From the NCBI GenBank assembly GCA_018340375.1, contig JAFFJZ010000010.1:12772001-12836000 (forward strand): DNA of 64,000 nt, read 5' to 3'. Shown here in pieces: positions 1 to 64,000 of this stretch. Source of the stretch: Gonatopus flavifemur. Taxonomy: Eukaryota; Arthropoda; Insecta; Hymenoptera; Dryinidae. Made by a program: the position numbers and the translations under genes. Position 1 is the first letter of the stretch, and the number at the start of each line of letters is the position of its first letter. A model generated the notes under the pieces. It did not search any database and had not been told where the DNA came from. It was given only the letters and a program-made list of their open reading frames with translations.

Positions 1-95
1 TACATTTGGCAGCCATTTCTACTACATCATTCCCATTTCACTCTGTTACTAGGGATGCTTCTTTCGGATTCTTCTACTTCGTTGTGCAAAAGTCT

Positions 96-176
96 AAATA
101 GCACAAGAGTTCTAAAGCAGTTCTTCATGTACACATTGTGTTTATTACGACCTGTTTTAGAACTCTTGTGCTATTT
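96..176. mobile_element. Short hairpin element with GCACAAGAGTTCTAAA arms
   Basis: Perfect 21-bp inverted repeats (96-116 and 156-176) enclose a 39-bp loop. The arm GCACAAGAGTTCTAAA is shared with the 61-bp element at 24451-24511, whose ends are CCCAGATAGCAC. This copy has lost the CCC/GGG tips, so it is probably a decayed member of the same family. Confidence 0.7.
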
Positions 177-436
177 GAAAAGCTCGATGAAATAGTTGGT
201 GAATTGAATCCGTTTTTCCCTTCTATCTTTGATCAGTTCTGGCCAAACTATATCATAACTCAGAAATTCTTGATGACAATTGAATTCTCAACCACCTAAA
301 AATTTGAGAAATGATTTACGTTGATCGATCATATAGGTAAAAAAATGTTTAAAATTCAATATTATGATCATAATCGAATCTCATTCGTGAGTGTTCCTAA
401 ATTGATGAAATAGAGAGGGCATGGATTAAATCCACT

Positions 437-553
437 GACTGTAATAAACCCAACTCTGCTACCATTGGTTAATCAGTGGGAAGTTTAGTGATTTGACTAA
501 AAATCACTAGTTGTTAGCCAATGACAATCAGTCAAGATTCTTGCATACTACCG
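437..553. mobile_element. Diverged copy of the TTCTTGCATACTACCG family
   Basis: Shares TAATAAACCC near its left end, a central AATCACTAGT/ACTAGTGATT word, internal CCAAT/ATTGG words and the right end TTCTTGCATACTACCG with the palindrome at 51803-51957. It is therefore a second copy of that family. Confidence 0.6.
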
Positions 554-1021
554 AGATAATCATTGGCAATCCCTCTGATGATTTGAGGTTATCTTCCATG
601 ATGGATCTTGTATTCTTTTCGTTTATATGTGTATGGGCTAACCAACGTTTATCGTGCGTTGACTTCTGATACCCTCATTGTAAATAACTGTGAAGTGTGA
701 GAATTTGAAAATGATCTCATTCCGCTTGAGAAACTAATGATTATTTATATCAATTCACTTGTAGTATCACGATCAATGTTACCGACTATGTAAACAAATG
801 CACATTTGTCTCGCGTAAGCTATATCTATTACAATCCAATAAAAAGCATGTGATGACAACAAAAATAACCTCTTTTATCTATATGAAGGTGATCGTTATA
901 GTCATAAAATTTCCCTTAATTCTCTCATATTTTCCTCAGAGTATAAATAACCACATTGGAACTATAATTTGAAATTGATGACAAAATTTTTCATTGCAGA
1001 TAGAAACTTTATATTGTCACC

Positions 1022-3262
1022 ATGAGTGTCCCAGAGCCAGTAAAAAAATGTGTGGCCATTCTAAAAGCTGTAGAAAGCGATTCAGAGAAATTCGCTGCAT
1101 TGTTTATGGTGACCAAAGTGGTGGATGGCAAAGATTGTCCACCCGAGGCAAAGAAGTTGATCTTCGAAGCGATCGGTACAAAGTTCTTGAAAAAATTATT
1201 ATCTAGTAACGACGTTCCTGTAGACTGCCCACCTCAAGTATACAAATCTGTCGCATTATCCATCCTCTCTGCATTCTGCACGGAACCAGAATTGGCTGCT
1301 CATCCGGATATGGTCGCTCATATACCCGCACTTCTGGAAATTGTATCACAGACCGAAGAAGATGCTCCGGACGATACCTTGATCATAGTCAGCGAAGCTT
1401 ACATGTGTTTACAAAGTATAGCTCAATATCCTCCAGGTCAAAAAGCTCTTCTGGAACAAAAAGCCATCCAAAAAATGTGCGATATTTATTCTGAAAAGAG
1501 TTTTCAAACGGACGAGGCTTTGAATATTCTAGTCACTCTAGTCAGTAAATTTGGTCCTCAATCTTGGGACTCTACCGATACCGTTCCATTTCATGCGATC
1601 ATAAACAAGATTGCATTAGATTTCGAAACGGATCATACGGAACGAAAATTCAAATTGTGCACCATCTTGCAAGCTCTTCTAGCATCCGGATTGAAATCTG
1701 TTATCTCTGCGAATGCCAAAGATGAGTCATGGCCTTTGAGTATCCACAAAGGTTTGAGCGATATTCTTGGATCGAAAATTACCAAAACCCAGCGTGATCC
1801 TGCTTTAAAACTTGCCGCGGTTATGATGGATATATTGGGCGCCGAATGGGCGATGTCGGATCCTGAAAAACCTAAAATATTCTTCTTATTGTTGATTCAA
1901 TTGGCGTCTATAGAAGTTAGAATGCAATTGGAGGGTAAACAATTGCAAGGAATTCTGGCTAATGCGGATTTGGTCACCGCTTGTTTCGTCATCTTGGAAA
2001 TCGCTCTAGCTTACATCGTTACGGATCAACTTGATTTAGAACAGAAGGAAAAACAATCCCTTTATACTGCTTTGAAGGGAGCGTTTTCGGCTGTCATTGG
2101 TCTGCTAAGTGCCGTATCGAAGATGAAAGAAATAACGGACGTTAAACAACGTATTTTCATATGTGCTGTGGTCAGGGTTCTCGCCGCTTGGCTCTTGCAA
2201 GAAACTACAGCAATGCGACAGCAAATTTATGCTGTTTTACCCTACGTTTTAACAGTCGCGAATGATACTTTCTATGCCTGCAGAAACAGAAGGATGGCGG
2301 AAAAGGCAAAAGCGAGCAATAAATCGAAAAGTGACGAAGGATCCTCAAAGGAGGAACCCTTGGTGCACGATCCTTTGAGCGAAATCGATGTTTTGAGATT
2401 GATGTTGCCAGCCCTGTGTCATTTAGCGGTGGAAGAGGATGCCAGGAAGATTCTACTGAAACATAAACAAGAGGAAGTTTTGTTTGAATGTTTATCTTAT
2501 CATTGGACGATAGTTCATTACAAAAAGCCCCCAGTACCAAGATCGTTACGTCTCAAACATCTACAGGAAGGAGACAAAGCGGAAGAATTGGATCAAAACT
2601 TATTAGACGAAATGAAAGATTCCAGAGCGGCTATGGTCTCTATTTGTAATATATTGATGAACATCACTGTTTTGGAGGCTAAATTAGTCGAGGAGTCGCC
2701 AACTTTTATATCCCTGTTGAAATTCATTTTCAATAATCTTCCCGAATTAAAACAGATCCCTGAAAATTTAGTTCTTCACGGTCACTTGGCGGTTCTTGGT
2801 TTGCTGTTGTTGAAACAACAGGCAAAACGAATCAAGAAGAATGATTTTTCGATATGTCGCTACATTCAAGCTACTATAAGATTTCTCTGGGACGCGTATA
2901 TCATCGACGAGAGTAACGATCCTACGGAATTGGTCGTTGCGATTTCGTACAAAGAAAGATGGATGGAAATTATGGAATTATGGTTCCTTGGAATGCAAAC
3001 TATGGCCGGAGTATTGCAAGTGATACCATGGTTATCGGAATTCACCATAGAATCTGGTTGGGCCGCGGAAATAATCGAAACTCTCAAGAAAGTCAAAATC
3101 GGTGGTCTGCAACCTAACGTTAAATCAGCGTTCGAAGATTTGTTATGTCATTTAGTTAAAGCGGATCAGAGTGTCGCTGGAGTTTTGAAGAAAAGCGGAG
3201 CATTGACTGTATGCAGGAATCATCGTATGATGGAACTTGGAAAACATCTTTTTGGAGATTAA
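1022..3262 (+). CDS. NCDN: Neurochondrin family protein
   Basis: A single uninterrupted 746-residue reading frame starts at ATG 1022 (context GTCACCATGA) and ends at TAA 3260-3262. The length matches animal neurochondrins (about 730 residues), and the protein is helical and ARM/HEAT-like throughout, beginning MSVPEPVKKCVAILKAVES, with a charged low-complexity loop near residues 430-450. Neurochondrin is a cytosolic, neurite-associated protein linked in vertebrates to glutamate-receptor signalling and CaMKII inhibition; those roles are family knowledge, not visible here. The CDS has no intron. A good 3' splice site (TTTTTCATTGCAG, ending at 999) 22 bp before the ATG suggests a 5' UTR intron. 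Candidate polyadenylation signals are ATTAAA at 3838 and AATAAA at 3926. It lies upstream of the NANP-like exons on the same strand. Confidence 0.95.
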   Translation: MSVPEPVKKCVAILKAVESDSEKFAALFMVTKVVDGKDCPPEAKKLIFEAIGTKFLKKLLSSNDVPVDCPPQVYKSVALSILSAFCTEPELAAHPDMVAHIPALLEIVSQTEEDAPDDTLIIVSEAYMCLQSIAQYPPGQKALLEQKAIQKMCDIYSEKSFQTDEALNILVTLVSKFGPQSWDSTDTVPFHAIINKIALDFETDHTERKFKLCTILQALLASGLKSVISANAKDESWPLSIHKGLSDILGSKITKTQRDPALKLAAVMMDILGAEWAMSDPEKPKIFFLLLIQLASIEVRMQLEGKQLQGILANADLVTACFVILEIALAYIVTDQLDLEQKEKQSLYTALKGAFSAVIGLLSAVSKMKEITDVKQRIFICAVVRVLAAWLLQETTAMRQQIYAVLPYVLTVANDTFYACRNRRMAEKAKASNKSKSDEGSSKEEPLVHDPLSEIDVLRLMLPALCHLAVEEDARKILLKHKQEEVLFECLSYHWTIVHYKKPPVPRSLRLKHLQEGDKAEELDQNLLDEMKDSRAAMVSICNILMNITVLEAKLVEESPTFISLLKFIFNNLPELKQIPENLVLHGHLAVLGLLLLKQQAKRIKKNDFSICRYIQATIRFLWDAYIIDESNDPTELVVAISYKERWMEIMELWFLGMQTMAGVLQVIPWLSEFTIESGWAAEIIETLKKVKIGGLQPNVKSAFEDLLCHLVKADQSVAGVLKKSGALTVCRNHRMMELGKHLFGD

Positions 3263-4932
3263 ATGCCATCCGAAATTGGGTGGTTTCTTTTTTTCTTTTT
3301 TACCGTTCAATTATTTCTGGTCTGTTGATATTGTAATGTATATAATCGCTTTTTAACAATTATTTATAAAATTCAAAACGACACGAATTATTCAATTGCA
3401 AAGTCTATTTCTACACATTTCTTATTCGCTTGTACGTAAGAAATTCTGTATCTAGTGTAATCTAAAAGTGGATTCAGATTGTATAATATTTGGAAATCGT
3501 CTTTGGCCATAATTCAAATTTTCATGATTTGATTAGAATATGTTATTCCCAAAAAGATCTTTATAAACTCTGGTGTGCAACCTTGAAAAAGTTTATTTTA
3601 ATCCACATTCGTATATTTTCTTTGATTCTTCCTTTTTTTTTATGAAATATTCATAAAATCAAGATGATGTAATATAGTTTCCGTATGATTTATTAATCAA
3701 ATCTTTATTCTTTGAATTATGAAAAGAGTAGTAATTGTTTTGCGGTTGTAACAATGTTTTTGTATTTTGAAAGCGATTGATATTACTATGTAACATGTAT
3801 AATTGAGACTTTTTATATACTGTAAGAAGTTTCTTTCATTAAATACATTTTTTCAAGTTGATGTTTAATTTGATGTTTTTGTTTCTTCATTCGCATACAA
3901 TGTTTGATTATTTAAATCTTGATGTAATAAAAATATTTGAAGAAAGATTACTGGATATAATTTCATAGTATCTCAGCTTTGTGCGTTGTTTTCAATAATC
4001 CAGGAATCTTTTTTCTTTGGTTGTATCAAAGTCAAAGTACCACAGGTGGATTTGTTTTGGCACAGCTGATTTTGTTGTGATTACAGTAGCGTCCTTGGGT
4101 GGGTGCCACTTCGAGTGTTCACTAATCGGCTCGAGTTTTTGAATGAATCAATGCATTTTCTAGGTAAACAACAAAGGTGAATTAAATGTCCTAAAAATAG
4201 CAGGTCATTTGTATACGCTTCTTTCCTAAAATCTTATTATCCTTCAATGCAATGCCATTATGAGAGTTACATTCGACATATCGAAATATTTTGATTTTCT
4301 TTTTCTAATGCTGAGTAATCTTGTTTGTTTGAAAATTATACTGTGTTTATTTTAGTAGCAGGATAATTTTAAAAATGATTTCACAGCTAATACTTGTTGA
4401 GATTCGTGCTAAAACCTTGGTAAATGATTTTTCCGAGTAGTTGAATGAGACCAACAAGTAGGAAACTGAAGAACAGGATATAAATGAACATGAGATCTGT
4501 TTTTTAGAATTTTCTTGATGGTCAGGATGAGCACACAAATGATTCTCAATTCAAGACAGTTATCGAAAAATTCTGGGATAAATAAAATCTAATTTCAAAC
4601 TGAACTTTGTTGAAAATTCCGTTGAGAATAGATTGTTCCTTTAATCGAATCTAACAATTTTTTCAAGTTTTTTCCAAAACTACAAGCTAAATTCCTGTCA
4701 GTCTACCCGGAGTATTGAATAGCGAGTCGACCCAGTAAGCAAAGAATGAAGAAAGTAACTTTGAGCTTGCCAAAACTTGCTTTCATCTTGAAGACAACTT
4801 TGAGGGCAAAAGGCAGTTTGAAGGTACCTTTTAGTTGGACATTGATCAATTGTAAGAGCTCTACAAAGTGACTTCTGCCGACTTAATTTATGTTTGTTTA
4901 CTGGGGAATGAGCGTTCAAGGAGTATCCCCAC
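3263..4932. other. Neurochondrin 3' UTR and AT-rich intergenic DNA
   Basis: Begins with the neurochondrin 3' UTR and its candidate poly(A) signals (3838, 3926). Beyond that I see no gene, no long inverted repeat and no convincing element before the CCC-ended element at 4933. Confidence 0.5.
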
Positions 4933-5084
4933 CCCAGATAGCAATTTAACCTTGCTGCAACGTTGTCAGGCAAGCTTGTGACAAGGTTGATATAAGCCTC
5001 CTAGTTGACACACGAGAAGGGTACAAGCTTACAAAACCCTTGCAACAAGGCTGTAACAACCTTGCACTGACAAGGTTGTCAATA

Positions 5085-5578
5085 CCCTGGTGAAAATGAA
5101 GCGTATACACAAAGCGAGAAGGAAACGTAAACGAAGCGAAAAACGTTTCAACTCCCTCTTTCCGGAGCGTATGATACCCGCTCGCTGGAAAGTCATCACA
5201 TCATACGTTCTGTATACGTTTCATAAACTTCCAATCCCGTTTCGCATACGCTTCACGTAACGTAATAGTAAGTTATATGAAGCGTATGCGAGTCATACCT
5301 ATTCTGACTTCAAATGACATCTTTCAGCAACTGAATTTAACGACGATCTATGGATAAGACCCTACCATAGTGGAAGTCACCGGTTCGATTCTCACCACAG
5401 GGTTCAATTTTTTTGTCTAGATTTCTTGAATTTTTCCCGCTTTCTTTGTTTCAATTCCCGTTTCACATACTCTTTGTATCCTTTCCATTCAAGCTTCGTA
5501 TACTTTCCATTAACGTTTCTGTTACCCTCCAGCATACGCTTCGTTTACTCTTTCTTCTCGCTCCCGTTTTCACCAGGG
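5085..5578. mobile_element. CCCTGGTGAAAA element, GAAGCG-word core, nested
   Basis: The ends CCCTGGTGAAAATGAAGCG and its inverse ...TTTTCACCAGGG are flanked by a TA duplication (5083-5084, 5579-5580). The arms repeat degenerate GAAGCG/CGCTTC and GTATACG/CGTATAC words. The middle holds a tRNA-like stretch (5340-5405). The copy at 11473-11987 is the same 0.5-kb subfamily in reverse orientation. Confidence 0.85.
5340..5405 (+). other. tRNA-like segment inside the nested CCCTGGT element
   Basis: Contains GGTTCGATTCT at 5382-5392, a good match to the Pol III B box (GGTTCGANTCC), preceded by ACCCTACCATAGTGG. The same stretch recurs on the minus strand at 11650-11725, where an A-box-like TGGCTCAGCAG also survives. 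It cannot fold into a complete tRNA here. Confidence 0.45.
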
Positions 5579-5644
5579 TAACAAGCCAAAAACAATCGAA
5601 TGACAAGTGTGACAGGGTCATGACAAGCCTACATGTTATCTGGG

Positions 5645-5756
5645 ACATAGCACACAATATCTCAATAATGTCTCGAAATATCACTAGAACATAACCGAGA
5701 CATTTGAAACATTGCAGCAATATTTCGAGATATTACTGAGACATCGTGTGCTATGT
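5645..5756. mobile_element. Hairpin element ACATAGCACAC...GTGTGCTATGT
   Basis: Near-palindromic 112 bp with core words GAGATATT/AATATCTC and GAGACAT. The ends resemble the CCCAGATAGCAC family without the outer CCC. It directly abuts the element ending at 5644. Confidence 0.7.
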
Positions 5757-5758
5757 GG

Positions 5759-5983
5759 ATCAGGAGGGAACAACGGTGAGAGGGATAGAAATTATTGAAA
5801 CGGAAACTCACACCCTCAAGACCAACTTTCTTATGGCTCCAACCAACGGAAGTTCTGTTTCCAGAAGTATAATTCACTTATTACTTTTAGAATTGGGCTC
5901 TCATTGATTGGACCCATCAGAAAGTGGATCTTGGGGGTGTGAGTTTCCGTTTCGTTCCTACCACCGCTATGTTCCCTCCTGAT
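5759..5983. mobile_element. Palindromic element ATCAGGAGGGAAC
   Basis: The left arm (ATCAGGAGGGAACA, then GAAACGGAAACTCACACCC) is mirrored at the right end (GGGTGTGAGTTTCCGTTTC, then GTTCCCTCCTGAT). The loop is about 70 bp. I found no convincing target-site duplication. Confidence 0.75.
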
Positions 5984-6228
5984 ACTCCTTACAAGCGTCT
6001 TTTTAATATAAAAAATGTGAGCGAAGCGGGCATAACTTGAAACAATCAATGAAGAACAGAGCGAGCGTCCCCAAATTTAAGAGGAGGCTCTCATCAAGCG
6101 AATTCCGGAATAAGGTGATTTTCTCGAATTTTTTTTCTTCCAAGAAAGAAGTAAATTAAGAACTCGAGTTATTTCCCCGTTGAAAAATCTCATAGATGTC
6201 TAAATATCGCTATAGCATCCCATATAAG

Positions 6229-6431
6229 GTAAATGTCCCCTTCACCGACACTGTACTTAATTACGTTTAATTATAAATTCATTACTATTTCGTCCACTCC
6301 CTCATCACTCATATTTGGAAGCAAGAAATTTCTTTCTCATTTCTAAACATCCATTACAAGAACGTTTAGAAAATAATATGAAATTATCATTGATCGTAAT
6401 TAAGTACAGTGTCGTTGAAGGGTACATTTAC
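6229..6431. mobile_element. Nested hairpin GTAAATGTCCCCTT
   Basis: Arms of about 40 bp (GTAAATGTCCCCTTCACCG... and its inverse ending GGTACATTTAC) surround an AT-rich loop. It sits inside the TTAA-flanked element. Confidence 0.65.
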
Positions 6432-6637
6432 GTTATCCTCATGAGATTTTATCAGATTCCAATAGAACGTATGAGTTTCTATGATATTTTTTCTAGTGGG
6501 TTGAAACTCATTAAATGGGTTTTAAAGCAGAGAGAAGATGAGAGCGCTCACGACCGGGATTCCATTGCTAGTAAGTGGATGACCCAGGGAGAGTCGTACT
6601 CCCTCTGGCTCGTGCAATAAACTATATCACTCTGACC

Positions 6638-6806
6638 CAGTGCTGCCAGAAATGAAGGAGCTCCAGCGTTTTACCCTCTCCATATACCATTGCAAAGCAC
6701 GCACGCGATAACTATAGATGTCATATATATAGTTATAGCGTGCGTGCTCTGCGATGGTACATGGAGGGGGTAAAACGCTGGAGCTCCTTCATTTCTGGCA
6801 GCACTG
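6638..6806. mobile_element. hAT-type palindromic MITE
   Basis: A 169-bp near-perfect palindrome with ends CAGTGCTGCCAGAAATGAAG. The 8-bp target duplication CTCTGACC at 6630-6637 and 6807-6814 is perfect. Both features are typical of hAT elements. It carries no transposase. Confidence 0.9.
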
Positions 6807-7176
6807 CTCTGACCGCGCCAATCTAGGGAGCGCTCATTCCAGTATGTATAGAGTTCAATGACATAATCCCATTCAATTGTTCTTATTTGATGTCTTGATG
6901 TTTCAATGTTTCTTACAAAAAACATTGGAACATCAACCAGGTCGATGTTACATCGTTAAATGATGTAAAACATCGATGTCAGGCGATGTTATTATCGTCG
7001 ATGTTTAGTGAACACTACTTCCTTCCATGAAAAAAAAAATCGAGAAAATCACCTTATTTTGGGGTCGCTAGATGAGAACCTCATCTTAAACATTGCGAGT
7101 GAAACGAGCACTATTTGAAATATTAAATGGCGAGCGGAGCGAGCGTCTTCGAGCTTGAAAAATGCGAGCGAAGCGA

Positions 7177-7574
7177 CCCATACAGCAAAAATTGTGCTTT
7201 GTCTGAAAGATTTCTTATGCAACAGATCTCACTGTCTTGAAGGGGATACTAGCGGCGCGGTAGCAGCCAAATCGTTTATGACAAACTACGGGCAAACGCT
7301 TCAATTTTATCAGGATATCCTTCTGTACAGCACTTTTACTCGGATCAGAGAAGTGCTGTACAGAGCGATATTTTGATAAAATTGAATCGTTCGCCCGTAG
7401 TTTGTCACAAAACGATTCGGCTGCTGTCACGCCGCTAGTGTCACTTCAAGATGTCTTCGTTGAAGAGATCTAAAGATATCTTTTTTTAGATTTCTCAAAC
7501 GAAGAGATCTTAAGGACAGTGAAAACTGTTGCATAAGAAATCTTTTAGACAAAGCCAAATTTTTGCTGTATGGG
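7177..7574. mobile_element. CCC...GGG element CCCATACAGCAAAA
   Basis: 398 bp with ends CCCATACAGCAAAAATTGTG and its inverse, and a 2-bp duplication GA (7175-7176, 7575-7576). Arms of about 180 bp include GACAAACTACGGGC. A short hairpin of AGAGATCTTAA words (about 7458-7512) interrupts the right arm. The end is close to the CCCAGAYAGCAC type. Confidence 0.85.
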
Positions 7575-7586
7575 GAGCCTCATTTG

Positions 7587-7907
7587 CAGTGTTTCCACTT
7601 CAGGGATTATTATCCCAGTTTGGAGATTTTTTGACCTCTTAAGGGATTGAACAGGGATTGAGGAATTCTGTGGGATTTTTGGACAGGATAATTTTTTTGA
7701 TGGAAATACAAAACCCGAACTAAAATTCGATATATAGAATTTATCTTTAACAAGACATTCATTTCCCAAAAAGGGGAATATTTAGGGATTTCTTTCTTCC
7801 AAAAGAGGGATAAAGAGGGATTGTTTTTTTTTCTAAGAAAAAAGGGATGACTAGGGATTTTTCATTCTAGTTAGTGGGAATTTTGTATTGTTCGTGTGGA
7901 AACACTG
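7587..7907. mobile_element. CAGTGTTTCCAC element with AGGGATT-word core
   Basis: The 12-bp ends CAGTGTTTCCAC/GTGGAAACACTG enclose a core made of many AGGGATT/AAAGAGGGAT words on one strand. The ends look hAT-like. A repeated TCATTTG lies next to each end, but three bases out of register on the right, so I treat the duplication as unproven. Confidence 0.65.
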
Positions 7908-7992
7908 CAGTCATTTGGGTCCTCGCATGGCGAGCGCCATTTGGAGAATCGAATCGGTTAAGCAGTGTTGCCAGAGCAGCTTGATCAAATAT

Positions 7993-8223
7993 TTCACACG
8001 AAAAAAAAAATTTAGCTGCAGCAGCTAAGTAGCTAGCACGGGAACGGACAGTCATTAAATTAGCTCCTGCAGTTAAATTTTAGCTGTTACCGCAAATAAA
8101 TTAACTACAAATGCAAATTTTTTCGCTATCACAGCTAAAATTTAGCTGCAGGAGCCAATTCAATGGCTGTCCGTGTCCGTGCTAGCTACTTAGCTGCTGC
8201 AGTTAAATTATTTTTCCCGTGAA
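7993..8223. mobile_element. Nested palindrome with AGCTGCAGCAGC words
   Basis: The ends TTCACACGAAAAAA and TTTTTCCCGTGAA surround arms rich in AGCTGC, TAGCTA and TTTAGCTG words in both orientations. A related half copy (TAGCTAAAATTTAGCTGTTA) is visible at 20557-20580. Confidence 0.75.
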
Positions 8224-8239
8224 TGTACCCCGTTAAAAA

Positions 8240-8386
8240 ATGTGGATAGATTCGGATAAAAATTTGAAGATGGATACAAAAATAGGATTGAAACAAATAG
8301 AAATGCAATTCAATTCCATCCGTCTCGATCCTATTTTGTATCCATTTCCATATTTTTATCCGAATCCATCCGCATTTGCACTAGGG
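8240..8386. mobile_element. Nested hairpin GATTCGGATAAAAAT
   Basis: The left arm GATTCGGATAAAAAT...GGATACAAAAATAGGAT is mirrored by ATCCTATTTTGTATCC...ATTTTTATCCGAATC. It lies wholly inside the hAT-type element 7963-8555. Confidence 0.7.
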
Positions 8387-8555
8387 TAGATTAGAAAAAA
8401 GTTACATGATATTTTGCGGCAGTATTCAGCCTTGCATTCTTGCGTTAAAGTTTGACGTTTTAAACGTTAACATTTGAAAAAATGTTATATCCATGTTACA
8501 TGATAGGGTCGAAAGTTACGTAAAATGTAACAAATGTAACCTTCTGGCAACACTG

Positions 8556-9165
8556 CGGCTAAGATCGGGCCAGCGGTGTCTACGCTGATTGGATACTTCA
8601 TGTGGAGCTAATCATGTATATTACAGTCTTCAAAAGAACGGGCCAATTAACATTGTACTCCGAATTTAATCGGGTTGAACGTGTCTTATATTGCGTTAAC
8701 GTGGATTATAAATATTCATTTAACTCTTAGTAATACCCCATCTGTTTTTCACGGAATCTTCGACAAGAAACAGTACTCTGGATAAAATATAAAATTCAAA
8801 ATTTTATATAATCTTGAATTTGAAGAATCATCATTTCAAAATCAATCGACTCAACGAGGGTACCTCGAATAAAGTCAGATCGCCATTATGCGATGTAATT
8901 TATTCAAAGAAATCAATTGTAGTAGTGAAAATTGTTCGATCTAAGTGAAGAATTTTTTGAAATCAAACAATAAATTTAAAAACCTCTATTTCAATATTTT
9001 TCGATTTTCAATTTAAAAAAAAGGATCGCAAAACACTGTTCGAAAAATATAACGAATAAAAACACTAGCTGCGTAGGCGTGGTCTTTTTGGATTAGGAAA
9101 AATCTCATGACTGCGAACGAATCCGTTTCAAGATGAACGTGATTGTTATGCTTGCTCTGTTCCTA
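8556..9165. other. Intergenic, no gene seen
   Basis: AT-rich sequence without a supported coding exon or inverted repeat. I specifically looked here for the missing NANP first exon (a DxDNT motif) and did not find it. Confidence 0.4.
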
Positions 9166-9345
9166 CCCAGGCAGCATAATAGTTCATGATGAGTTAATAA
9201 TGAATACCTCTGGAACTATAAGAATTCATGAAGAATTCTTCATGAATACATCAGAAACTGTCGTGCTGTCTGCAAAATCTGGAAATAGAACAGCCCATGT
9301 GAAATTCTTCACATTCTCCACGTGGCCAGTCCGACTCTGCCTGGG
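9166..9345. mobile_element. CCC...GGG element with GAATTC/ATGAA core
   Basis: The ends CCCAGGCAGC and GACTCTGCCTGGG are flanked by a TA duplication (9164-9165, 9346-9347). The 180-bp core repeats TTCATGA, GAATTC and ATGAA words. The core vocabulary resembles the element at 31004-31275. Confidence 0.8.
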
Positions 9346-9465
9346 TAGTTATGAAGCATTTTGTGTGAGTACCTAAAAATGGCAGGACTATGAGCATCAG
9401 AGCGATTTTAAGGTACCGTTACAAGCCCCTTCTACCACCATGGTCTTCGACTTCCATGAAGGCTT

Positions 9466-10033
9466 CCCTGGTAAAAAAAATCGGATAGATAACCGGAAAA
9501 AAACTGGATAATGATCCAGATAAAACCCGAATGGATAATCCGAATCAAATCCGGGTGGAACTTTCCGGGACCCCATTCGGGTGTATCCGGGTTCCAAACT
9601 GAAACCTTTCAGTATCCTAAATGAAATCCAAACGAAAAAGTAAATGAGTTTTATCCAAATTTTATGTGGGATTCCGAAAAATATCTAGTATTGAAATCCG
9701 GATAGGATCCGGATGAAGAATCACCGCAAAACAGTGGCGTAGCGTGGCCAAATGGTACCAGGGGCGGACGCGATAGCGGAAGCCCCCCTCGCCTGGCAGG
9801 TCGTCTTCTTTTGTAAAAAAACAAAAAAACATAGAAGAAACTGTAATCCAGTACAATTTGAACGCGAACCAAAATTTGGCACCCGGGGCGGTCCGCCCCC
9901 ACCGCCCCCCCCCCCCCCTTGCTACGCCACTGCCGCAAAATCCGTATCGGAACCCGTGGATACACCCGGATGTAGTCCCGGAAAGTCCTATCCGGGTTTG
10001 AATCTAATTCCTATTCGGTTTTTTTTACCAGGG
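9466..10033. mobile_element. CCCTGGTAAAA element, CCGGAT-word core
   Basis: The ends CCCTGGTAAAAAAAATCGGAT and TTTTTTACCAGGG are flanked by a TT duplication (9464-9465, 10034-10035). The core is a degenerate run of CCGGATA/ATCCGGGT/AATCCGAAT words. It is interrupted by the hAT element 9732-9932. The closest relative is 55596-56064. Confidence 0.85.
9732..9932. mobile_element. hAT-type element CAGTGGCGTAGC, nested
   Basis: The ends CAGTGGCGTAGCGTGG and TTGCTACGCCACTG are flanked by a perfect 8-bp duplication CCGCAAAA (9724-9731, 9933-9940). It carries a C-rich tract (about 9898-9918) near the right end. It has cut the CCGGAT-word element in two. Confidence 0.9.
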
Positions 10034-10135
10034 TTCATGAGGCTTTTATATGTTCAATACAAAAAAATGTTTACAACATGTGTCTGTTTTTGCAATCTTA
10101 GGGGCCTCTGGTACAAAATGTATCGGATGCCTCGA

Positions 10136-10276
10136 CCCTGGTGAAAATGAAGCGCATAGAGCGACCTGGAAACGTAACCCAGCAGTCATCCAAACCCCAT
10201 TTGAGAGGAAATTGAAACATTTTCACGGTTTATTTGTTCCAATTCCTGCTCCCTTGAGTTTCGATTTTCATCAGGG
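10136..10276. mobile_element. Short CCCTGGTGAAAATGAAGCG element
   Basis: 141 bp with left end CCCTGGTGAAAATGAAGCG and a decayed right end ATTTTCATCAGGG. It is an internally deleted member of the GAAGCG subfamily. The flanking dinucleotides are GA and GT, so no exact duplication remains. Confidence 0.7.
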
Positions 10277-10340
10277 GTGGAGTACCAAAACGGCTCTCTA
10301 TGCAATCGTTTTTAACCCGGATACACGGAAAAAATAAAAC

Positions 10341-10495
10341 GGTAAACACCCGTTGGACCGAAAGCCCGTTAGGCCGAGAGACCGTTGAATCGAAATAACG
10401 TATAGTGACATTTCGGATTATTGTCATTCGGTCAAATAAATTTCGGTCCAAAGGTGTTTCGGCCTAACGGGCTTTCGGTCCAACGGGTGTTTACC
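10341..10495. mobile_element. Palindrome built of CCGTT/TCGGTC words
   Basis: 155 bp, ends GGTAAACACCCGTTGGACC and its inverse. Inside, variants of CGTTGGACCGAAA, CCGTTAGGCCGAG and CCGTTGAATCGAAA follow one another at roughly 15-bp spacing, then reappear inverted. No target duplication was recognised. Confidence 0.8.
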
Positions 10496-10880
10496 AATAA
10501 AACACTACTGGTTACTGCGAATGACAGCAATCGGTTGAAAAACAAATGAAGGCACGCTTGGATAATGAGGATTAGCGCGATCACATTGATGGATATTTTA
10601 ATGAAATTCGTCAATGCTGACTGGACAGTAATGAAGACTGGGAAACGCAGTACTGCATCGAATGAATTTGAGTTTCAATGTTTTTTTGTGATTCACAGTA
10701 ACCATTGCTGTTTTCTTTTTTCCGTGTACTTGCTACTACCTTTAGTGTTAATATAAACCAGGAAAGAAAGATGAGAACTTTTACTATTGTATGTAAATGC
10801 CTTCGACACCTTTTGAAATCTGGGTTTTCAACTTCGATGAAAGTCGCACTCTCCTTGTTGAAAATACCAAGCAGATCCTA

Positions 10881-11129
10881 CACCGAGGAAAAAGAAGTTG
10901 TAAAATTTACATCTTACAAAGTCAACATTTGTACGATTTCAAAAATAGTTGGAGCGATCACAATTCTAGTTTATTTTACAACAGCGAATGAGAGATATAT
11001 TACAGCTGATGTGCATTTTACATTCCTCGCTGTGAAATCAACTAAAATCGTAGTAGCTCGAACTATTTTTTAAAATCGTCCAAATCTTCACTTCACGAGG
11101 TGTAAATTTTACAATTTTTTTTCTCGGTG
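10881..11129. mobile_element. CACCGAGGAAAAAG element with TA duplication
   Basis: The ends CACCGAGGAAAAAGAAGTTG and TTTTTTTTCTCGGTG are flanked by TA on both sides (10879-10880, 11130-11131). Arms of about 85 bp share GTAAAATTTACA with its inverse. A reading frame here (10797-10991) spells FNFDESRTLL, but it lies largely in the element arm and I treat it as non-coding. Confidence 0.75.
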
Positions 11130-11213
11130 TAGCAGTTACTGTGACAAAAAAACAACAGAACCGGACAGATCCGGATTTGCCTGGCAAGGCAGCAAGGCTC
11201 TTTCCCAGATAGA

Positions 11214-11445
11214 AGGGCATGCTCTCAATATTCTGTAACATAACGTGCCGTAAATATACCATCATGAACTCAGCTTGCGATGATTCATAAGATGTAAACA
11301 TTATATCTTTATCATGGCGCCATCACCTCGTTTTTCCAACAATAACAATGCTTTATGCGGAAACACCTTGGAACCATGATGCGATCATTTCTTGGCGTAC
11401 ATGTTACCATTATGATGGCATTATTGAGACATTTTTCTATCTGGG
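11214..11445. mobile_element. CCCAGATAGAAG...CTATCTGGG element
   Basis: The ends CCCAGATAGAA and TTTCTATCTGGG match each other. The core carries ATGATG/CATCAT and AATACC/GGTATT words. The flanking dinucleotides are TT and TC, so the duplication is not exact. Confidence 0.65.
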
Positions 11446-11472
11446 TCATCTAACCCTTTGGACCCTGTCTAC

Positions 11473-11987
11473 TGCTGGTGAAAATGAAAGCGGGAAGGAA
11501 GAGTCAACGAAGCGTTGTGCTAGAGCGTAACAGAAACATTGATGAAAAGTATACGGTGCTCGAATGAAAGGAATGCAAAGAGTATGTGAAGCGAGAATTG
11601 AAACAAAGGAAGGGTATGAATTTCAAAAAACCTGATTATGAAAATTTAACTCTATGAGGAAAATTGAACCGGTGACTTTCACCATGGCAGATAAGGGTTT
11701 CATCTGCTGAGCCATGGATCATCGCTTGGTATCGACCGCTTGAAGATATTAGTTGAAATCAGAATGATATGATTCACACACGCTTGTTGTACCTCAACTA
11801 TTGCGTCACATGCAGAAGCGTGTGTGAAACGGGATTAAAAGCTTATTATGAAGCGTTTATGAAATGTATGATTTCATCACTTTACAGCAAGTGGGCATCA
11901 CACGCTTCAGGAAGAGGGAATTGAAACATTTTTCTCTTCGTATGGGTTTCCTTCGCGCTTTGTGTATACGCTTCATTTTCACCAGGG
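11473..11987. mobile_element. CCTGGTGAAAATG element, GAAGCG core, reverse copy
   Basis: 515 bp; the right end CATTTTCACCAGGG is intact and the left reads TGCTGGTGAAAATG. The sequence matches the reverse complement of 5085-5578 over its arms. It carries the tRNA-like stretch on the minus strand (11650-11725). Confidence 0.8.
11650..11725 (-). other. tRNA-like segment, minus strand
   Basis: On the minus strand it reads ATGGCTCAGCAGATG, resembling a Pol III A box, then about 45 bp later CCGGTTCAATTTT, a weak B box. It matches the plus-strand stretch at 5340-5405. I read it as a tRNA-derived core of the CCCTGGTG element, not a working tRNA gene. Confidence 0.5.
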
Positions 11988-12039
11988 GAATTATTAAAAG
12001 GAAAAATTAATTCGTCTACGCACAAAAAAAAATACAATG

Positions 12040-12246
12040 CTCTATTAAAAATGTCTGACAGAACTGGACACTATTTTGCGCCGGATCTATGCGGTTCTGT
12101 CTAACATTGTTTAGTTTGTACATCAGTTTAAAAACTCATAGAACTGTCAGACAAAGCCAAACAGAATCTGTCGGATCTGGATCAGAAACCGACCAAATGC
12201 TGATAGAAAATTATCTGTTCGGTTTTGTCAGACATTTGGAATAGGG
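12040..12246. mobile_element. CCCTATT...AAATGTC element
   Basis: The ends CTCTATTAAAAATGTCTGAC and TGTCAGACATTTGGAATAGGG are flanked by a TG duplication (12038-12039, 12247-12248). The core repeats CTGACAGA/GTCTGTC and AACCGACC words. The same family recurs at 29883-30130. Confidence 0.8.
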
Positions 12247-12582
12247 TGGAGATCGAAAACGTCGTAGTGTTCATTGAACTAGAGGTTTTGAGTTTATTTT
12301 TATTTTCAAAGTCGTTATCGTGATTAGATCGAACGATTCCATAACATCACTGTCATTTATCTCAAATACGAGACAGGATAACACAATAAAATGATTGTAA
12401 AATTCTCGTGGTAAAATTCCAGGAGAATATTTACAATGAATGTGGAGAACCACATTTATAACCCATCCTGATACAATATCACGTAAAAATGCATTTGAAG
12501 AATAAAAAATAAACAAAACGCGATGATGAAAAATATTCATATGATGTATTTTATTTTTTGCTTATTGTTCCATTATCCATAG
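12247..12582. other. Sequence immediately upstream of the NANP exon
   Basis: AT-rich intronic sequence. It ends in TTATTGTTCCATTATCCATAG, a polypyrimidine-poor but usable 3' splice site for the exon at 12583. No earlier coding exon is visible here. Confidence 0.45.
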
Positions 12583-15500
12583 CTGGCAGAGCAGCTGGCG
12601 CAAGAATATGGAATCCCGGAAGAAACGGCCAATAAGATCACGTCCACGTACCTGAGGTACTTCAGAAAATGTCCTGATAATGGAACTTCGTCGTTGAATA
12701 GTTGGCGAACGAGTTTATGGATCAAAGCCTTGGGAGAAGACTATACGCATTTGGCGAAGTCGATTTACGAGAGATGGCTGTGCCTGAGGTATTACTATCT
12801 CGCTCTGAGCTCGGATGTTGTATCCATGATTCAAGATTTGAAGAAAAAATACTATCTTGGATTAATTACGAACGGTCCTTCCAACGCTCAATGGGAAAAA
12901 ATACATAAACTCGATCTGGCGCAATACTTCGATGTTATACTGGTTTCCGGCGATTTACCTTGGGAAAAACCAGATTCTAGGATTTTCGAAGACGCTTGCC
13001 AATTTTTAAACGTTTCGCCGCATACCTGTATCATGGTTGGTGATAAATTGGAGACTGATATCTTAGGTATGGTATAAATTGTTCTCGTAAACTCACTTTT
13101 TTGTCACTTATTATCACTTTTTTAACAAAACAGGGTGTCTACCAAAATTCAATTTCAAAATTCCCGGCTAATTCCCGACTTTTCCCGGATATTTTTCCTA
13201 AATTCCCGACCATGAAATAATTTTACAAAAATGAATATCAAATATCTTCTAAAAGTTCACGAGAAGAAATTTTAAATACCCTCGGCATCATACTGCGAAA
13301 AATTATATTATTTAATTGCATAAACTTTCAAAAATACTCTATAAATTCCTTGGATTTTTCCTTCGTGAATAATGTAACTAACTTTTCGACACCTCCTTTT
13401 ATTCACGTCCGGGAAAAATCAGTTACGAGTGTGATTGTTTGAAGAAAAATAGCGTTCAAGCATTATGTTTCAAGATCATGTAAAAGATTTCTTCACGGAT
13501 GCTGTTGATTGAGGATCATTTAAAAATTGTAAATACGTAAAACAAATTATAAAATTCAGTCTGACATTGGCCGTAGATAGGCAGCCCGGGAATACTTTTG
13601 TGTTCTCGCAGCATTTGCAATAAGTAGTATTTTTTATCAACCTCATAAGAAGATGTATTTATAAATATAAGATAAAAAAACTCCAAAAGTTCTTCGGGAA
13701 TACGAAAGTATTACCGGGCTGCCCATACGTGCCCATGACTATGATGGACTACACTTTACACAAATTTCAAATAAGAATTCAATAAAAAATTTTGTGGTGA
13801 AGTTATTGTAGTATGCAATATCGTCTTGTTTTAATACAATGAAGTTCAAAAGAACACAGTTCAAAACTCAATTTCGCTAACGCCTCACTCAGGGTTTGTG
13901 TTCAAAACAAAATGAAAAAATGTTGAATAAACTGATTTTCAATGTCAATATGATTATGAATATTATTATGAATAATATAATATAGCAAAAATTGAAAATT
14001 CAATTACATGTAATTGAATTCCTAATTCAATCACCAAGATTTGGAAATTTCATTTACAAGTATACTTGAAAAATAAATGAAATTCCAAAGAATTTTTAAC
14101 AGTGTACCCTGCTTATCATATGCAGGCGCTCATAGAAATCCCCCTCTCTCTTTTTTTTCTTTGTTACACGCCAGTTAAAGAGGTACAGAAAATCTCTATG
14201 GGCGAAATTCACTTTAATTAGTATTCTATTCTCTCCACCTTGACTCATACTGAGACTTTTCAGGTATCACAGACGCTGCAGAGGTAGAATATATTACCTT
14301 AGAAAAGAATAATAATCGTATTCGTAATGCAATTACGAGAGTCAATGATTTTTAAATCTTCTTATTCATTCATAAGCTGAACAAAATGTATCAAATCTAT
14401 TCTATTGAATCTAATAATGATCACTGTTCAAATTGATTTTCTGAAATATGACCACTCTTGTTCTTTATAATGATTGGCAACGCAAAATATCCTACTGGAG
14501 AAAATGTTGCGAAATGTTTCTGGGACATTCTAAAAACGTTTGGCAAAATTTTATCCAGTGGTTAGATATCATATGAAATCTGTTCCATCATTTAGTGAGT
14601 AAATTGTTTCTCTGTAACAAAAAATGCATGTTTTGTGGTTTGCATCCTATTTTCTAATCATTTCATTTAAAAAATTAATTAAACAAATGTTTTCAAACAA
14701 TTTTTAATTTTTCCCGATGGTTGTGCGAAATTCCCGGCCTTTTCCCGTTTTTTCCCCGACTTTATCAAATCCCCGGCTGTTTCCCGGATTCCCGGATTTT
14801 CCCGAGTCGTAGACACCCTGCAAAATTGCATCAATGAAAAAAAAAAGTTATTTCACTTCGCGTCACTTCTCCTTCCTGAGAAAAAATAATTTACATCCAA
14901 GTGGATCTAATTAGATCTTTTTGGATCTCAAAAATGGAAAATGTAGCTGTGGTTAGATCTAAATAGTTCGATTTAGACCTAAATTGACAAGAATTTCACG
15001 GTAATTAATCGCAATTTGTGTGCATCAACTGCACATTTCCTCTACTATTAAATGGTTTCTAAGACGTATTTTTGCGAAGAATTAAGTCATCTTCTCAGAT
15101 CCAAGTCGACCTGCACAGAAAGAATTTTTCCATTTTTCAGATCCACGTAGATCTGATTTGTTTTTTCCCGGATTAAGCCATTAAGTCCCATGGCTGGTAC
15201 AACCCAAATAGCGCCAAACCATCGATGCCATTAATTATATTAGTGAAAACTTATTTTTTGTTTGACGATTCGATTTCTTATTGCTGAAATTGTTTGAACT
15301 AATCAATTAAAAGTTTCTACTTTCGAAAACGAAGAGTGCCACCGATTCTATGGGAAACATCATAGAAAGCAAGATATTCATTTTATCCAAAGAAAACAAT
15401 TGTTTTGCAATGAATTTATAAACAATGATAATAGAAGAAATAGCGTTTATCCCATAGGCACGCTTTTGTTGGTAGGTTCAAACTAACAACGTCGTCGATT

Positions 15501-18500
15501 GTATTAGCGAAAAATTAGGTATATTTCCCTTATTCAACCAATCGATTATTTATTGCTAAAATTAGTTGCAAAACGCTATTTCTCCAATTATCATTGTTCA
15601 TGATAATTTCATTGCAGAACAATTTTTTTCAATCTCAGGTGAAAATATTTTCTCTTATGATTTTTCCCGTACAATCGATTGGCACCCTTCGTTTTTTGAA
15701 ATTCGAAAGTTTCAACTAAGTTGTTTACACAATTAGAGCATTAAACAATCGTATCATCCAATAAAAACAACACGTATTTCTTATTTTTCGCCAATCCAAT
15801 CGATGATGTTGTTGATTTGAACCTATTAACAATAGGGATCCTCAAGTGAGGGATAAGACAACGGGCCACCATCAATGGGATAACCAAAAAATACATAATA
15901 CTCAATTTGTGCGTTATCTAAATAATGAAACTGAGTAATCTATTGAAAATATATCATAAATCCCATTGCTCTGCTATACTCTAAATGAATAATTCATTTT
16001 TATTCATTGAATGACACGCAAATTAACCCCTATCCCATTAACCCTCAACCACGCACCTTCGAAAAAATCCCTAATCCACGCACCCGGGTCTTTTGAACCC
16101 GGCTCATCTTATTTTGGCTGTATTTTCTTCAAATATTATCCTTTTGAGATGATTTTTTTTCCAATCGATTCGTCGTAATTTCAAGAATAGTAATCAGCAT
16201 TGTGAAAGAAGATTTTCTTGGGATTTCTGTGAGTTATGTAGGAAAGAAGGAACATAAATCTGAAAAAAACAGTGAGAAAAACGATTTTTTTCAAAAAATC
16301 ATATCTATCCCGCACAAAGACGTAGAGACAAAAATAACCACCGTTTTGTAATCAGAAAAAGTTCAACTTCCAGGATAAAAATAGTTCCTAATGATAGCTA
16401 GGAAAAAACACAATTATTTACAAGAGTGAAGTTTGGGTATTTTGAAGAATCCACAATTAGTGAATTAAAGATATTTATCGAAATATTAGAGGGGAAAAAT
16501 ATAGAAACCGATAAGAATAATGTTCGAAACACTTTTATCCTTCAAGACTATCCTTTGTTGATTATGAATACCCTCAGTGCATATAAGTACATATACACTC
16601 AAGAAAAAATCATTTAAACTGAATATCGATTTGTTCTTTATCCAAAAAATATTCATTGCTATCAGAAACATTTTCCAGTTTTCCGCCAAAAAAAGTTACA
16701 CAACCACGCACATCGGGTCCAAAGGACCCGAGCTGGGTTTCAAATACATGCTACTCGAAAACTAAGTGGCGGATCCCGGATTTACAAAAATCATTCAAAG
16801 CAGGAAGGTTCTAAGTTGCTTACATTACAATACCAGCCCTTGGCTGTGCATTGCAACAGAATGAGAAGTAAAAGAAAAAATTGCTCAGCTCCAAAGGACC
16901 CAGGTGCGTGGTTGAGGGTTAATGGCGCCGAGTCTGAAGCTCGGTGTCTTATCCCTCACTTGAGGATCCGTAATTAACAATAGTGTGTTTTTGAAACAAG
17001 ACGCTTTTTCTCTTATGATCATTGCTTGTCATAATTTTATTGCCAAACAATTTTTTTTTTTAAATAAAGTGAATATATTTCTTCCTGTGGTTTTTCCCGT
17101 AAAATCGATTGGCATCCCGCTTTTTTCGATTTTTTTCACTAATTTGATTAAATAATTTTAGCAGTAAACAATTGAATCATCAAACAGAAAATCCAGTGTA
17201 TCTTACGGCATGCTTTTGCTAATGCGACCCTGTAAAAAAATTTCCAAAATGAATTGTATTTTCGCATCGTAAATCCGCAATTGATTACGATTCACTGGAA
17301 TTGTATGCAGAATATATCGATATATGAGTGTATATGGGGCATTCGACATTCCATGACAAATCTAACACTTTGAGAAATTTTGATTTTTCATTTCCTCAAT
17401 TTTTTGACATTTTTTAGTACCCATCAAAGCACCTTGCCTGGTGAATTTCGAGATTTTCTTTATGAACCGTCCAAAAGATATCGATTTTTTACAAAAATCG
17501 CGTTTTTTCAGTTATTTACTTATGACTTCCCCAAAAATGGTCCGAATTTAAACTGTTTGATCTCAAAATTTTTGTTTTTTTGTGTACTTCCAAAAAAAAA
17601 TATGAGAAAAATTTTCAACGCGTTCTAACACGCGATTTTCAATTTTCAAAATTTAAGTCTTATTTTTCAAACTATATGTACACTTCAATTTTTTGTATGA
17701 CTTTTGATGGTTGGCCTTTATCGATTTCACAAATTCTGAGCTCGAATAGATCGTGGCATTATGTTATCACTATTTTTTTTCATTTTTTAAAAATTAAAGA
17801 AAATTTTCCCCCGTTTTCCGTAGTCTTGAAATTACTTTCCTGCATTGTGTAACCTTTTTTGTCATTTTGAATCTGTTCTCCTATAATTATAGTATCGAAG
17901 AGATATCAGCATACCATCTGAATAAACATTCTGTCTGTAAGATTTCTTTGAAACAAAATTTGAAAATTTCGTAAATATCGCTATCTTGCCGGATATCTTT
18001 CATTTCTATCATCCGATTGTCATGAAATTTTCACTACAGTTTTATGCAGTGCCGATAATGATCCCATACCCGACTGGAAATTTACCCCATGGACCTGATC
18101 AGGTAAACCTTGATCCAGCTCAGGTCCTGATGAGGCAACCTTATCAGGACCTGACAAGTCATGTCACGCTTCACTATTATAAGGACCTCATCAGGAGAGA
18201 CTAATCGGGCTTTCATGAGGAATTCCATACAGAAACCTCCAAAATAACTCGAAATTAGGATATGAACAGGAAATTCAAAGCAAAATCAAAAGATTAAAGA
18301 GACATCAAACAGATTGAACATCAGTGAATTGATTCGATAAAATTTGGTTTCAATACGTTAGGGATAGATTGAACAAAATAGTCAACAGTTTTGAGAAGTA
18401 GGTAATGTATTTGGAATGAACAGATTGAATTTAAAAATAGGCACACTCAGCTAGAAACGTGACATTTTGTCTTCTCAGGCCCTGCTTTGGGCCAACTTGG

Positions 18501-20878
18501 CGCGATCTGGGTCAAGTTAGGGCCTTTGATGGTCCAATTTGGAGGAAGGGCCATTTTTAGCAAGGCAGTTGAGAATCCTTCGAGATTTACCTTCTAATTT
18601 GAGGAAAATGTGTTGAATCAAAGAGTGTACAGTCTACAATCAAGACTGTACATTGTTTTATTCAGTTTATTAAACTATCTTCATGATCTGAGGATGAACT
18701 AACGAGGTCCCAATGAGGATACACCGAGGAAAACCCACTTCAGCCTTTTAGGATAATCTGAGGAAATCCTGACTAGGACCAAATGAGCTTATTTATACGT
18801 GGGGCATCCACACCTAATCCTGATCAGGACTGTAGCAGGTGTGCCTCATTTCGGATGACCTTGTTAGGTCCTTATCATATGTTGGGTCAACCCGATGACA
18901 ATTTCCAGTCGGGTACAAGTTTTCAATCTGAGTCTGACAGAAAAACGGGTGAGGAAAAGGAAACATCTTACCGGGAATTGTGATTTTGTGACAAAGCGAG
19001 TCTTCGCTTTCTGTTATTCGATTAAAATGAAATTTATACTACGATTCTTTTATGGTTCCATGTAAGTTCTTTCGTTCTCGAGAAGAGAATCCATTGAATC
19101 TGACAAAGGAAATTCCATGGGATTTGGTCAGAATATTGTACAAGATTCAATGGGATTTGTTGAAAATCAATGAGATTTGGCAAGAATCTATGGATTTTAT
19201 AACCAGGGTTTAGCAATCTGCATTTGACGATATTTTTGTCCAACACAAATGAGATAGCCATGTGCCAATTGGCAAAGTTGTTTTCTTTTCAAAATAAGAC
19301 AATTATTTTATTTCCTTTCTTATTTTTATGTCACTTTTTTCTGACAACTTGTCACTCTTCTCACTGTTTTTGGTATGCCGAACCAGTACCATGTCTGATG
19401 TTCTGTGTTGTTTGGTATTTGTATCAGGGAGAAACTCGTAGAACCTGATAAGATTTCATTAAAACGTTGTCCGGTGTTCAATAGGTTTATCACTGCATTG
19501 TAAAAGTTTTCTACTGGAAACTTCCAGTACTTCACTGCAAGTTATTAACCAGTACATTTCCTGGAATATCTCTTCACATTTGCTAGAATTTTACTGCAAA
19601 AGTTGGGATTGTGCAGATTGAAATCCGTAAAATTTCAGTGGGTGTACTGGGAAATGAATTTACTGAAATTTTCCACTACCAAGGCGCAGATTTGGTGAAA
19701 TTGAATAGCTGATATTAGCAGGGAAGGAATAATCAGAATTTGTATCAACTTGGAAGACGTTTTATTAGTGTTTTGAAGTACACGTAGTAATTTTTTCGGG
19801 TCGTTTCCGCTGCAAATAGTGGAATTAAAAGCTACCGTTCATGGACGGCCGCCATCCGAGTTTGCTGCTGATGGGAAATCTGGAAGTCATTTTTATTTGA
19901 AATCATGACAATTTTTTTTCACGTCAGCAACATATTCTCTGAGAATATGAACTAAACTCTCAACACAAAAATTGAAAATTGTACGTTTTTGAGGTGTTCT
20001 AACAAAATGTCATGTTTTTATACCATGTATTTCACCTTTATTTGCGTTTAAAAACAAGCTTTAAATAATAATATCATTCCAGAGTTGAGTTCATATAGAT
20101 TGTAATTGAATAAAGAATATTCACACAAATTTTCAGAAGAATTGAACAATAACTTTTCGAGCTAGAATTCCCACCAGTTGAAAAAAAGTCGTTTCGAGAC
20201 GAACGCATTTGAAAAAGAGTACCGAAAACGATAAATTCAGGGCACTAATAAATGATATGAACTGCTCACCGATTAATCAGCTATTCCAGCACCATATTAT
20301 ATAGCAACCTTTTTTTTCATTCAAGCGCATCATTTCGGGCTTGCATCTCCTTGCCGAGTTACTTCGGTCTCGAACGCCAACGGGCGTTCACTTTAGTACT
20401 CATAACATCGGAACGGATCGGCATTTTGTTTTGAAACTTGCGCAACATATTCTTGCATAGTTTCACGAACAATTTTTGAAATGAGAAAAAAAGTCAATTA
20501 AACGCTAACTATGGTAACTGTTTTTTTTACGTGTGGCAACAAAAGTTATTGGTATAGTAGCTAAAATTTAGCTGTTATAACAATATTTTTGTCTATCGAA
20601 ATATCAAATGCGCGAATTAGCTACGACAGCAACTTCATTAGGACTTCCAAATGATTTATGAATTTTCATAAAATAATAAATTTGTTTCAGGGGGAATCGA
20701 GGCCGGCCTGTACGGGACAGTATGGATTCAAACGGCCGACAAACCACGACTGACAAGTAAAGATCCAAAACCAGATTTCATTTTGAAACGAGTTGTGGAT
20801 CTCATGAATGTATTGAATCGTGATCCAGGGATGCCAGAACTTGAAGATTGTTCGTCAAACTCCTCCGATGGCAGTTGA
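12583..20878 (+). CDS. NANP: N-acylneuraminate-9-phosphatase-like HAD hydrolase, 5' exon missing
   Basis: Two coding exons are supported: 12583-13066, preceded by acceptor TAG and followed by GTATGG, and 20691-20878, after TTTGTTTCAG and ending at TGA 20876-20878. The join is phase 1 and reads ILG-GIEAGLYGTVW, which restores a family motif. Together they code for 223 residues. HAD motif II is LITNGPS (residues 94-100 of the fragment), the motif III lysine is in EKPDSRIF (K129), and motif IV is GDKLETD (153-159). The family dephosphorylates N-acylneuraminate 9-phosphate, although insects may use it on other sugar phosphates. Motif I (DxDxT) and roughly 30 N-terminal residues must lie in an upstream exon. 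I did not find that exon between 3263 and 12582. The 7.6-kb intron is filled with transposons. Confidence 0.9.
13131..14820. mobile_element. CAGGGTGTCTAC element, TTCCCGG-word ends (1.7 kb)
   Basis: The ends CAGGGTGTCTAC and GTAGACACCCTG are flanked by CAAAA on both sides (13126-13130, 14821-14825). Subterminal tracts repeat AATTCCCGGCTAATTCCCG-type words on both strands. The middle is AT-rich, non-coding, and holds a smaller palindrome at 13580-13723. It occupies the NANP intron. The related element is 40762-42257. Confidence 0.8.
13580..13723. repeat. Nested palindrome GGCAGCCCGGGAATAC
   Basis: The arm GGCAGCCCGGGAATACTTTTG is mirrored by ACGAAAGTATTACCGGGCTGCC around an AT-rich loop. It sits inside the CAGGGTGTCTAC element. 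Confidence 0.65.
14872..15172. repeat. Tract of AGATCTA/GGATCT words
   Basis: Repeats AAGTGGATCTAATTAGATC, TTTGGATCTC, TTAGATCTAAAT and AGATCCACGTAGATCTGA. The outer parts (AAATAATTTACATCC... and ...GATTTGTTTTTTCCCGG) suggest a decayed inverted-repeat element, but the ends are not clear. Confidence 0.5.
15836..16972. mobile_element. MULE-like element GGATCCTCAAGTGAGGGATAAG
   Basis: Terminal repeats of about 24 bp (GGATCCTCAAGTGAGGGATA and its inverse ending 16969) are flanked by the 11-bp direct repeat ATTAACAATAG (15825-15835, 16973-16983). A duplication of this length fits Mutator-like elements. Most of the interior is a second, nested element (16042-16918). It carries no transposase. Confidence 0.7.
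16042..16918. mobile_element. piggyBac-like non-autonomous element, nested
   Basis: The ends CCCTCAACCACGCAC and GTGCGTGGTTGAGGG sit exactly between TTAA sites (16038-16041, 16919-16922). CCC ends at TTAA are typical of piggyBac. Subterminal copies of CCACGCACCCGGGTC and ACGCACATCGGGTCCAAAGG add internal repeats. There is no open frame of transposase size. Confidence 0.8.
17216..18068. other. AT-rich intron DNA
   Basis: Contains GGGGCATTCGACATTCCATGAC near 17336 and many homopolymer-rich short frames, which suggests an old element remnant. No paired end was found and no coding exon is supported. Confidence 0.35.
18069..18913. mobile_element. CCC...GGG element with GATCAGGTCC core
   Basis: The ends CCCGACTGGAAATT and AATTTCCAGTCGGG are flanked by TA (18067-18068, 18914-18915). 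The outer 150 bp on each side repeat CCTGATCAGG, AGGTCCTGATGAGG and similar words in both orientations. The centre is AT-rich with another inserted-looking stretch (TTGGGCCAACTTGGC and related). Confidence 0.8.
18914..20690. other. Rest of the NANP intron
   Basis: No gene. Repeated CCAGTAC/GTACTGG and GAAATTTTACTG words at 19515-19680 and AATCTATGG/CCATTGAATC words at 19070-19200 look like decayed word-core elements without clear ends. The branch/acceptor region TTTGTTTCAG at 20681-20690 precedes the last exon. Confidence 0.4.
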
Positions 20879-21263
20879 CAAGGATGTTCATCCCTTGCAA
20901 AACAAATTGTTTATACTTTTAGTCAATATATCAATATTCTGTTAATATAGTTTGAAGCATACTCCTTGATATCATTACAGACGTTAGAGAGTATCGAGTG
21001 AACCCTTATAAATTTATGCTAGCCTTGTGATTCTTGAATTGAGAGATATATTAATTTCATATTTCTATCGATCGTTATGTAAAGTTTTTTTTTACTGCAA
21101 TGAATTATATTCTATGGTTTTGAATTGTTAAAGTAGGGGAAGTGCTCTAGAAGCTACGTATAAAATAAATGGCATAAGCACAAACGTCAAGCAGCTCTCT
21201 AGAGAATATCAAATTTTTTAGGAGAATTAATAAATCCTTTATGCAACAACTCTTATTTTGGTA
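20879..21263. other. NANP 3' flank
   Basis: Downstream of the NANP stop codon. AT-rich with no canonical AATAAA that I would pick with confidence and no further coding sequence. Confidence 0.35.
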
Positions 21264-21633
21264 CACTGAAAAAAAAAACAAAATTTCTATTTGAAATTGT
21301 AAATCTACGTTGAGAATATTTTGTAACACTACTGATCTGGATATAGAGAGAATACAAAGTACAATTTGTGAATACAGGGCTTTGAATGTTGGCATATTAC
21401 AGTAAGTTCGTAAACTCCTCATGAAATCGATAAAAACCAACATTGAGTGTGACGTATTTACAGATGGTTGTAAAATTACAGATCTCTGAAAAACTGTTGA
21501 TTTCGTTTTGGTAAAAACTTCAAACTCAAAGTAGCTAAATTTACATCACCGATAACGAAAGCCCCACATTCAGAGTAGGTAATTTTTATCTCTACACTCA
21601 AATTGGTAAAATAGAAGTAATTTTTTCACAGTG
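21264..21633. mobile_element. TA-flanked element CACTGAAAAAA
   Basis: The ends CACTGAAAAAAAAAAC and TTTTTTCACAGTG lie between TA dinucleotides (21262-21263, 21634-21635). The core repeats GTAAATTTAC-like words. A smaller relative with the same tips is at 59405-59543. Confidence 0.65.
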
Positions 21634-23400
21634 TAGTACACTCTTATCTCTTTTCACCGTAAGTAATGAAATAACGAAGGTCTAGCTTTGAATATATTTT
21701 CCAAGTTTGAATTGTTTATTGAAAGGAATTGACAATCGAATTCAATCTTAACATTTGTGAATTTTTGGGAATGTACACAGTAAAAAATTCTGTGGATTTT
21801 TAACACACGTGCGTGTCCCAAATACTTTACTCAAACTTTGCGTTGAATATCAACATAAAGAATGAGCGAAATTAACATAATTTGATAATTCTTTGTGTTA
21901 ATTTTCAATACAAATTTTGAGGGGACTGTTCCTAACACAAGATTTTCTACTGTTCCAACGTTTTTAATTTCTCATTACCGTTTCTAAATAGCAACTCTGC
22001 AATAATAAGCTTAATAAAACAATATATTTTTTCATTTTTAGCTAAAATTTCGTTGCAATAAACGATTCAAACTTGAATATTATTTTCGGATTGCGTACCA
22101 TTCAATCAAATATTGAACAAAAAAAGATAATGATGACAATATAATTTTCACGAAGATTTCAATACTCTGTCACAAATCTTGAACAGGTCTGAGAATTTTT
22201 GTAAGGTATATGACGAATAGTATTTTGTGTTCCAAAGTTAATGTTTTTCTTTACTCTTTTACCCTGATAAAGAACGTTATTGGAGTATTCGCAATTCCAA
22301 TAGGGAAGCTCAAACCCACTTATTCAGAGATATTATCAGAGATTGCTCAAGAAGCGGAAAGTTAATTTGGTTCGTAAAAACATATTATGATTATATTCAC
22401 GAAAAAATATCTTGCGGTGGAATCCAAAATGAAAACTCGCAAGAGCTTTTTTCGCATCAAAACTACTATTAGAATAATTATGATTACTTTATAGTTACCA
22501 GAAAAAACAAAAGTGAGTAAACAAATAATGCGGAGATCTCATCGTTAATATGATCTTATTATACCACATCCTATCAAAGCGAGTATAAAATGAGAATACA
22601 TAAAACAGTGTTGTAGGTGTTCATCAATAAAGACAGCAAAGAAGAGACGACAGTGAGATGACATGCGTGTTTCTCTTTTTTGTTTCAATTTGAGTGGCAT
22701 ATGATACTCGCTGCGTATAAAAGTACATACTCTAAGCCTGTAATTCAAATACTAGATTACTCTCCTGTACTGAATATTTATCTTATGAAGCACTGAAGCA
22801 TGAAAAAATTTTATTTTTGTATCCAAATGAATTTATGCGCAAATGTATATATTTTTATACTGAAATTCTAAATCTCAAGATGATTTCTCACGTTTGTCTA
22901 TGCACTTACCTGACAAAACTAATATATGATTAAAATAAGACTATTTTGTTTTTATGGATCTCTAGAGGTTTTTTACAACCGAATGTAGCTGGTTGTAAAT
23001 TCATTGAATTATAAGAAAAACATGTATTTGTAATCGATTGTAATCTCACGTCTCAATAAAAAACGTAATTCAGATGTTAACAGCGTTGGAAGTTTTTGCG
23101 AAGAACGAGAAATCACCTTTCTCTTTTGAAACGGGTTTTGATCATTTTCATCAGGGTTCTTCAGGTGCTGTTCAGGAACTGCGAAGCGTAGACTGGACAT
23201 GTATCCAGTCAGTAAATTCAACGGCACGCATTTTGGAGGAGCATATCAAGGTCGTGGAACAAACAATGATGGTTGGCATTTTAATAGTCCTGCAATGCCA
23301 GTGGAGAGCTCTGTTACTGGCTCTTTGAGACGCCTGTAGCCGTGTTTCCTGGGTGGAAATTGATTGAGTAACATGGAAAGCTGGACGGGAACTGACAGGG
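21634..23400. other. Intergenic, no gene seen
   Basis: AT-rich sequence. ACACAGTAAAAAATTCTGTG (21777) and ATTTTCTACTGT (21943) may be a decayed inverted-repeat pair. Otherwise I see no gene and no clear element. Confidence 0.35.
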
Positions 23401-23408
23401 TAACATGG

Positions 23409-23492
23409 ATGGAACGTTTCTGCTGAAAAATGCCAGGTAGAACTGGGCAAAAAATTTTTCTCACGCTTTGAACGGTTTTTGTCCCGGAGAAT
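23409..23492. repeat. Half copy of the TGCCAGG/TTTGAACGGTTT element
   Basis: CTGCTGAAAAATGCCAGGTAG...CACGCTTTGAACGGTTTTTG matches one arm of the palindrome at 26409-26782. No second arm is present. Confidence 0.55.
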
Positions 23493-23688
23493 CTTGTCAA
23501 AAACTTATCTGTATTCTAGATAGCATACAAGAATTCCAAATGAATTCTGGAAAAAGGACACTTCGAGAGTTTCTTTAGAGTACAAGAAAGAGATAGATAG
23601 ATTCATTATGTCCAAGGAAGAACCTTTAGGACAATTTACATAAGTAAATAAGGCTAAAAACAATTTATGATTTAAGACTAATTAAAAC

Positions 23689-23831
23689 CAGGGACTGCAA
23701 CGTTATTCACTTACGTTACTTATTATATATGAAATCTATATAATAAATATATAATTTGTGTACAATATATATATTATTATATACATTTTATATATAATGA
23801 GTGACGTAAGTGAATAACGTTCCAGTCCCTG
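23689..23831. mobile_element. hAT-type palindromic MITE CAGGGACTG
   Basis: 143 bp; the ends CAGGGACTGCAACGTTATTC and GAATAACGTTCCAGTCCCTG are flanked by a perfect 8-bp duplication ATTAAAAC (23681-23688, 23832-23839). The loop is TATATA-rich. Confidence 0.9.
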
Positions 23832-24096
23832 ATTAAAACTAATTAAAACTAGTTGACGCGCTCTCTACGTTTGAGTGATGAAATATTCCTTATGAACATA
23901 CTTGAAATTAAGACTCTTGAAACTTCCCTCCACCAAGATAAAGAATTGGATATTGTACAGTATCACGAGAGCTACTGTTGAGCATATCGTTTAAGGAGCA
24001 GAGCATGTATAGGTTTCTCTTGAAGGGGAGAGAGAGAGTTCATGTTTAGAGTTCTTAAATAGTTTTAAAAAGAATTAGATTCGTCTTCTTTGAGAA

Positions 24097-24136
24097 TTTT
24101 AAGGTAGTAGTAGTAGTAGTAAAGTAGTAGTTAGTA
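24097..24136. repeat. TAG trinucleotide microsatellite
   Basis: An imperfect run of GTA/TAG triplets. Short and not linked to any gene. Confidence 0.8.
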
Positions 24137-24450
24137 AGGAAAAGTAAAATTCAATCGGTTTGAAGCTTTTCATTCTGGTTGGAACTAGGATTAAACAATT
24201 TTGTTGACCAATAACAAAATGGCGAACTTCTGTGGAAATAGGAATGTAAAATGGAAAGTTAGGGGTGAAAAAAAAGATTCTAGTTCCTACAAGAGGTGTT
24301 AATAAGTACAACACATCCAAATTTCAGTTCATTCGATTGAATAGGAAATTTTTCATGAAGTTGGCCGACCGTGAACCGTTGTTTCGAGAAAATCACGTTC
24401 AAAGTTTTTATGAATTGATTATACAAAGAAAATCATGCTTACACTAATTG

Positions 24451-24511
24451 CCCAGATAGCACAAGAGTTCTAAAAGAGCTCAACTCTTTCAGAACTCTTG
24501 TGTTATCTGGG
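24451..24511. mobile_element. 61-bp CCCAGATAGCACAAGAGTTCT hairpin
   Basis: The ends CCCAGATAGCACAAGAGTTC and GAACTCTTGTGTTATCTGGG make an almost complete stem. It is the smallest complete-looking member of the CCCAGAYAGCAC group. The flanking dinucleotides (TG, CG) do not match. Confidence 0.75.
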
Positions 24512-24674
24512 CGTCTATCCTTGGTACATACAATAAGTCTTCCACCTCTTCATAGGCCTCATTTGTGATCACTTTGTGTTCAAGAGGAAAAATTCGATTT
24601 TTTCAACTCAAGTTACAGGGGTGTCTGACAAATCGAATTCTTTTTGAAGCTCTTCAAGAACTCTATATTCAACA

Positions 24675-24890
24675 CCCAAGTAGCAGAAGAGGTTAGAAAT
24701 GCTAAGAGCGTGTTTGAAAAATCCTACGAACATGCGTAGAACCTCCAAATGAGACTGTTTCGAATAATTATGTGCTATGCACCTCCATAGAATATCTTAA
24801 CGAATTTATCCAAAATAGTCTCATTTGCACATCCCTTTCACATGCATAGAGTTACCATAGCATATTTGAGAAGTTCTTGTGCTACTTGGG
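24675..24890. mobile_element. CCCAAGTAGCAG...GCTACTTGGG element
   Basis: 216 bp; ends CCCAAGTAGCA and TGTGCTACTTGGG, core with GTTTCGAATAATTATGTGCT. A diverged inverted copy of part of this core (ATTATTCGAAACAGTCTCATT) lies in the Rox8 intron at 45388-45408. Confidence 0.7.
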
Positions 24891-25066
24891 AAAAGAGCTC
24901 TCGAAGGGTTCTTTTTTCACAACTTATTTGGAATTCTCGTGCGTGTCTGGGATGACATTAACACCGAAAGTTGAAAAAGAATTGTCTTTATGACATCTGA
25001 AAGAGCTTCTTTAGTTCAATTACTGCAAAACATTTCGTTTGTACTTAAAAAATAAAAAAGTTACAG

Positions 25067-26358
25067 CACTGGTAAAAGAATTTCTCTGAATTTCTCTGAA
25101 ATCGCTCCGAATTTCTTTATGAGAGATACTATATGTATTTTGGGACATGTTTCAGAGAGATTCAGAGTAATTTGAGAGCAATTCAGAGGAAGTTACAGAC
25201 TTGTCAGATGGTGATATATCTTAAAACTCTTGAACTTTCTTTGAATCTCTCGGAATTTTTCTGATCAAGATTTAGAAATTTTCAGTCATCTTTCTAAATC
25301 CCTCTGAATTCCTTCATTTATTTGAAATTCAAACCTTCCTCTGAATTTGTTAAAATCTTTCTGAATTCCTGTATATTTGTCTGAATCTCTTTGAATCCCT
25401 CTGAATTTGATTCATCCAAGTTCGAAGTTTTGTTTGAATTGGTTCGAATCTCTCTGAATTTCTCTGAATCCCTCAAATGTTGCTGAAGTTTTAATCGTTT
25501 GTTGAAACAAATTGGTAATTGAATAACGCAATACTCAGCCGTTGAAGTTTCCGGTTCCAATGAGTTCATTCGAGAAGACAAATATCGATGATTTCTCATA
25601 TTTTGTGAGTTCGATTTCTCTTCTCGTTTATATAAACGATTCGAATTTCCACAACATTCCCCCAGAATTTTATCTATTCAATTTCAAAGCTTTCTCGGAG
25701 TTCGTTTGAATCTCTCTGAATCCCTCAAAATTTTATTTATCCGATTTAAAAGGTTCCTCTGAATTTGTCCAAATCTCTCTAAATTCCTGTATATTTGTCT
25801 GAATCTCTTTGAATCCCTCAGCAATTTATTTATTCAGGTTCAAACCTCTCTCTGAATTCTTCTGGATCTCCCCGAATCAACCCGAATTCCTTCAAATTCT
25901 CTTGAATAATTCAACGCACGGTGTATCTCAATTTACCTATTCTCGAATCTCTCTGAAAGTCCCCGAATGCCTCTGGAATCTTCAACCAAAAATTTTTCAC
26001 AATTTATTCCTCTCTAAATGTTCCTGAATTCTTCTGAAGTTATTTGAAACCCCCGAAATGCCTCTACAATCATGGACAAAAAATTCCATTCAATCTATTT
26101 CTCTGTGAATTTTTTTGAATTGTTGTCAATGTCTCTGAATTCCTCCGAACAGTTCAATGCTCAGGTTTCCGTAATTTACCTATCTCAAAATCTCTATTAT
26201 GAAACTTCTTGAATGCCTCCGAAATTTTGAACCAATAATTTCATTGAATTTATTTTTCTCTGAATTTCTCTGAATTCTTCTGAAACATTAAACACACAAC
26301 TTTTTCCAATCCATGAGCCTCTGAATTCCTTTGAAACGTGGAATTTTTTTTACCAGGG
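25067..26358. mobile_element. CCCTGGTAAAA-type element with CTCTGAAT-word core (1.3 kb)
   Basis: The ends CACTGGTAAAAG and TTTTTTTTACCAGGG are flanked by AG (25065-25066, 26359-26360). Almost the whole body is a degenerate tandem of CTCTGAATTTCTCTGAAT-like words, first as its complement (TTCAGAGA) and then directly, over more than 1 kb. Frames read through it are shadows of the repeat. Confidence 0.8.
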
Positions 26359-26408
26359 AGGGATGTTGAATAGATCATAGCTCATTTGCAAGGTCTTTGA
26401 ACGTAGAA

Positions 26409-26782
26409 AATTGCTGAAAATGCCAGGCAAAACCGGATAGAGAATTGTTATCAGGCTTTGAACGGTTTCTTTCGTTGGTAATCCAGGGAAAAACTGCTAA
26501 AATTTCTACCCGATTTGGTCCAGAATTACCAATTCGGAATATCCTGTCAACAACTGACAGCAATTTCTTGGGATGATTCTGTTTGGAATTTACAGACTGT
26601 GATATCCAGTCAAAAATTGACGAAAATTTTCCTGTTAGGTTTCGACAGGATGATACAATTTAGTGATTCTTGACCAATTTGGGTAGAAAATTGGTCAGTT
26701 TTGCCTGGATTACCTGGGAAAGAAACCGTTCAAAGCCTAACAACAATTTTCTCTCCGGTTCTGCCTGGCATTTTTAGCAGGG
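26409..26782. mobile_element. Palindrome TGCTGAAAATGCCAGGC...GCAGGG
   Basis: The arm TGCTGAAAATGCCAGGCAAAA, then CTTTGAACGGTTTCTTT, is mirrored by AAAGAAACCGTTCAAAG and TGCCTGGCATTTTTAGCAGGG. The core repeats AATTTCTACCCGATTTGG-type words inverted. The right end is GGG, the left is decayed, so membership of the CCC clan is only suspected. Confidence 0.65.
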
Positions 26783-26811
26783 TGCATTGTAGTTTTCAAG
26801 ACACCGGAACC

Positions 26812-27389
26812 AGAGATGAGTGGGGATCCTGTAATGAGGGATCGGACAATCAACTGCTGATTACGGATTGGTCGGCCGCCATTAGTGGGATAGGTACTGA
26901 TATTTATGAAAATATTCGAGATACATATTTAAAGTCAGCTTATTCATGTATAATACTTACAATTAAGTGAATCTGAAACATTCTTCGAACAAAGCATGTA
27001 AATACATTTGAGAAAAATGATTTTAATCGAATAACATACACTATGCATGCTTAACTAAACTATAGAAAAAATCGGAAGTATCCCACTAATGGCGACTGAT
27101 TGTCCGATCCCTCATTAAACAATCCCTAGAGATGAGTGGAGAGATTGCTAACGTAATACTGAAATCGTGGTATGGTTTTTGGACTAGCGACATCACGCGG
27201 CAATGATACCAACCAACAAATAAATATTTGATGATTGCTCAGATCGAACGGAATTTCTGAAATCCAATGGAATTAACCAATCAGTGTGGTTCCACTTTTT
27301 AGTTGGTATCATTGCCGCATGATGTCGCTAGTCCAAAAACCATACCACGATTTCAGTATCCCGTTAGCAATCTCTCCACTCATCTCTGC
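26812..27389. mobile_element. hAT-like palindrome CAGAGATGAGTGG, interrupted
   Basis: The continuous part 27128-27389 is a near-perfect palindrome: AGAGATGAGTGGAGAGATTG is mirrored by CTCTCCACTCATCTCT. CCGGAAC flanks it on the left (26804-26810) and right (from 27390). The element 26824-27127 inserted after the first 12 bases and duplicated them. CAGAGATGAG ends are common in hAT families. Confidence 0.7.
26824..27127. mobile_element. MULE-like element GGATCCTGTAATGAGGGATCGG
   Basis: The ends GGATCCTGTAATGAGGGATC and GATCCCTCATTAAACAATCC resemble those of 15836-16972. The flanking direct repeat AGAGATGAGTGG (26812-26823, 27128-27139) is 12 bp, although those bases also form the arm of the host palindrome. 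304 bp, no coding capacity. Confidence 0.7.
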
Positions 27390-27720
27390 CGGAACTTTGA
27401 AACAAATGAAGCGTAAAAATGTTCCAATTTCCGCTCCTTTCGCGCTTAGATACTTTTACATTTGCTCCTCCGCGTCGCTTTATACCCTTCTTACGCTCCC
27501 ATTTTTACTAGGGTGGAAGGGTTTTCTCTCGAAATAGAAAGACTATTTCTATTCTTTTCAGCTGATGTTCTCACAGCATAGTTTATAAGAAAGGAATCTT
27601 GATTAAATAAAACGTAATGAGATAGATATATCATTTATTGAATGCATAGATAGATATTAAGTTTATTAATTATCATATACCGTTTTATTAATTCATAAAG
27701 ACGATACAGTACTTTGTTTT

Positions 27721-27982
27721 TTCTTTTTAGAAATTGAGTGTCCACCGTTTCGGTTACTTCTTAAATTTCCTTACATTATGCCCTGCTGTCCATGATGAAT
27801 TTTTCAGTTTACGTATTTTGAAAAAAATTTTTTTTTTCGAAATTCAAAATTCGGGCTGTTTAGCGACGTACATTAGGTCTCAAAGAATCATCCCTGAAAA
27901 TTTGAGATTTTTTCATGGATTCAGTTCCGAATAATTTGGAAGAAAAAAACCGTTCTCGGTCGGTAAGCTCGTATCCCGTTAA
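27721..27982. repeat. Partial copy of the GGGATACCAGC family
   Basis: Contains AATTCAAAATTCGGGCTGT and CTGAAAATTTGAGATTTTTTC, shared with 56070-56410, and ends GGTAAGCTCGTATCCCGTTAA. It abuts the next copy at the TTAA of 27979-27982. Confidence 0.55.
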
Positions 27983-28306
27983 GGATATACCAGCGTACCG
28001 ACTGGAAAACATTTTCTCGGGAAGAATTCTCCGCACTGAATTTATTAACAGATCTGAAATTCCCAGGTAATATTCTTTAATACTTCATCTATTGCGGTAC
28101 ATCGCCCAAATTTCGAATTTCGAAGGAAAACTTTTTTTCTCAGTCGGTACAACAAACTTGTTTTTCGAAATTCGAAATTTGGGTGATGTACCGCAATAGA
28201 TGAAGTGTTAAAGAATATTACCTGAGAATTTCAGATCTGTTAATAAATTCAGTGCGGAGAATTCTTACCGAGAAAACGTTTACTCAGTCGATACACTGGT
28301 ACCCCT
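27983..28306. mobile_element. TTAA-flanked palindrome GGATATACCAGCGTACCGAC
   Basis: Near-palindromic 324 bp between TTAA sites (27979-27982, 28307-28310). The arms share TTAACAGATCTGAAATTC and CATCTATTGCGGTACATC with their inverses, and the core has AATTTCGAATTTCG. The family also occurs at 27721-27982 and 56070-56410. Confidence 0.75.
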
Positions 28307-28444
28307 TTAATTAGAATTTTATTTCGTATCACACAATTTCTATGCGATTGATTGAAACAGTTATATTATGTGCAACGTAAACTACTGAATCCTTTGATTT
28401 GCCCGAATGCATAGAGCTCTGAAATAACATTTTCAGTTGAAACA

Positions 28445-29089
28445 CCCGTGTGGAAATATTTCGCTGAAAAATGTCTGTAAAACTATGAAAAATCTCTGAA
28501 AAAAAATGAAAAAACTCTGAGAAACTCTGACAAACTCTGAGAATCTCTGAAATTTTGATGAGAAATCTAATATTTTTGGGACATTCTTTACAGACTTTTT
28601 TCAGACTTTTTTCAGAGTTTCTCAGAGTTTTTTCATTCTTTTTCAGAGGAATAGTAACGAAATCGCACTCTGAAAAAACTCTGACAAAACTCTGATGGAT
28701 TGCTAACATTTTTCTGACTTTTAGAAAAAAATTAAAAAATTTTCAAACACTTTTTCACACATGATATTTGAATACGGCATATGAATGTATTAATTAAATT
28801 TCAGGATTTTTCAATAATCAGAAAAATGTCAACAATTTATTAGAGTTTTGTCAGAGTTTTTTCAGAATGCAATTTCGTTACTATTTCTCTGAAAAAGAAT
28901 GAAAAAACTCTGAGAAACTCTGAAAAAAGTCTGAAAAAAGTCTGTAAAGAATGTCCCAAAAATATTAGATTTCTCATCAAAATTTCAGAGATTCTCAGAG
29001 TTTGTCAGAGTTTCTCAGAGTTTTTTCATTTTTTTCAGAGATTTTTCATAGTTTTGCAGACATTTTTCAGCGAAATATTTCCATACGGG
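28445..29089. mobile_element. CCC...GGG element with CTCTGA/TCAGAG core
   Basis: 645 bp; the ends CCCGTGTGGAAATATTTCGC and GCGAAATATTTCCATACGGG are flanked by CA (28443-28444, 29090-29091). Arms of roughly 200 bp are almost identical and consist of AAACTCTGAGAAACTCTGAC-type words, so they can form a very long hairpin. There is no gene inside. Confidence 0.85.
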
Positions 29090-29407
29090 CAGCTAATTTC
29101 AAAAATTCATTTGTATTTGTATTCCTTCAGAGGTATTCAGAAATCGTATTCGTTCTCATTAAAATTCCCAATTACCCTGAATGGATAATTTTTTACAGGG
29201 TTTCTTGTCAGTTCTATCGATTGTACCTTCTCGGTTCAGAAGTTATGAACTTGAAGATATTGAAAAACCATATTTGACTAATTTCAGCAATTGGAGTGTA
29301 AAAACCGACACTTCTTCACGCAGTGACGGACGAGCTATCTTTCTTCCACTTGCGTGGAACAAAAGATGAAAGACTGCAATGACGACGATGTCTAGCTTCT
29401 ATTCTTT

Positions 29408-29559
29408 CCCTAGTGAAAATGGGAGCGTAAGAAGTGTATGAAGCGACGCGGAAGAGTACACGAAACAGTATATAAGCGCGAAAGAAGCGAAAATTGAAAC
29501 ATTTTCACGCTTCATTTGTTCCAATATTCGCTTCCGAAGCGTGGACATTTTCACCAGGG
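29408..29559. mobile_element. Short CCCTAGTGAAAATGGGAGCG element
   Basis: 152 bp; ends CCCTAGTGAAAATG and ATTTTCACCAGGG, flanked by TT (29406-29407, 29560-29561). It belongs to the GAAGCG-core subfamily. A solo end of the same type (CCCATTTTTACTAGGG) is at 27499-27514. Confidence 0.8.
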
Positions 29560-29882
29560 TTGTTCATCCACGCGGGTAGAAAAAAGATGTAGGAAAGTTC
29601 TAATTCCGCCACATGGTGGGAAATCTTGGTGCATTTATGGATAAAAATCCACCTCAATTTGCAACTCAATTTGCATTTGATGCTAATAGGTCTTCTTATA
29701 AAATCCCAGACAGCCAAGTGTTAGAAAAATTCGCAACAACGTTTCAACAAAACGAAACAACTGTTGTTGTGAAGTTGCTAGGAGGTTGCGTCGCCAAATG
29801 CGCAGCAACGCGCAGCAAACTTGAAAGTTATTGTCATGATCCCATACAACAAAAGTTGTTGTGCAATCGTTGCTCTTGCGTT

Positions 29883-30130
29883 CCCTATTAAAAATGTCCG
29901 ATAGATCCTGACAGATTTCGGTCAAAGTTCTGTCTGATTCCGTCGGAAATCATCATGCCTGGGACAAAAACCGACCAAATCCTGCACAGACTGGAATGCC
30001 AGACAAAGCCAAACAAAACCTGACGGATTCCGGTCAAAATTCTGTCTGGTTCTGTCGGAAATCATCATGCCTGAGACAAAAACCGACCAAATCCTGACAG
30101 AAAATTATCTGTCGAACATTTGGAATAGGG
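29883..30130. mobile_element. CCCTATTAAAAATGTC element, nested
   Basis: The ends CCCTATTAAAAATGTCCGA and TCGAACATTTGGAATAGGG are flanked by TT (29881-29882, 30131-30132). The interior holds an imperfect tandem duplication of about 100 bp containing TCTGTCGGAAATCATCATGCC. Same family as 12040-12246. Confidence 0.85.
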
Positions 30131-30170
30131 TTATTTATCAAGTTTCCGTAAAGTTTCTGGGAATTTGCTA

Positions 30171-30461
30171 CCCAGATAACACACGAAGAATTCTTTTTCA
30201 AGAGCAAGAATAGAACTCTTCAAGAACTCTTTTCGAACTAATGAATTCATATAGAGCTCTGGAAGAGTTCAATCTGTCGGACAATCTGTCAACAAGTTCT
30301 TTGAGAGTACTCAAACAATACTTCTGATATTCTCAAAGAGCTTGTTAATGTCCGACAGATTGAACTCCTCCAGAGCTCTATATGAATTCATTAGTTCGAA
30401 AAGAATTCTTGAAGAGTTCTATTCTTGCTCTTGAAAAAGAATTCTCCGTGTGTTATCTGGG
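30171..30461. mobile_element. CCCAGATAACACACG palindrome, nested
   Basis: 291 bp; almost perfect arms of about 125 bp with AAGAATTCTTTTTCAAGAGC and CAGAGCTC words, flanked by TA (30169-30170, 30462-30463). The core vocabulary (GAATTC, AAGAGTTC) overlaps that of 24451-24511. Confidence 0.9.
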
Positions 30462-31003
30462 TACGCATGTGATTGAGAGTTTCATGAAACCGAGCAACTT
30501 CCTAGCAACACGATAACAATTCAAACTAAAATCCTAGATTTACAACATACTGTTGCACATTTGGCGACGCAACGTCCCTGCGAATTGCTTCAAACTGTTG
30601 TTGTACGTTTTCAACAATTTGCTGCGTATTTGCTCAGCATTTTGCTGTTAGGGGCTCTTCTAGCACTTTGCTGTCTGGGATAGAGCTATAACACGTGAGA
30701 TCAAACAATCCTCCAGCAATAAAACACAAATTGGTGCAGCAAAACTGAAGCAACAGTTGCACTGCAACTTTTGCTGTCAAAGATACTCCATCTTTAATAT
30801 ATTCCTGCGGCATTTTTGACCTGAGAAGAATTTTTATAAAAATTCAAAAAGAGGACTTGGTGAATCAGTTGGATCGGTATTTTTCCAAAAAGAAACGTTT
30901 TTCCTTGATATCACGTTAAGAGTGAGTGACGTTTTACTTTTGTAACGTTCGTTTTGGATGAAACGTTTCAAAAATGTTATAAAAATAAGACATCCCAGAC
31001 AGC

Positions 31004-31275
31004 ACAAATGATAATTTTGAATTCACAAAAACTTCTGAAAGAACTTCTTGAACAGTCCCCGTTATGACAGTAAAAATGAATTCAATATGAACTGAATGAA
31101 TTCAAAATGCATACATGTTGAATGCCTGAATAAGTCTTTATGAATTCGTGATATGAATTCTTTCTGAAGATTAAGTTATTCATCAAAAGTTCAGTTTGAA
31201 TTCAAACTATTCATAATGAATTCATGTTTACTGTCATAACGGAAGCTCTTTACGGGGACTTTTGTGCTGTATGGG
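31004..31275. mobile_element. CCCAGACAGCACAAATG element with GAATTC core
   Basis: 272 bp; the ends CCCAGACAGCACAAATG and ACTTTTGTGCTGTATGGG are flanked by AT (31002-31003, 31276-31277). The core repeats ATGAATTCA words. The left 83 bp recur nearly identically at 62256-62338. Confidence 0.85.
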
Positions 31276-33078
31276 ATCGACTATCTCTGGACCGTTTCAG
31301 AAACCTTGCGCAATATTTGGTTTTTTTTTTTAGTAGAGCAATTGCTCTCAATAAAATTGTACACTCAATAAAAAAAGCTTGTCAAAATCGACCAGGAGAC
31401 AATGATTTTTGGATCAAAAAATTCAGAATAAATCAGAGAAGCCGGCTCTGGTTTCAAAATAATTGTACATGGGTTAATATTTCTTATAATATAGAAAAAA
31501 CTGAATGGAGGTTTTTAATTGGCTCATAATGACTTTTCGTTCTAATTAATTATAATGATTTAATTTAAACAACAATCAGACCAGACCCGGATTGTTTGAT
31601 TAATTCTGAATCTTTTGATCCAAAGTTTGTTGTAATGAATTGAATATATTATAATGACGAAAAACAGTTGGAACGATCTAGTAGTTTTCTAGGGGAAAAA
31701 TTGACCAGAGCACTTCCCTTAAAATGATTTGAAAATCGCTTCGAAATGACTTCAAGATGATATTAATTCAACGTCATTTTGACTCAGAATTTGACGGCAT
31801 ACCGACCGAGGAGTTATTTTCGCGAGGGAATGAAGTTAAAAACATGCGATAATGCGGTGAACCATATCAGGAGAATCAAAGCGTAAAAGCGGACATTCCA
31901 AGGCTCCAAAAAAAGTTAATAAACCTCCATGAAATGTTGTAATATCCGCTTTTTGTTCTCTCGAAATGGGAAAAATGAAAAATGAAATGTTCACGTTTGT
32001 ACGTTCATATTTGTAAAAAAACCTGAGATATCTGAGCATTTGTCCATCGAAAAAATCGTCATAAATTTTGGAACTTAAACCCCGATTTGACGAATAAATT
32101 TTATTCACACAAAGAGGTCATGAGGGGGCCCCTTTTTTGGTTACGTTACTGAGATCAATACCCCCAAATAAGGCAGTTGAACCGAACGAATTGAGCTCGA
32201 CCCAAAATAAAACCGAAATCATTATTTTAATCATTATTTTCGAGATTAAAACATCTCAAGTAGATTTCCAATTGGACTTATATGCTTCATCCGTATCAAT
32301 AATCAAACTTCCTTGCGAGCCTATGAATTTCTACAACCAGCAGTATATATTACAGGGAAAATAAGTATCGCTATCACGCAATCTTGAAAATTAACTCTCT
32401 TGAATCTCTTGCAAAATCCTCCCAATCGTACATTCAAAACAGCTGTCGAACTTTTCAAACTGCACTCCAAGGATTAAGAATTCTCAAACAATTCCAGGAA
32501 AACTCATCATATTTTTCGAGAATTTATTCTCAATAATTCTTCTGTGTCATTCGAGATTTGGTCATCATTCGACAAATTCAAATGCTAATTATGCGCAATT
32601 TCAATGATCAAGGACATATTACGTCAATATAAATTGAACAAAAAAAAAATAATGACAGTGTAAAAATATTTTGTTTCTTCGAGTAGGATTTTGGACTTTC
32701 ACCTGTGGAGATGATAAAATAAATGAATTCCCTTGTCGAACCTGGCAAGTGATATCGATATCGTACATCCACGCGATGCTTGTCATCTTTTCCACGTTTC
32801 GTATGATCGGATTTGAATTTCATCGGACCTCGTCGTTCCGTCGTTGGAAGACCGCCATTGATGTTAAAACACGGGGGGATTCCGTTATGCGCGTTGCTTC
32901 GATAAACAGTTAGATACGACCGGCTTTTTCGTCGAGCGTTGTCTTCTCGGTGTCTCGTATTCCAAAAATCCAACAATTATAAGCAAAGACGATTCCGATT
33001 GTAAATTGTGATTAAAACAGAGAAAATTTTCTCTCTCACTTGTTGGTATTTGTAACGTTTGAATTGTTATTCCGAGAA
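31276..33078. other. Upstream flank of the hemomucin-like gene
   Basis: AT-rich DNA without a recognised element or gene. It should contain the hemomucin promoter and 5' UTR. The stretch 32950-33078 is the likely UTR, but no start site can be fixed. Confidence 0.4.
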
Positions 33079-34902
33079 ATGGGTTTCTTAAAGTCAACAG
33101 GCACATTTTTTATATACGTTGGTCTCTTTCTCGCAGTGATTACATTTATGCCAGGATTACCTCCAGAGGCAGAATTCTCCGAATATCAGTGAGTATCAAA
33201 ATACTTTGATAAAAACATTCTACGCAGTACGATATAACACCTATGCGTGTATTATTGTTTTTTCAGTATAGTACCTCCTAAAGAATTGACTGGTCGATTA
33301 ACCCTGAATGATCGTTTAAAAGATCCTGTTATATTACATAAAGGTCAGATTAAAGGACCAGAGAGTTTCGATTCTTACAACGGAGAACTTTACACCGGTC
33401 TGCACCGAGGTTACGTCGTGAGAATCGATGAAAAACAAATCGTACCCATTGTCAAATTCGGCGAAAAATGCGGTAATTATCATTTCAATTTATATCTAAA
33501 ATTTGATTTTCTTTGACAAAATCTTTCCATTGATAGATGAAATTTGGCAAGAGCATAAATGCGGAAGACCCTTGGGGTTGAAGTTCAATAAGAAAGGTGA
33601 ATTGTATGTAGCGGACACCTATTATGGTATCTTCAAAGTTGACGTACAGGCACGAAAATATGAAAAAATTGTGGATACCAGCCTGCCTATCGACGGAAAA
33701 GTACCAAAAATTCCAAATTATATAGATATAGCTGAAAATGGAGATATCTATTGGACAGACTCGAGTACGGAATTTCCATTATACGACGGACTTTACTCAT
33801 TTTTAGCCAATCCATCGGGAAGGTGAATTACACGTTTATCACTCCACTTTAGCGAGTTGTGGAATGTTCTGACGAAGTCACTTTAAATATACAATGTTTC
33901 AGGCTGATACGATACAATGCAGCCAAAAAAACCAACGAAGTTTTATTGGAGAATCTTGCACTCGCGAATGGGGTTAAACTGAGCGACGATGAGAGTTTCT
34001 TAATCGTCATGGAAACCATGGCTTCTCGGGTTGTGAAATATAATCTCAAGGGACCTAATGCGGGAAAAGCAGAAATGTTTGCCGTAGGTCTTCCTGGATT
34101 ACCGGACAATGTGCATACCGACGGAGGTGACGGTTTCCTCGTGACTCTGATAATGTACGCGGATTCACAAAATCCTCAATTATCTCAATCTCTCACTCCT
34201 CATCCTTACTTGAGAAAAATGTTTGCAAGATTGCTCGGCGTGATAGAAGCTCCATTGAAGATGATACAAAACTGCTATCCCAATCCTTATACCGAAAGAA
34301 TGATTCATTCGATTGGTTCGTTCGAAGGTATGTCTGCGATCTTTGAATCGAAGAGCGCTGTTCTACGATTGAACAAGAAAGGAGAAATCATTGACGCCGC
34401 GTATACGGCAGATCCGGCTATCGCACAATTTAGCTCTGCTTTTATACACAAAGGAGATTTATGGCTTGGCGGACCTTTCAATGAATTTGTTGCTAAAGTA
34501 CCTTTGAAACAAGCTTTCCCATCTCTAACTGTCAATGAAAAACATTCAAATACTGAGCAGGTTAGAGTGAAAAGAAGCGAACAAGAAACTCCAAAAGTAG
34601 AACCTAAAACCACAAAAAAACCTACCACTGCTAGCACTACCACTACAACTACTACCACCACCACCACCACCACCTCCACTACTCCTAAACCAAGTACCCA
34701 AACGAGTAAGTCTGCTCCTGAACCTGTAGTTTCCACAACTCCCAAACCTACGCCAGCTCCCAAACCGGCAGTTCAAAACAAAGGTAAATCGAATTCTGAA
34801 GCCGGAAAATCGAAAACCCCAGAATCCCCCAAAAAGACTGGCCAAAAATCTGAAAACCCAAACCCCAAAGCTAAAAAATCTGAGAATATAAAGAAACAAT
34901 AA
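33079..34902 (+). CDS. Hmu: Hemomucin / APMAP-type strictosidine-synthase-like protein with mucin tail
   Basis: Four exons: 33079-33188, 33267-33472, 33537-33822 and 33903-34902, all with GT-AG introns and consistent phases, giving 533 residues and ending at TAA 34900. Residues 9-26 form a hydrophobic signal anchor (type II membrane protein). Residues 40-400 are the six-bladed propeller of the strictosidine-synthase-like/APMAP family, with signatures YWTDSSTEFPLYD, NGVKLSDDE and LPDNVHTDGG. From about residue 421 the protein becomes a Thr/Ser/Pro/Lys-rich stalk with a run of Thr codons (34625-34690), then Lys/Pro-rich repeats to the end. A propeller followed by a mucin-like tail is the layout of insect hemomucin, a hemocyte surface protein; plant-type strictosidine synthase activity is not expected. 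AATAAA lies at 34913. A plain APMAP-like paralog is the alternative name. Confidence 0.92.
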
Positions 34903-37900
34903 AAAAAAAAATAATAAATTGAGATTTGATTTTGGAATATTATATAGAAGATTCTTATGAAATGGAAATTAAATTCATATATTATATATCGAATGATATT
35001 GGAAACCAAAGAAGTGCAGAAAGCCATCTTACGTAACAGAAGGAAAGATAAGCATGGCATGAATCGGCATTGATCGAACTATGATTAACTCTTGAGTGTT
35101 GTAATCGGAAATACAATAGAATTTCATGAAAATTCGTGAACTGCATTGAACTTTGAAGAGGTGAAATTAGAAGTTCAAGTAAATGCCTTGAATGTTATAT
35201 TATTTATTCTTTTTCCTGAAGGAATACTACCGAATTTAATACTTATTTCACAATGTATTCAAAAGATCGCACGCATAAATATGCTAAATAGCATGTTGAT
35301 TCTACATTGTGAACTTTTTTTCACACAATTGAATTACAAATATTTCCTCCCCATACCTTATTCACTTGAATAGCAAAGACCAGCTGATCACATTCCAAAA
35401 CGTTTTGTCCTCGTACTCTGGAGTAACGATTTTCTCTGTTTTTCTGATGAATTGAAAAGAGTTGCATCGATACTCCAAGGTGCGAGGGTCTCTCACGAGA
35501 TATCTTTGCGACCTTACAAACTTCTTTTGTTTCTGAAATCATTGAATACGTTCATAAATATATACAGCTAAAAGAATAGATTTAATCTTTTTGGTAATTA
35601 ATATATTTTATATAATTGAATTCCAAGCATTCGTTCCTCGCGATTCAATCTCGTAAAAGTGCCTCAAAAATGGATTTTGCTTTCGGAAGAGTAGAAATGA
35701 AAAAATAATTGAGCCTGTCACATAGTCATCGTTGATCGGTATATTATTTATGCATAGTCGTTTCTCTGATATTAGTTATGTTTTTTTTTGTTTTTTTTTT
35801 AATGTAATTATTATCGCTATACAAAAAGAGATAAGTGTTTTCTTTTTTTTCTTAATATTTAAATTCTGTTGGCGATTCGTGTCTCATTTGCATTTTTAGA
35901 TTTCAATACGTCGAGAAAAAAATGCTATTCGTCGAAATTTTGTTATTGAGCATAAAATGGTTGAGAATATTCTTGTTATCATTGAATACTCGTTATTTGT
36001 GTAGAGATGGAGTTTGAAAGTTAACAACATTGCTGATGGATCGATACACGAATTTTGGATATTCGAGAGTTTGAAAGTTTCCATAAGGATAATTCATGTA
36101 TATTTATGTGAAATCCGTTCACTCGATGCGTTACGAGAAATTTTTTAGTTTGTATCACACTTTCGAGTATCTAGACGTTTTAGTCCAAAATTTGTTTAAT
36201 AAATCCATCGGGAATAGATTTTTCCTCACTCAGAACGCAAAGTACTTACTTTGCACCCTGGTTATCCTCCCACTCTTGCGAAGCTAGTCACAGGCTTCGC
36301 TGGAGTAAGGGAAGTACCGACTTCACGCACTTGTTGCACAATGTACAACTATTCCAATTTGGGAAAAATATGTAAAAAAAAGTAGGGTAAATTTTGATAG
36401 AAATATTTTGTCCAATGATTGAACCAGTAAAACGGGTACCCAATAGTCGCTGAATCATTTTCCATGGTGAGAAATAGTCAAATCAGGTTTGATAAGCGTT
36501 GAAACTTGAACCATTCCATTTCAGTTTGATAAAATCCAATAAATACTGCTTGATTCCTGTGGAAGGATGGTAGTAGTTACATGGTGTTATATACGAAAGA
36601 AACGACCACTGGATGATCTCTATCGAATGAACAAATATATAATATATAATACATACAAAAAAAAAGAAGAATATTGGAATGAAATTCCCACATCACATCC
36701 AACGTTTATTTATGAAAAATTCTCATATTTATTTCTCAGATATTCATATTCTCGTATATCAAAAAAAGGATTGATTATATTCCATTGTGAATCAATTTTG
36801 TTTTTGTTTTCATTGTATTTTTATTGTAGAATTATCTTTTGTTGTGTTTCAATTCGAATTTCTGTTTCTTCCCATTTGCAAATGTATAGAATCAAATGAA
36901 GCAGGTTCGAGTGTTCACGTATGTTTTTGAACAATGAAATTCGTCGATCTGTAAAATATGTAGTTGAAGAAATTGTCAACTCACAGGATTCTCTTGAGAA
37001 GTGTGCAACGATACAATGGTGAATTCTTGTTGAGTAATGCACATATTGTTCGTCTATATTACATATATATCTATTCCAATACCAGTTTATCTTTCATATT
37101 TACATTCCGAAAAGAAAGAAAAGACTCGAAATATGTATCATCAACAGGAATCAAACCTTCTTCCATTCCTCTATTATAATAGTTGAGTAATTTTAGCGTT
37201 TCAAAATTGATGTGATAATGAAAAGATAAATTTTCGAGATGAAAGTAAATAAGATGATGATGTGATGCTTATTTTTTCAATCATCTGATCAAAAACTTCC
37301 AAGTTTTTCGATTGTTCGATGCAGGATGTAGAAGGGTCAAAGAAGAAATCTAAGATTTAAATATCGGATTTAAACGAACGTGTTGAAAATTCTCTTTCAA
37401 ACATATTCATAGAACTTTTTTGCTGACCCATTCTAGAACTTGTTTCGTATAATTGAATACGAAGTGAGAAAAAATGTAATTGCTCGAAAGATATTAATTT
37501 CCAAGAATGAGGAAATTATAGAGAACATATAAAAAAGAAATATGCTATATATCAGTCTATTACATAATTCTAAAACGATCTGTACGTTTTAAGAGCGCAC
37601 ATTGAGATGCGAGCACATCAGAGACTGTGATTTAAGTAAGAATGATTTATATTAATTTGTGACACGTTTTTTATTTTCCCTGAAAATTTTATGTTCATAT
37701 TTTTCGATACATATCATTTTATTGAATCCTGAAATATTTGAAATGTATGCTTGAACCAAAATGAAAACCGTAAAAGAAAGTTATTATTTTTCATGACATT
37801 CCGTGCATTGGCAAACTCGGTTAAATCAAACGATTTCTTGTCGATTGTGAAATAATATGTATATGAGTTTATGAAAATGAAAAAGAAGTTATGTAACATC

Positions 37901-38014
37901 ATTCTGAATAGAATGAGCCATGAAAGCATATTATTATACCTTTTACATTGTTAGAATATTGATAATAATGGATTACAAAAGGTTTTTTTTTTGTAAACGG
38001 AATGTAGTTGATAG

Positions 38015-38049
<35 letters not shown>

Positions 38050-38344
38050 CATTATTGTATTTTTACTAAGTTGTGGAAATCTTTATTTCCTTTCCTAAAA
38101 GAAATCAATATATTATAATATGAAATGATAGAATTGATATTCCAGTTCTTAGGATTTGTGGAAATGTTGTTTATAAGTTGGACAGATTAAAATTTATATC
38201 AATGAAAATGGATCATGTTTCTTTTTTAAGAATTTCTGCTATCCTGATGTATTGAGCAAAAAGATTGTGAAGATTCTTTTGAACGAAGAAGGTCAAGGAA
38301 CAGTGTATTACGTATCAAGGAAGGAAAGTACACCATTACCAGTA
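34903..38344. other. 3' flank and long AT-rich intergenic region
   Basis: Starts with the hemomucin-like 3' UTR. Beyond that there are poly-T tracts, a TA microsatellite (38015-38043) and short meaningless frames. I see no gene and no inverted-repeat element, which makes this the quietest non-coding stretch of the window. Confidence 0.45.
38015..38043. repeat. TA dinucleotide microsatellite
   Basis: An uninterrupted run of about 14 TA units. Confidence 0.95.
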
Positions 38345-38500
38345 GCAGGGATGGAAATCTATGTGTCGTAACGGGTTTACGACAGGTATTTATAATGTAA
38401 TATAGAATGTAAAATATGTAGATTACAGCAAATTACAGTATTTTATTTGCCACGTACCGTGTAGATTACAGGAAGTAAATTACTTGTCCATCTCTGCCAA
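38345..38500. mobile_element. CAGGGATGG...CCATCTCTG element
   Basis: The ends CAGGGATGGAAA and TTGTCCATCTCTG enclose a core with GTAAATTAC/GTAATATAG and GTAGATTACAG words. The ends are hAT-like, but the flanking octamers match only partly. Confidence 0.55.
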
Positions 38501-38879
38501 CGAGAGTGAGTTTATCGCACGAGCGAAACGAGGGCGGCAGTACACGAATTGTATTAGTGGCGTGCTGGAAAGATTATTTGGTCAAAAGATGGTTCTTCGT
38601 GGACAAAAAATTTTTAATATTTTTAATCCCTGCTGAGTTATTGAAAAACTCAGTAGCAAAATTTTGTCTGTTTTCCAATACTGCATGGCCCTTAATGAGC
38701 TAACCAGGGCGCTGGTGAATTTTGATTTTCTTTTGTTTGCTGACTGTGTTCGCTTCAAGAAGCCTCAAAAAACCTCCCCATGTGGAAATTGCCAGAGTTG
38801 TCAAGAGGCGGAGTCCGGCAGAAACAACGATTTCTATTCAGGGTCATTACTGTTTCTCAACGTATTGGTTTCCGTAGAC

Positions 38880-39960
38880 AGAAAGTTCTGCACCAGTACT
38901 CAATCTTCACCGCTAAGCAAAGATCCCAGTTTTAGGAAAACAGAACTGTCCCAATATCGAACCAGAGTTAACAACATTGTCTCACTACGAAATCGGTCGT
39001 GAATCAGAATTCAAATCAACTTTATTTCAATAGATCCAGGTTACGCCAGTACTGAGCCAGCGCTGATTACATTGTAAAATACATGAGAACACGATACTTT
39101 AACGGTATTGCTGTAACGTCGTCCTAATACTGAGTTGGTAGGGGATCAAAAACCAAATTCATTCTGTAGTAGTACAGCTGCTCTCGTGAGACGAGACTGG
39201 GCCAGTAGTGAACCAGAACTGATAACGCTATGGAATATAAGAAAAGACAACATACTACCGGTACCGGTGGAACGTTGTCTTACCACGGAATTAGTGGTGA
39301 ATTTGAGTTAAAATTAACTTCGTAACGACACATTTCTCTTTGTGAAACAACACAGTGCCAGTACCAAACCAAAGATGACAGTGTACATCGCTGAGAAGAT
39401 ATGAGACTTTACTAGTATTGATACAACTCTGTCTTACTACGGAATCGATAGAGGAGCGGAGTTCCAACCAACGGTCTAGGAATAAGGCTGTTTCAATGAG
39501 ATCGAGATATGCCAGCGCTAAACCAGATTCCATAATGACGTAGAATACCGTAAAAAAAACTACACTACGCCAGTATTGATTTAACTTTACCTCACTACGG
39601 AATCGATGGGGAAGTGAAGTTCCAATCAACGATCTACACTGTGAAAAATTTATATGGGAAACTTCGCATAAGTATTCAGAAGTAATTGACGCATACATGC
39701 ATTGAGAATTTTCGGTATTTCACTGGAAGATGATAGTAAAAATTCCATAAAGTTTGGAATTTTTAGTTAAATTCATGCGAAATTTCATATACATTTTATC
39801 AGACATTGATTTCTTATCGCATGTTTGGAATTTAGCGCCTGTACTAAGCCAGACTCCATAACAACGTAGAATAACGTAGAGAACCGACTCTGTGCCAGTA
39901 TTGATAAAACTTTATCCCACTACGGCATCTATGATGAATCATCGGTCTTGAACGGGATTA
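38880..39960. repeat. Degenerate tandem repeat, period about 155 bp
   Basis: The phrase TCACTACGGAATCGATGGGG, with variants, recurs at about 38983, 39124, 39281, 39434, 39591 and 39916, and GCCAGTACTGAGCCAG-like phrases lie a fixed distance downstream (39055, 39196, 39355, 39509, 39836). Spacing is 141-157 bp, with one double gap where about 165 bp of foreign sequence (39640-39805) interrupts a unit. GCCAGTACTG words continue into both flanks (38660-38880, 40200-40480) and recur at 60775-60840. Confidence 0.7.
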
Positions 39961-39984
39961 TTACAATAAATGGCAATTTGAGTG

Positions 39985-40070
39985 ATCCATCGTCAAAACA
40001 GAGATTGGCTGATGTGATAGGAACTCGGTTTCCCACTCGCAGGATCCGGATTCAATCCTCATTAGGTGAA
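39985..40070 (+). other. tRNA-like segment
   Basis: GATTGGCTGATGTGATAGG resembles an A box, and CCGGATTCAATCCTC about 35 bp later resembles a B box. It does not fold into a complete cloverleaf by eye, so I read it as a tRNA-derived remnant at the edge of the satellite. Confidence 0.35.
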
Positions 40071-41020
40071 CTTTTAAGAAATCACATTCAAAATACCTCT
40101 CTTCGATAAGGATGGTGAGAAAAATGTGTTTGGAAGAATTCAAAATTCGACGTATGTTCTTTTATTATTTGAAATATGATAATACGAATAACTTTGGTTA
40201 CCGGTACTGTGCCAGTATTGGATCGGGTTTGAATTTGCACATAGGATGTTATCATTTCGACTCCTTCCCATCTCTTAATTGGCTCTGGCAAAACAACTGG
40301 TCCTTTTGAAACGCCAGAGATCCCTCATAAAAAATCAGTACTGACACATTGGTAAATGTTATTCTGGCCCTCACGTTCATCGTCAATTCAATTGGCTCTG
40401 TGATGGTGAGAATGCATTTGCCAGTACTGGCAACTCCGACAACAGTACTCGGCCAGTACTCGGGGGTCTTTTCATAGCTGCTTAGAACTGACCAATATCC
40501 AACCAAAAGACATATTTGAGTTCATTTTCATCTCAAAGACCACTCCCTAGTAGCACCAGAATATTGTACACGTACTGTGCACGTCCATAGTATATTTTGA
40601 TATTAGAACTTGAGGTTTTCGAAGAATGACGTTTATAAAAACAATGTTGAGCCATTTTGATTGGGCTGAAACGAGTCTAGAATCATTTTCAACATACAAT
40701 TCAACTATAAACAAAGTTTCATAACAATTAAAAGAGCAAATATGCCGCCCTAAGCCAAAAGCAAGGTGTCTAGCAAAATATGATTTTGGAATTCCCGACT
40801 TTTTCCAGAATTTTTAGGGAAATTTCCGAATCGAAAATAAAACGCACGATACAATCTAATAAGAAAAATGAATTCGAAATCGAAATGTTCCGAAAACTTG
40901 TAATTGGTTCTTCTAGTGTAATTTACAAGTAAGGAACACTCGTCATTTGGAATATTGAACTTTCGGAGTAACAAAGTTTCGAGAAAATGATTTTCGACCT
41001 AATGATCGTTCGGAGTATAA

Positions 41021-41138
41021 AGCTGAGATTTCATGCTGGTGTTTTTGACGCGGCGATCATTGGATAATATCAAGGAAAAATGACAGGATTTCTTCTAATG
41101 TGCCGCCGTGTCAAAAATACCAGCATGAAATTTCAGCT
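41021..41138. mobile_element. Nested hairpin AGCTGAGATTTCATGCTGG
   Basis: The arms AGCTGAGATTTCATGCTGG (left) and CCAGCATGAAATTTCAGCT (right) extend over about 35 bp, including TTTTTGACGCGGCG. Confidence 0.75.
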
Positions 41139-41314
41139 CAACGTATTTGATCTATTGACGGACTACCGAAATGTCTAGTAGGTTCATATTCAAGTAAACC
41201 ATTTTTCTGGGCGTGGAGGGAAATTCAAAACTATGTGAATTTACTTTTTGCGTAAGTCATATATTAAATATAAATTGAAGCATGAAAAATTAATTTCACG
41301 ATAATATTCAACAA

Positions 41315-41407
41315 TGGATGCTTCCGAAATTTGTGCAAATTTTGCAAACTCGATGAGAAGAAAAAGGACACAAGTATTGAAGTTTGCACAAATGTCGGAA
41401 GCATCCA
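41315..41407. mobile_element. Nested hairpin TGGATGCTTCCGAAATTTG
   Basis: The arm TGGATGCTTCCGAAATTTGT pairs with ACAAATGTCGGAAGCATCCA at the right. It is 93 bp long with a purine-rich loop. Confidence 0.75.
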
Positions 41408-41757
41408 ATTACAAGTAAATACAATCATTCATTCAATTAGAACGTTCATGAATACTTGAAATGGATACAAAGTATTGAATAATCATTTTTAGCATTTATG
41501 AATAGATATAATTACATGAATTGTTATCGTATTCGCTTGTTTCGTTGAATGTATATCGTGAAATTCAAATATAATTTTGAATTATTCAGCACAAAATTCA
41601 ATTCTTATGAATTCACTATTGTGGATTCAATTATTATACACATCTTAAAGAAGTCTGAAACACACTATTTCACGAACATTTAGGGGAGTTCTTTCGAAAA
41701 TTCTTGAAACAGTCGCAAGACCTCTGAGAGAATATTAGAAACAACTCTCAAATCTCC

Positions 41758-41887
41758 CCCAGGTAGAAATATTCTATTAAATCCCATTACAAATGGTAAA
41801 ATTTCTGATTAAATATCATTGAATTCCATCGAAACCTATTCATTTTCTCATTCGTCAATGAGATTTTATAGACTATTTATAACAGGG
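41758..41887. mobile_element. CCCAGGTAGAAAT...TAACAGGG element
   Basis: 130 bp with ends CCCAGGTAG and TTATAACAGGG, flanked by CC (41756-41757, 41888-41889). It matches the inverse of 54340-54459 along its length (for example AATGAGATTTTATAGA, and ATTGAATTCCATCGAAACCT). Confidence 0.75.
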
Positions 41888-42257
41888 CCGTGAAATAGGA
41901 CTTCTTGAGTTGTGTAAGATTTCTGGAATTCTATAAGAATTCAAAAAGAATTTTTCTTCGAGAATTCTTTAGTGAATCATTCATTGCTGTCTAGACCTGG
42001 CTGAAGAAATTATTCTGAAAATATCTGAGAATCTTTGCATAACTCTCAAAATTATAACAAAAAATATCAATCTTCATTTTAATTAGGATTTAAAATAATC
42101 AATTATTCGTCGATGGGGAAAACTTTTCTAAATTTATAAAATTCTACACACATAAAAATAAAAATATAATTGAAAATTTTCCCTACTTCTCCCAATGAAA
42201 GTACAATTCCTGATTAATTCCTGACTTTCCCGGAATTCCCGACTGCTAGACACCCTG

Positions 42258-44699
42258 CAAAAGGCAGTATCTCCATATTTTGAAGTTTCAAAATACTGAG
42301 CATTTCATCTAAATGTGTCTATGAAAAAAGTTCAAATTTTAAATGGTTCGAAGCCTTGGTTGAGGATCAAGGTTGTATATTGCTATTGTTTCCAACTTTT
42401 TACATAAACCCATCTAAACTTTATACATGTTAAATGACACGAACGCACGTTATCTTTACATGAGTTTTTAAAAATTATTTTTAATAATAATTCAAGGATT
42501 TTACGCATTAAAATGCATGAAGAAAGCTTACTCGAATCTAGTTACGCGAGAAAAAGAAATTTCTGTTTGTTGTAGATACGATCTTTTCGCTTAGGACGGC
42601 AGAAATATTTGTAGATAATAGATGTTTAGAGAAATATAGCAGACTGACCTGGTTAAACAAGCTCATAGAATCTGATCAGATTAAATCAAATGAGATTCGG
42701 CTACGTTCAATAGGTTTTCTTTATCTAGCATTGAATCATACCAAATCTCATCGATTCAATTCAGATTTGCATTAAAATTCACTCTTTTGCAAAGTTTTTC
42801 ATTTCCCTGTAGTCTCCTCTCAACAAAAGAAATATTTCCCTGATGAAAAAAAAGTTACAGGCTACGAAATAAAAAAGAATTTCTTATATTTATTTTAAAT
42901 ATTTATTTCTTTTATTCCATTCGAAGGACAATTTTTTTTTCAATTATAAGATAACATTATCCTAAGCTTCTTCGCGGGTTTGATGCCCTGCCATACCTAA
43001 ATCATTTTTTTCTTTTATATAACATTTCTTACGTCTTCTTCGGTTCACTGATTATTAATTCTTAGACAAATTTTTTTTTTTCTTAATTGGCTTTTCATTG
43101 TTCGATATCACTTATCGCAGTCAATGAGTCATTGCTCTATTCGATTTTGTATTTCACCTGTTACTACATTTATTACTGACTTTATACAAAGTGGGTCTGA
43201 TGTTTGTATAGTTCTTTATCGTCGGTGGAAAAACAACAAATTACAAAAAAAAAAAATCAGAAATTCAGCAAATTACTCTCATGTTTTCATCCAAAAAAAA
43301 CCAAAGATTCGATTGAAAACGTATCTTTCAGTGAGGATGCAAGAAGAGATCTTTCATAACCGTTAAATCTTCGAAAGAAAAGAGAGAGAGAAAAAAAAAG
43401 AAAGAAAAATCAAAGGAATACTTTTAATACAGTTCATTTCAAATCCAACGTCAAACATGATATAAATCGTCCTTAGTTATCGTTTGGAAGACACAAATGG
43501 ACAAATATCATGCCATGTGATGATGCGCAAAAGGTTTAGTAAGATTTCTTTCAACAGTCATTATTAAACATACGCACATCCCAGAAACAAAAAAGGAAAT
43601 CGTCAAACAAAAAATAAGGTGTATAAGAAATTTTACTGTTCCGATACATCACAGGGCTATGATTCAATATTATTATGATTGTTTCTTGTTTCAGAAGTGC
43701 AGAATTCATCGATATTGTGTAACACTCTTTCGTTATCACGAACGGTACACGCAAGCAAAACTATACAGGGTTTTAAATGAAATTATGAAAAAAGATTTAA
43801 AAAAAAAAAAGAAAAAAGAAAAAAAGAAACAACGACTGTACAAAAAACTTTGATTGTGTTTTTTTCTTCCCTTAAGAAACACCACCGACAATAAATACGA
43901 CACGAGAGGGGAAAATTTCCATCGTGATTTATCGACTCATACATTTTTCATTTAAAAAGAGTCCTGCATAAATTGGAGCGTGCATCCAAATCTAGCTACA
44001 TCACAGGCGCCATATGTCTAACTATACTTTCTATCTTATTACTATATACTCAATGCCAACCGCCATGTTTACCATAAATGAACATTTGTCACGAGTGTTC
44101 ATTAATGACTTGAAATAAACTAATAATCGGTAATTGTTGCAAAAATATTAAAAAATATAACAATGACCACATACATACGTACACCTTATATCGCCATGGA
44201 AATCAATGCAGGACTCTTTTTGTTTTCCCTTGTTCTTTTTTTGGGTTTTTTTTTTCATTTATTTATTAATAAGGACCTCGATGAAGAGTTTGGAAATATA
44301 CCTTATTCAACATTGTTTTGTATAATGTACACTGGTGAAATTCAACGAGTTTTGAAAAATCTGTTCAATGCAATGTGAAATATAAGTGAGTTTAATCCGT
44401 GACTTCAAATGCTGTTGGTTTATCTTTGTTTTCCCTTCAATCTAAAGTAAGAAAAGAATAGCAATACGTTTTTTTTTTCGTTTTCTTTTGGATGCTGTAA
44501 AAATGATACTTTTATATATTGGTTTTGATAAGTTTCTCCTGTAAAAGGATTAAACTAGGTTCATCGATTATAGATTGTTTAAAGAAAATAAAATTGGCAT
44601 CTTTGTTAAAATAATTATATGACAGACCAGTGTTCACGAAAGCCCCCAGGGCAAATGTTTCGCATGTAACAATTAGCTGATACCAATCGACGATGGATT
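42258..44699. other. 3' UTR of Rox8 and AT-rich flank
   Basis: Lies downstream of the minus-strand Rox8 gene. It is rich in A and T homopolymers (for example 43797-43830), as expected for 3' UTR and intergenic DNA. Minus-strand poly(A) signals at 44258-44267 would give a 3' UTR of about 440 nt. No other gene was seen. Confidence 0.45.
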
Positions 44700-46017
44700 T
44701 CATTGCGTAGGATATTGTGGCATTGTGTATGTTACCATCGTTGGTTGCTGACCCGGTGGTAAGGGCGCAGTTCCAGTAGGTGGCGCAGCAGGAGCTTGAG
44801 CGGGTTGCCATGTACCAGCTCCAGGAGTAGGCATCCTCATATTACTCATATATTGAGCTTGTTGTCCGTAGTATTGACCGTAATATTGAGGTTGTAAAAA
44901 CTGACTTTGCATCTGTGGATATCCTTGCGCGTACCAATATCCCATCTGCTGACCATAACCATACGCGTATTGGCCAGCACCTGTGGTGACCTATGTACAA
45001 ATCAAACGGGATATCCAGTGTTAATCGAGTATCTCGTAAATACGTTCTTTTATCTTCAAACTGAACACTTTGACAGGAAAATTAGAATTATTAACTGGAT
45101 TTCAGCGATCGAGTAATCACATACCCTGCATCCTTTGTCTCCCTCTCTGTGCACAGCTGATCAAACTAAATGCTATGCTACAAGAAATTTGATAAGCATC
45201 AATGTTATAAAGTTTCAAAATTGAGTAATAAATACTTTCAAAGTTCTTCTCCATCTTTGGATGTAGATATTGATGAACTGAAAGAATTATCATTGAACCA
45301 TCTCTCGTGTGTTACTCGAATACGAATTTCTGACTATTTTTAATCAATTTGTTAAGATATTCTATATAAGTGCATAACACATGATTATTCGAAACAGTCT
45401 CATTTGAAGGTCCTAAGCATTTTTCGATTGAATAACGCCAAAGCTTTCAAATTTGAGATAATAAAATCAATTGAAGCATGTAAAATACAATTTATTAAGC
45501 TTTCTACCAATTACAAACGTTACTAGAAACTTTCAAAGTCGACAAACTGAATAGTTACCCATAGTTTCGAAAAACCATACCCGACTCACTCATCTTTGAA
45601 AAATGTTGTTACATGAATTTTGTCTATAAAAACTTCGGTTTCAATACTATCCTAAAAATTTGAATTTTCTGCACACTTTGGTTCAAAATTAAACAAAAGG
45701 AATCACGATGTCTTCTTATAAAAGAAAATCTCGTCGATGTCCTTCTTTGTGCATCTATGCATATCAATGTGTGTAGTTATATCCTCCCCAGACTACACAT
45801 TTATATATATTAAACTATGTACAAAACAACTTTCTACCAGAAGTATACGCAGAGAAAATCGATGCGTCTCTCGCATCAACTGAAACTATCGAGCAACATA
45901 TACTTTTCATAACGAGTTTGACTTATTACTGTACTGGAGCGCACTCGGAATATCTCTCTGTCTCTTTCAAATCAATGATAAAAACAAAGGACAAAGATAT
46001 CCTGATCAGTGTGCACC

Positions 46018-46053
<36 letters not shown>

Positions 46054-49000
46054 TTTCTGAAGTTCGAATCGTTTATAGAAATCCACAAAATCTGATGAAT
46101 CATCGGTGTTTATCTTCTCGAATTAACTAAAAACAAGAATGCCACCACAATTGTGTGGGTCTCTAACAGTCGAGTATTCCGTTATTCGATTAACAATTCG
46201 GTTCAATAAACGATTCAAACTTCAGCAACATATTAGAGTTTGCATTCCATGCTTCAAAAGTAGAAACCCCACTATGTGAAAAATGTACAACAGAGAACCC
46301 TACTAAACTTAATTTACTGCCCTTTATCCAAAAGCACGGCTGAATACTTGAGCGCTAAACCTACAAAATGAATTGTAAACTAAAATAAAAGGCATACGTT
46401 TGATCTTGAGAATCCAAAATGAGAATAACATAACGTACCTGAAAGCGAGAAAGGGACGAAGCTAGCAAACAATCATGGGATCTTTTCTCAAAGACATCAT
46501 GTGTAAAGAAAAGACATATGAATATCTTTCTTCAGAATTGAAAATGAACTGCACACAAGCGCTTGATCTACTTCGAAAAGATGGACGAAATTTAAGCAAC
46601 AATGAACGAAATAGAGCATAATTAGTTGAGCTCTCATTTCGTGATATGTTTCTACAGACAGAAGTTACATGTTCATTCTAATTAAAAGGAAGTACAGAAT
46701 AATCCCAAGCAATTTAAACCCTAAATATCTGGTACACAGTGGAGATAAATAAATATCATTGACATAACGTGCCAATTCATGGACCATACAATTGCTTTTA
46801 TAGGATTCAAAAGTAGGATTCAGTTTGATGTTACACTCATCTATGAGCAAAGGTGAAGTATACAGATAGATATAGAACGAAGGGAGCCCAGACAAGAATC
46901 TTGGGGTACACTTTAAGTGACAGGAATCTATTTGGAACGATCCTTAGAACTCCTAACAGCTTGCATTCGACCAGACAGATAGATATCTTGAAAGAAGTAA
47001 GATTTTTGATGAGTAGAGAGTGATTGAAAGCGTGTAAAGTTCTATCCCATCAATAGAGTGATCATGCGCTTATCAATCGCTTCACGGGCCTCATTAGCCA
47101 ATTTCAAGAGAGCAGTTTGAGTAGAGCAGTGAAACCATACTTATACGGGTCAGAGAGTTCGCGGTCAAGAAATCATATAACAAGCGACAGACAATCTTTT
47201 CAAGTACTTTGAATGATTCACAGAGGATAGAAATGGAACGAAAATCGCGTGAAGATTGTGTATCGGTTGTTTTAGAAATTGGTGTGATAAAAGAACCGTT
47301 CCCAGATATCGGGAAAAATAGATACCCAGAGATGTAGCTTGAAATATAAATTCATGCAACATTATGCATGGTAAACTCTAACTTGCGATTATAATTTCGT
47401 GATAACAAAAAGTAAAACAAACATGATTAGCAATGATTTGGCAGCTTCGATAGTAGGAAATTAAAGCATTGCTTTGAGTTTTTGATGAACTATAATTTGA
47501 CCATTCTTGAAGACCTTCTCTCAATGCATTCAATGCTGATTCTATTATTCAATTTTCTAAAGAAAAAATTAATCAATTTGACAATCTTATTATGTTGTCA
47601 TCTTCAATACATTTATCCAAAATAAATTGTGGTAATTGTTGAAATGCATTTTGAATGATAATTATCAGTAATTGAGTACTCGACAAACCAAAGAATGTTA
47701 TCATTTTGATTATACAACTTGGAAATTTCAATTACAATTACAATTCTTTTCAAACACATAATTGAATTAAAATTTGTATTTCAAATAAAATTTTAATTCA
47801 AAACTCTAAAATTTTTGGTATCATTTAGAATGATTTAAGAAATTTTTCTTCCGAGTATTCAAGTATTTTTGAGAAACCTTACACGAAAGATTTGGCTCAC
47901 ATCACAAGTCGAACAATTTTGACAGTTTTTATTATTCGAAGACTAATTCACACCAAATTTATCCACGAGCCAATGATTCCCAATGATTCAAGATACGAAG
48001 TTCTCTTCAAAGTGTGCGTAAGACAAATTAATATGTGCTCAAGTGAGTATGGATTTTGAGTATTCAATACTGGAGTTCATGCATCAATGACATCTAGAAC
48101 ATCAAATTCTAATTTTTGAGAGCACGAATTCAAATTTGTTACAATTAAAGTTAATTTTCTGTGAAAATTTTGTTACGACAAATAACTGCATTTAAAATGA
48201 GAAATTTCAGCGAGTATTAAAGATACCACTTTGATATCGACTGTGATTATGATATTATATTTCGAACACGGTAACGTGAGGTAGAAACTGATGCTAATGA
48301 CATACGATTTCACCATTTTGACCTTGTAAACGTAAACTTCATGTCTTTAATACTTTCTTCCATTTGCGTTGTCTGAAATGAAAACATGGATAAGTTTTTC
48401 ACGAGAGAACTTTACGTTGTTTTTTGCATTCAGTATTCATCGTTGTAAACTGATCACAAAATGCTACTTGTTCAGCATTCATCGTTTTCACGATATTGTG
48501 AGAGATTTTTTTACAAAAAGTTCAAATCTTAGGCAAAATAGCTTTCGGAAGTTTAAAATACTTCCTAATTCTAGAAGATATTTTTAAAAGTCATCTTTCA
48601 TAGCCATGTTTTGGAATTACAAAGTATTTTAGATATCCAAAACATTTTATTGGGTTGCGCATAAGAGTCTTTAAACTGTTCAATGTATGAAAATATCCTT
48701 CTCATGCTCATTTCTATGGGAATATAGTGTGTCAATTGTAATAACTATGAAATTTTTGTTTTCGCGATAAAATTTCAAGTCCACAAAATGGTGAGTCTGA
48801 AGAGGATATACTACAACCAGATGCCTCACTCCAAATTCTTTCTGGATCCACTCCTGAAAATTACATATTTAAAGTAATTAAAGAGTCGATTCAAGATTTT
48901 TTCAAAAAGTTGAGTCATTGGGACAGCCACACGCTATTAATTCGACTGTGGATAGCCAGTAAAAAATACCAATGTCTCGATAATAGCTAATTTTCTCTGG

Positions 49001-51226
49001 GAGCTGACACATCTCTCCGATTTGCTACTAAGAAGGGAGATTCATCGATACATTTGAATTTCATTCAACTACTCATCAACAAATTTTACCTTGTAAAACA
49101 TTAGCTTGTGTCACACTAGTGTGAATTTTTCTTAGAAGCAGATAGATTTTCAGTAAAACTAGATTTATACCTGAAGTGCTTAATTGAATCACACCTATCT
49201 CAATTAACCTGTAATACTTGCAAAGTTCTTTATAAGATACCAGACTTGTACATTAGTGAAGATTCACTCCCCCCCCCCTCCCCTTCTATAATATTTCGAG
49301 TTTTTCAATAAAGATTCGAATGATGTCACAATTATCGTCTTCAAAATTACTACAAAAGTAATAAAAAAAATATCACATCTTTTTAAAGGAATATTCATTC
49401 ATCGCAAAATATATGCGAAAATGAAACTCCTTGTTTCACTTTGGCAAGTGCTCAATTTGTACCACACATGAATCATAGGTACAGAGATATTTTATTCATG
49501 TTAATAAATAAATGATCAAGCGTGATGACTGCATCCAAACTCTGTACTACACATTGCTTTGTTCCAATGCACTTTTATGTATATTCAATTCATGCAGTTG
49601 CATAAATACAGAGCATAGTGTCGCAAAATGATCCAACAGTATGACTCCAATATATATATCTCATCTGTTAGTTTTGCGTACATTGAAGAAATTAAAAGAG
49701 AAATTCAACTGCAAACTGAAATTGCATCAAATCTAGGAATATGAAATGAATGTTGCTGACTCAGTTATGAGATACCTGTATGTACTAAAAAAAAAGCATC
49801 ATTTTTCATTAATATTTTCTTGTGATGTAATAAAATATAGAAGCTGAAAAAAAATGATTATTAATGATTTATCAAGTAAAATGAGACACACTTGAAAAAT
49901 TAAAAATTTTATGAATGAATAATCATTTTCACTTCAAGTTATTTCAATTATTCAACTGGAAATAGTGTGTGATTTGGAAGAGATGTGAGAATAAAGAGAA
50001 AAAAAAAAACACAAGCAAAAAAGACCAAACATCGTTGGAGAAAATCCATTGTCAATGACATAGAATGTCAAATGAAACTAAAGATCAGTTAATTTGGGAG
50101 CTATTCGGTAGGAAAGTGGTGTAAGAAAAATGAAAAAAAAATGAAATTTTAACCTGTTGAGCTTGATGATTGGCGTTAGGACCCACGCTGTTGGGATCTC
50201 CATTCTCTTTTCCCCAAAAACATTTAACAATACAACCATTAATCTCAGTGTTATGCGTAGACTCGATGGCATGCGTAGCAGCTTCCTTAGTGGTGAATTT
50301 AATGAAGGCGTATCCTTTATCTTTAAATACTCTTATATCTTGTATGGTACCGAATGGTGCAAAAGTTTTGGTTATCAGTTCGTCCGTGATACCATTTGTA
50401 AAGCCTCCACAATATACAGTACAGTTGGTTGGGCTGCTTTGGTTATATACCTGTTCAAGGAATCAAAAGAAAACAACAAAGATGGTTTAGCATTCGAATA
50501 ACGATACGTATATTATGAAAAGCGACAAATGACATAAACTGTTTGTATAAAAGAGAACAAATGAAGAATCATGTATGGAAGGGAACATATCGAGTTGGAA
50601 TGAAGCAAAAGGAAATGAGGTAAAACAATGTGCATTACCTCTTCGTAATTGGGTTTGGTACTGTTAGAATGTCTTGGCCTGTCAGCTCTTGGCGGAGGTG
50701 GTTTTCTAGTAGACCAATTCGTTCTGATGCTTCTTGATCCAAGCCACTGACCGTTCATCGCCGTTATCGCCGCCTCGGCATCCGATTTTTTAACAAAAGA
50801 TACAAAAGCATATCCTTTACTCTTCAAAGTTTGAGGATCTTTAACAATTCTGCAGTTGCTAATTTCGCCGAAAGGCGAAAAAGCTTCCTTTAACGTTTGA
50901 GTTTCGATTTCTGGAGACAGATCACCAACAAATATGTGATGATGATTACTCGTGTCTAGCTTGGGTTGATTTCCAGGGCTTGTAGCCCAGTTAACCTTCA
51001 TCTGCTTGTCCAGGAATGACCGATTGTTCATGGCGCCCAGTGCCGTGGACGCACACGCATGATGCGTAAATTCTATAAAAGCATAAGGATCGTTTCCCGG
51101 TTCTCTTATGATCTTGCATCCTTTGACTTGGCCAATTGGGGAAAAAAGTGCGCATAATAATTCTTCGGTCACTGAATTATCTAGATTTCCCACATAAAGT
51201 GTTCGCGGATTGCTTTCGTCGCTCAT
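44700..51226 (-). CDS. Rox8: TIA1/TIAR (Rox8) RNA-binding protein, three RRMs
   Basis: On the minus strand, coding exons 51226-50639, 50450-50154 and 44990-44700 join in phase 0 to give 391 residues, close to human TIA1 (386). RRM1 (residues 8-80) has RNP2 LYVGNL and RNP1 PYAFIEF; RRM2 (95-175) has IFVGDL and GYAFVSF; RRM3 (205-280, exon 2) has VYCGGF and GYAFIKF. The third exon is the Gln/Tyr/Pro-rich prion-like tail (QYYGQYYGQQAQYM). TIA1 proteins bind U-rich RNA, guide alternative splicing and seed stress granules. Donors are GAG|GTAATG and CAG|GTTAAA; acceptors are TTGAACAG and TACATAG. Intron 1 is 188 bp and intron 2 is 5.2 kb, with a retrotransposon relic inside. The minus-strand AATAAA complements at 44258-44267 are candidate poly(A) signals. 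Confidence 0.97.
46018..46053. repeat. GCAA tetranucleotide microsatellite
   Basis: Eight tandem AAGC/GCAA units with a single degenerate unit at the end. Confidence 0.9.
46680..47320 (-). pseudogene. Relic of a non-LTR retrotransposon reverse transcriptase
   Basis: Read on the minus strand from about 47320 down, broken frames show reverse-transcriptase landmarks in order: DFRSISILCESFKVLEKIV (compare DFRPISIL..LSKVLEKI), then YDFLTANS, PYKYGFTALLKL, DKRMITLLMG, YLSGRMQAVRSS, IPVT, SVPQDSCLGSL (the GVPQGS.LGP block) and KLNP. This is the fingerprint of Jockey/CR1-type elements. Stops and frameshifts interrupt it repeatedly, no YADD box is readable and no endonuclease domain is seen. It is an old, dead, 5'-truncated insertion lying in the large intron of Rox8, in the same orientation as that gene. 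Confidence 0.85.
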
Positions 51227-51802
51227 GCTCGTGTTAATTCAAAACGCGAACGTCCTTATTTCACTAATTTGTCTTCTTAATTTTGTATGAACTTAATTTA
51301 CAAATCACACCTCCAGTGCGCGCCGCATATATCTACTTCGGCATCAGAATATTTCCCGTTTTCTCGCGTTTTCCAAGGAACACGGACGGTTGAATAAGAA
51401 GCTACACCCAGACTCTACGTCATGCTAAAATAAAATGGCCGTTCTGCTACACGACCGTGTACCCTCTTTTATATACGAACATAAATATGTTAAAACTGTT
51501 CGAAGTTAAAATCAAATTATCAAAATTCGTATATGAGTTGATTGATATTTTTATAATGTACCAAATCTTGTTTGTAATGAATAGTTTGATTCCGTTGTGT
51601 AACAATAAACACGTGTTATTTTGTGTATCGTCTGTGATGGTTTCATAACCGATACCGCGAAAACTTTCGACATTGGTGGCATTTATGCCGACTTCACAAA
51701 ACTTTAAAGGGCATAACACAATTCCAGATAGCAACCATTTTAGGTTCATATCTCGTGAAATGGTAGGGTTCGGAATATTGAGCTCTCAGTACAGGGTATT
51801 TC
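51227..51802. promoter_or_regulatory. 5' UTR and promoter region of Rox8
   Basis: Sequence upstream of the Rox8 start codon, less AT-rich at 51310-51380 (GTGCGCGCCGC). A minus-strand 5' UTR and promoter are expected here. No TATA box or initiator can be fixed from sequence alone. Recent repeats begin only at about 51780. Confidence 0.4.
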
Positions 51803-51957
51803 CGGTAATATGCGAGAAGTCCAACCGGTAATAAACCCGACTGCTTGTCATTGGCTGAAAACTAGTGATTTCTAGTGAATTCACTAAACGTTCGTAGCCA
51901 TCAACCAATGGTAGTGGAGTCGGACCTATTACCGGTCGGGCTTCTTGCATACTACCG
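51803..51957. mobile_element. Palindrome CGGTAATATGCGAGAAG
   Basis: The left arm CGGTAATATGCGAGAAGTCC, then CGGTAATAAACCCGACTG, is mirrored by GACCTATTACCGGTCGGG and CTTCTTGCATACTACCG. The centre has CATTGGC and ACCAATGG, and an AACTAGTGATTTCTAGTGAA hairpin. Same family as 437-553; related words also occur at 53166-53232. Confidence 0.75.
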
Positions 51958-51974
51958 TGTTTCCGACAGCTGCT

Positions 51975-52121
51975 CAGCGTTGCCAGTATTCCCTAGAAAA
52001 ATCTTCAGCATCTGATGATTGGTTATTTCTTGTACAATCGGCCAATCATATTTTCAATTTGGAAAGAAATGACCAATGCCAAAAAATCTGAAGATTTTTC
52101 TAGGGAATACTGGCATCACTG
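51975..52121. mobile_element. hAT-type palindromic MITE CAGCGTTGCCAG
   Basis: 147 bp; the ends CAGCGTTGCCAGTATTCCC and GGGAATACTGGCATCACTG are flanked by a perfect 8-bp duplication CAGCTGCT (51967-51974, 52122-52129). The loop holds GATTGG, GCCAATC and ACCAATG words. Confidence 0.9.
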
Positions 52122-52134
52122 CAGCTGCTGCACA

Positions 52135-52264
52135 GGGTGCTTCCGATAGATTGCTGCGAGCAGAGCAAGCAAAATTTTCAACCAATAAGAAAATTAGCAA
52201 AAAAATTTTCTGAGTGGTTGACAATTTTGCTGGTTCTGCTCGGAGCAAGTTATCAGAAGCACCC
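52135..52264. mobile_element. Palindrome GGGTGCTTCCGATAG
   Basis: The arms GGGTGCTTCCGATAG...GCAAAATTTTCAACCA and TGGTTGACAATTTTGC...ATCAGAAGCACCC pair over about 55 bp. The loop has ACCAATAAG. Confidence 0.8.
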
Positions 52265-52266
52265 AT

Positions 52267-52407
52267 TAGCTTCGTTCGTTCAAGGGTGTTCTAAGTTGCT
52301 CCAACGTGCTCCAGATATTTGTGATTGGCTCTTCTAGTTATAAACATGAATTGATTGGTTTGGTGCAAGTTGGGGCAACTTAGAACACCTTAGAACGAAC
52401 GAAGCTA
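52267..52407. mobile_element. Palindrome TAGCTTCGTTCGTTC
   Basis: The arms TAGCTTCGTTCGTTC, then GGTGTTCTAAGTTGC, are mirrored by GCAACTTAGAACACC and GAACGAACGAAGCTA. The loop has two GATTGG words. Confidence 0.8.
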
Positions 52408-52413
52408 CAGTAT

Positions 52414-52512
52414 GTACAGTGCGCGAAGCGGTGCTCAATTCTCGAAAATTGTTATTTTGGACCAATCAAATGACAGCATGGAATGAATTGAGCTCCGTTT
52501 CACGCACTGTAC
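52414..52512. mobile_element. Palindrome GTACAGTGCGCGAAGCGG
   Basis: The arms GTACAGTGCGCGAAGCGG...GCTCAATTC and GAATTGAGC...TTCACGCACTGTAC pair around a loop containing GGACCAATCAAATG. Confidence 0.75.
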
Positions 52513-52894
52513 AGCAGTTGTTTGAAACACTCACATACTGGAGTAAGCGCAAAGAGAGAGAAGTGAGAAGGCTGTTTCTATCTCTTTTGAATGTTAACAT
52601 ATATAGAGACGGAAATACACCTATTTGGACTTCTTTCTCTTCTCTCTTCTTATCTTTATCACTTCAGTATGTATTGAGCTCAATATTGGTAAATATGTTT
52701 TATACCGAGGTTGCGTTATTTCGAAAAACGATTACTCCGAAATTTTGTACCCCGACAAGTTATACTCCGAAAATTCCAGTATTCCGATTATTTTCGGTCC
52801 AATTGTGTTGCTCTTGTCTTATGGATTCCAAAAGACGAATCAATCACGATTTGTCAGTACAACGAACTTTTGGAATACAACCACTGATGTATAA

Positions 52895-53110
52895 TATACA
52901 CTGGATAGTGCATAATATAGGCTTCCCGTATGCGAGCTTTTTTCCCACCGGGGCGCCGCCATGAAGGGTCATTCCACCGCCTTTCTGATTAACAACCGCG
53001 CAGGATTGGTTGATTTTATTACATCCCGTTGAATAAGGGCAATTCCACTGATATATATATAGCTTTCTAAGTGGAACACGGTCGGCGAGCTATGCACTAT
53101 GCAGTGTATA
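52895..53110. mobile_element. Element TATACACTGGATAGTGCATA
   Basis: The left end TATACACTGGATAGTGCATA is mirrored by CTATGCACTATGCAGTGTATA; the rest is unpaired and more GC-rich. It contains GGATTGGTTGATT, like the neighbouring palindromes. The target duplication is not clear. Confidence 0.6.
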
Positions 53111-53239
53111 CTATAAATCAGTGAATACAACATCGTCGAGATGGTAGCTCCTCAATACATTATTGGTTAGTATGCGATAAACCCGACTGGTAATGAGCCC
53201 GAATGGCATTTAAGCCCGACTGGCGTTAGCCTGCCTTAA

Positions 53240-53362
53240 GGTGAAATTACATGCGTGCGTTTGTCGCATGCGATATCATTAGATGAAAAGAGAAGTCCTA
53301 GGGAAAAACATCCTTTCATCTAATGATGTCGCATGCGACAAACGCATGCATGTAATATAAGC
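53240..53362. mobile_element. Palindrome ATTACATGCGTGCGTTTGTCG
   Basis: ATTACATGCGTGCGTTTGTC and GCATGCGATATCATTAGATGA are mirrored by TCATCTAATGATGTCGCATGC and GACAAACGCATGCATGTAAT. The loop is about 25 bp. Confidence 0.85.
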
Positions 53363-53512
53363 TTTACACGGCCAAATACGACACGACTGCACGTCGGTGT
53401 GAGAAAAAGGAAGGGTACAGTTGCGCGCGCAACTTAGCATGCTTTCTCCATTGCTCATAGGATGGTTGACGGGAGAGCGAAGGAGATAGCATGCTAGGTT
53501 GCGCGTGCGGAT

Positions 53513-53642
53513 GGGGGCCGAATCAACGAAAGGACAAATCAACGAAACCATTAGTTGAAAAGGATGAGGTGTATAATGTATGATGTCTCATTCTTTCCAA
53601 CTAACGGTTTCGTTGATTTGGTTTTTCGTTGATTTGGCCCCC
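53513..53642. mobile_element. GGGGGCC palindrome with AATCAACGAAA words
   Basis: The ends GGGGGCCGAATCAACGAAAG and TTTTTCGTTGATTTGGCCCCC enclose further ATCAACGAAACC/GGTTTCGTTGAT words. AT flanks both sides, but since the surrounding arms are themselves palindromic this may be coincidence. Confidence 0.75.
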
Positions 53643-53673
53643 ATCCGTGCGTGCAACCGTACCCTCCCTTTTT

Positions 53674-53844
53674 GGCAGGGGGTCATTTTGCCGAAAAATT
53701 TTTTCGCCGAATAAACTTAATTCGATAATCGCTAGTCATTTCTAGAGATCACTACGAAATCTCCTAGCGATTTCTAGAGGTGACTATCGATTGTCAAATT
53801 ACAGTGTATTCGGCGAAAAACGTTTTCGGCAAAAAGACCCCCAA
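53674..53844. mobile_element. GGGGGTC palindrome with CCGAAAA words and an 11-bp direct repeat
   Basis: The arms GGGGGTCATTTTGCCGAAAA and TTTTCGGCAAAAAGACCCCC enclose a loop with CTAGCGATTTCTAGAGGTGAC words. It is flanked by the 11-bp direct repeat CCTCCCTTTTT (53663-53673, 53845-53855), formed by splitting the right arm of the element 53385-53872. Confidence 0.75.
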
Positions 53845-53931
53845 CCTCCCTTTTTCACACCGACGTACAGTCACATCTGCGTGAGTAACGTTTGACTCCG
53901 ATCTGAGGACACTGAGTGGACCTCCTGTAAC

Positions 53932-54263
53932 CAGGGATGGGTTCTGTGCGCGTGAGATAAGTAATATGCGTTCACTATGCACAGATTATGCATAAAACAT
54001 GTAGAATACGCAGAAAATGCAGAAAATGCATAAAACATTGCAAAATTAATTCCGACTTGAAATTCAAAATTCAGAATATAAGAAATGGATATTTATGGGG
54101 GTTGAAATGGTGAACAATTCATAGTTTTAAAATTATAACCCAACTTGACCATAAAAAAAGATGATGCAGAAAACCCCCTTTAGTTATCTGCATTATCTGC
54201 ATGAGTTTTATGCGCACATTATTCCTTGCATAAAACCTACCGTATTATGCGTACCCAACCCTG
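53932..54263. mobile_element. hAT-type element CAGGGATGGGT with ATGCA-word core
   Basis: The ends CAGGGATGGGTTC and GTACCCAACCCTG are flanked by CCTGTAAC and CCTGTGAC (7 of 8 match). The core repeats ATGCATAAAAC/GCAGAAAATGC words and their inverses. Confidence 0.8.
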
Positions 54264-54339
54264 CCTGTGACACAAAATTTTCCGTTGTGTATAATTACAT
54301 GTAAAATCGAGAAATTTTATCAATCATTTCAAGAACCTT

Positions 54340-54459
54340 CCCTGTTACAAATAATCCATAAAATCTCATTGACGAATGGAAAAATTAATAGGTTTCAATG
54401 AAATTCAATCAGAAGTTTCACCATTCGTAATAGGATTCAATAGAACATTTTCACCTGGG
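54340..54459. mobile_element. CCCTGTTAC...TCACCTGGG element
   Basis: 120 bp flanked by TT (54338-54339, 54460-54461). It is an inverted copy of the family at 41758-41887. It lies only 6 bp from the next element. Confidence 0.8.
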
Positions 54460-54465
54460 TTGGTA

Positions 54466-55071
54466 ACCGAAGAGAACATGAAGCTTCAGCGAACGTTCAG
54501 ATCAGATGTGTATAGATCGGGCCGAAGGTTCATTAGAGCTAACTTTTATATTCACAAACGTTTGACAAAGGTTCTACGAACGTTGAAATGTCCGCCTCGA
54601 AATACGTCCAGGAAACGTAGATGAAACGTTCGCTGAAGGTTCATTGAAGGTTTGACGAAGCTTCGCAACAATATCTATACTTATATTAATTTTGATCAAT
54701 TTATATGAAAAATAAATTAATCAATAAACACAAATTATTATAAATTAATCGAAGTATAGATATTTTTGTAAAGCTTCGTCAAACCTTCGATGAACCTTCA
54801 GCGAACGTTCCATCTATGTTTCCTGAACGTATTTCGAGGCGGACATTCCAACGTTCGTAGAACCTTTGTCAAACGTTTGTGAATCTAAAAGTTAGCTCTA
54901 CCCACATAGCACTGAAAGTTCTCTAAACGTTGTCAGAACCTTTAGAGAACTTTAAACGTTTTAGAAACGTTCTCAGAATGTTCTCAAAACTTTCATGCTA
55001 CGTGGGTAATGAACCTTCGGCCCGATCTATACAGATCTGAACATTCGCTGAAGCTTCATGTTCTCTTCGGG
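54466..55071. mobile_element. CCCGAAGAGAAC family copy carrying a nested element
   Basis: The ends ACCGAAGAGAACATGAAGC and GCTTCATGTTCTCTTCGGG with AACGTTC/GAAGGTTC words in long arms and an AT-rich loop (about 54670-54770). Removing the 118 bp of the nested element and its duplicated TA leaves 488 bp, compared with 503 bp in the other three copies. Confidence 0.85.
54901..55016. mobile_element. CCCACATAGCACTG element, nested, with empty-site proof
   Basis: 116 bp; the ends CCCACATAGCACTGAAAG and CTTTCATGCTACGTGGG are flanked by TA (54899-54900, 55017-55018). The paralogs at 60552-60570 and 63230-63248 read GTTAGCTCTAATGAACC with a single TA and no insertion. The core uses AACGTTCTCAG/TCTAAACGTT words. 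Confidence 0.92.
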
Positions 55072-55595
55072 AAATTCGGATTCAGCACGATATCCCTTAC
55101 CAAAAAACCCGATATCGGAATTCCTCGGTCAATCACCAGTTGTATTAATACTATCCGAAACCTATCATGATGTTTCATTATTGCACAAGTCCCAGAAACA
55201 TACAACATCTACGATAATTATCTAATATAAACCCGATATAGATATCTATTGGGAAACCATCGGGTTGCTGGTTCGGTTTTATATCGGATAATTATCGTAG
55301 ATATTGTATTTTTGTCGGACTTGTCTGATAAATAAACAACACGATAGATCTCGAATAGTATTAATATAACTGATGATTGAACGATGAAATCCCCATGTCT
55401 GGGTTTTTTTATAAGGAATTAGATGAAATATTGGATTCCTCGAAAATTCCAGATCTTTTCATGAAATACATTTTGGCAGTGTTACACCAACGAAAATGTG
55501 ACCAGTTGTGTAACTTTATGACCATAAGTGATAATAAGCCACTTAAGCCATATAATCAAATGGCGTGTTAGCTCAAGCTGTTGAGAGGATACCAG

Positions 55596-56064
55596 CCCTG
55601 GTAAAAAAACCGGATAGGAAACCGGATGAAACCCGGATGATAATCCTGATGGTAATCCGGATGATAATCCGACTCAAACCCGGATGAAATTCCCGGGATT
55701 CCATCCGGGTGTATCCGGGCGCGTATACGGGTTTTGCGGTGATCCTTTATCCGGTTCCATCTGGATCCCATCCGGGTTTTGGGACAAGATATTTTTTTGA
55801 ATCTCAAATAAAACCCGAACAAGAAGACGAATGAATTCTATCCAAATTTCGTGTAGAGTTTCGAAAAATATTCCGTATTAAAATCCGGATAGGGTCCGGA
55901 TGAAACCGGATGAAGAATCACCGCAAAAACCGTATACGCGCCCGGATACACCCGGATGGAATCCCGGAAATTTCATCCGGGTGTGAGTCGGGTTCCCATC
56001 CGGGTTTGAGCCGGGTTCCCATCCAGGTTTGAGCCGGGTTCCCATCCGGTTTTTTTTACCAGGG
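55596..56064. mobile_element. CCCTGGTAAAA element, CCGGATGA-word core
   Basis: 469 bp; the ends CCCTGGTAAAAAAACCGGAT and CCGGTTTTTTTTACCAGGG are flanked by AG (55594-55595, 56065-56066). The core is a degenerate string of ACCCGGATGA, AATCCGGATGATAATCC and GAGCCGGGTTCCCATCC words, direct then inverted. Close relative of 9466-10033. Confidence 0.88.
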
Positions 56065-56069
56065 AGAGT

Positions 56070-56410
56070 TACCATCGGAGCACGTTCTCTTGCACTAAAA
56101 TACTCGAAACTGAGTTCATAAAAAAATCTAAAATTTTCAGGGATGATTCCTTGACACTTCATCTAGGCCTGTACAGAGCCTGAATTTTGAATTTCGGAAA
56201 AAAAGTTTGTGGTACTGACTGAGGGAAGAATATTCCTTCAAAATTCAAAATCTGGGCTCTGTACAGCAGTAGATAAAGGATTGAAGATTAATTCCTGAAA
56301 ATTTCATACTTCTTCATGAATTCAGTTCAGAGTATTCTTGCCGAGAAAATGTTTACTCAGTCGGTGATTTCGTATGGTGGGTTGCATCAGCGGGGATCGC
56401 TGGTATCCCC
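56070..56410. mobile_element. Copy of the TTAA-flanked GGGATACCAGCG family
   Basis: It contains AATTTTCAGGGATGATTCC and CAAAATTCAAAATCTGGGC, shared with 27721-28306, and ends CGCTGGTATCCCC at TTAA (56411-56414). The left end is not clear. Confidence 0.6.
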
Positions 56411-56429
56411 TTAAGACCGGTTATTCGGT

Positions 56430-56475
56430 CAGGTGATGGATGAAGTAGGTAGGTTCGAATCCCTTTCAAGGAATG
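56430..56475 (+). other. tRNA-like B-box stretch
   Basis: GGTTCGAATCCC at about 56451-56462 is a near-perfect Pol III B box, preceded by GGTCAGGTGATGGATGAAG. No matching acceptor stem was seen. Probably a tRNA-derived remnant, not a functional tRNA. Confidence 0.35.
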
Positions 56476-56559
56476 AAAATTTCTCAGACAAGAAAAGCAT
56501 ATCTGAAATACTAACCAACAGGAAGTCCAGTAAAATTCCGAGAAGAGTCTTTTTATAAC

Positions 56560-56689
56560 TATTTTTGCATTGTTATTTTTTACGGCACCTTGAATATACC
56601 GTAAAGGGATTTTAAACGTATCTTAGAGATAACTTTGAGATGTCTTGAAGATATCTTGGAGATAACTTTGAGATATCTTGAAGATATCC
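56560..56689. repeat. AGATATCTT-word tract
   Basis: Tandem-like AGATATCTTGAAGATATCTT and AGATAACTTTGAG words. The same vocabulary appears at 60037-60125, 60640-60740, 62610-62805 and 63770-63830, that is, around inserted elements, so these are probably pieces of one interrupted word-core family. Confidence 0.6.
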
Positions 56690-56989
56690 CTCGTGGAAAT
56701 ATATCTACGCCAAATTACGCCAAAAAGTACGAATAATTACGCGGAATTGGGCTTACCTGCATGGCATAAAAAGTTGTAAAATAACGTAGAAAAATATACG
56801 AGGTTTAATGCAGAAGTACGCCAGACTACGACACGGGGCTGGAAGAGCGTAATTTTGGAGTAGTCAGGAGTATAAACGACAAAAAATGATCATGTGTTTG
56901 AGTGCAAGTATGAAGAATATAAGAATATTCAAGAATACGATGACACCGATTTCACCGAGGGACGGGCTTGTGCGTAGAATTTAGTAGAA

Positions 56990-57475
56990 AGCTCGGGTTT
57001 CTACAATTTCTTACGAATTTTTACAACCGTGTAGGAACCTTGAAAACTTTTCACCACGGAAACGTGAACGTGAAGCAGATTGATTGAGAACTACGAATTC
57101 CTACAAACAAGCAAGATATTTGATACTGAGATTTCTCGTTCGTCCCGTCGCGAAGACATTTTTTAGAACTTTCTTTTGATAATTTCCATCTTATACGTAT
57201 TCCCGAGAATTTTTACGACACAGTTGGGACTTTGAGAGCTTTCCACAACGGGACGCCAACATGAAAAAAACTGCGTGGAAACTACAAATTTCTACAAAAA
57301 AACTAATTCATCATTATCGCTCTCAGTTGTACTTTGTCCCACTGCACTGACATACTTGTCCGTACATTCTCTCAGAAAATTCCATTTTCTACGCATTTCC
57401 AAGAATTTTCACGACCCAGTCGGGACTTTGAGAACTTTTCACGGCGAAACGCGAACATGAAACCCATTGAACATC
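56990..57475. repeat. Tandem repeat of about 190 bp, GCATTTCCAAGAATTTCTACGAC
   Basis: Units share AACTACGAATTTCTACAAA, TTTTCTACGCATTTCCAAG and GTCGGGACTTTGAGAACTTT. Three units are read here and a further unit lies at 58546-58700, beyond the inserted palindrome, showing the array was split. Confidence 0.65.
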
Positions 57476-57488
57476 TATGGGAGGAAGA

Positions 57489-58310
57489 GCTCTGTCAATG
57501 TTATCATATGGATATCTGAATGGTATCATTTTTCTGAGATCTCAGAAAAAAAATCCTCTTAAAGATTTCGTTGAGATAACATTCTGGCAATCTCTTATTC
57601 TCCTTAGAAATCGACGCATCTGATAACATCCTGATATCTTCATGTTAACCTTCTGCAAGGTCTATCTGACTTCTTACACATATTTCCCAGTGAACAATAT
57701 GTTATCATCCAGAGCTTTTAAGATCTCTTAAATATGTGTGAGAGGTCAGATAGACCTTTCAGAAAGTTAACAAACATAAAGATATCAGAATGTTATCAGT
57801 TGCGTTGATTTCTGAGGAAAATAAGTAGTGTTGCCGCGATATTATCGTCGATAATTGAGGAATGATCGGTTATCTCAATTCTTACACGTTCCTATGGAAT
57901 ATATAATCCACGAATCTTCGATTAGGCTCATGATGATACGGAATAATGAATGATCCCAGACTTGTACACAAAATAAACCAAGATATGCTACCATTTATCG
58001 TTACGATATATCGATAATTATCGTTACGATAGTGTAAGCATATTTTGATTTATTTTGTTTAAAAGACCAAGATGATCCATTATCCCGTTTCATTTCGTGC
58101 ACAGTCGAAGATCTACGCGTTAAAAGTTCCATGAAAACCTGTCAAAATTAAGATAATCGATTATTTCTGAATTTCGACGATAATATCGCGGCAACACTAA
58201 AAATAAGAGATTGCCAGAATGTTATCCAAACGAACTCTTTGAGAGGATTTTTTTCTGAGATCTCAGAAAAATGATACCATTCAGATATCAATATGATAAC
58301 ATTGACAGAG
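57489..58310. mobile_element. Palindrome TGTCAATGTTATCAT with nested hAT element
   Basis: TGTCAATGTTATCATATGG, then TCTGAATGGTATCATTTTTC, is mirrored by GAAAAATGATACCATTCAGA and ATATGATAACATTGACA. The inner arms share GATAACAT and GGTCTATCTGAC with their inverses. The right arm is split by 57836-58199. The central phrase CCCAGTGAACAATATG recurs inverted outside the element at 58526-58544. Confidence 0.75.
57836..58199. mobile_element. hAT-type element TAGTGTTGCCGCG
   Basis: 364 bp; the ends TAGTGTTGCCGCGATATTAT and ATAATATCGCGGCAACACTA are flanked by a perfect 8-bp duplication AAAATAAG (57828-57835, 58200-58207). The core has ATCGATAATTATCG-type words. Confidence 0.9.
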
Positions 58311-58316
58311 TTCTTT

Positions 58317-58447
58317 TCCTGGTGAAAATGAAGTGTTACACTGTAGTTACAGTGCAATGCGAGGTTCATCCGAATGTACCCGGAGTGGTGTTTCGCGCCG
58401 TGGAATGCATCGCAAATGTATTTTGTTACACTTCGTTTTTACCAGGG
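58317..58447. mobile_element. Short CCTGGTGAAAATGAAG element
   Basis: 131 bp; ends TCCTGGTGAAAATGAAGTG and ACTTCGTTTTTACCAGGG, flanked by TT (58315-58316, 58448-58449). Deleted member of the GAAGCG subfamily. Confidence 0.8.
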
Positions 58448-58870
58448 TTCACAAAACCTCTTAAAGATTTCTTCCTCTTAAGAGTGTTCACTGGGTTAGG
58501 AGATCTTCGAGAGTTCCGGATGATAACATATTGTTCACTGGGAACTAACTGCTGGAAACTACCGATTTCTACGAAACACTAAGATCATCATCGGTATAAG
58601 TGTTCGCTCGTCCCACTGCACTGACGTACTCATCCGTAGATCCTCTTAGAAAATTCCATTTTCTACGCATTTCCAAGAATTTCTACGACTGAGTGGGGAC
58701 TTCGAGAAAGCAGTATAATCCTTCTCATCGATGTAAAGTACTTATACTTGAAAAGGCGTAGTTTTTCGTAATTTTGTAGTTTTTAATTTTGGCCTAGGTT
58801 GTTGTAAAAGACAGTAATTTTCACCCATTCTTAAAATTATAACTTGAAAAGGCATAAACTGTTGTAATTA

Positions 58871-59373
58871 CCCAAAGGGAACATGAAGCTCCGACGAACG
58901 TTCAGAATAGATCATGATAGATCAGACTGAAGCTCCGTTGGAGCTCAAGTTTAGATTCGGAAACGTTCGACGAAGGTCCGATGAACGTTGAAATGTCCGC
59001 TTGAAAATAGCTTGAATGAAGGTTCATAGAACGTTTATTAAAGATTCTACGAAGATTCATTCAACCTTCAGTTTTTTATGTTTCAGACGGAATTACAATT
59101 ATAGTTAGAAATGCCCCAATCTTTCATTTTTTCGTGGAAAAATATACTTTGAAAAAAACTTTGATCGAAAAATTGCAACTCGAACGAACCTTTAGCAAAC
59201 GTTCGATGAACGTTTTATAAACGTTCATTCAAACTATTTTCCAGTGGACATTTCAACGTTCATCGGACCTTCGTCGAACGTTTACGAATCTAAACTTGAG
59301 CTCCAACAGAGCTTCAGTCTGATCTATCATGATCTATTCTGAACATTTGTCGGAGCTTCATGTTCCCTTCGGG
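58871..59373. mobile_element. CCCGAAG family, diverged 503-bp copy
   Basis: The ends CCCAAAGGGAACATGAAGC and GCTTCATGTTCCCTTCGGG; the arms have AACGTTCGACGAAGGTCC-type words. It is exactly as long (503 bp) as 60128-60630 and 62806-63308 although clearly diverged from them. The flanking dinucleotides are TA and AT, so no exact duplication. Confidence 0.8.
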
Positions 59374-59404
59374 ATTATGTATTATTGCTTTGGGCGTTGA
59401 TTTA

Positions 59405-59543
59405 CACTGTGAAAAAAGCGGTGTCAAAATAATACCAAACGGTGTTAAAATGACACTTTGTTTTGTGGAAATCACCCCATGTAGTGTTAAAAAAACACTA
59501 TTCAGTGTGAATTTTTGCTAGCACCACCAATTTTTTTGCAGTG
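59405..59543. mobile_element. TA-flanked CACTGTGAAAAAA element with GTGTTAAAA core
   Basis: 139 bp between TA dinucleotides (59403-59404, 59544-59545). The ends CACTGTGAAAAAAG and AATTTTTTTGCAGTG; the core repeats GTGTTAAAA/TTTGACACC words. Confidence 0.7.
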
Positions 59544-59632
59544 TACGTAATGAGTGGTAGTTCTGAATAATTTGAAGTATTCGAGCGTGGAAAGTTGTAG
59601 TTTTCTAACTAATGTCGAAGCACTGTAATTTA

Positions 59633-59906
59633 CTCTCTAAATCCTAAAGAGTGAAAAATCATGTGTTTCACTCCACTAAGTCTCAAAAGTGAGCTAGTCG
59701 GCTTCGAGTGGGATTTTCACTCTCTTTGAGTGATCCTCCACTCTTTTGGAGTGAAAAATTCACTCTATAGAATTGGAGTGGCTGTGAGTTTCTAACCTCA
59801 AACCTCAGACTGTCACTCTAGAACAGTGGAAATTTAACTCGAAATTTCGACAGGCTCACTTTTGGCTGGCTGAAGAGTGAAATCTCACTTTAAAAATTTT
59901 AGAGAG
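59633..59906. mobile_element. TA-flanked CTCTCTAAA element with GAGTG/CACTC core
   Basis: The ends CTCTCTAAATCC and ATTTTAGAGAG lie between TA (59631-59632, 59907-59908). The core is dominated by TTTCACTC/GAGTGAAA words. Confidence 0.65.
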
Positions 59907-60127
59907 TACTACGCCAATCTACAGATGTGTTCGAAACAGCGGACTTGGGAGTAGTTTTGGGCGTAATTTGTCGCAGGTTTTGGCGTAAAATGGTGTAGTT
60001 CTTGGCGTACTTGGGCGTAGATATATTTCCACGAGAAATCTTAAAGATATCCCGGATATGTCTAAAATGAGAGTCAGTACAATGATCTTATTCCTATCTT
60101 GCGAAATATTCTCAAAAGACATCTCTA

Positions 60128-60630
60128 CCCGAAGAGAACATGAAGCTTCAGCGAACGTTCAGATCAGATCTGTATAGATCGGATCGAAGGTTCATGAAAG
60201 CTAACTTTTAGATTCACAAACGTTTGACAAAGGTTCTACGGACGTTGAAATGTCCGCCTCGGAATACGTTCAGGAAACATAGATGGAACGTTCGCTGAAG
60301 GTTCATTGAAGGTTTGAGGAAGCTTCACAAAAATATCTATACTTAGATTAATTTACAATAATTTATGTTTATTAATTCATTTATTTTTCGTATAAATTGA
60401 TCAAAATTAATAGAAGTATAGATGTTTTTGTGAAGCTTCGTCAAACCTTCGATGAACCTTCAGCGAACGTTCCATCTATGTTTCCTGAACGTATTTCGAG
60501 GCGGATATTTTAACGTCCGTAGAACCTTCGTCAAACGTTTGTGAATCCAAAAGTTAGCTCTAATGAACCTTCGGCCCGATCTATACACATCTGATCTGAA
60601 CGTTCGCTGAAGCTTCATGTTCTCTTCGGG
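60128..60630. mobile_element. CCCGAAGAGAAC family, 503-bp copy
   Basis: The ends CCCGAAGAGAACATGAAGC and GCTTCATGTTCTCTTCGGG are flanked by TA (60126-60127, 60631-60632). Long arms with AACGTTC/GAACGTT and GAAGGTTC words and an AT-rich loop (about 60330-60425). It is an uninterrupted empty-site reference for the insertion at 54901. Confidence 0.9.
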
Positions 60631-62255
60631 TAAGTTATCCGATTACGTTGCATAAGACATTTTTTATGTATCTCAAAGATAACTACGGAAAAATTTTACG
60701 ATATCTCAAGATCCATTCGGATATCTTCAAGGTTGTTATCATTTCTTTCATTTTTCTGTATCGGTGGAACAACTGGCAACTCTTGCAACAGTACTGCGCC
60801 AGTAGTGTGCCATTTGGCAATTTCCACATGGGCTTCTACGCATGTTCACAGGATACTGTACTCCACCTGGATTTTTGCAATGGGGATCAAAAGTACATAA
60901 ATATTATACAAATAACATGATATTGTCATAAAGTGAAGGTTGAAAAAATAAATTCAGTATATTCAAATCCACATTTCGACGGATTTCATTTATAAAACAT
61001 ACATATATATATATACATCTCGCTAATCATATTGGATAACAATAAAATCGGAAAGATTAACGAATGGATCGTCTTAATTGAGAACATTGAAGGCAGTCGA
61101 TAATAAAACGTTTTCGTTGTAGTATAAAATAAATTGTTGATATTTCAGATTCTAATATTGCCGTTAAAATTCGAACTTTTCAGCTCATATATATCTTTAT
61201 AATATCAAATTCAATATGTTGGCAAAAATATACATCTTCATTCTGTCATAAGACATTGATCATTGTATATATGAACGTGTTTATATGTATCGATATATCT
61301 TTTATATATATGTATATATTCATGTATAACTGACATAATAGGTGGTTGCATATGTATCACTTTTTCAATGGACGTTTTTTTTTGCAATCCGTTTACAACC
61401 TGGCCTTCACTTTCTTGGATTAAAAACAACGCTCACAGCGAATGATCATCCATATGTACACAACAAATATAATTCAAGACGATATTACTCGCATTATCAT
61501 AACTTTGATCGACAAATAAAATTTCTTGGAGGAAAACTATTTAAAATACACTAGAACCTCGCGATGAAGGTTCTTCCCTTTTTTCCTCAACGCATGACAT
61601 GAACCGTTCGAATGAGAAAGAAGGAAAACTGTGTTACGGCGAGGTTGCACTGTATCATTACTGTATTGTTGTATCGAATGACAACGTGTGAAATTACGTA
61701 ATTTGAATCATGATTAAAGTAATATACGTGAAGAGATGAACATGATTTTTGTTAGTTTACACAGTACAGAAGAGTGGCACACGGAGAAAAAAGTATTGCT
61801 GGCGTAACAAGCAGGTCTGTTACTATAGCGCTTACAAAAAAAAACTAGTTGGAAGAGCAAAAAACAATAAAAAAATTTGTTGAAAGAACTAACGTCCTAG
61901 CTGCTGAAGTGAATATTTTTACAAGGACAACAAATTTCTTTGTAGGCGCTGTAGTAGCAAACCATTTTTTTTCCGTGCATGTAACATATTGTGTCTCGCG
62001 TAAAGCTGCAATTATCTTCCTTAGTTGCAAATATCAATTGAGTTCTCCCATGTGAAAAAATTTCATGCGGAAAAAACTTAAGACTGGTGTATTAGAGTCT
62101 GATTTAAATTAAAAAATTTCATATATAATCTATATATAAATAATATACTCGTTTACACATATCAAATATGAAAGACTTGTACATAAATATAAAATACACA
62201 ATTCACGCACTCAATGAAGGTATGAATTCGCAAAAAAAACATATACATATAGCTT
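60631..62255. other. AT-rich DNA with word-tract and satellite fragments
   Basis: Contains AGATATC words (60640-60740), a GCCAGTAGTG fragment related to the 38.9-kb satellite (60775-60900), TA-rich microsatellites (61003-61018, 61300-61320) and the CACGG element below. I see no gene. Confidence 0.45.
61780..61977. mobile_element. CACGGAGAAAAAA...TTTTCCGTG element
   Basis: The ends CACGGAGAAAAAAG and TTTTTTTTCCGTG are flanked by CA on both sides (61778-61779, 61978-61979). The core is non-coding, with GTAGTAGCAA and GTAACAAGCAGG words. Confidence 0.55.
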
Positions 62256-62338
62256 CCCAGACAGCACAAATGATCATTTTGAATTCACGAAAACTTCTGA
62301 AAGAACTTCTTGAACAGTCCTCGTTATGACAGTAAAAA
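62256..62338. mobile_element. Left end of a CCCAGACAGCACAAATG element
   Basis: Nearly identical to the first 83 bp of 31004-31275, then stops after GTTATGACAGTAAAAAT. The right end is absent, so it is a truncated copy. Confidence 0.75.
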
Positions 62339-62384
62339 TTCTCTAAAAACTCTATTAAATTTGGGACACTCTGCTCTAGAGCTG

Positions 62385-62604
62385 TGCGGTTAATCGATTA
62401 TTCGAATGAAACGAATAATTGTTCCCGATTAATTGATTAATCGGTTTTCCAAATAATCGATTATTCGATTAATTCTTTGATTCCGATTAATCATTATTTG
62501 ATTGATGGATAAATCAAAAACAGAATAACCATCGGAAACTGTTGATCAGTCGGTCCATCGATTAATCGGAACGCCGATCAATTAATTGATTAATCGGAAA
62601 CAAC
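62385..62604. repeat. ATTAATCGATTA-word tract
   Basis: Starts near AGCTGTGCGGTTAATCG and consists of GATTAATCG, TAATCGATTATTCG and similar self-complementary words up to ATTAATCGGAAACAACCC. Probably a word-core element with unclear ends. Confidence 0.55.
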
Positions 62605-62805
62605 CCAACAAACAAAAAGATGTCTTAAAACCATGGGAGATGTCTTGGGAGACTTTCGTGGAGATATCTTTTCTACACCTAAAAGATGTCTTACACATCA
62701 AATTCCAACATGTTTCAGATATCTCGAAAAAGTCTTGTGAAAGATCTGTTTTGGATATATGGAATACATCTTCTAGATATCTCAAGATATGCTTTTGATT
62801 CTTTT

Positions 62806-63308
62806 CCCGAAGAGAACATGAAGCTTCAGCGAACGTTCAGATCAGATGTGTATAGATCGGGCCGAAGGTTCATTAGAGCTAACTTTTAGATTCACAAACG
62901 TTTGACAAAGGTTCTACGGACGTTGAAATGTCCGCCTCGAAATACGTTCAGGAAACATAGATGGAACGTTCGCTGAAGGTGCATCGAAGGTTTGACGAAG
63001 CGTTACAAAAATATCTATACTTCGATTAATTTATAATAATTTGTGTTTATTAATTAATTTATTTTTCATATAAATTGATCAAAATTAATATAAGTATAGA
63101 TATTGTTGCGAAGCTTCGTCAAACCTTCAATGAACCTACAGCGAACGTTTCATCTACATTTCCTGGACGTATTTCGAGGCGGACATTTCAACGTTCGTAG
63201 AACCTTTGTCAAACGTTCGTGAATCTAAAAGTTAGCTCTAATGAACCTTCGGCCCGATCTATACACATCTGATCTGAACGTTCGCTGAAGCTTCATGTTC
63301 TCTTCGGG
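62806..63308. mobile_element. CCCGAAGAGAAC family, 503-bp copy
   Basis: The ends CCCGAAGAGAACATGAAGC and GCTTCATGTTCTCTTCGGG are flanked by TT (62804-62805, 63309-63310). It has the same length as 60128-60630 and 58871-59373, and it splits an AGATGTCTT-word tract. Confidence 0.9.
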
Positions 63309-63334
63309 TTAAGATACGTTTTAGATTTTCCCAA

Positions 63335-63759
63335 CCCAGACAGCACAGAAAGTTCTCTGAACGTTTTGAAAACATGCACTTGATTCTGGGTGTTTCGGTC
63401 TCCGGGAAGTAGGTTCTCTAAACATTTAGAGTACCTGCATTTTGGAGGCCCCTAAATACGTTTTCAACACATTCTTTTCATCTACTACTCGCCGTTGTTA
63501 TAATGTTTTTCCAACGTACTTCCATGAAAACTAACCTTTGAACACATGTGTGCAGTTTCGCACAACGTTATGAAAACCTTTACTGAACAGGTCCCCAGAA
63601 CGTCGCACGATGCACATGAATAGAACTAACCGGGACATTTGCACGTACCTGGGACATACATGTGACGTTCTTAGAACATCCTGAGGCGTTATTAGCACGT
63701 CCTCTGTGTAACCAAACACGTTGTCCGAACATTCAAAAGACTTCGCGGTGCTATATGGG
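63335..63759. mobile_element. CCCAGACAGCACAGAAAG element
   Basis: 425 bp; the ends CCCAGACAGCACAGAAAG and GCGGTGCTATATGGG are flanked by AA (63333-63334, 63760-63761). The core has AACGTTTTGAAAACATG and ACGTTCTTAGAAC words and is related to 54901-55016. Confidence 0.8.
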
Positions 63760-63834
63760 AAGGTACTTTTTAAATATCTTCGAGATGTATACTTGAGATG
63801 TCTTCAAGATGTCTTTTTGAAATCATTGAAACAT

Positions 63835-64000
63835 CCCACACAGCACGAAAGGATCACTAATGAGTCCTGAAAAAGGAACATGGCGTAACAATTTTATTGA
63901 TGAGTAACAGATATCATTCAGAAACTCTTTCAAGATGCCTTTCAGAGATACCTTAAATACATGTTTCTGACATTTCTTAATGATGTCTAAAAGATATCAT
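63835..64000. mobile_element. Start of a CCCACACAGCACG element cut by the window end
   Basis: The left end CCCACACAGCACGAAAGG matches the CCCAGAYAGCAC type. Its right end lies beyond 64000 if it is complete. Confidence 0.5.

Follow-up and report, generated by a model that had tools for sequence, protein, structure and literature searches.

The window, here meaning the entire 64,000-nucleotide stretch of the hymenopteran Gonatopus flavifemur that was analysed, carries many short elements that begin with CCC and end with GGG, none assigned to a strand. Near its left end, a CCC MITE at 4731-4905 (tips CCCAGTAAGCA/CCCAGTAAACA, flanks GA/GA) is followed by another at 4933-5644 (CCCAGATAGCA/CCCAGATAACA, AC/AC), which is split by a third lying inside it at 5085-5578 (CCCTGGTGAAAA, TA/TA). 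The CCC MITE at 7177-7574 (CCCATACAGCAAAAA, GA/GA) has a TIR of ~80 bp, and that at 9466-10033 (CCCTGGTAAAAAAAA, TT/TT) shares its family with the long-TIR CCC MITE at 55596-56064 (CCCTGGTAAAAAAA, AG/AG). A 1.85-kb CCC element at 10136-11987 (CCCTGGTGAAAATG, GA/GA), related to 5085-5578 (75%), contains a CCC tip pair at 11204-11445 (CCCAGATAGAA) with unmatched flanks (TT/TC) and a relative (85%) at positions 6677-6939 of the transposase-bearing locus L031 discussed below. Farther along are MITEs at 12040-12246 (CTCTATTAAAAA/CCCTATTCCAAA, TG/TG) and 25067-26358 (CACTGGTAAAAG/CCCTGGTAAAAA, AG/AG), the latter having CACTG as one tip, and CCC MITEs at 18069-18913 (CCCGACTGGAAATT, TA/TA), 28445-29089 (CCCGTGTGGAAATA/CCCGTATGGAAATA, CA/CA; TIR ~90 bp) and 29408-29559 (CCCTAGTGAAAA/CCCTGGTGAAAA, TT/TT).

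Nested insertions are found inside the CCC element at 29705-30679 (CCCAGACAGCC/CCCAGACAGCA, AT/AT). The CCC element at 29841-30653, whose own flanks are unmatched, contains both a CCC MITE at 29883-30130 (CCCTATTAAAAA/CCCTATTCCAAA, TT/TT) and a near-perfect hairpin CCC MITE at 30171-30461 (CCCAGATAACACAC, TA/TA). Other CCC MITEs lie at 30994-31275 (CCCAGACAGCACA/CCCATACAGCACA, AT/AT), with 13 of 14 terminal bases complementary, at 41758-41887 (CCCAGGTAGAAA/CCCTGTTATAAA, CC/CC) and at 63335-63759 (CCCAGACAGCACA/CCCATATAGCACC, AA/AA). A CCC element at 57686-58495 (CCCAGTGAACA, TT/TT) encloses a MITE at 58317-58447 (TCCTGGTGAAAA/CCCTGGTAAAAA, TT/TT); an alternative right end at 58542 gives longer identity and unmatched flanks. 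The long-hairpin CCC MITE at 60128-60630 (CCCGAAGAGAACATGAAGC, TA/TA) has a family member at 62806-63308 (94%; TT/TT) and divergent kin at 58871-59373 (65%; flanks TA/AT, unmatched). Three elements are less certain, as only 10 of 14 terminal bases are complementary and their ends were sought with a dinucleotide match as a condition: a weak CCC element at 9166-9345 (TA/TA), a weak element at 54340-54435 (CCCTGTTACAAA/TCCTATTACGAA, the right tip being TCC; TT/TT; 79% to 41758-41887) and a borderline CCC element at 54901-55006 (CCCACATAGCAC/CCCACGTAGCAT, TA/TA), the last of which was also found by an unbiased scan. A sequence-only reading of the window had listed 22 starts out of a stated 29 elements, the seven with unmatched flanks being left unlisted. 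Of the 22, 21 do have a tip that reads CCC or departs from it by one base, an inverted-repeat end and the dinucleotide named. The remaining start, 31004, is a slip for the element at 30994-31275 (AT/AT).

The unbiased scan paired exact CCC and GGG words no more than 2 kb apart that showed complementarity at 12 or more of 16 bases. Among the 49 pairs obtained in the window, flanks match over 2 bp in 22, over 3 bp in none and over 4 bp in 2. When the repeat stops at the tip, the 2-bp flanks match in 20 of 35 pairs (permutation mean 4.4; 0 of 10,000 shuffles as high), and when the repeat continues beyond the tip they match in 2 of 14. Dinucleotides located 1-8 bases farther outward agree in 1-4 of the 35 pairs, and those 1-3 bases inside the tip in 0-1. 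Some of these pairs reuse an end. A recount that used each end once and ignored the dinucleotide in choosing gave a 2-bp match in 18 of 29 pairs (permutation mean 4.0; 0 of 10,000) and no 3-bp match. The 11 single-use pairs with unmatched flanks include similar-looking tip pairs at 24451-24511, 24675-24890 and 58871-59373. Matching pairs at 4731-4905, 10136-11987 and 57686-58495 had been absent from the earlier list. CCC ranks first and GTA second (12 of 57) among the 61 tips that form ten or more such pairs, and the 60 tips other than CCC, when pooled, have a matching dinucleotide in 474 of 6263 pairs. The dinucleotide is something other than TA in 14 of the 20 matching window pairs, and besides TA and AT the duplications comprise TT, GA, CA, CC, AG, AC, AA and TG. 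The CCC...GGG pattern with its 2-bp duplication is thus confirmed as real.

Copies elsewhere in the genome behave in the same manner. For an empty-site query, both 29883-30130 and 30171-30461 were cut out of their host element so that a single TT and a single TA were left. Both junctions were spanned at all 41 places reported genome-wide, with no net gap in 35 (40 of 1774 candidates were scored), and the three copies whose sequence was inspected hold one TT and one TA each. Uninterrupted copies of the 29841-30653 element, ~270 bp long, are abundant in the genome. Because empty sites with a single TT and a single TA exist, the duplication is real and is 2 bp long. Joined flanks of 27 window elements compared with the genome loci that were read matched only in older repeats, where clean empty sites could not be read.

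With 40 of 2214 candidates scored, the 30171 family numbers 40 or more copies in the genome. The 2-bp flanks match in 7 of 10, and one of the ten has a 3-bp match (atg) in place of the 2-bp one. An eleventh copy, read from shorter pieces, has TT/TT if its left tip is taken as CTCAG, and it was left out of this count. Likewise, 40 of 2108 candidates were scored for the 60128 family, giving no fewer than 40 copies; besides 60128-60630 itself, they lie at 95-97%. Flanks match in 6 of 8 of its hits, the misses being L002 and L007, in a count where L001 is the window copy itself and L004 and L005 are a single duplicated site; a related element within L006 has matching flanks as well. The tip CCCGCGYRGRAAAAA occurs at 249 genome places versus 0 for a reversed control, and the 100 places listed include ten plus-then-minus pairs spanning no more than 5 kb, 8 of which have matching flanks. 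Duplications of the genome copies include TG, GG, AG, GA and CA. The sequence-only reading would have been undermined by genome-wide flanks matching in no more than 1 in 16 copies, which the 7 of 10 and 8 of 10 contradict, or by ends reaching past the CCC tip. On the latter point, a query of the 60128 element with ~30 bases of flank gave alignments that mostly stop at the tips or within a few bases of them.

In line with the earlier claim that the window lacks a transposase, Transposase_21 has no match inside it, and no other transposase family was found in the five window frames examined. One window element was also compared with a phage collection and had no match. Elsewhere in the genome, Transposase_21 (PF02992, the CACTA/EnSpm transposase family) has 90 matches, 80 of them above the cut-off, with open frames of up to 859 aa. 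The 0 matches to PF02992 in 14 known genomes carry little weight, since it is not established that CACTA elements are to be expected there. Regions of 10 of the 90 matches were read for element ends, which were accepted only with long TIRs or near-identical 24-base tips, because pairs fitting the tip profile around these loci were mostly little above shuffled sequence. Two whole elements emerged. The L031 element (14,916 bp, 942-bp TIRs, CCC...GGG tips, CA/CA) encloses a 630-aa frame with PF02992, and the L021 element (C68:1873464-1886565; 13,102 bp, CCC...GGG tips, AT/AT, with 529 bases before its right end unread) holds the top PF02992 match of the genome. Their tips are CCCGCGCAG/CCCACGCAG.

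Both ends were not found at the other 8 of the 10 loci, and around none of the 10 was a window-subfamily tip established at both ends. One plausible tip each was seen at L023, L029 (= L037) and L033, in a pattern picked after viewing the data. A 13-kb extension allowed no right end to be called for L029/L037 or L023/L027, because homology reaches the limit of the extended sequence, and the length differences between these copies, judged by eye, are unlike CCC...GGG insertions. CMC transposases have the motifs D, D, C(2)C, H(3-4)H and E (PMC12730594). Both D residues and C(2)C are aligned at all 10 loci, and H(3)H is present at the three loci with a frame reaching that far (L025, L031 and L033). 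The final catalytic residue is E in L033 and in all 10 homologues; L031 has G there, and K occupies the corresponding position of L025. At the remaining seven loci the frame ends ahead of or inside that region, be it through a stop, a frameshift or an intron. Given that the last catalytic E is replaced by G, the L031 transposase copy may be dead.

We assign roughly a 93% probability to the reading that the window elements are MITEs of the animal branch of CACTA/EnSpm (CMC), comprising several subfamilies moved in trans by Transposase_21. Most likely, then, they do not represent a new class of element. Three marks of animal CACTA/EnSpm (TRC) elements are encountered: TIRs starting with CCC and a free-sequence 2-bp target duplication in the window, and PF02992 inside two whole CCC-tipped elements elsewhere in the genome. 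Plant CACTA elements have a CACTA/CACTG tip and a 3-bp duplication, and this combination is not seen in the window, where tips are CCC or one base off with a single CACTG (25067) and the 3-bp flanks match in 0 of 35 tip-stopping pairs. CCC-like tips do occur in piggyBac, which duplicates TTAA; a duplication of that type is not seen, a 4-bp match being present in 1 of the 35 pairs.

Several other explanations must be weighed. The matches could have arisen by chance and been picked by eye, given that the original ends were chosen in this way with the misses unlisted and that three elements are weak. This is refuted by the unbiased scan with its permutations, by the genome copies and by the empty sites, and its probability is negligible. 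It is extremely unlikely that the elements belong to another superfamily with 2-bp duplications. Tc1/mariner duplicates TA only and ISL2EU/PHIS an AT/TA type, and some copies do have TA or AT, but the free dinucleotide in both the window and the genome copies violates that rule. The sequence-only reading had used only Tc1/mariner and ISL2EU for comparison, and its hint that the family might lie outside known superfamilies overlooked CACTA/EnSpm, whose animal members share both marks (PMC1636069; PMC4298943). A separate, undescribed superfamily that is CACTA-like in looks only would fit the failure to link a transposase to the window subfamilies' own tips at the 10 of 90 matches read. It is nevertheless very improbable, as the same genome holds Transposase_21 elements that have CCC...GGG tips and are flanked by 2-bp duplications, and as published animal CACTA tips are similar to those of the window (PMC1636069; PMC4298943).

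Under the CACTA/EnSpm reading, Transposase_21 made by full-length elements elsewhere in the genome would bind the CCC...GGG tips and adjacent bases and excise the element. Insertion would then take place at a cut staggered by 2 bp, whatever the target sequence, and gap filling would produce the duplication. The tips, the duplications, the two empty sites and the transposase-bearing elements with tips and duplication of this class are seen directly in the sequence; the action in trans, the chemistry of the cut and the enzyme lineage serving each window subfamily are inferred. That many short subfamilies share a CCC tip and a free 2-bp duplication is consistent with a single type of machinery, as originally proposed. 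A bolder version, which we regard as doubtful, is that a single Transposase_21 enzyme, or a small number of them, serves many MITE subfamilies whose subterminal sequences differ strongly, little being required beyond CCC and an A-rich stretch at the tip. If so, unrelated CCC...GGG sequences could be captured as new MITEs. The window offers clean examples of many CACTA MITE subfamilies, two of them with empty sites, in a hymenopteran genome, and the presence of such MITEs alongside long open Transposase_21 frames should be of use in the repeat annotation of genomes of this kind. CACTA MITEs have reportedly been described, by Jiang et al. in 2016, in the ant Camponotus floridanus, a hymenopteran as is the host of the window elements.

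The apparent anomaly of CCC tips with a free 2-bp duplication is settled by the published record, since a 2006 paper put this combination forward as the hallmark of CACTA (TRC) elements in animals (PMC1636069), and it was then applied to a Hydra element (PMC4298943). As described there, SmTRC1 and the Tribolium and Aedes elements have the CCC core tip, 2-bp direct repeats and Transposase_21, as here; the Tribolium tip CCCTAGTAGCACC is similar to CCCAGATAGCAC of the window, and the Aedes tip CCCAGTCAAC to CCCAGTGAAC (PMC1636069). Unlike these larger TRC elements of other species, the window elements are hymenopteran MITEs with other subterminal sequence (PMC1636069). Spongebob/EnSpm-4N1_HM of Hydra, placed in TRC/CACTA by its tip (CCCAGCCAACATTGAC) and 2-bp duplication, resembles the window elements in both respects and differs in host and sequence family (PMC4298943). 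The CMC-NA MITEs of wasps and polydnaviruses are also hymenopteran CACTA MITEs with a 2-bp duplication, but they end CAC...GTG where the window elements have CCC...GGG (PMC6004678). Within this clade, CA...TG ends and duplications of 2-5 bp prevail among the lineages (PMC12730594), and therefore CCC is not its commonest tip form. Under a profile built from 42 window tips and ranked over 2849 CCC words, the published tips fall in the top 0.7% (Tribolium), 1.5% (Aedes) and 3.9% (Hydra). The left tip of L031 is moderate by this measure, with 10% of CCC words scoring as high, and the right tip of L031 and left tip of L021 are equalled by ~3%.

The association of CCC...GGG ends with matching 2-bp flanks in the window is real. 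A scan for exact CCC and GGG ends at a spacing of 50-2000 bp, requiring complementarity at 12 or more of the 16 terminal bases, yields 49 pairs, in which the flanking dinucleotide is equal in 22, the trinucleotide in 0 and 4 bp in 2. When the inverted repeat ends at the tip, 20 of 35 pairs have equal dinucleotides (TA 6, TT 5, GA 3, AT 3, CA 1, CC 1, AG 1); when it continues past the tip, 2 of 14 do, which is no clear excess. Permuting the right flanks among the 35 pairs gives a mean of 4.4 matches and reaches 20 in 0 of 10,000 shuffles, and control dinucleotides 1-8 bases farther outward are equal in only 1-4 of the 35. Certain ends are used repeatedly among these pairs; a recount allowing one use per end, with selection blind to the dinucleotide, gives 18 of 29 matching (permutation mean 4.0; 0/10,000 shuffles as high). 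The remaining 60 terminal trinucleotides that form 10 or more pairs match in 474 of 6263 cases under the same treatment. The next highest after CCC are GTA...TAC ends, with a milder 2-bp flank excess (12/57 window pairs).

The sequence-only reading had listed 22 starts of elements with such flanks, and 21 are borne out, three of them weakly, whereas the start placed at 31004 should read 30994. Certain elements are nested: 5085 lies inside 4933, 29883 and 30171 inside 29841/29705, 58317 inside 57686, and 11204 inside 10136. The element at 25067 carries CACTGG at one tip and CCCTGG at the opposite end; CACTG is a plant-like tip core.

Empty sites establish that the target duplication is 2 bp long. 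A query made from the window sequence by deleting both 29883-30130 and 30171-30461, so that each flanking dinucleotide remains only once, spans both junctions at 41/41 reported genome places (40 of 1774 candidates scored), 35 of them without net gap. Three copies read base by base have ACGTTGTT at the 29883 junction, with a single TT, where the window has GCGTT-element-TTATT; at the 30171 junction these three have TTTGCTACGC, with a single TA, where the window has TTTGCTA-element-TACGC. Genome copies of the 30171 family have equal 2-bp flanks in 7 of 10 cases (AA, AT, TC, TA, CA, TA, CA), one having a 3-bp match instead and two no match. The 3-bp match (C381:21428645-21428930, atg/atg) reflects either chance or an occasional 3-bp stagger. 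An eleventh copy, pieced together from shorter segments and left out of the count, would have TT/TT flanks with CTCAG as its left tip. For the 60128 family, flanks are equal in 6 of 8 fetched hits, the six including the window copy itself and two others that represent one duplicated site. Two related elements have equal flanks (locus L006) and unequal flanks (locus L001, window 58871). Genome copy numbers are lower bounds, as the search scores the best candidates only.

Transposase_21 (PF02992), the tnp2 of CACTA/EnSpm, has 90 matches in the 636-Mb assembly, 80 of them above cut-off, 0 within the window (G000:C2:12772001-12836000) and 0 across 14 control genomes. Ten of the 90 loci were read, at 18-22 kb each. 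One whole element (L031/L032), of 14,916 bp, has tips CCCGCGCAGGAAAAAGTAGTC and CCCGCGCAGAAAAAAGTAGTC, CA/CA flanks and inverted repeats of 942 bp with 98.8% identity between ends, and encodes a 630-aa frame matching PF02992 (2.7e-10) and DUF1258. Also inside it (L031, C3:229001-238500, and L032), a frame of 378 aa matches DUF4817 and, weakly, a Tc3-type helix-turn-helix; this is apparently a nested transposon from another superfamily. The best PF02992 match of the whole genome sits within a second element (L021, C68:1873464-C68:1886565), with tips CCCACGCAGAAAAAAATTGGCTGG and CCCGCGCAGAAAAAAATTGGCTGG and AT/AT flanks; 529 bases before its right end are unread.

The pattern CCCGCGYRGRAAAAA occurs at 249 genome places (reversed control, 0). 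Among 100 places listed, ten plus-then-minus pairs lie at most 5 kb apart, with equal dinucleotides in 8 (CA, GA, AT, TG, AG, TA, GG, AT) and a 3-bp match in 0. In 8 of the 10 paired elements, neither end departs by more than one change from the 24-base tip of the L021 right end. Thus, a Transposase_21 lineage here combines CCC...GGG tips with a free 2-bp duplication and has given short derivatives.

By a tip pattern picked post hoc, with the data already seen, L023, L029 (= L037) and L033 each have a similar single tip 3' of the transposase, and no end was recognised in L025, L027 or L039; in L035 only a 245-bp MITE with such tips, flanked by AT/AT, was recognised. In none of the ten loci read was a transposase found inside an element with the exact tips of a window subfamily, so we infer the partner of each subfamily. 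At ~8206-8671, L023 has an extra ~464-bp piece with TGTAACC...GGTTACA ends, bordered by a GACT or GACTTG repeat, where L027 is uninterrupted; the piece may be a recently inserted element of a different type.

Both catalytic D residues, together with C(2)C, align in 10/10 of the Transposase_21 loci read, and H(3)H is present in all three whose frame extends that far. The last catalytic residue is E in L033 and 10/10 homologues, and G in L031; in L025 the position aligned with it is K. This motif set is the EnSpm/CMC set given in PMC12730594.

Animal CACTA elements (TRC), as described in PMC1636069, begin with CCC and have 2-bp direct repeats (7/14 SmTRC1 copies), with printed tips CCCTAGTAGCACCGAATATTTGTAAAA (Tribolium) and CCCAGTCAAC (Aedes); a Hydra element was placed in this group on its CCC tip and 2-bp repeats (PMC4298943). 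A profile built on 42 window tips and scored against 2849 CCC words of transposase loci places the Tribolium tip in the top 0.7%, the Aedes tip in the top 1.5% and the Hydra tip in the top 3.9%. The window elements are thus most likely further members of an already described kind. CACTA MITEs of wasps and polydnaviruses share the 2-bp duplication but have CAC rather than CCC tips (PMC6004678, which also cites CACTA MITEs in an ant). Since, according to PMC12730594, lineages of the wider clade mostly have CA...TG ends, with 2-5 bp duplications, the CCC tip is an animal variant and not the clade's rule.

Long hairpin repeats at 27128-27387, 28007-28281, 6638-6806, 23679-23841 and 57853-58173, not assigned to the CCC tips, are probably other MITE or foldback families; window 57821-58199 has a 98% relative within L021. 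The neurochondrin gene (1004-3262, plus strand; one open frame, PF05536) is closest, among named proteins, to Hymenoptera, sharing 83-84% identity with the proteins of ants, Osmia and Cephus, which places the host in this order. About 9 kb after it lies a HAD-phosphatase-like frame (12583-13077, plus strand), judged by eye. A 977-aa Diachasma alloeum record (P0116) unites neurochondrin and HAD domains in one protein, perhaps through gene-model fusion of adjacent genes.
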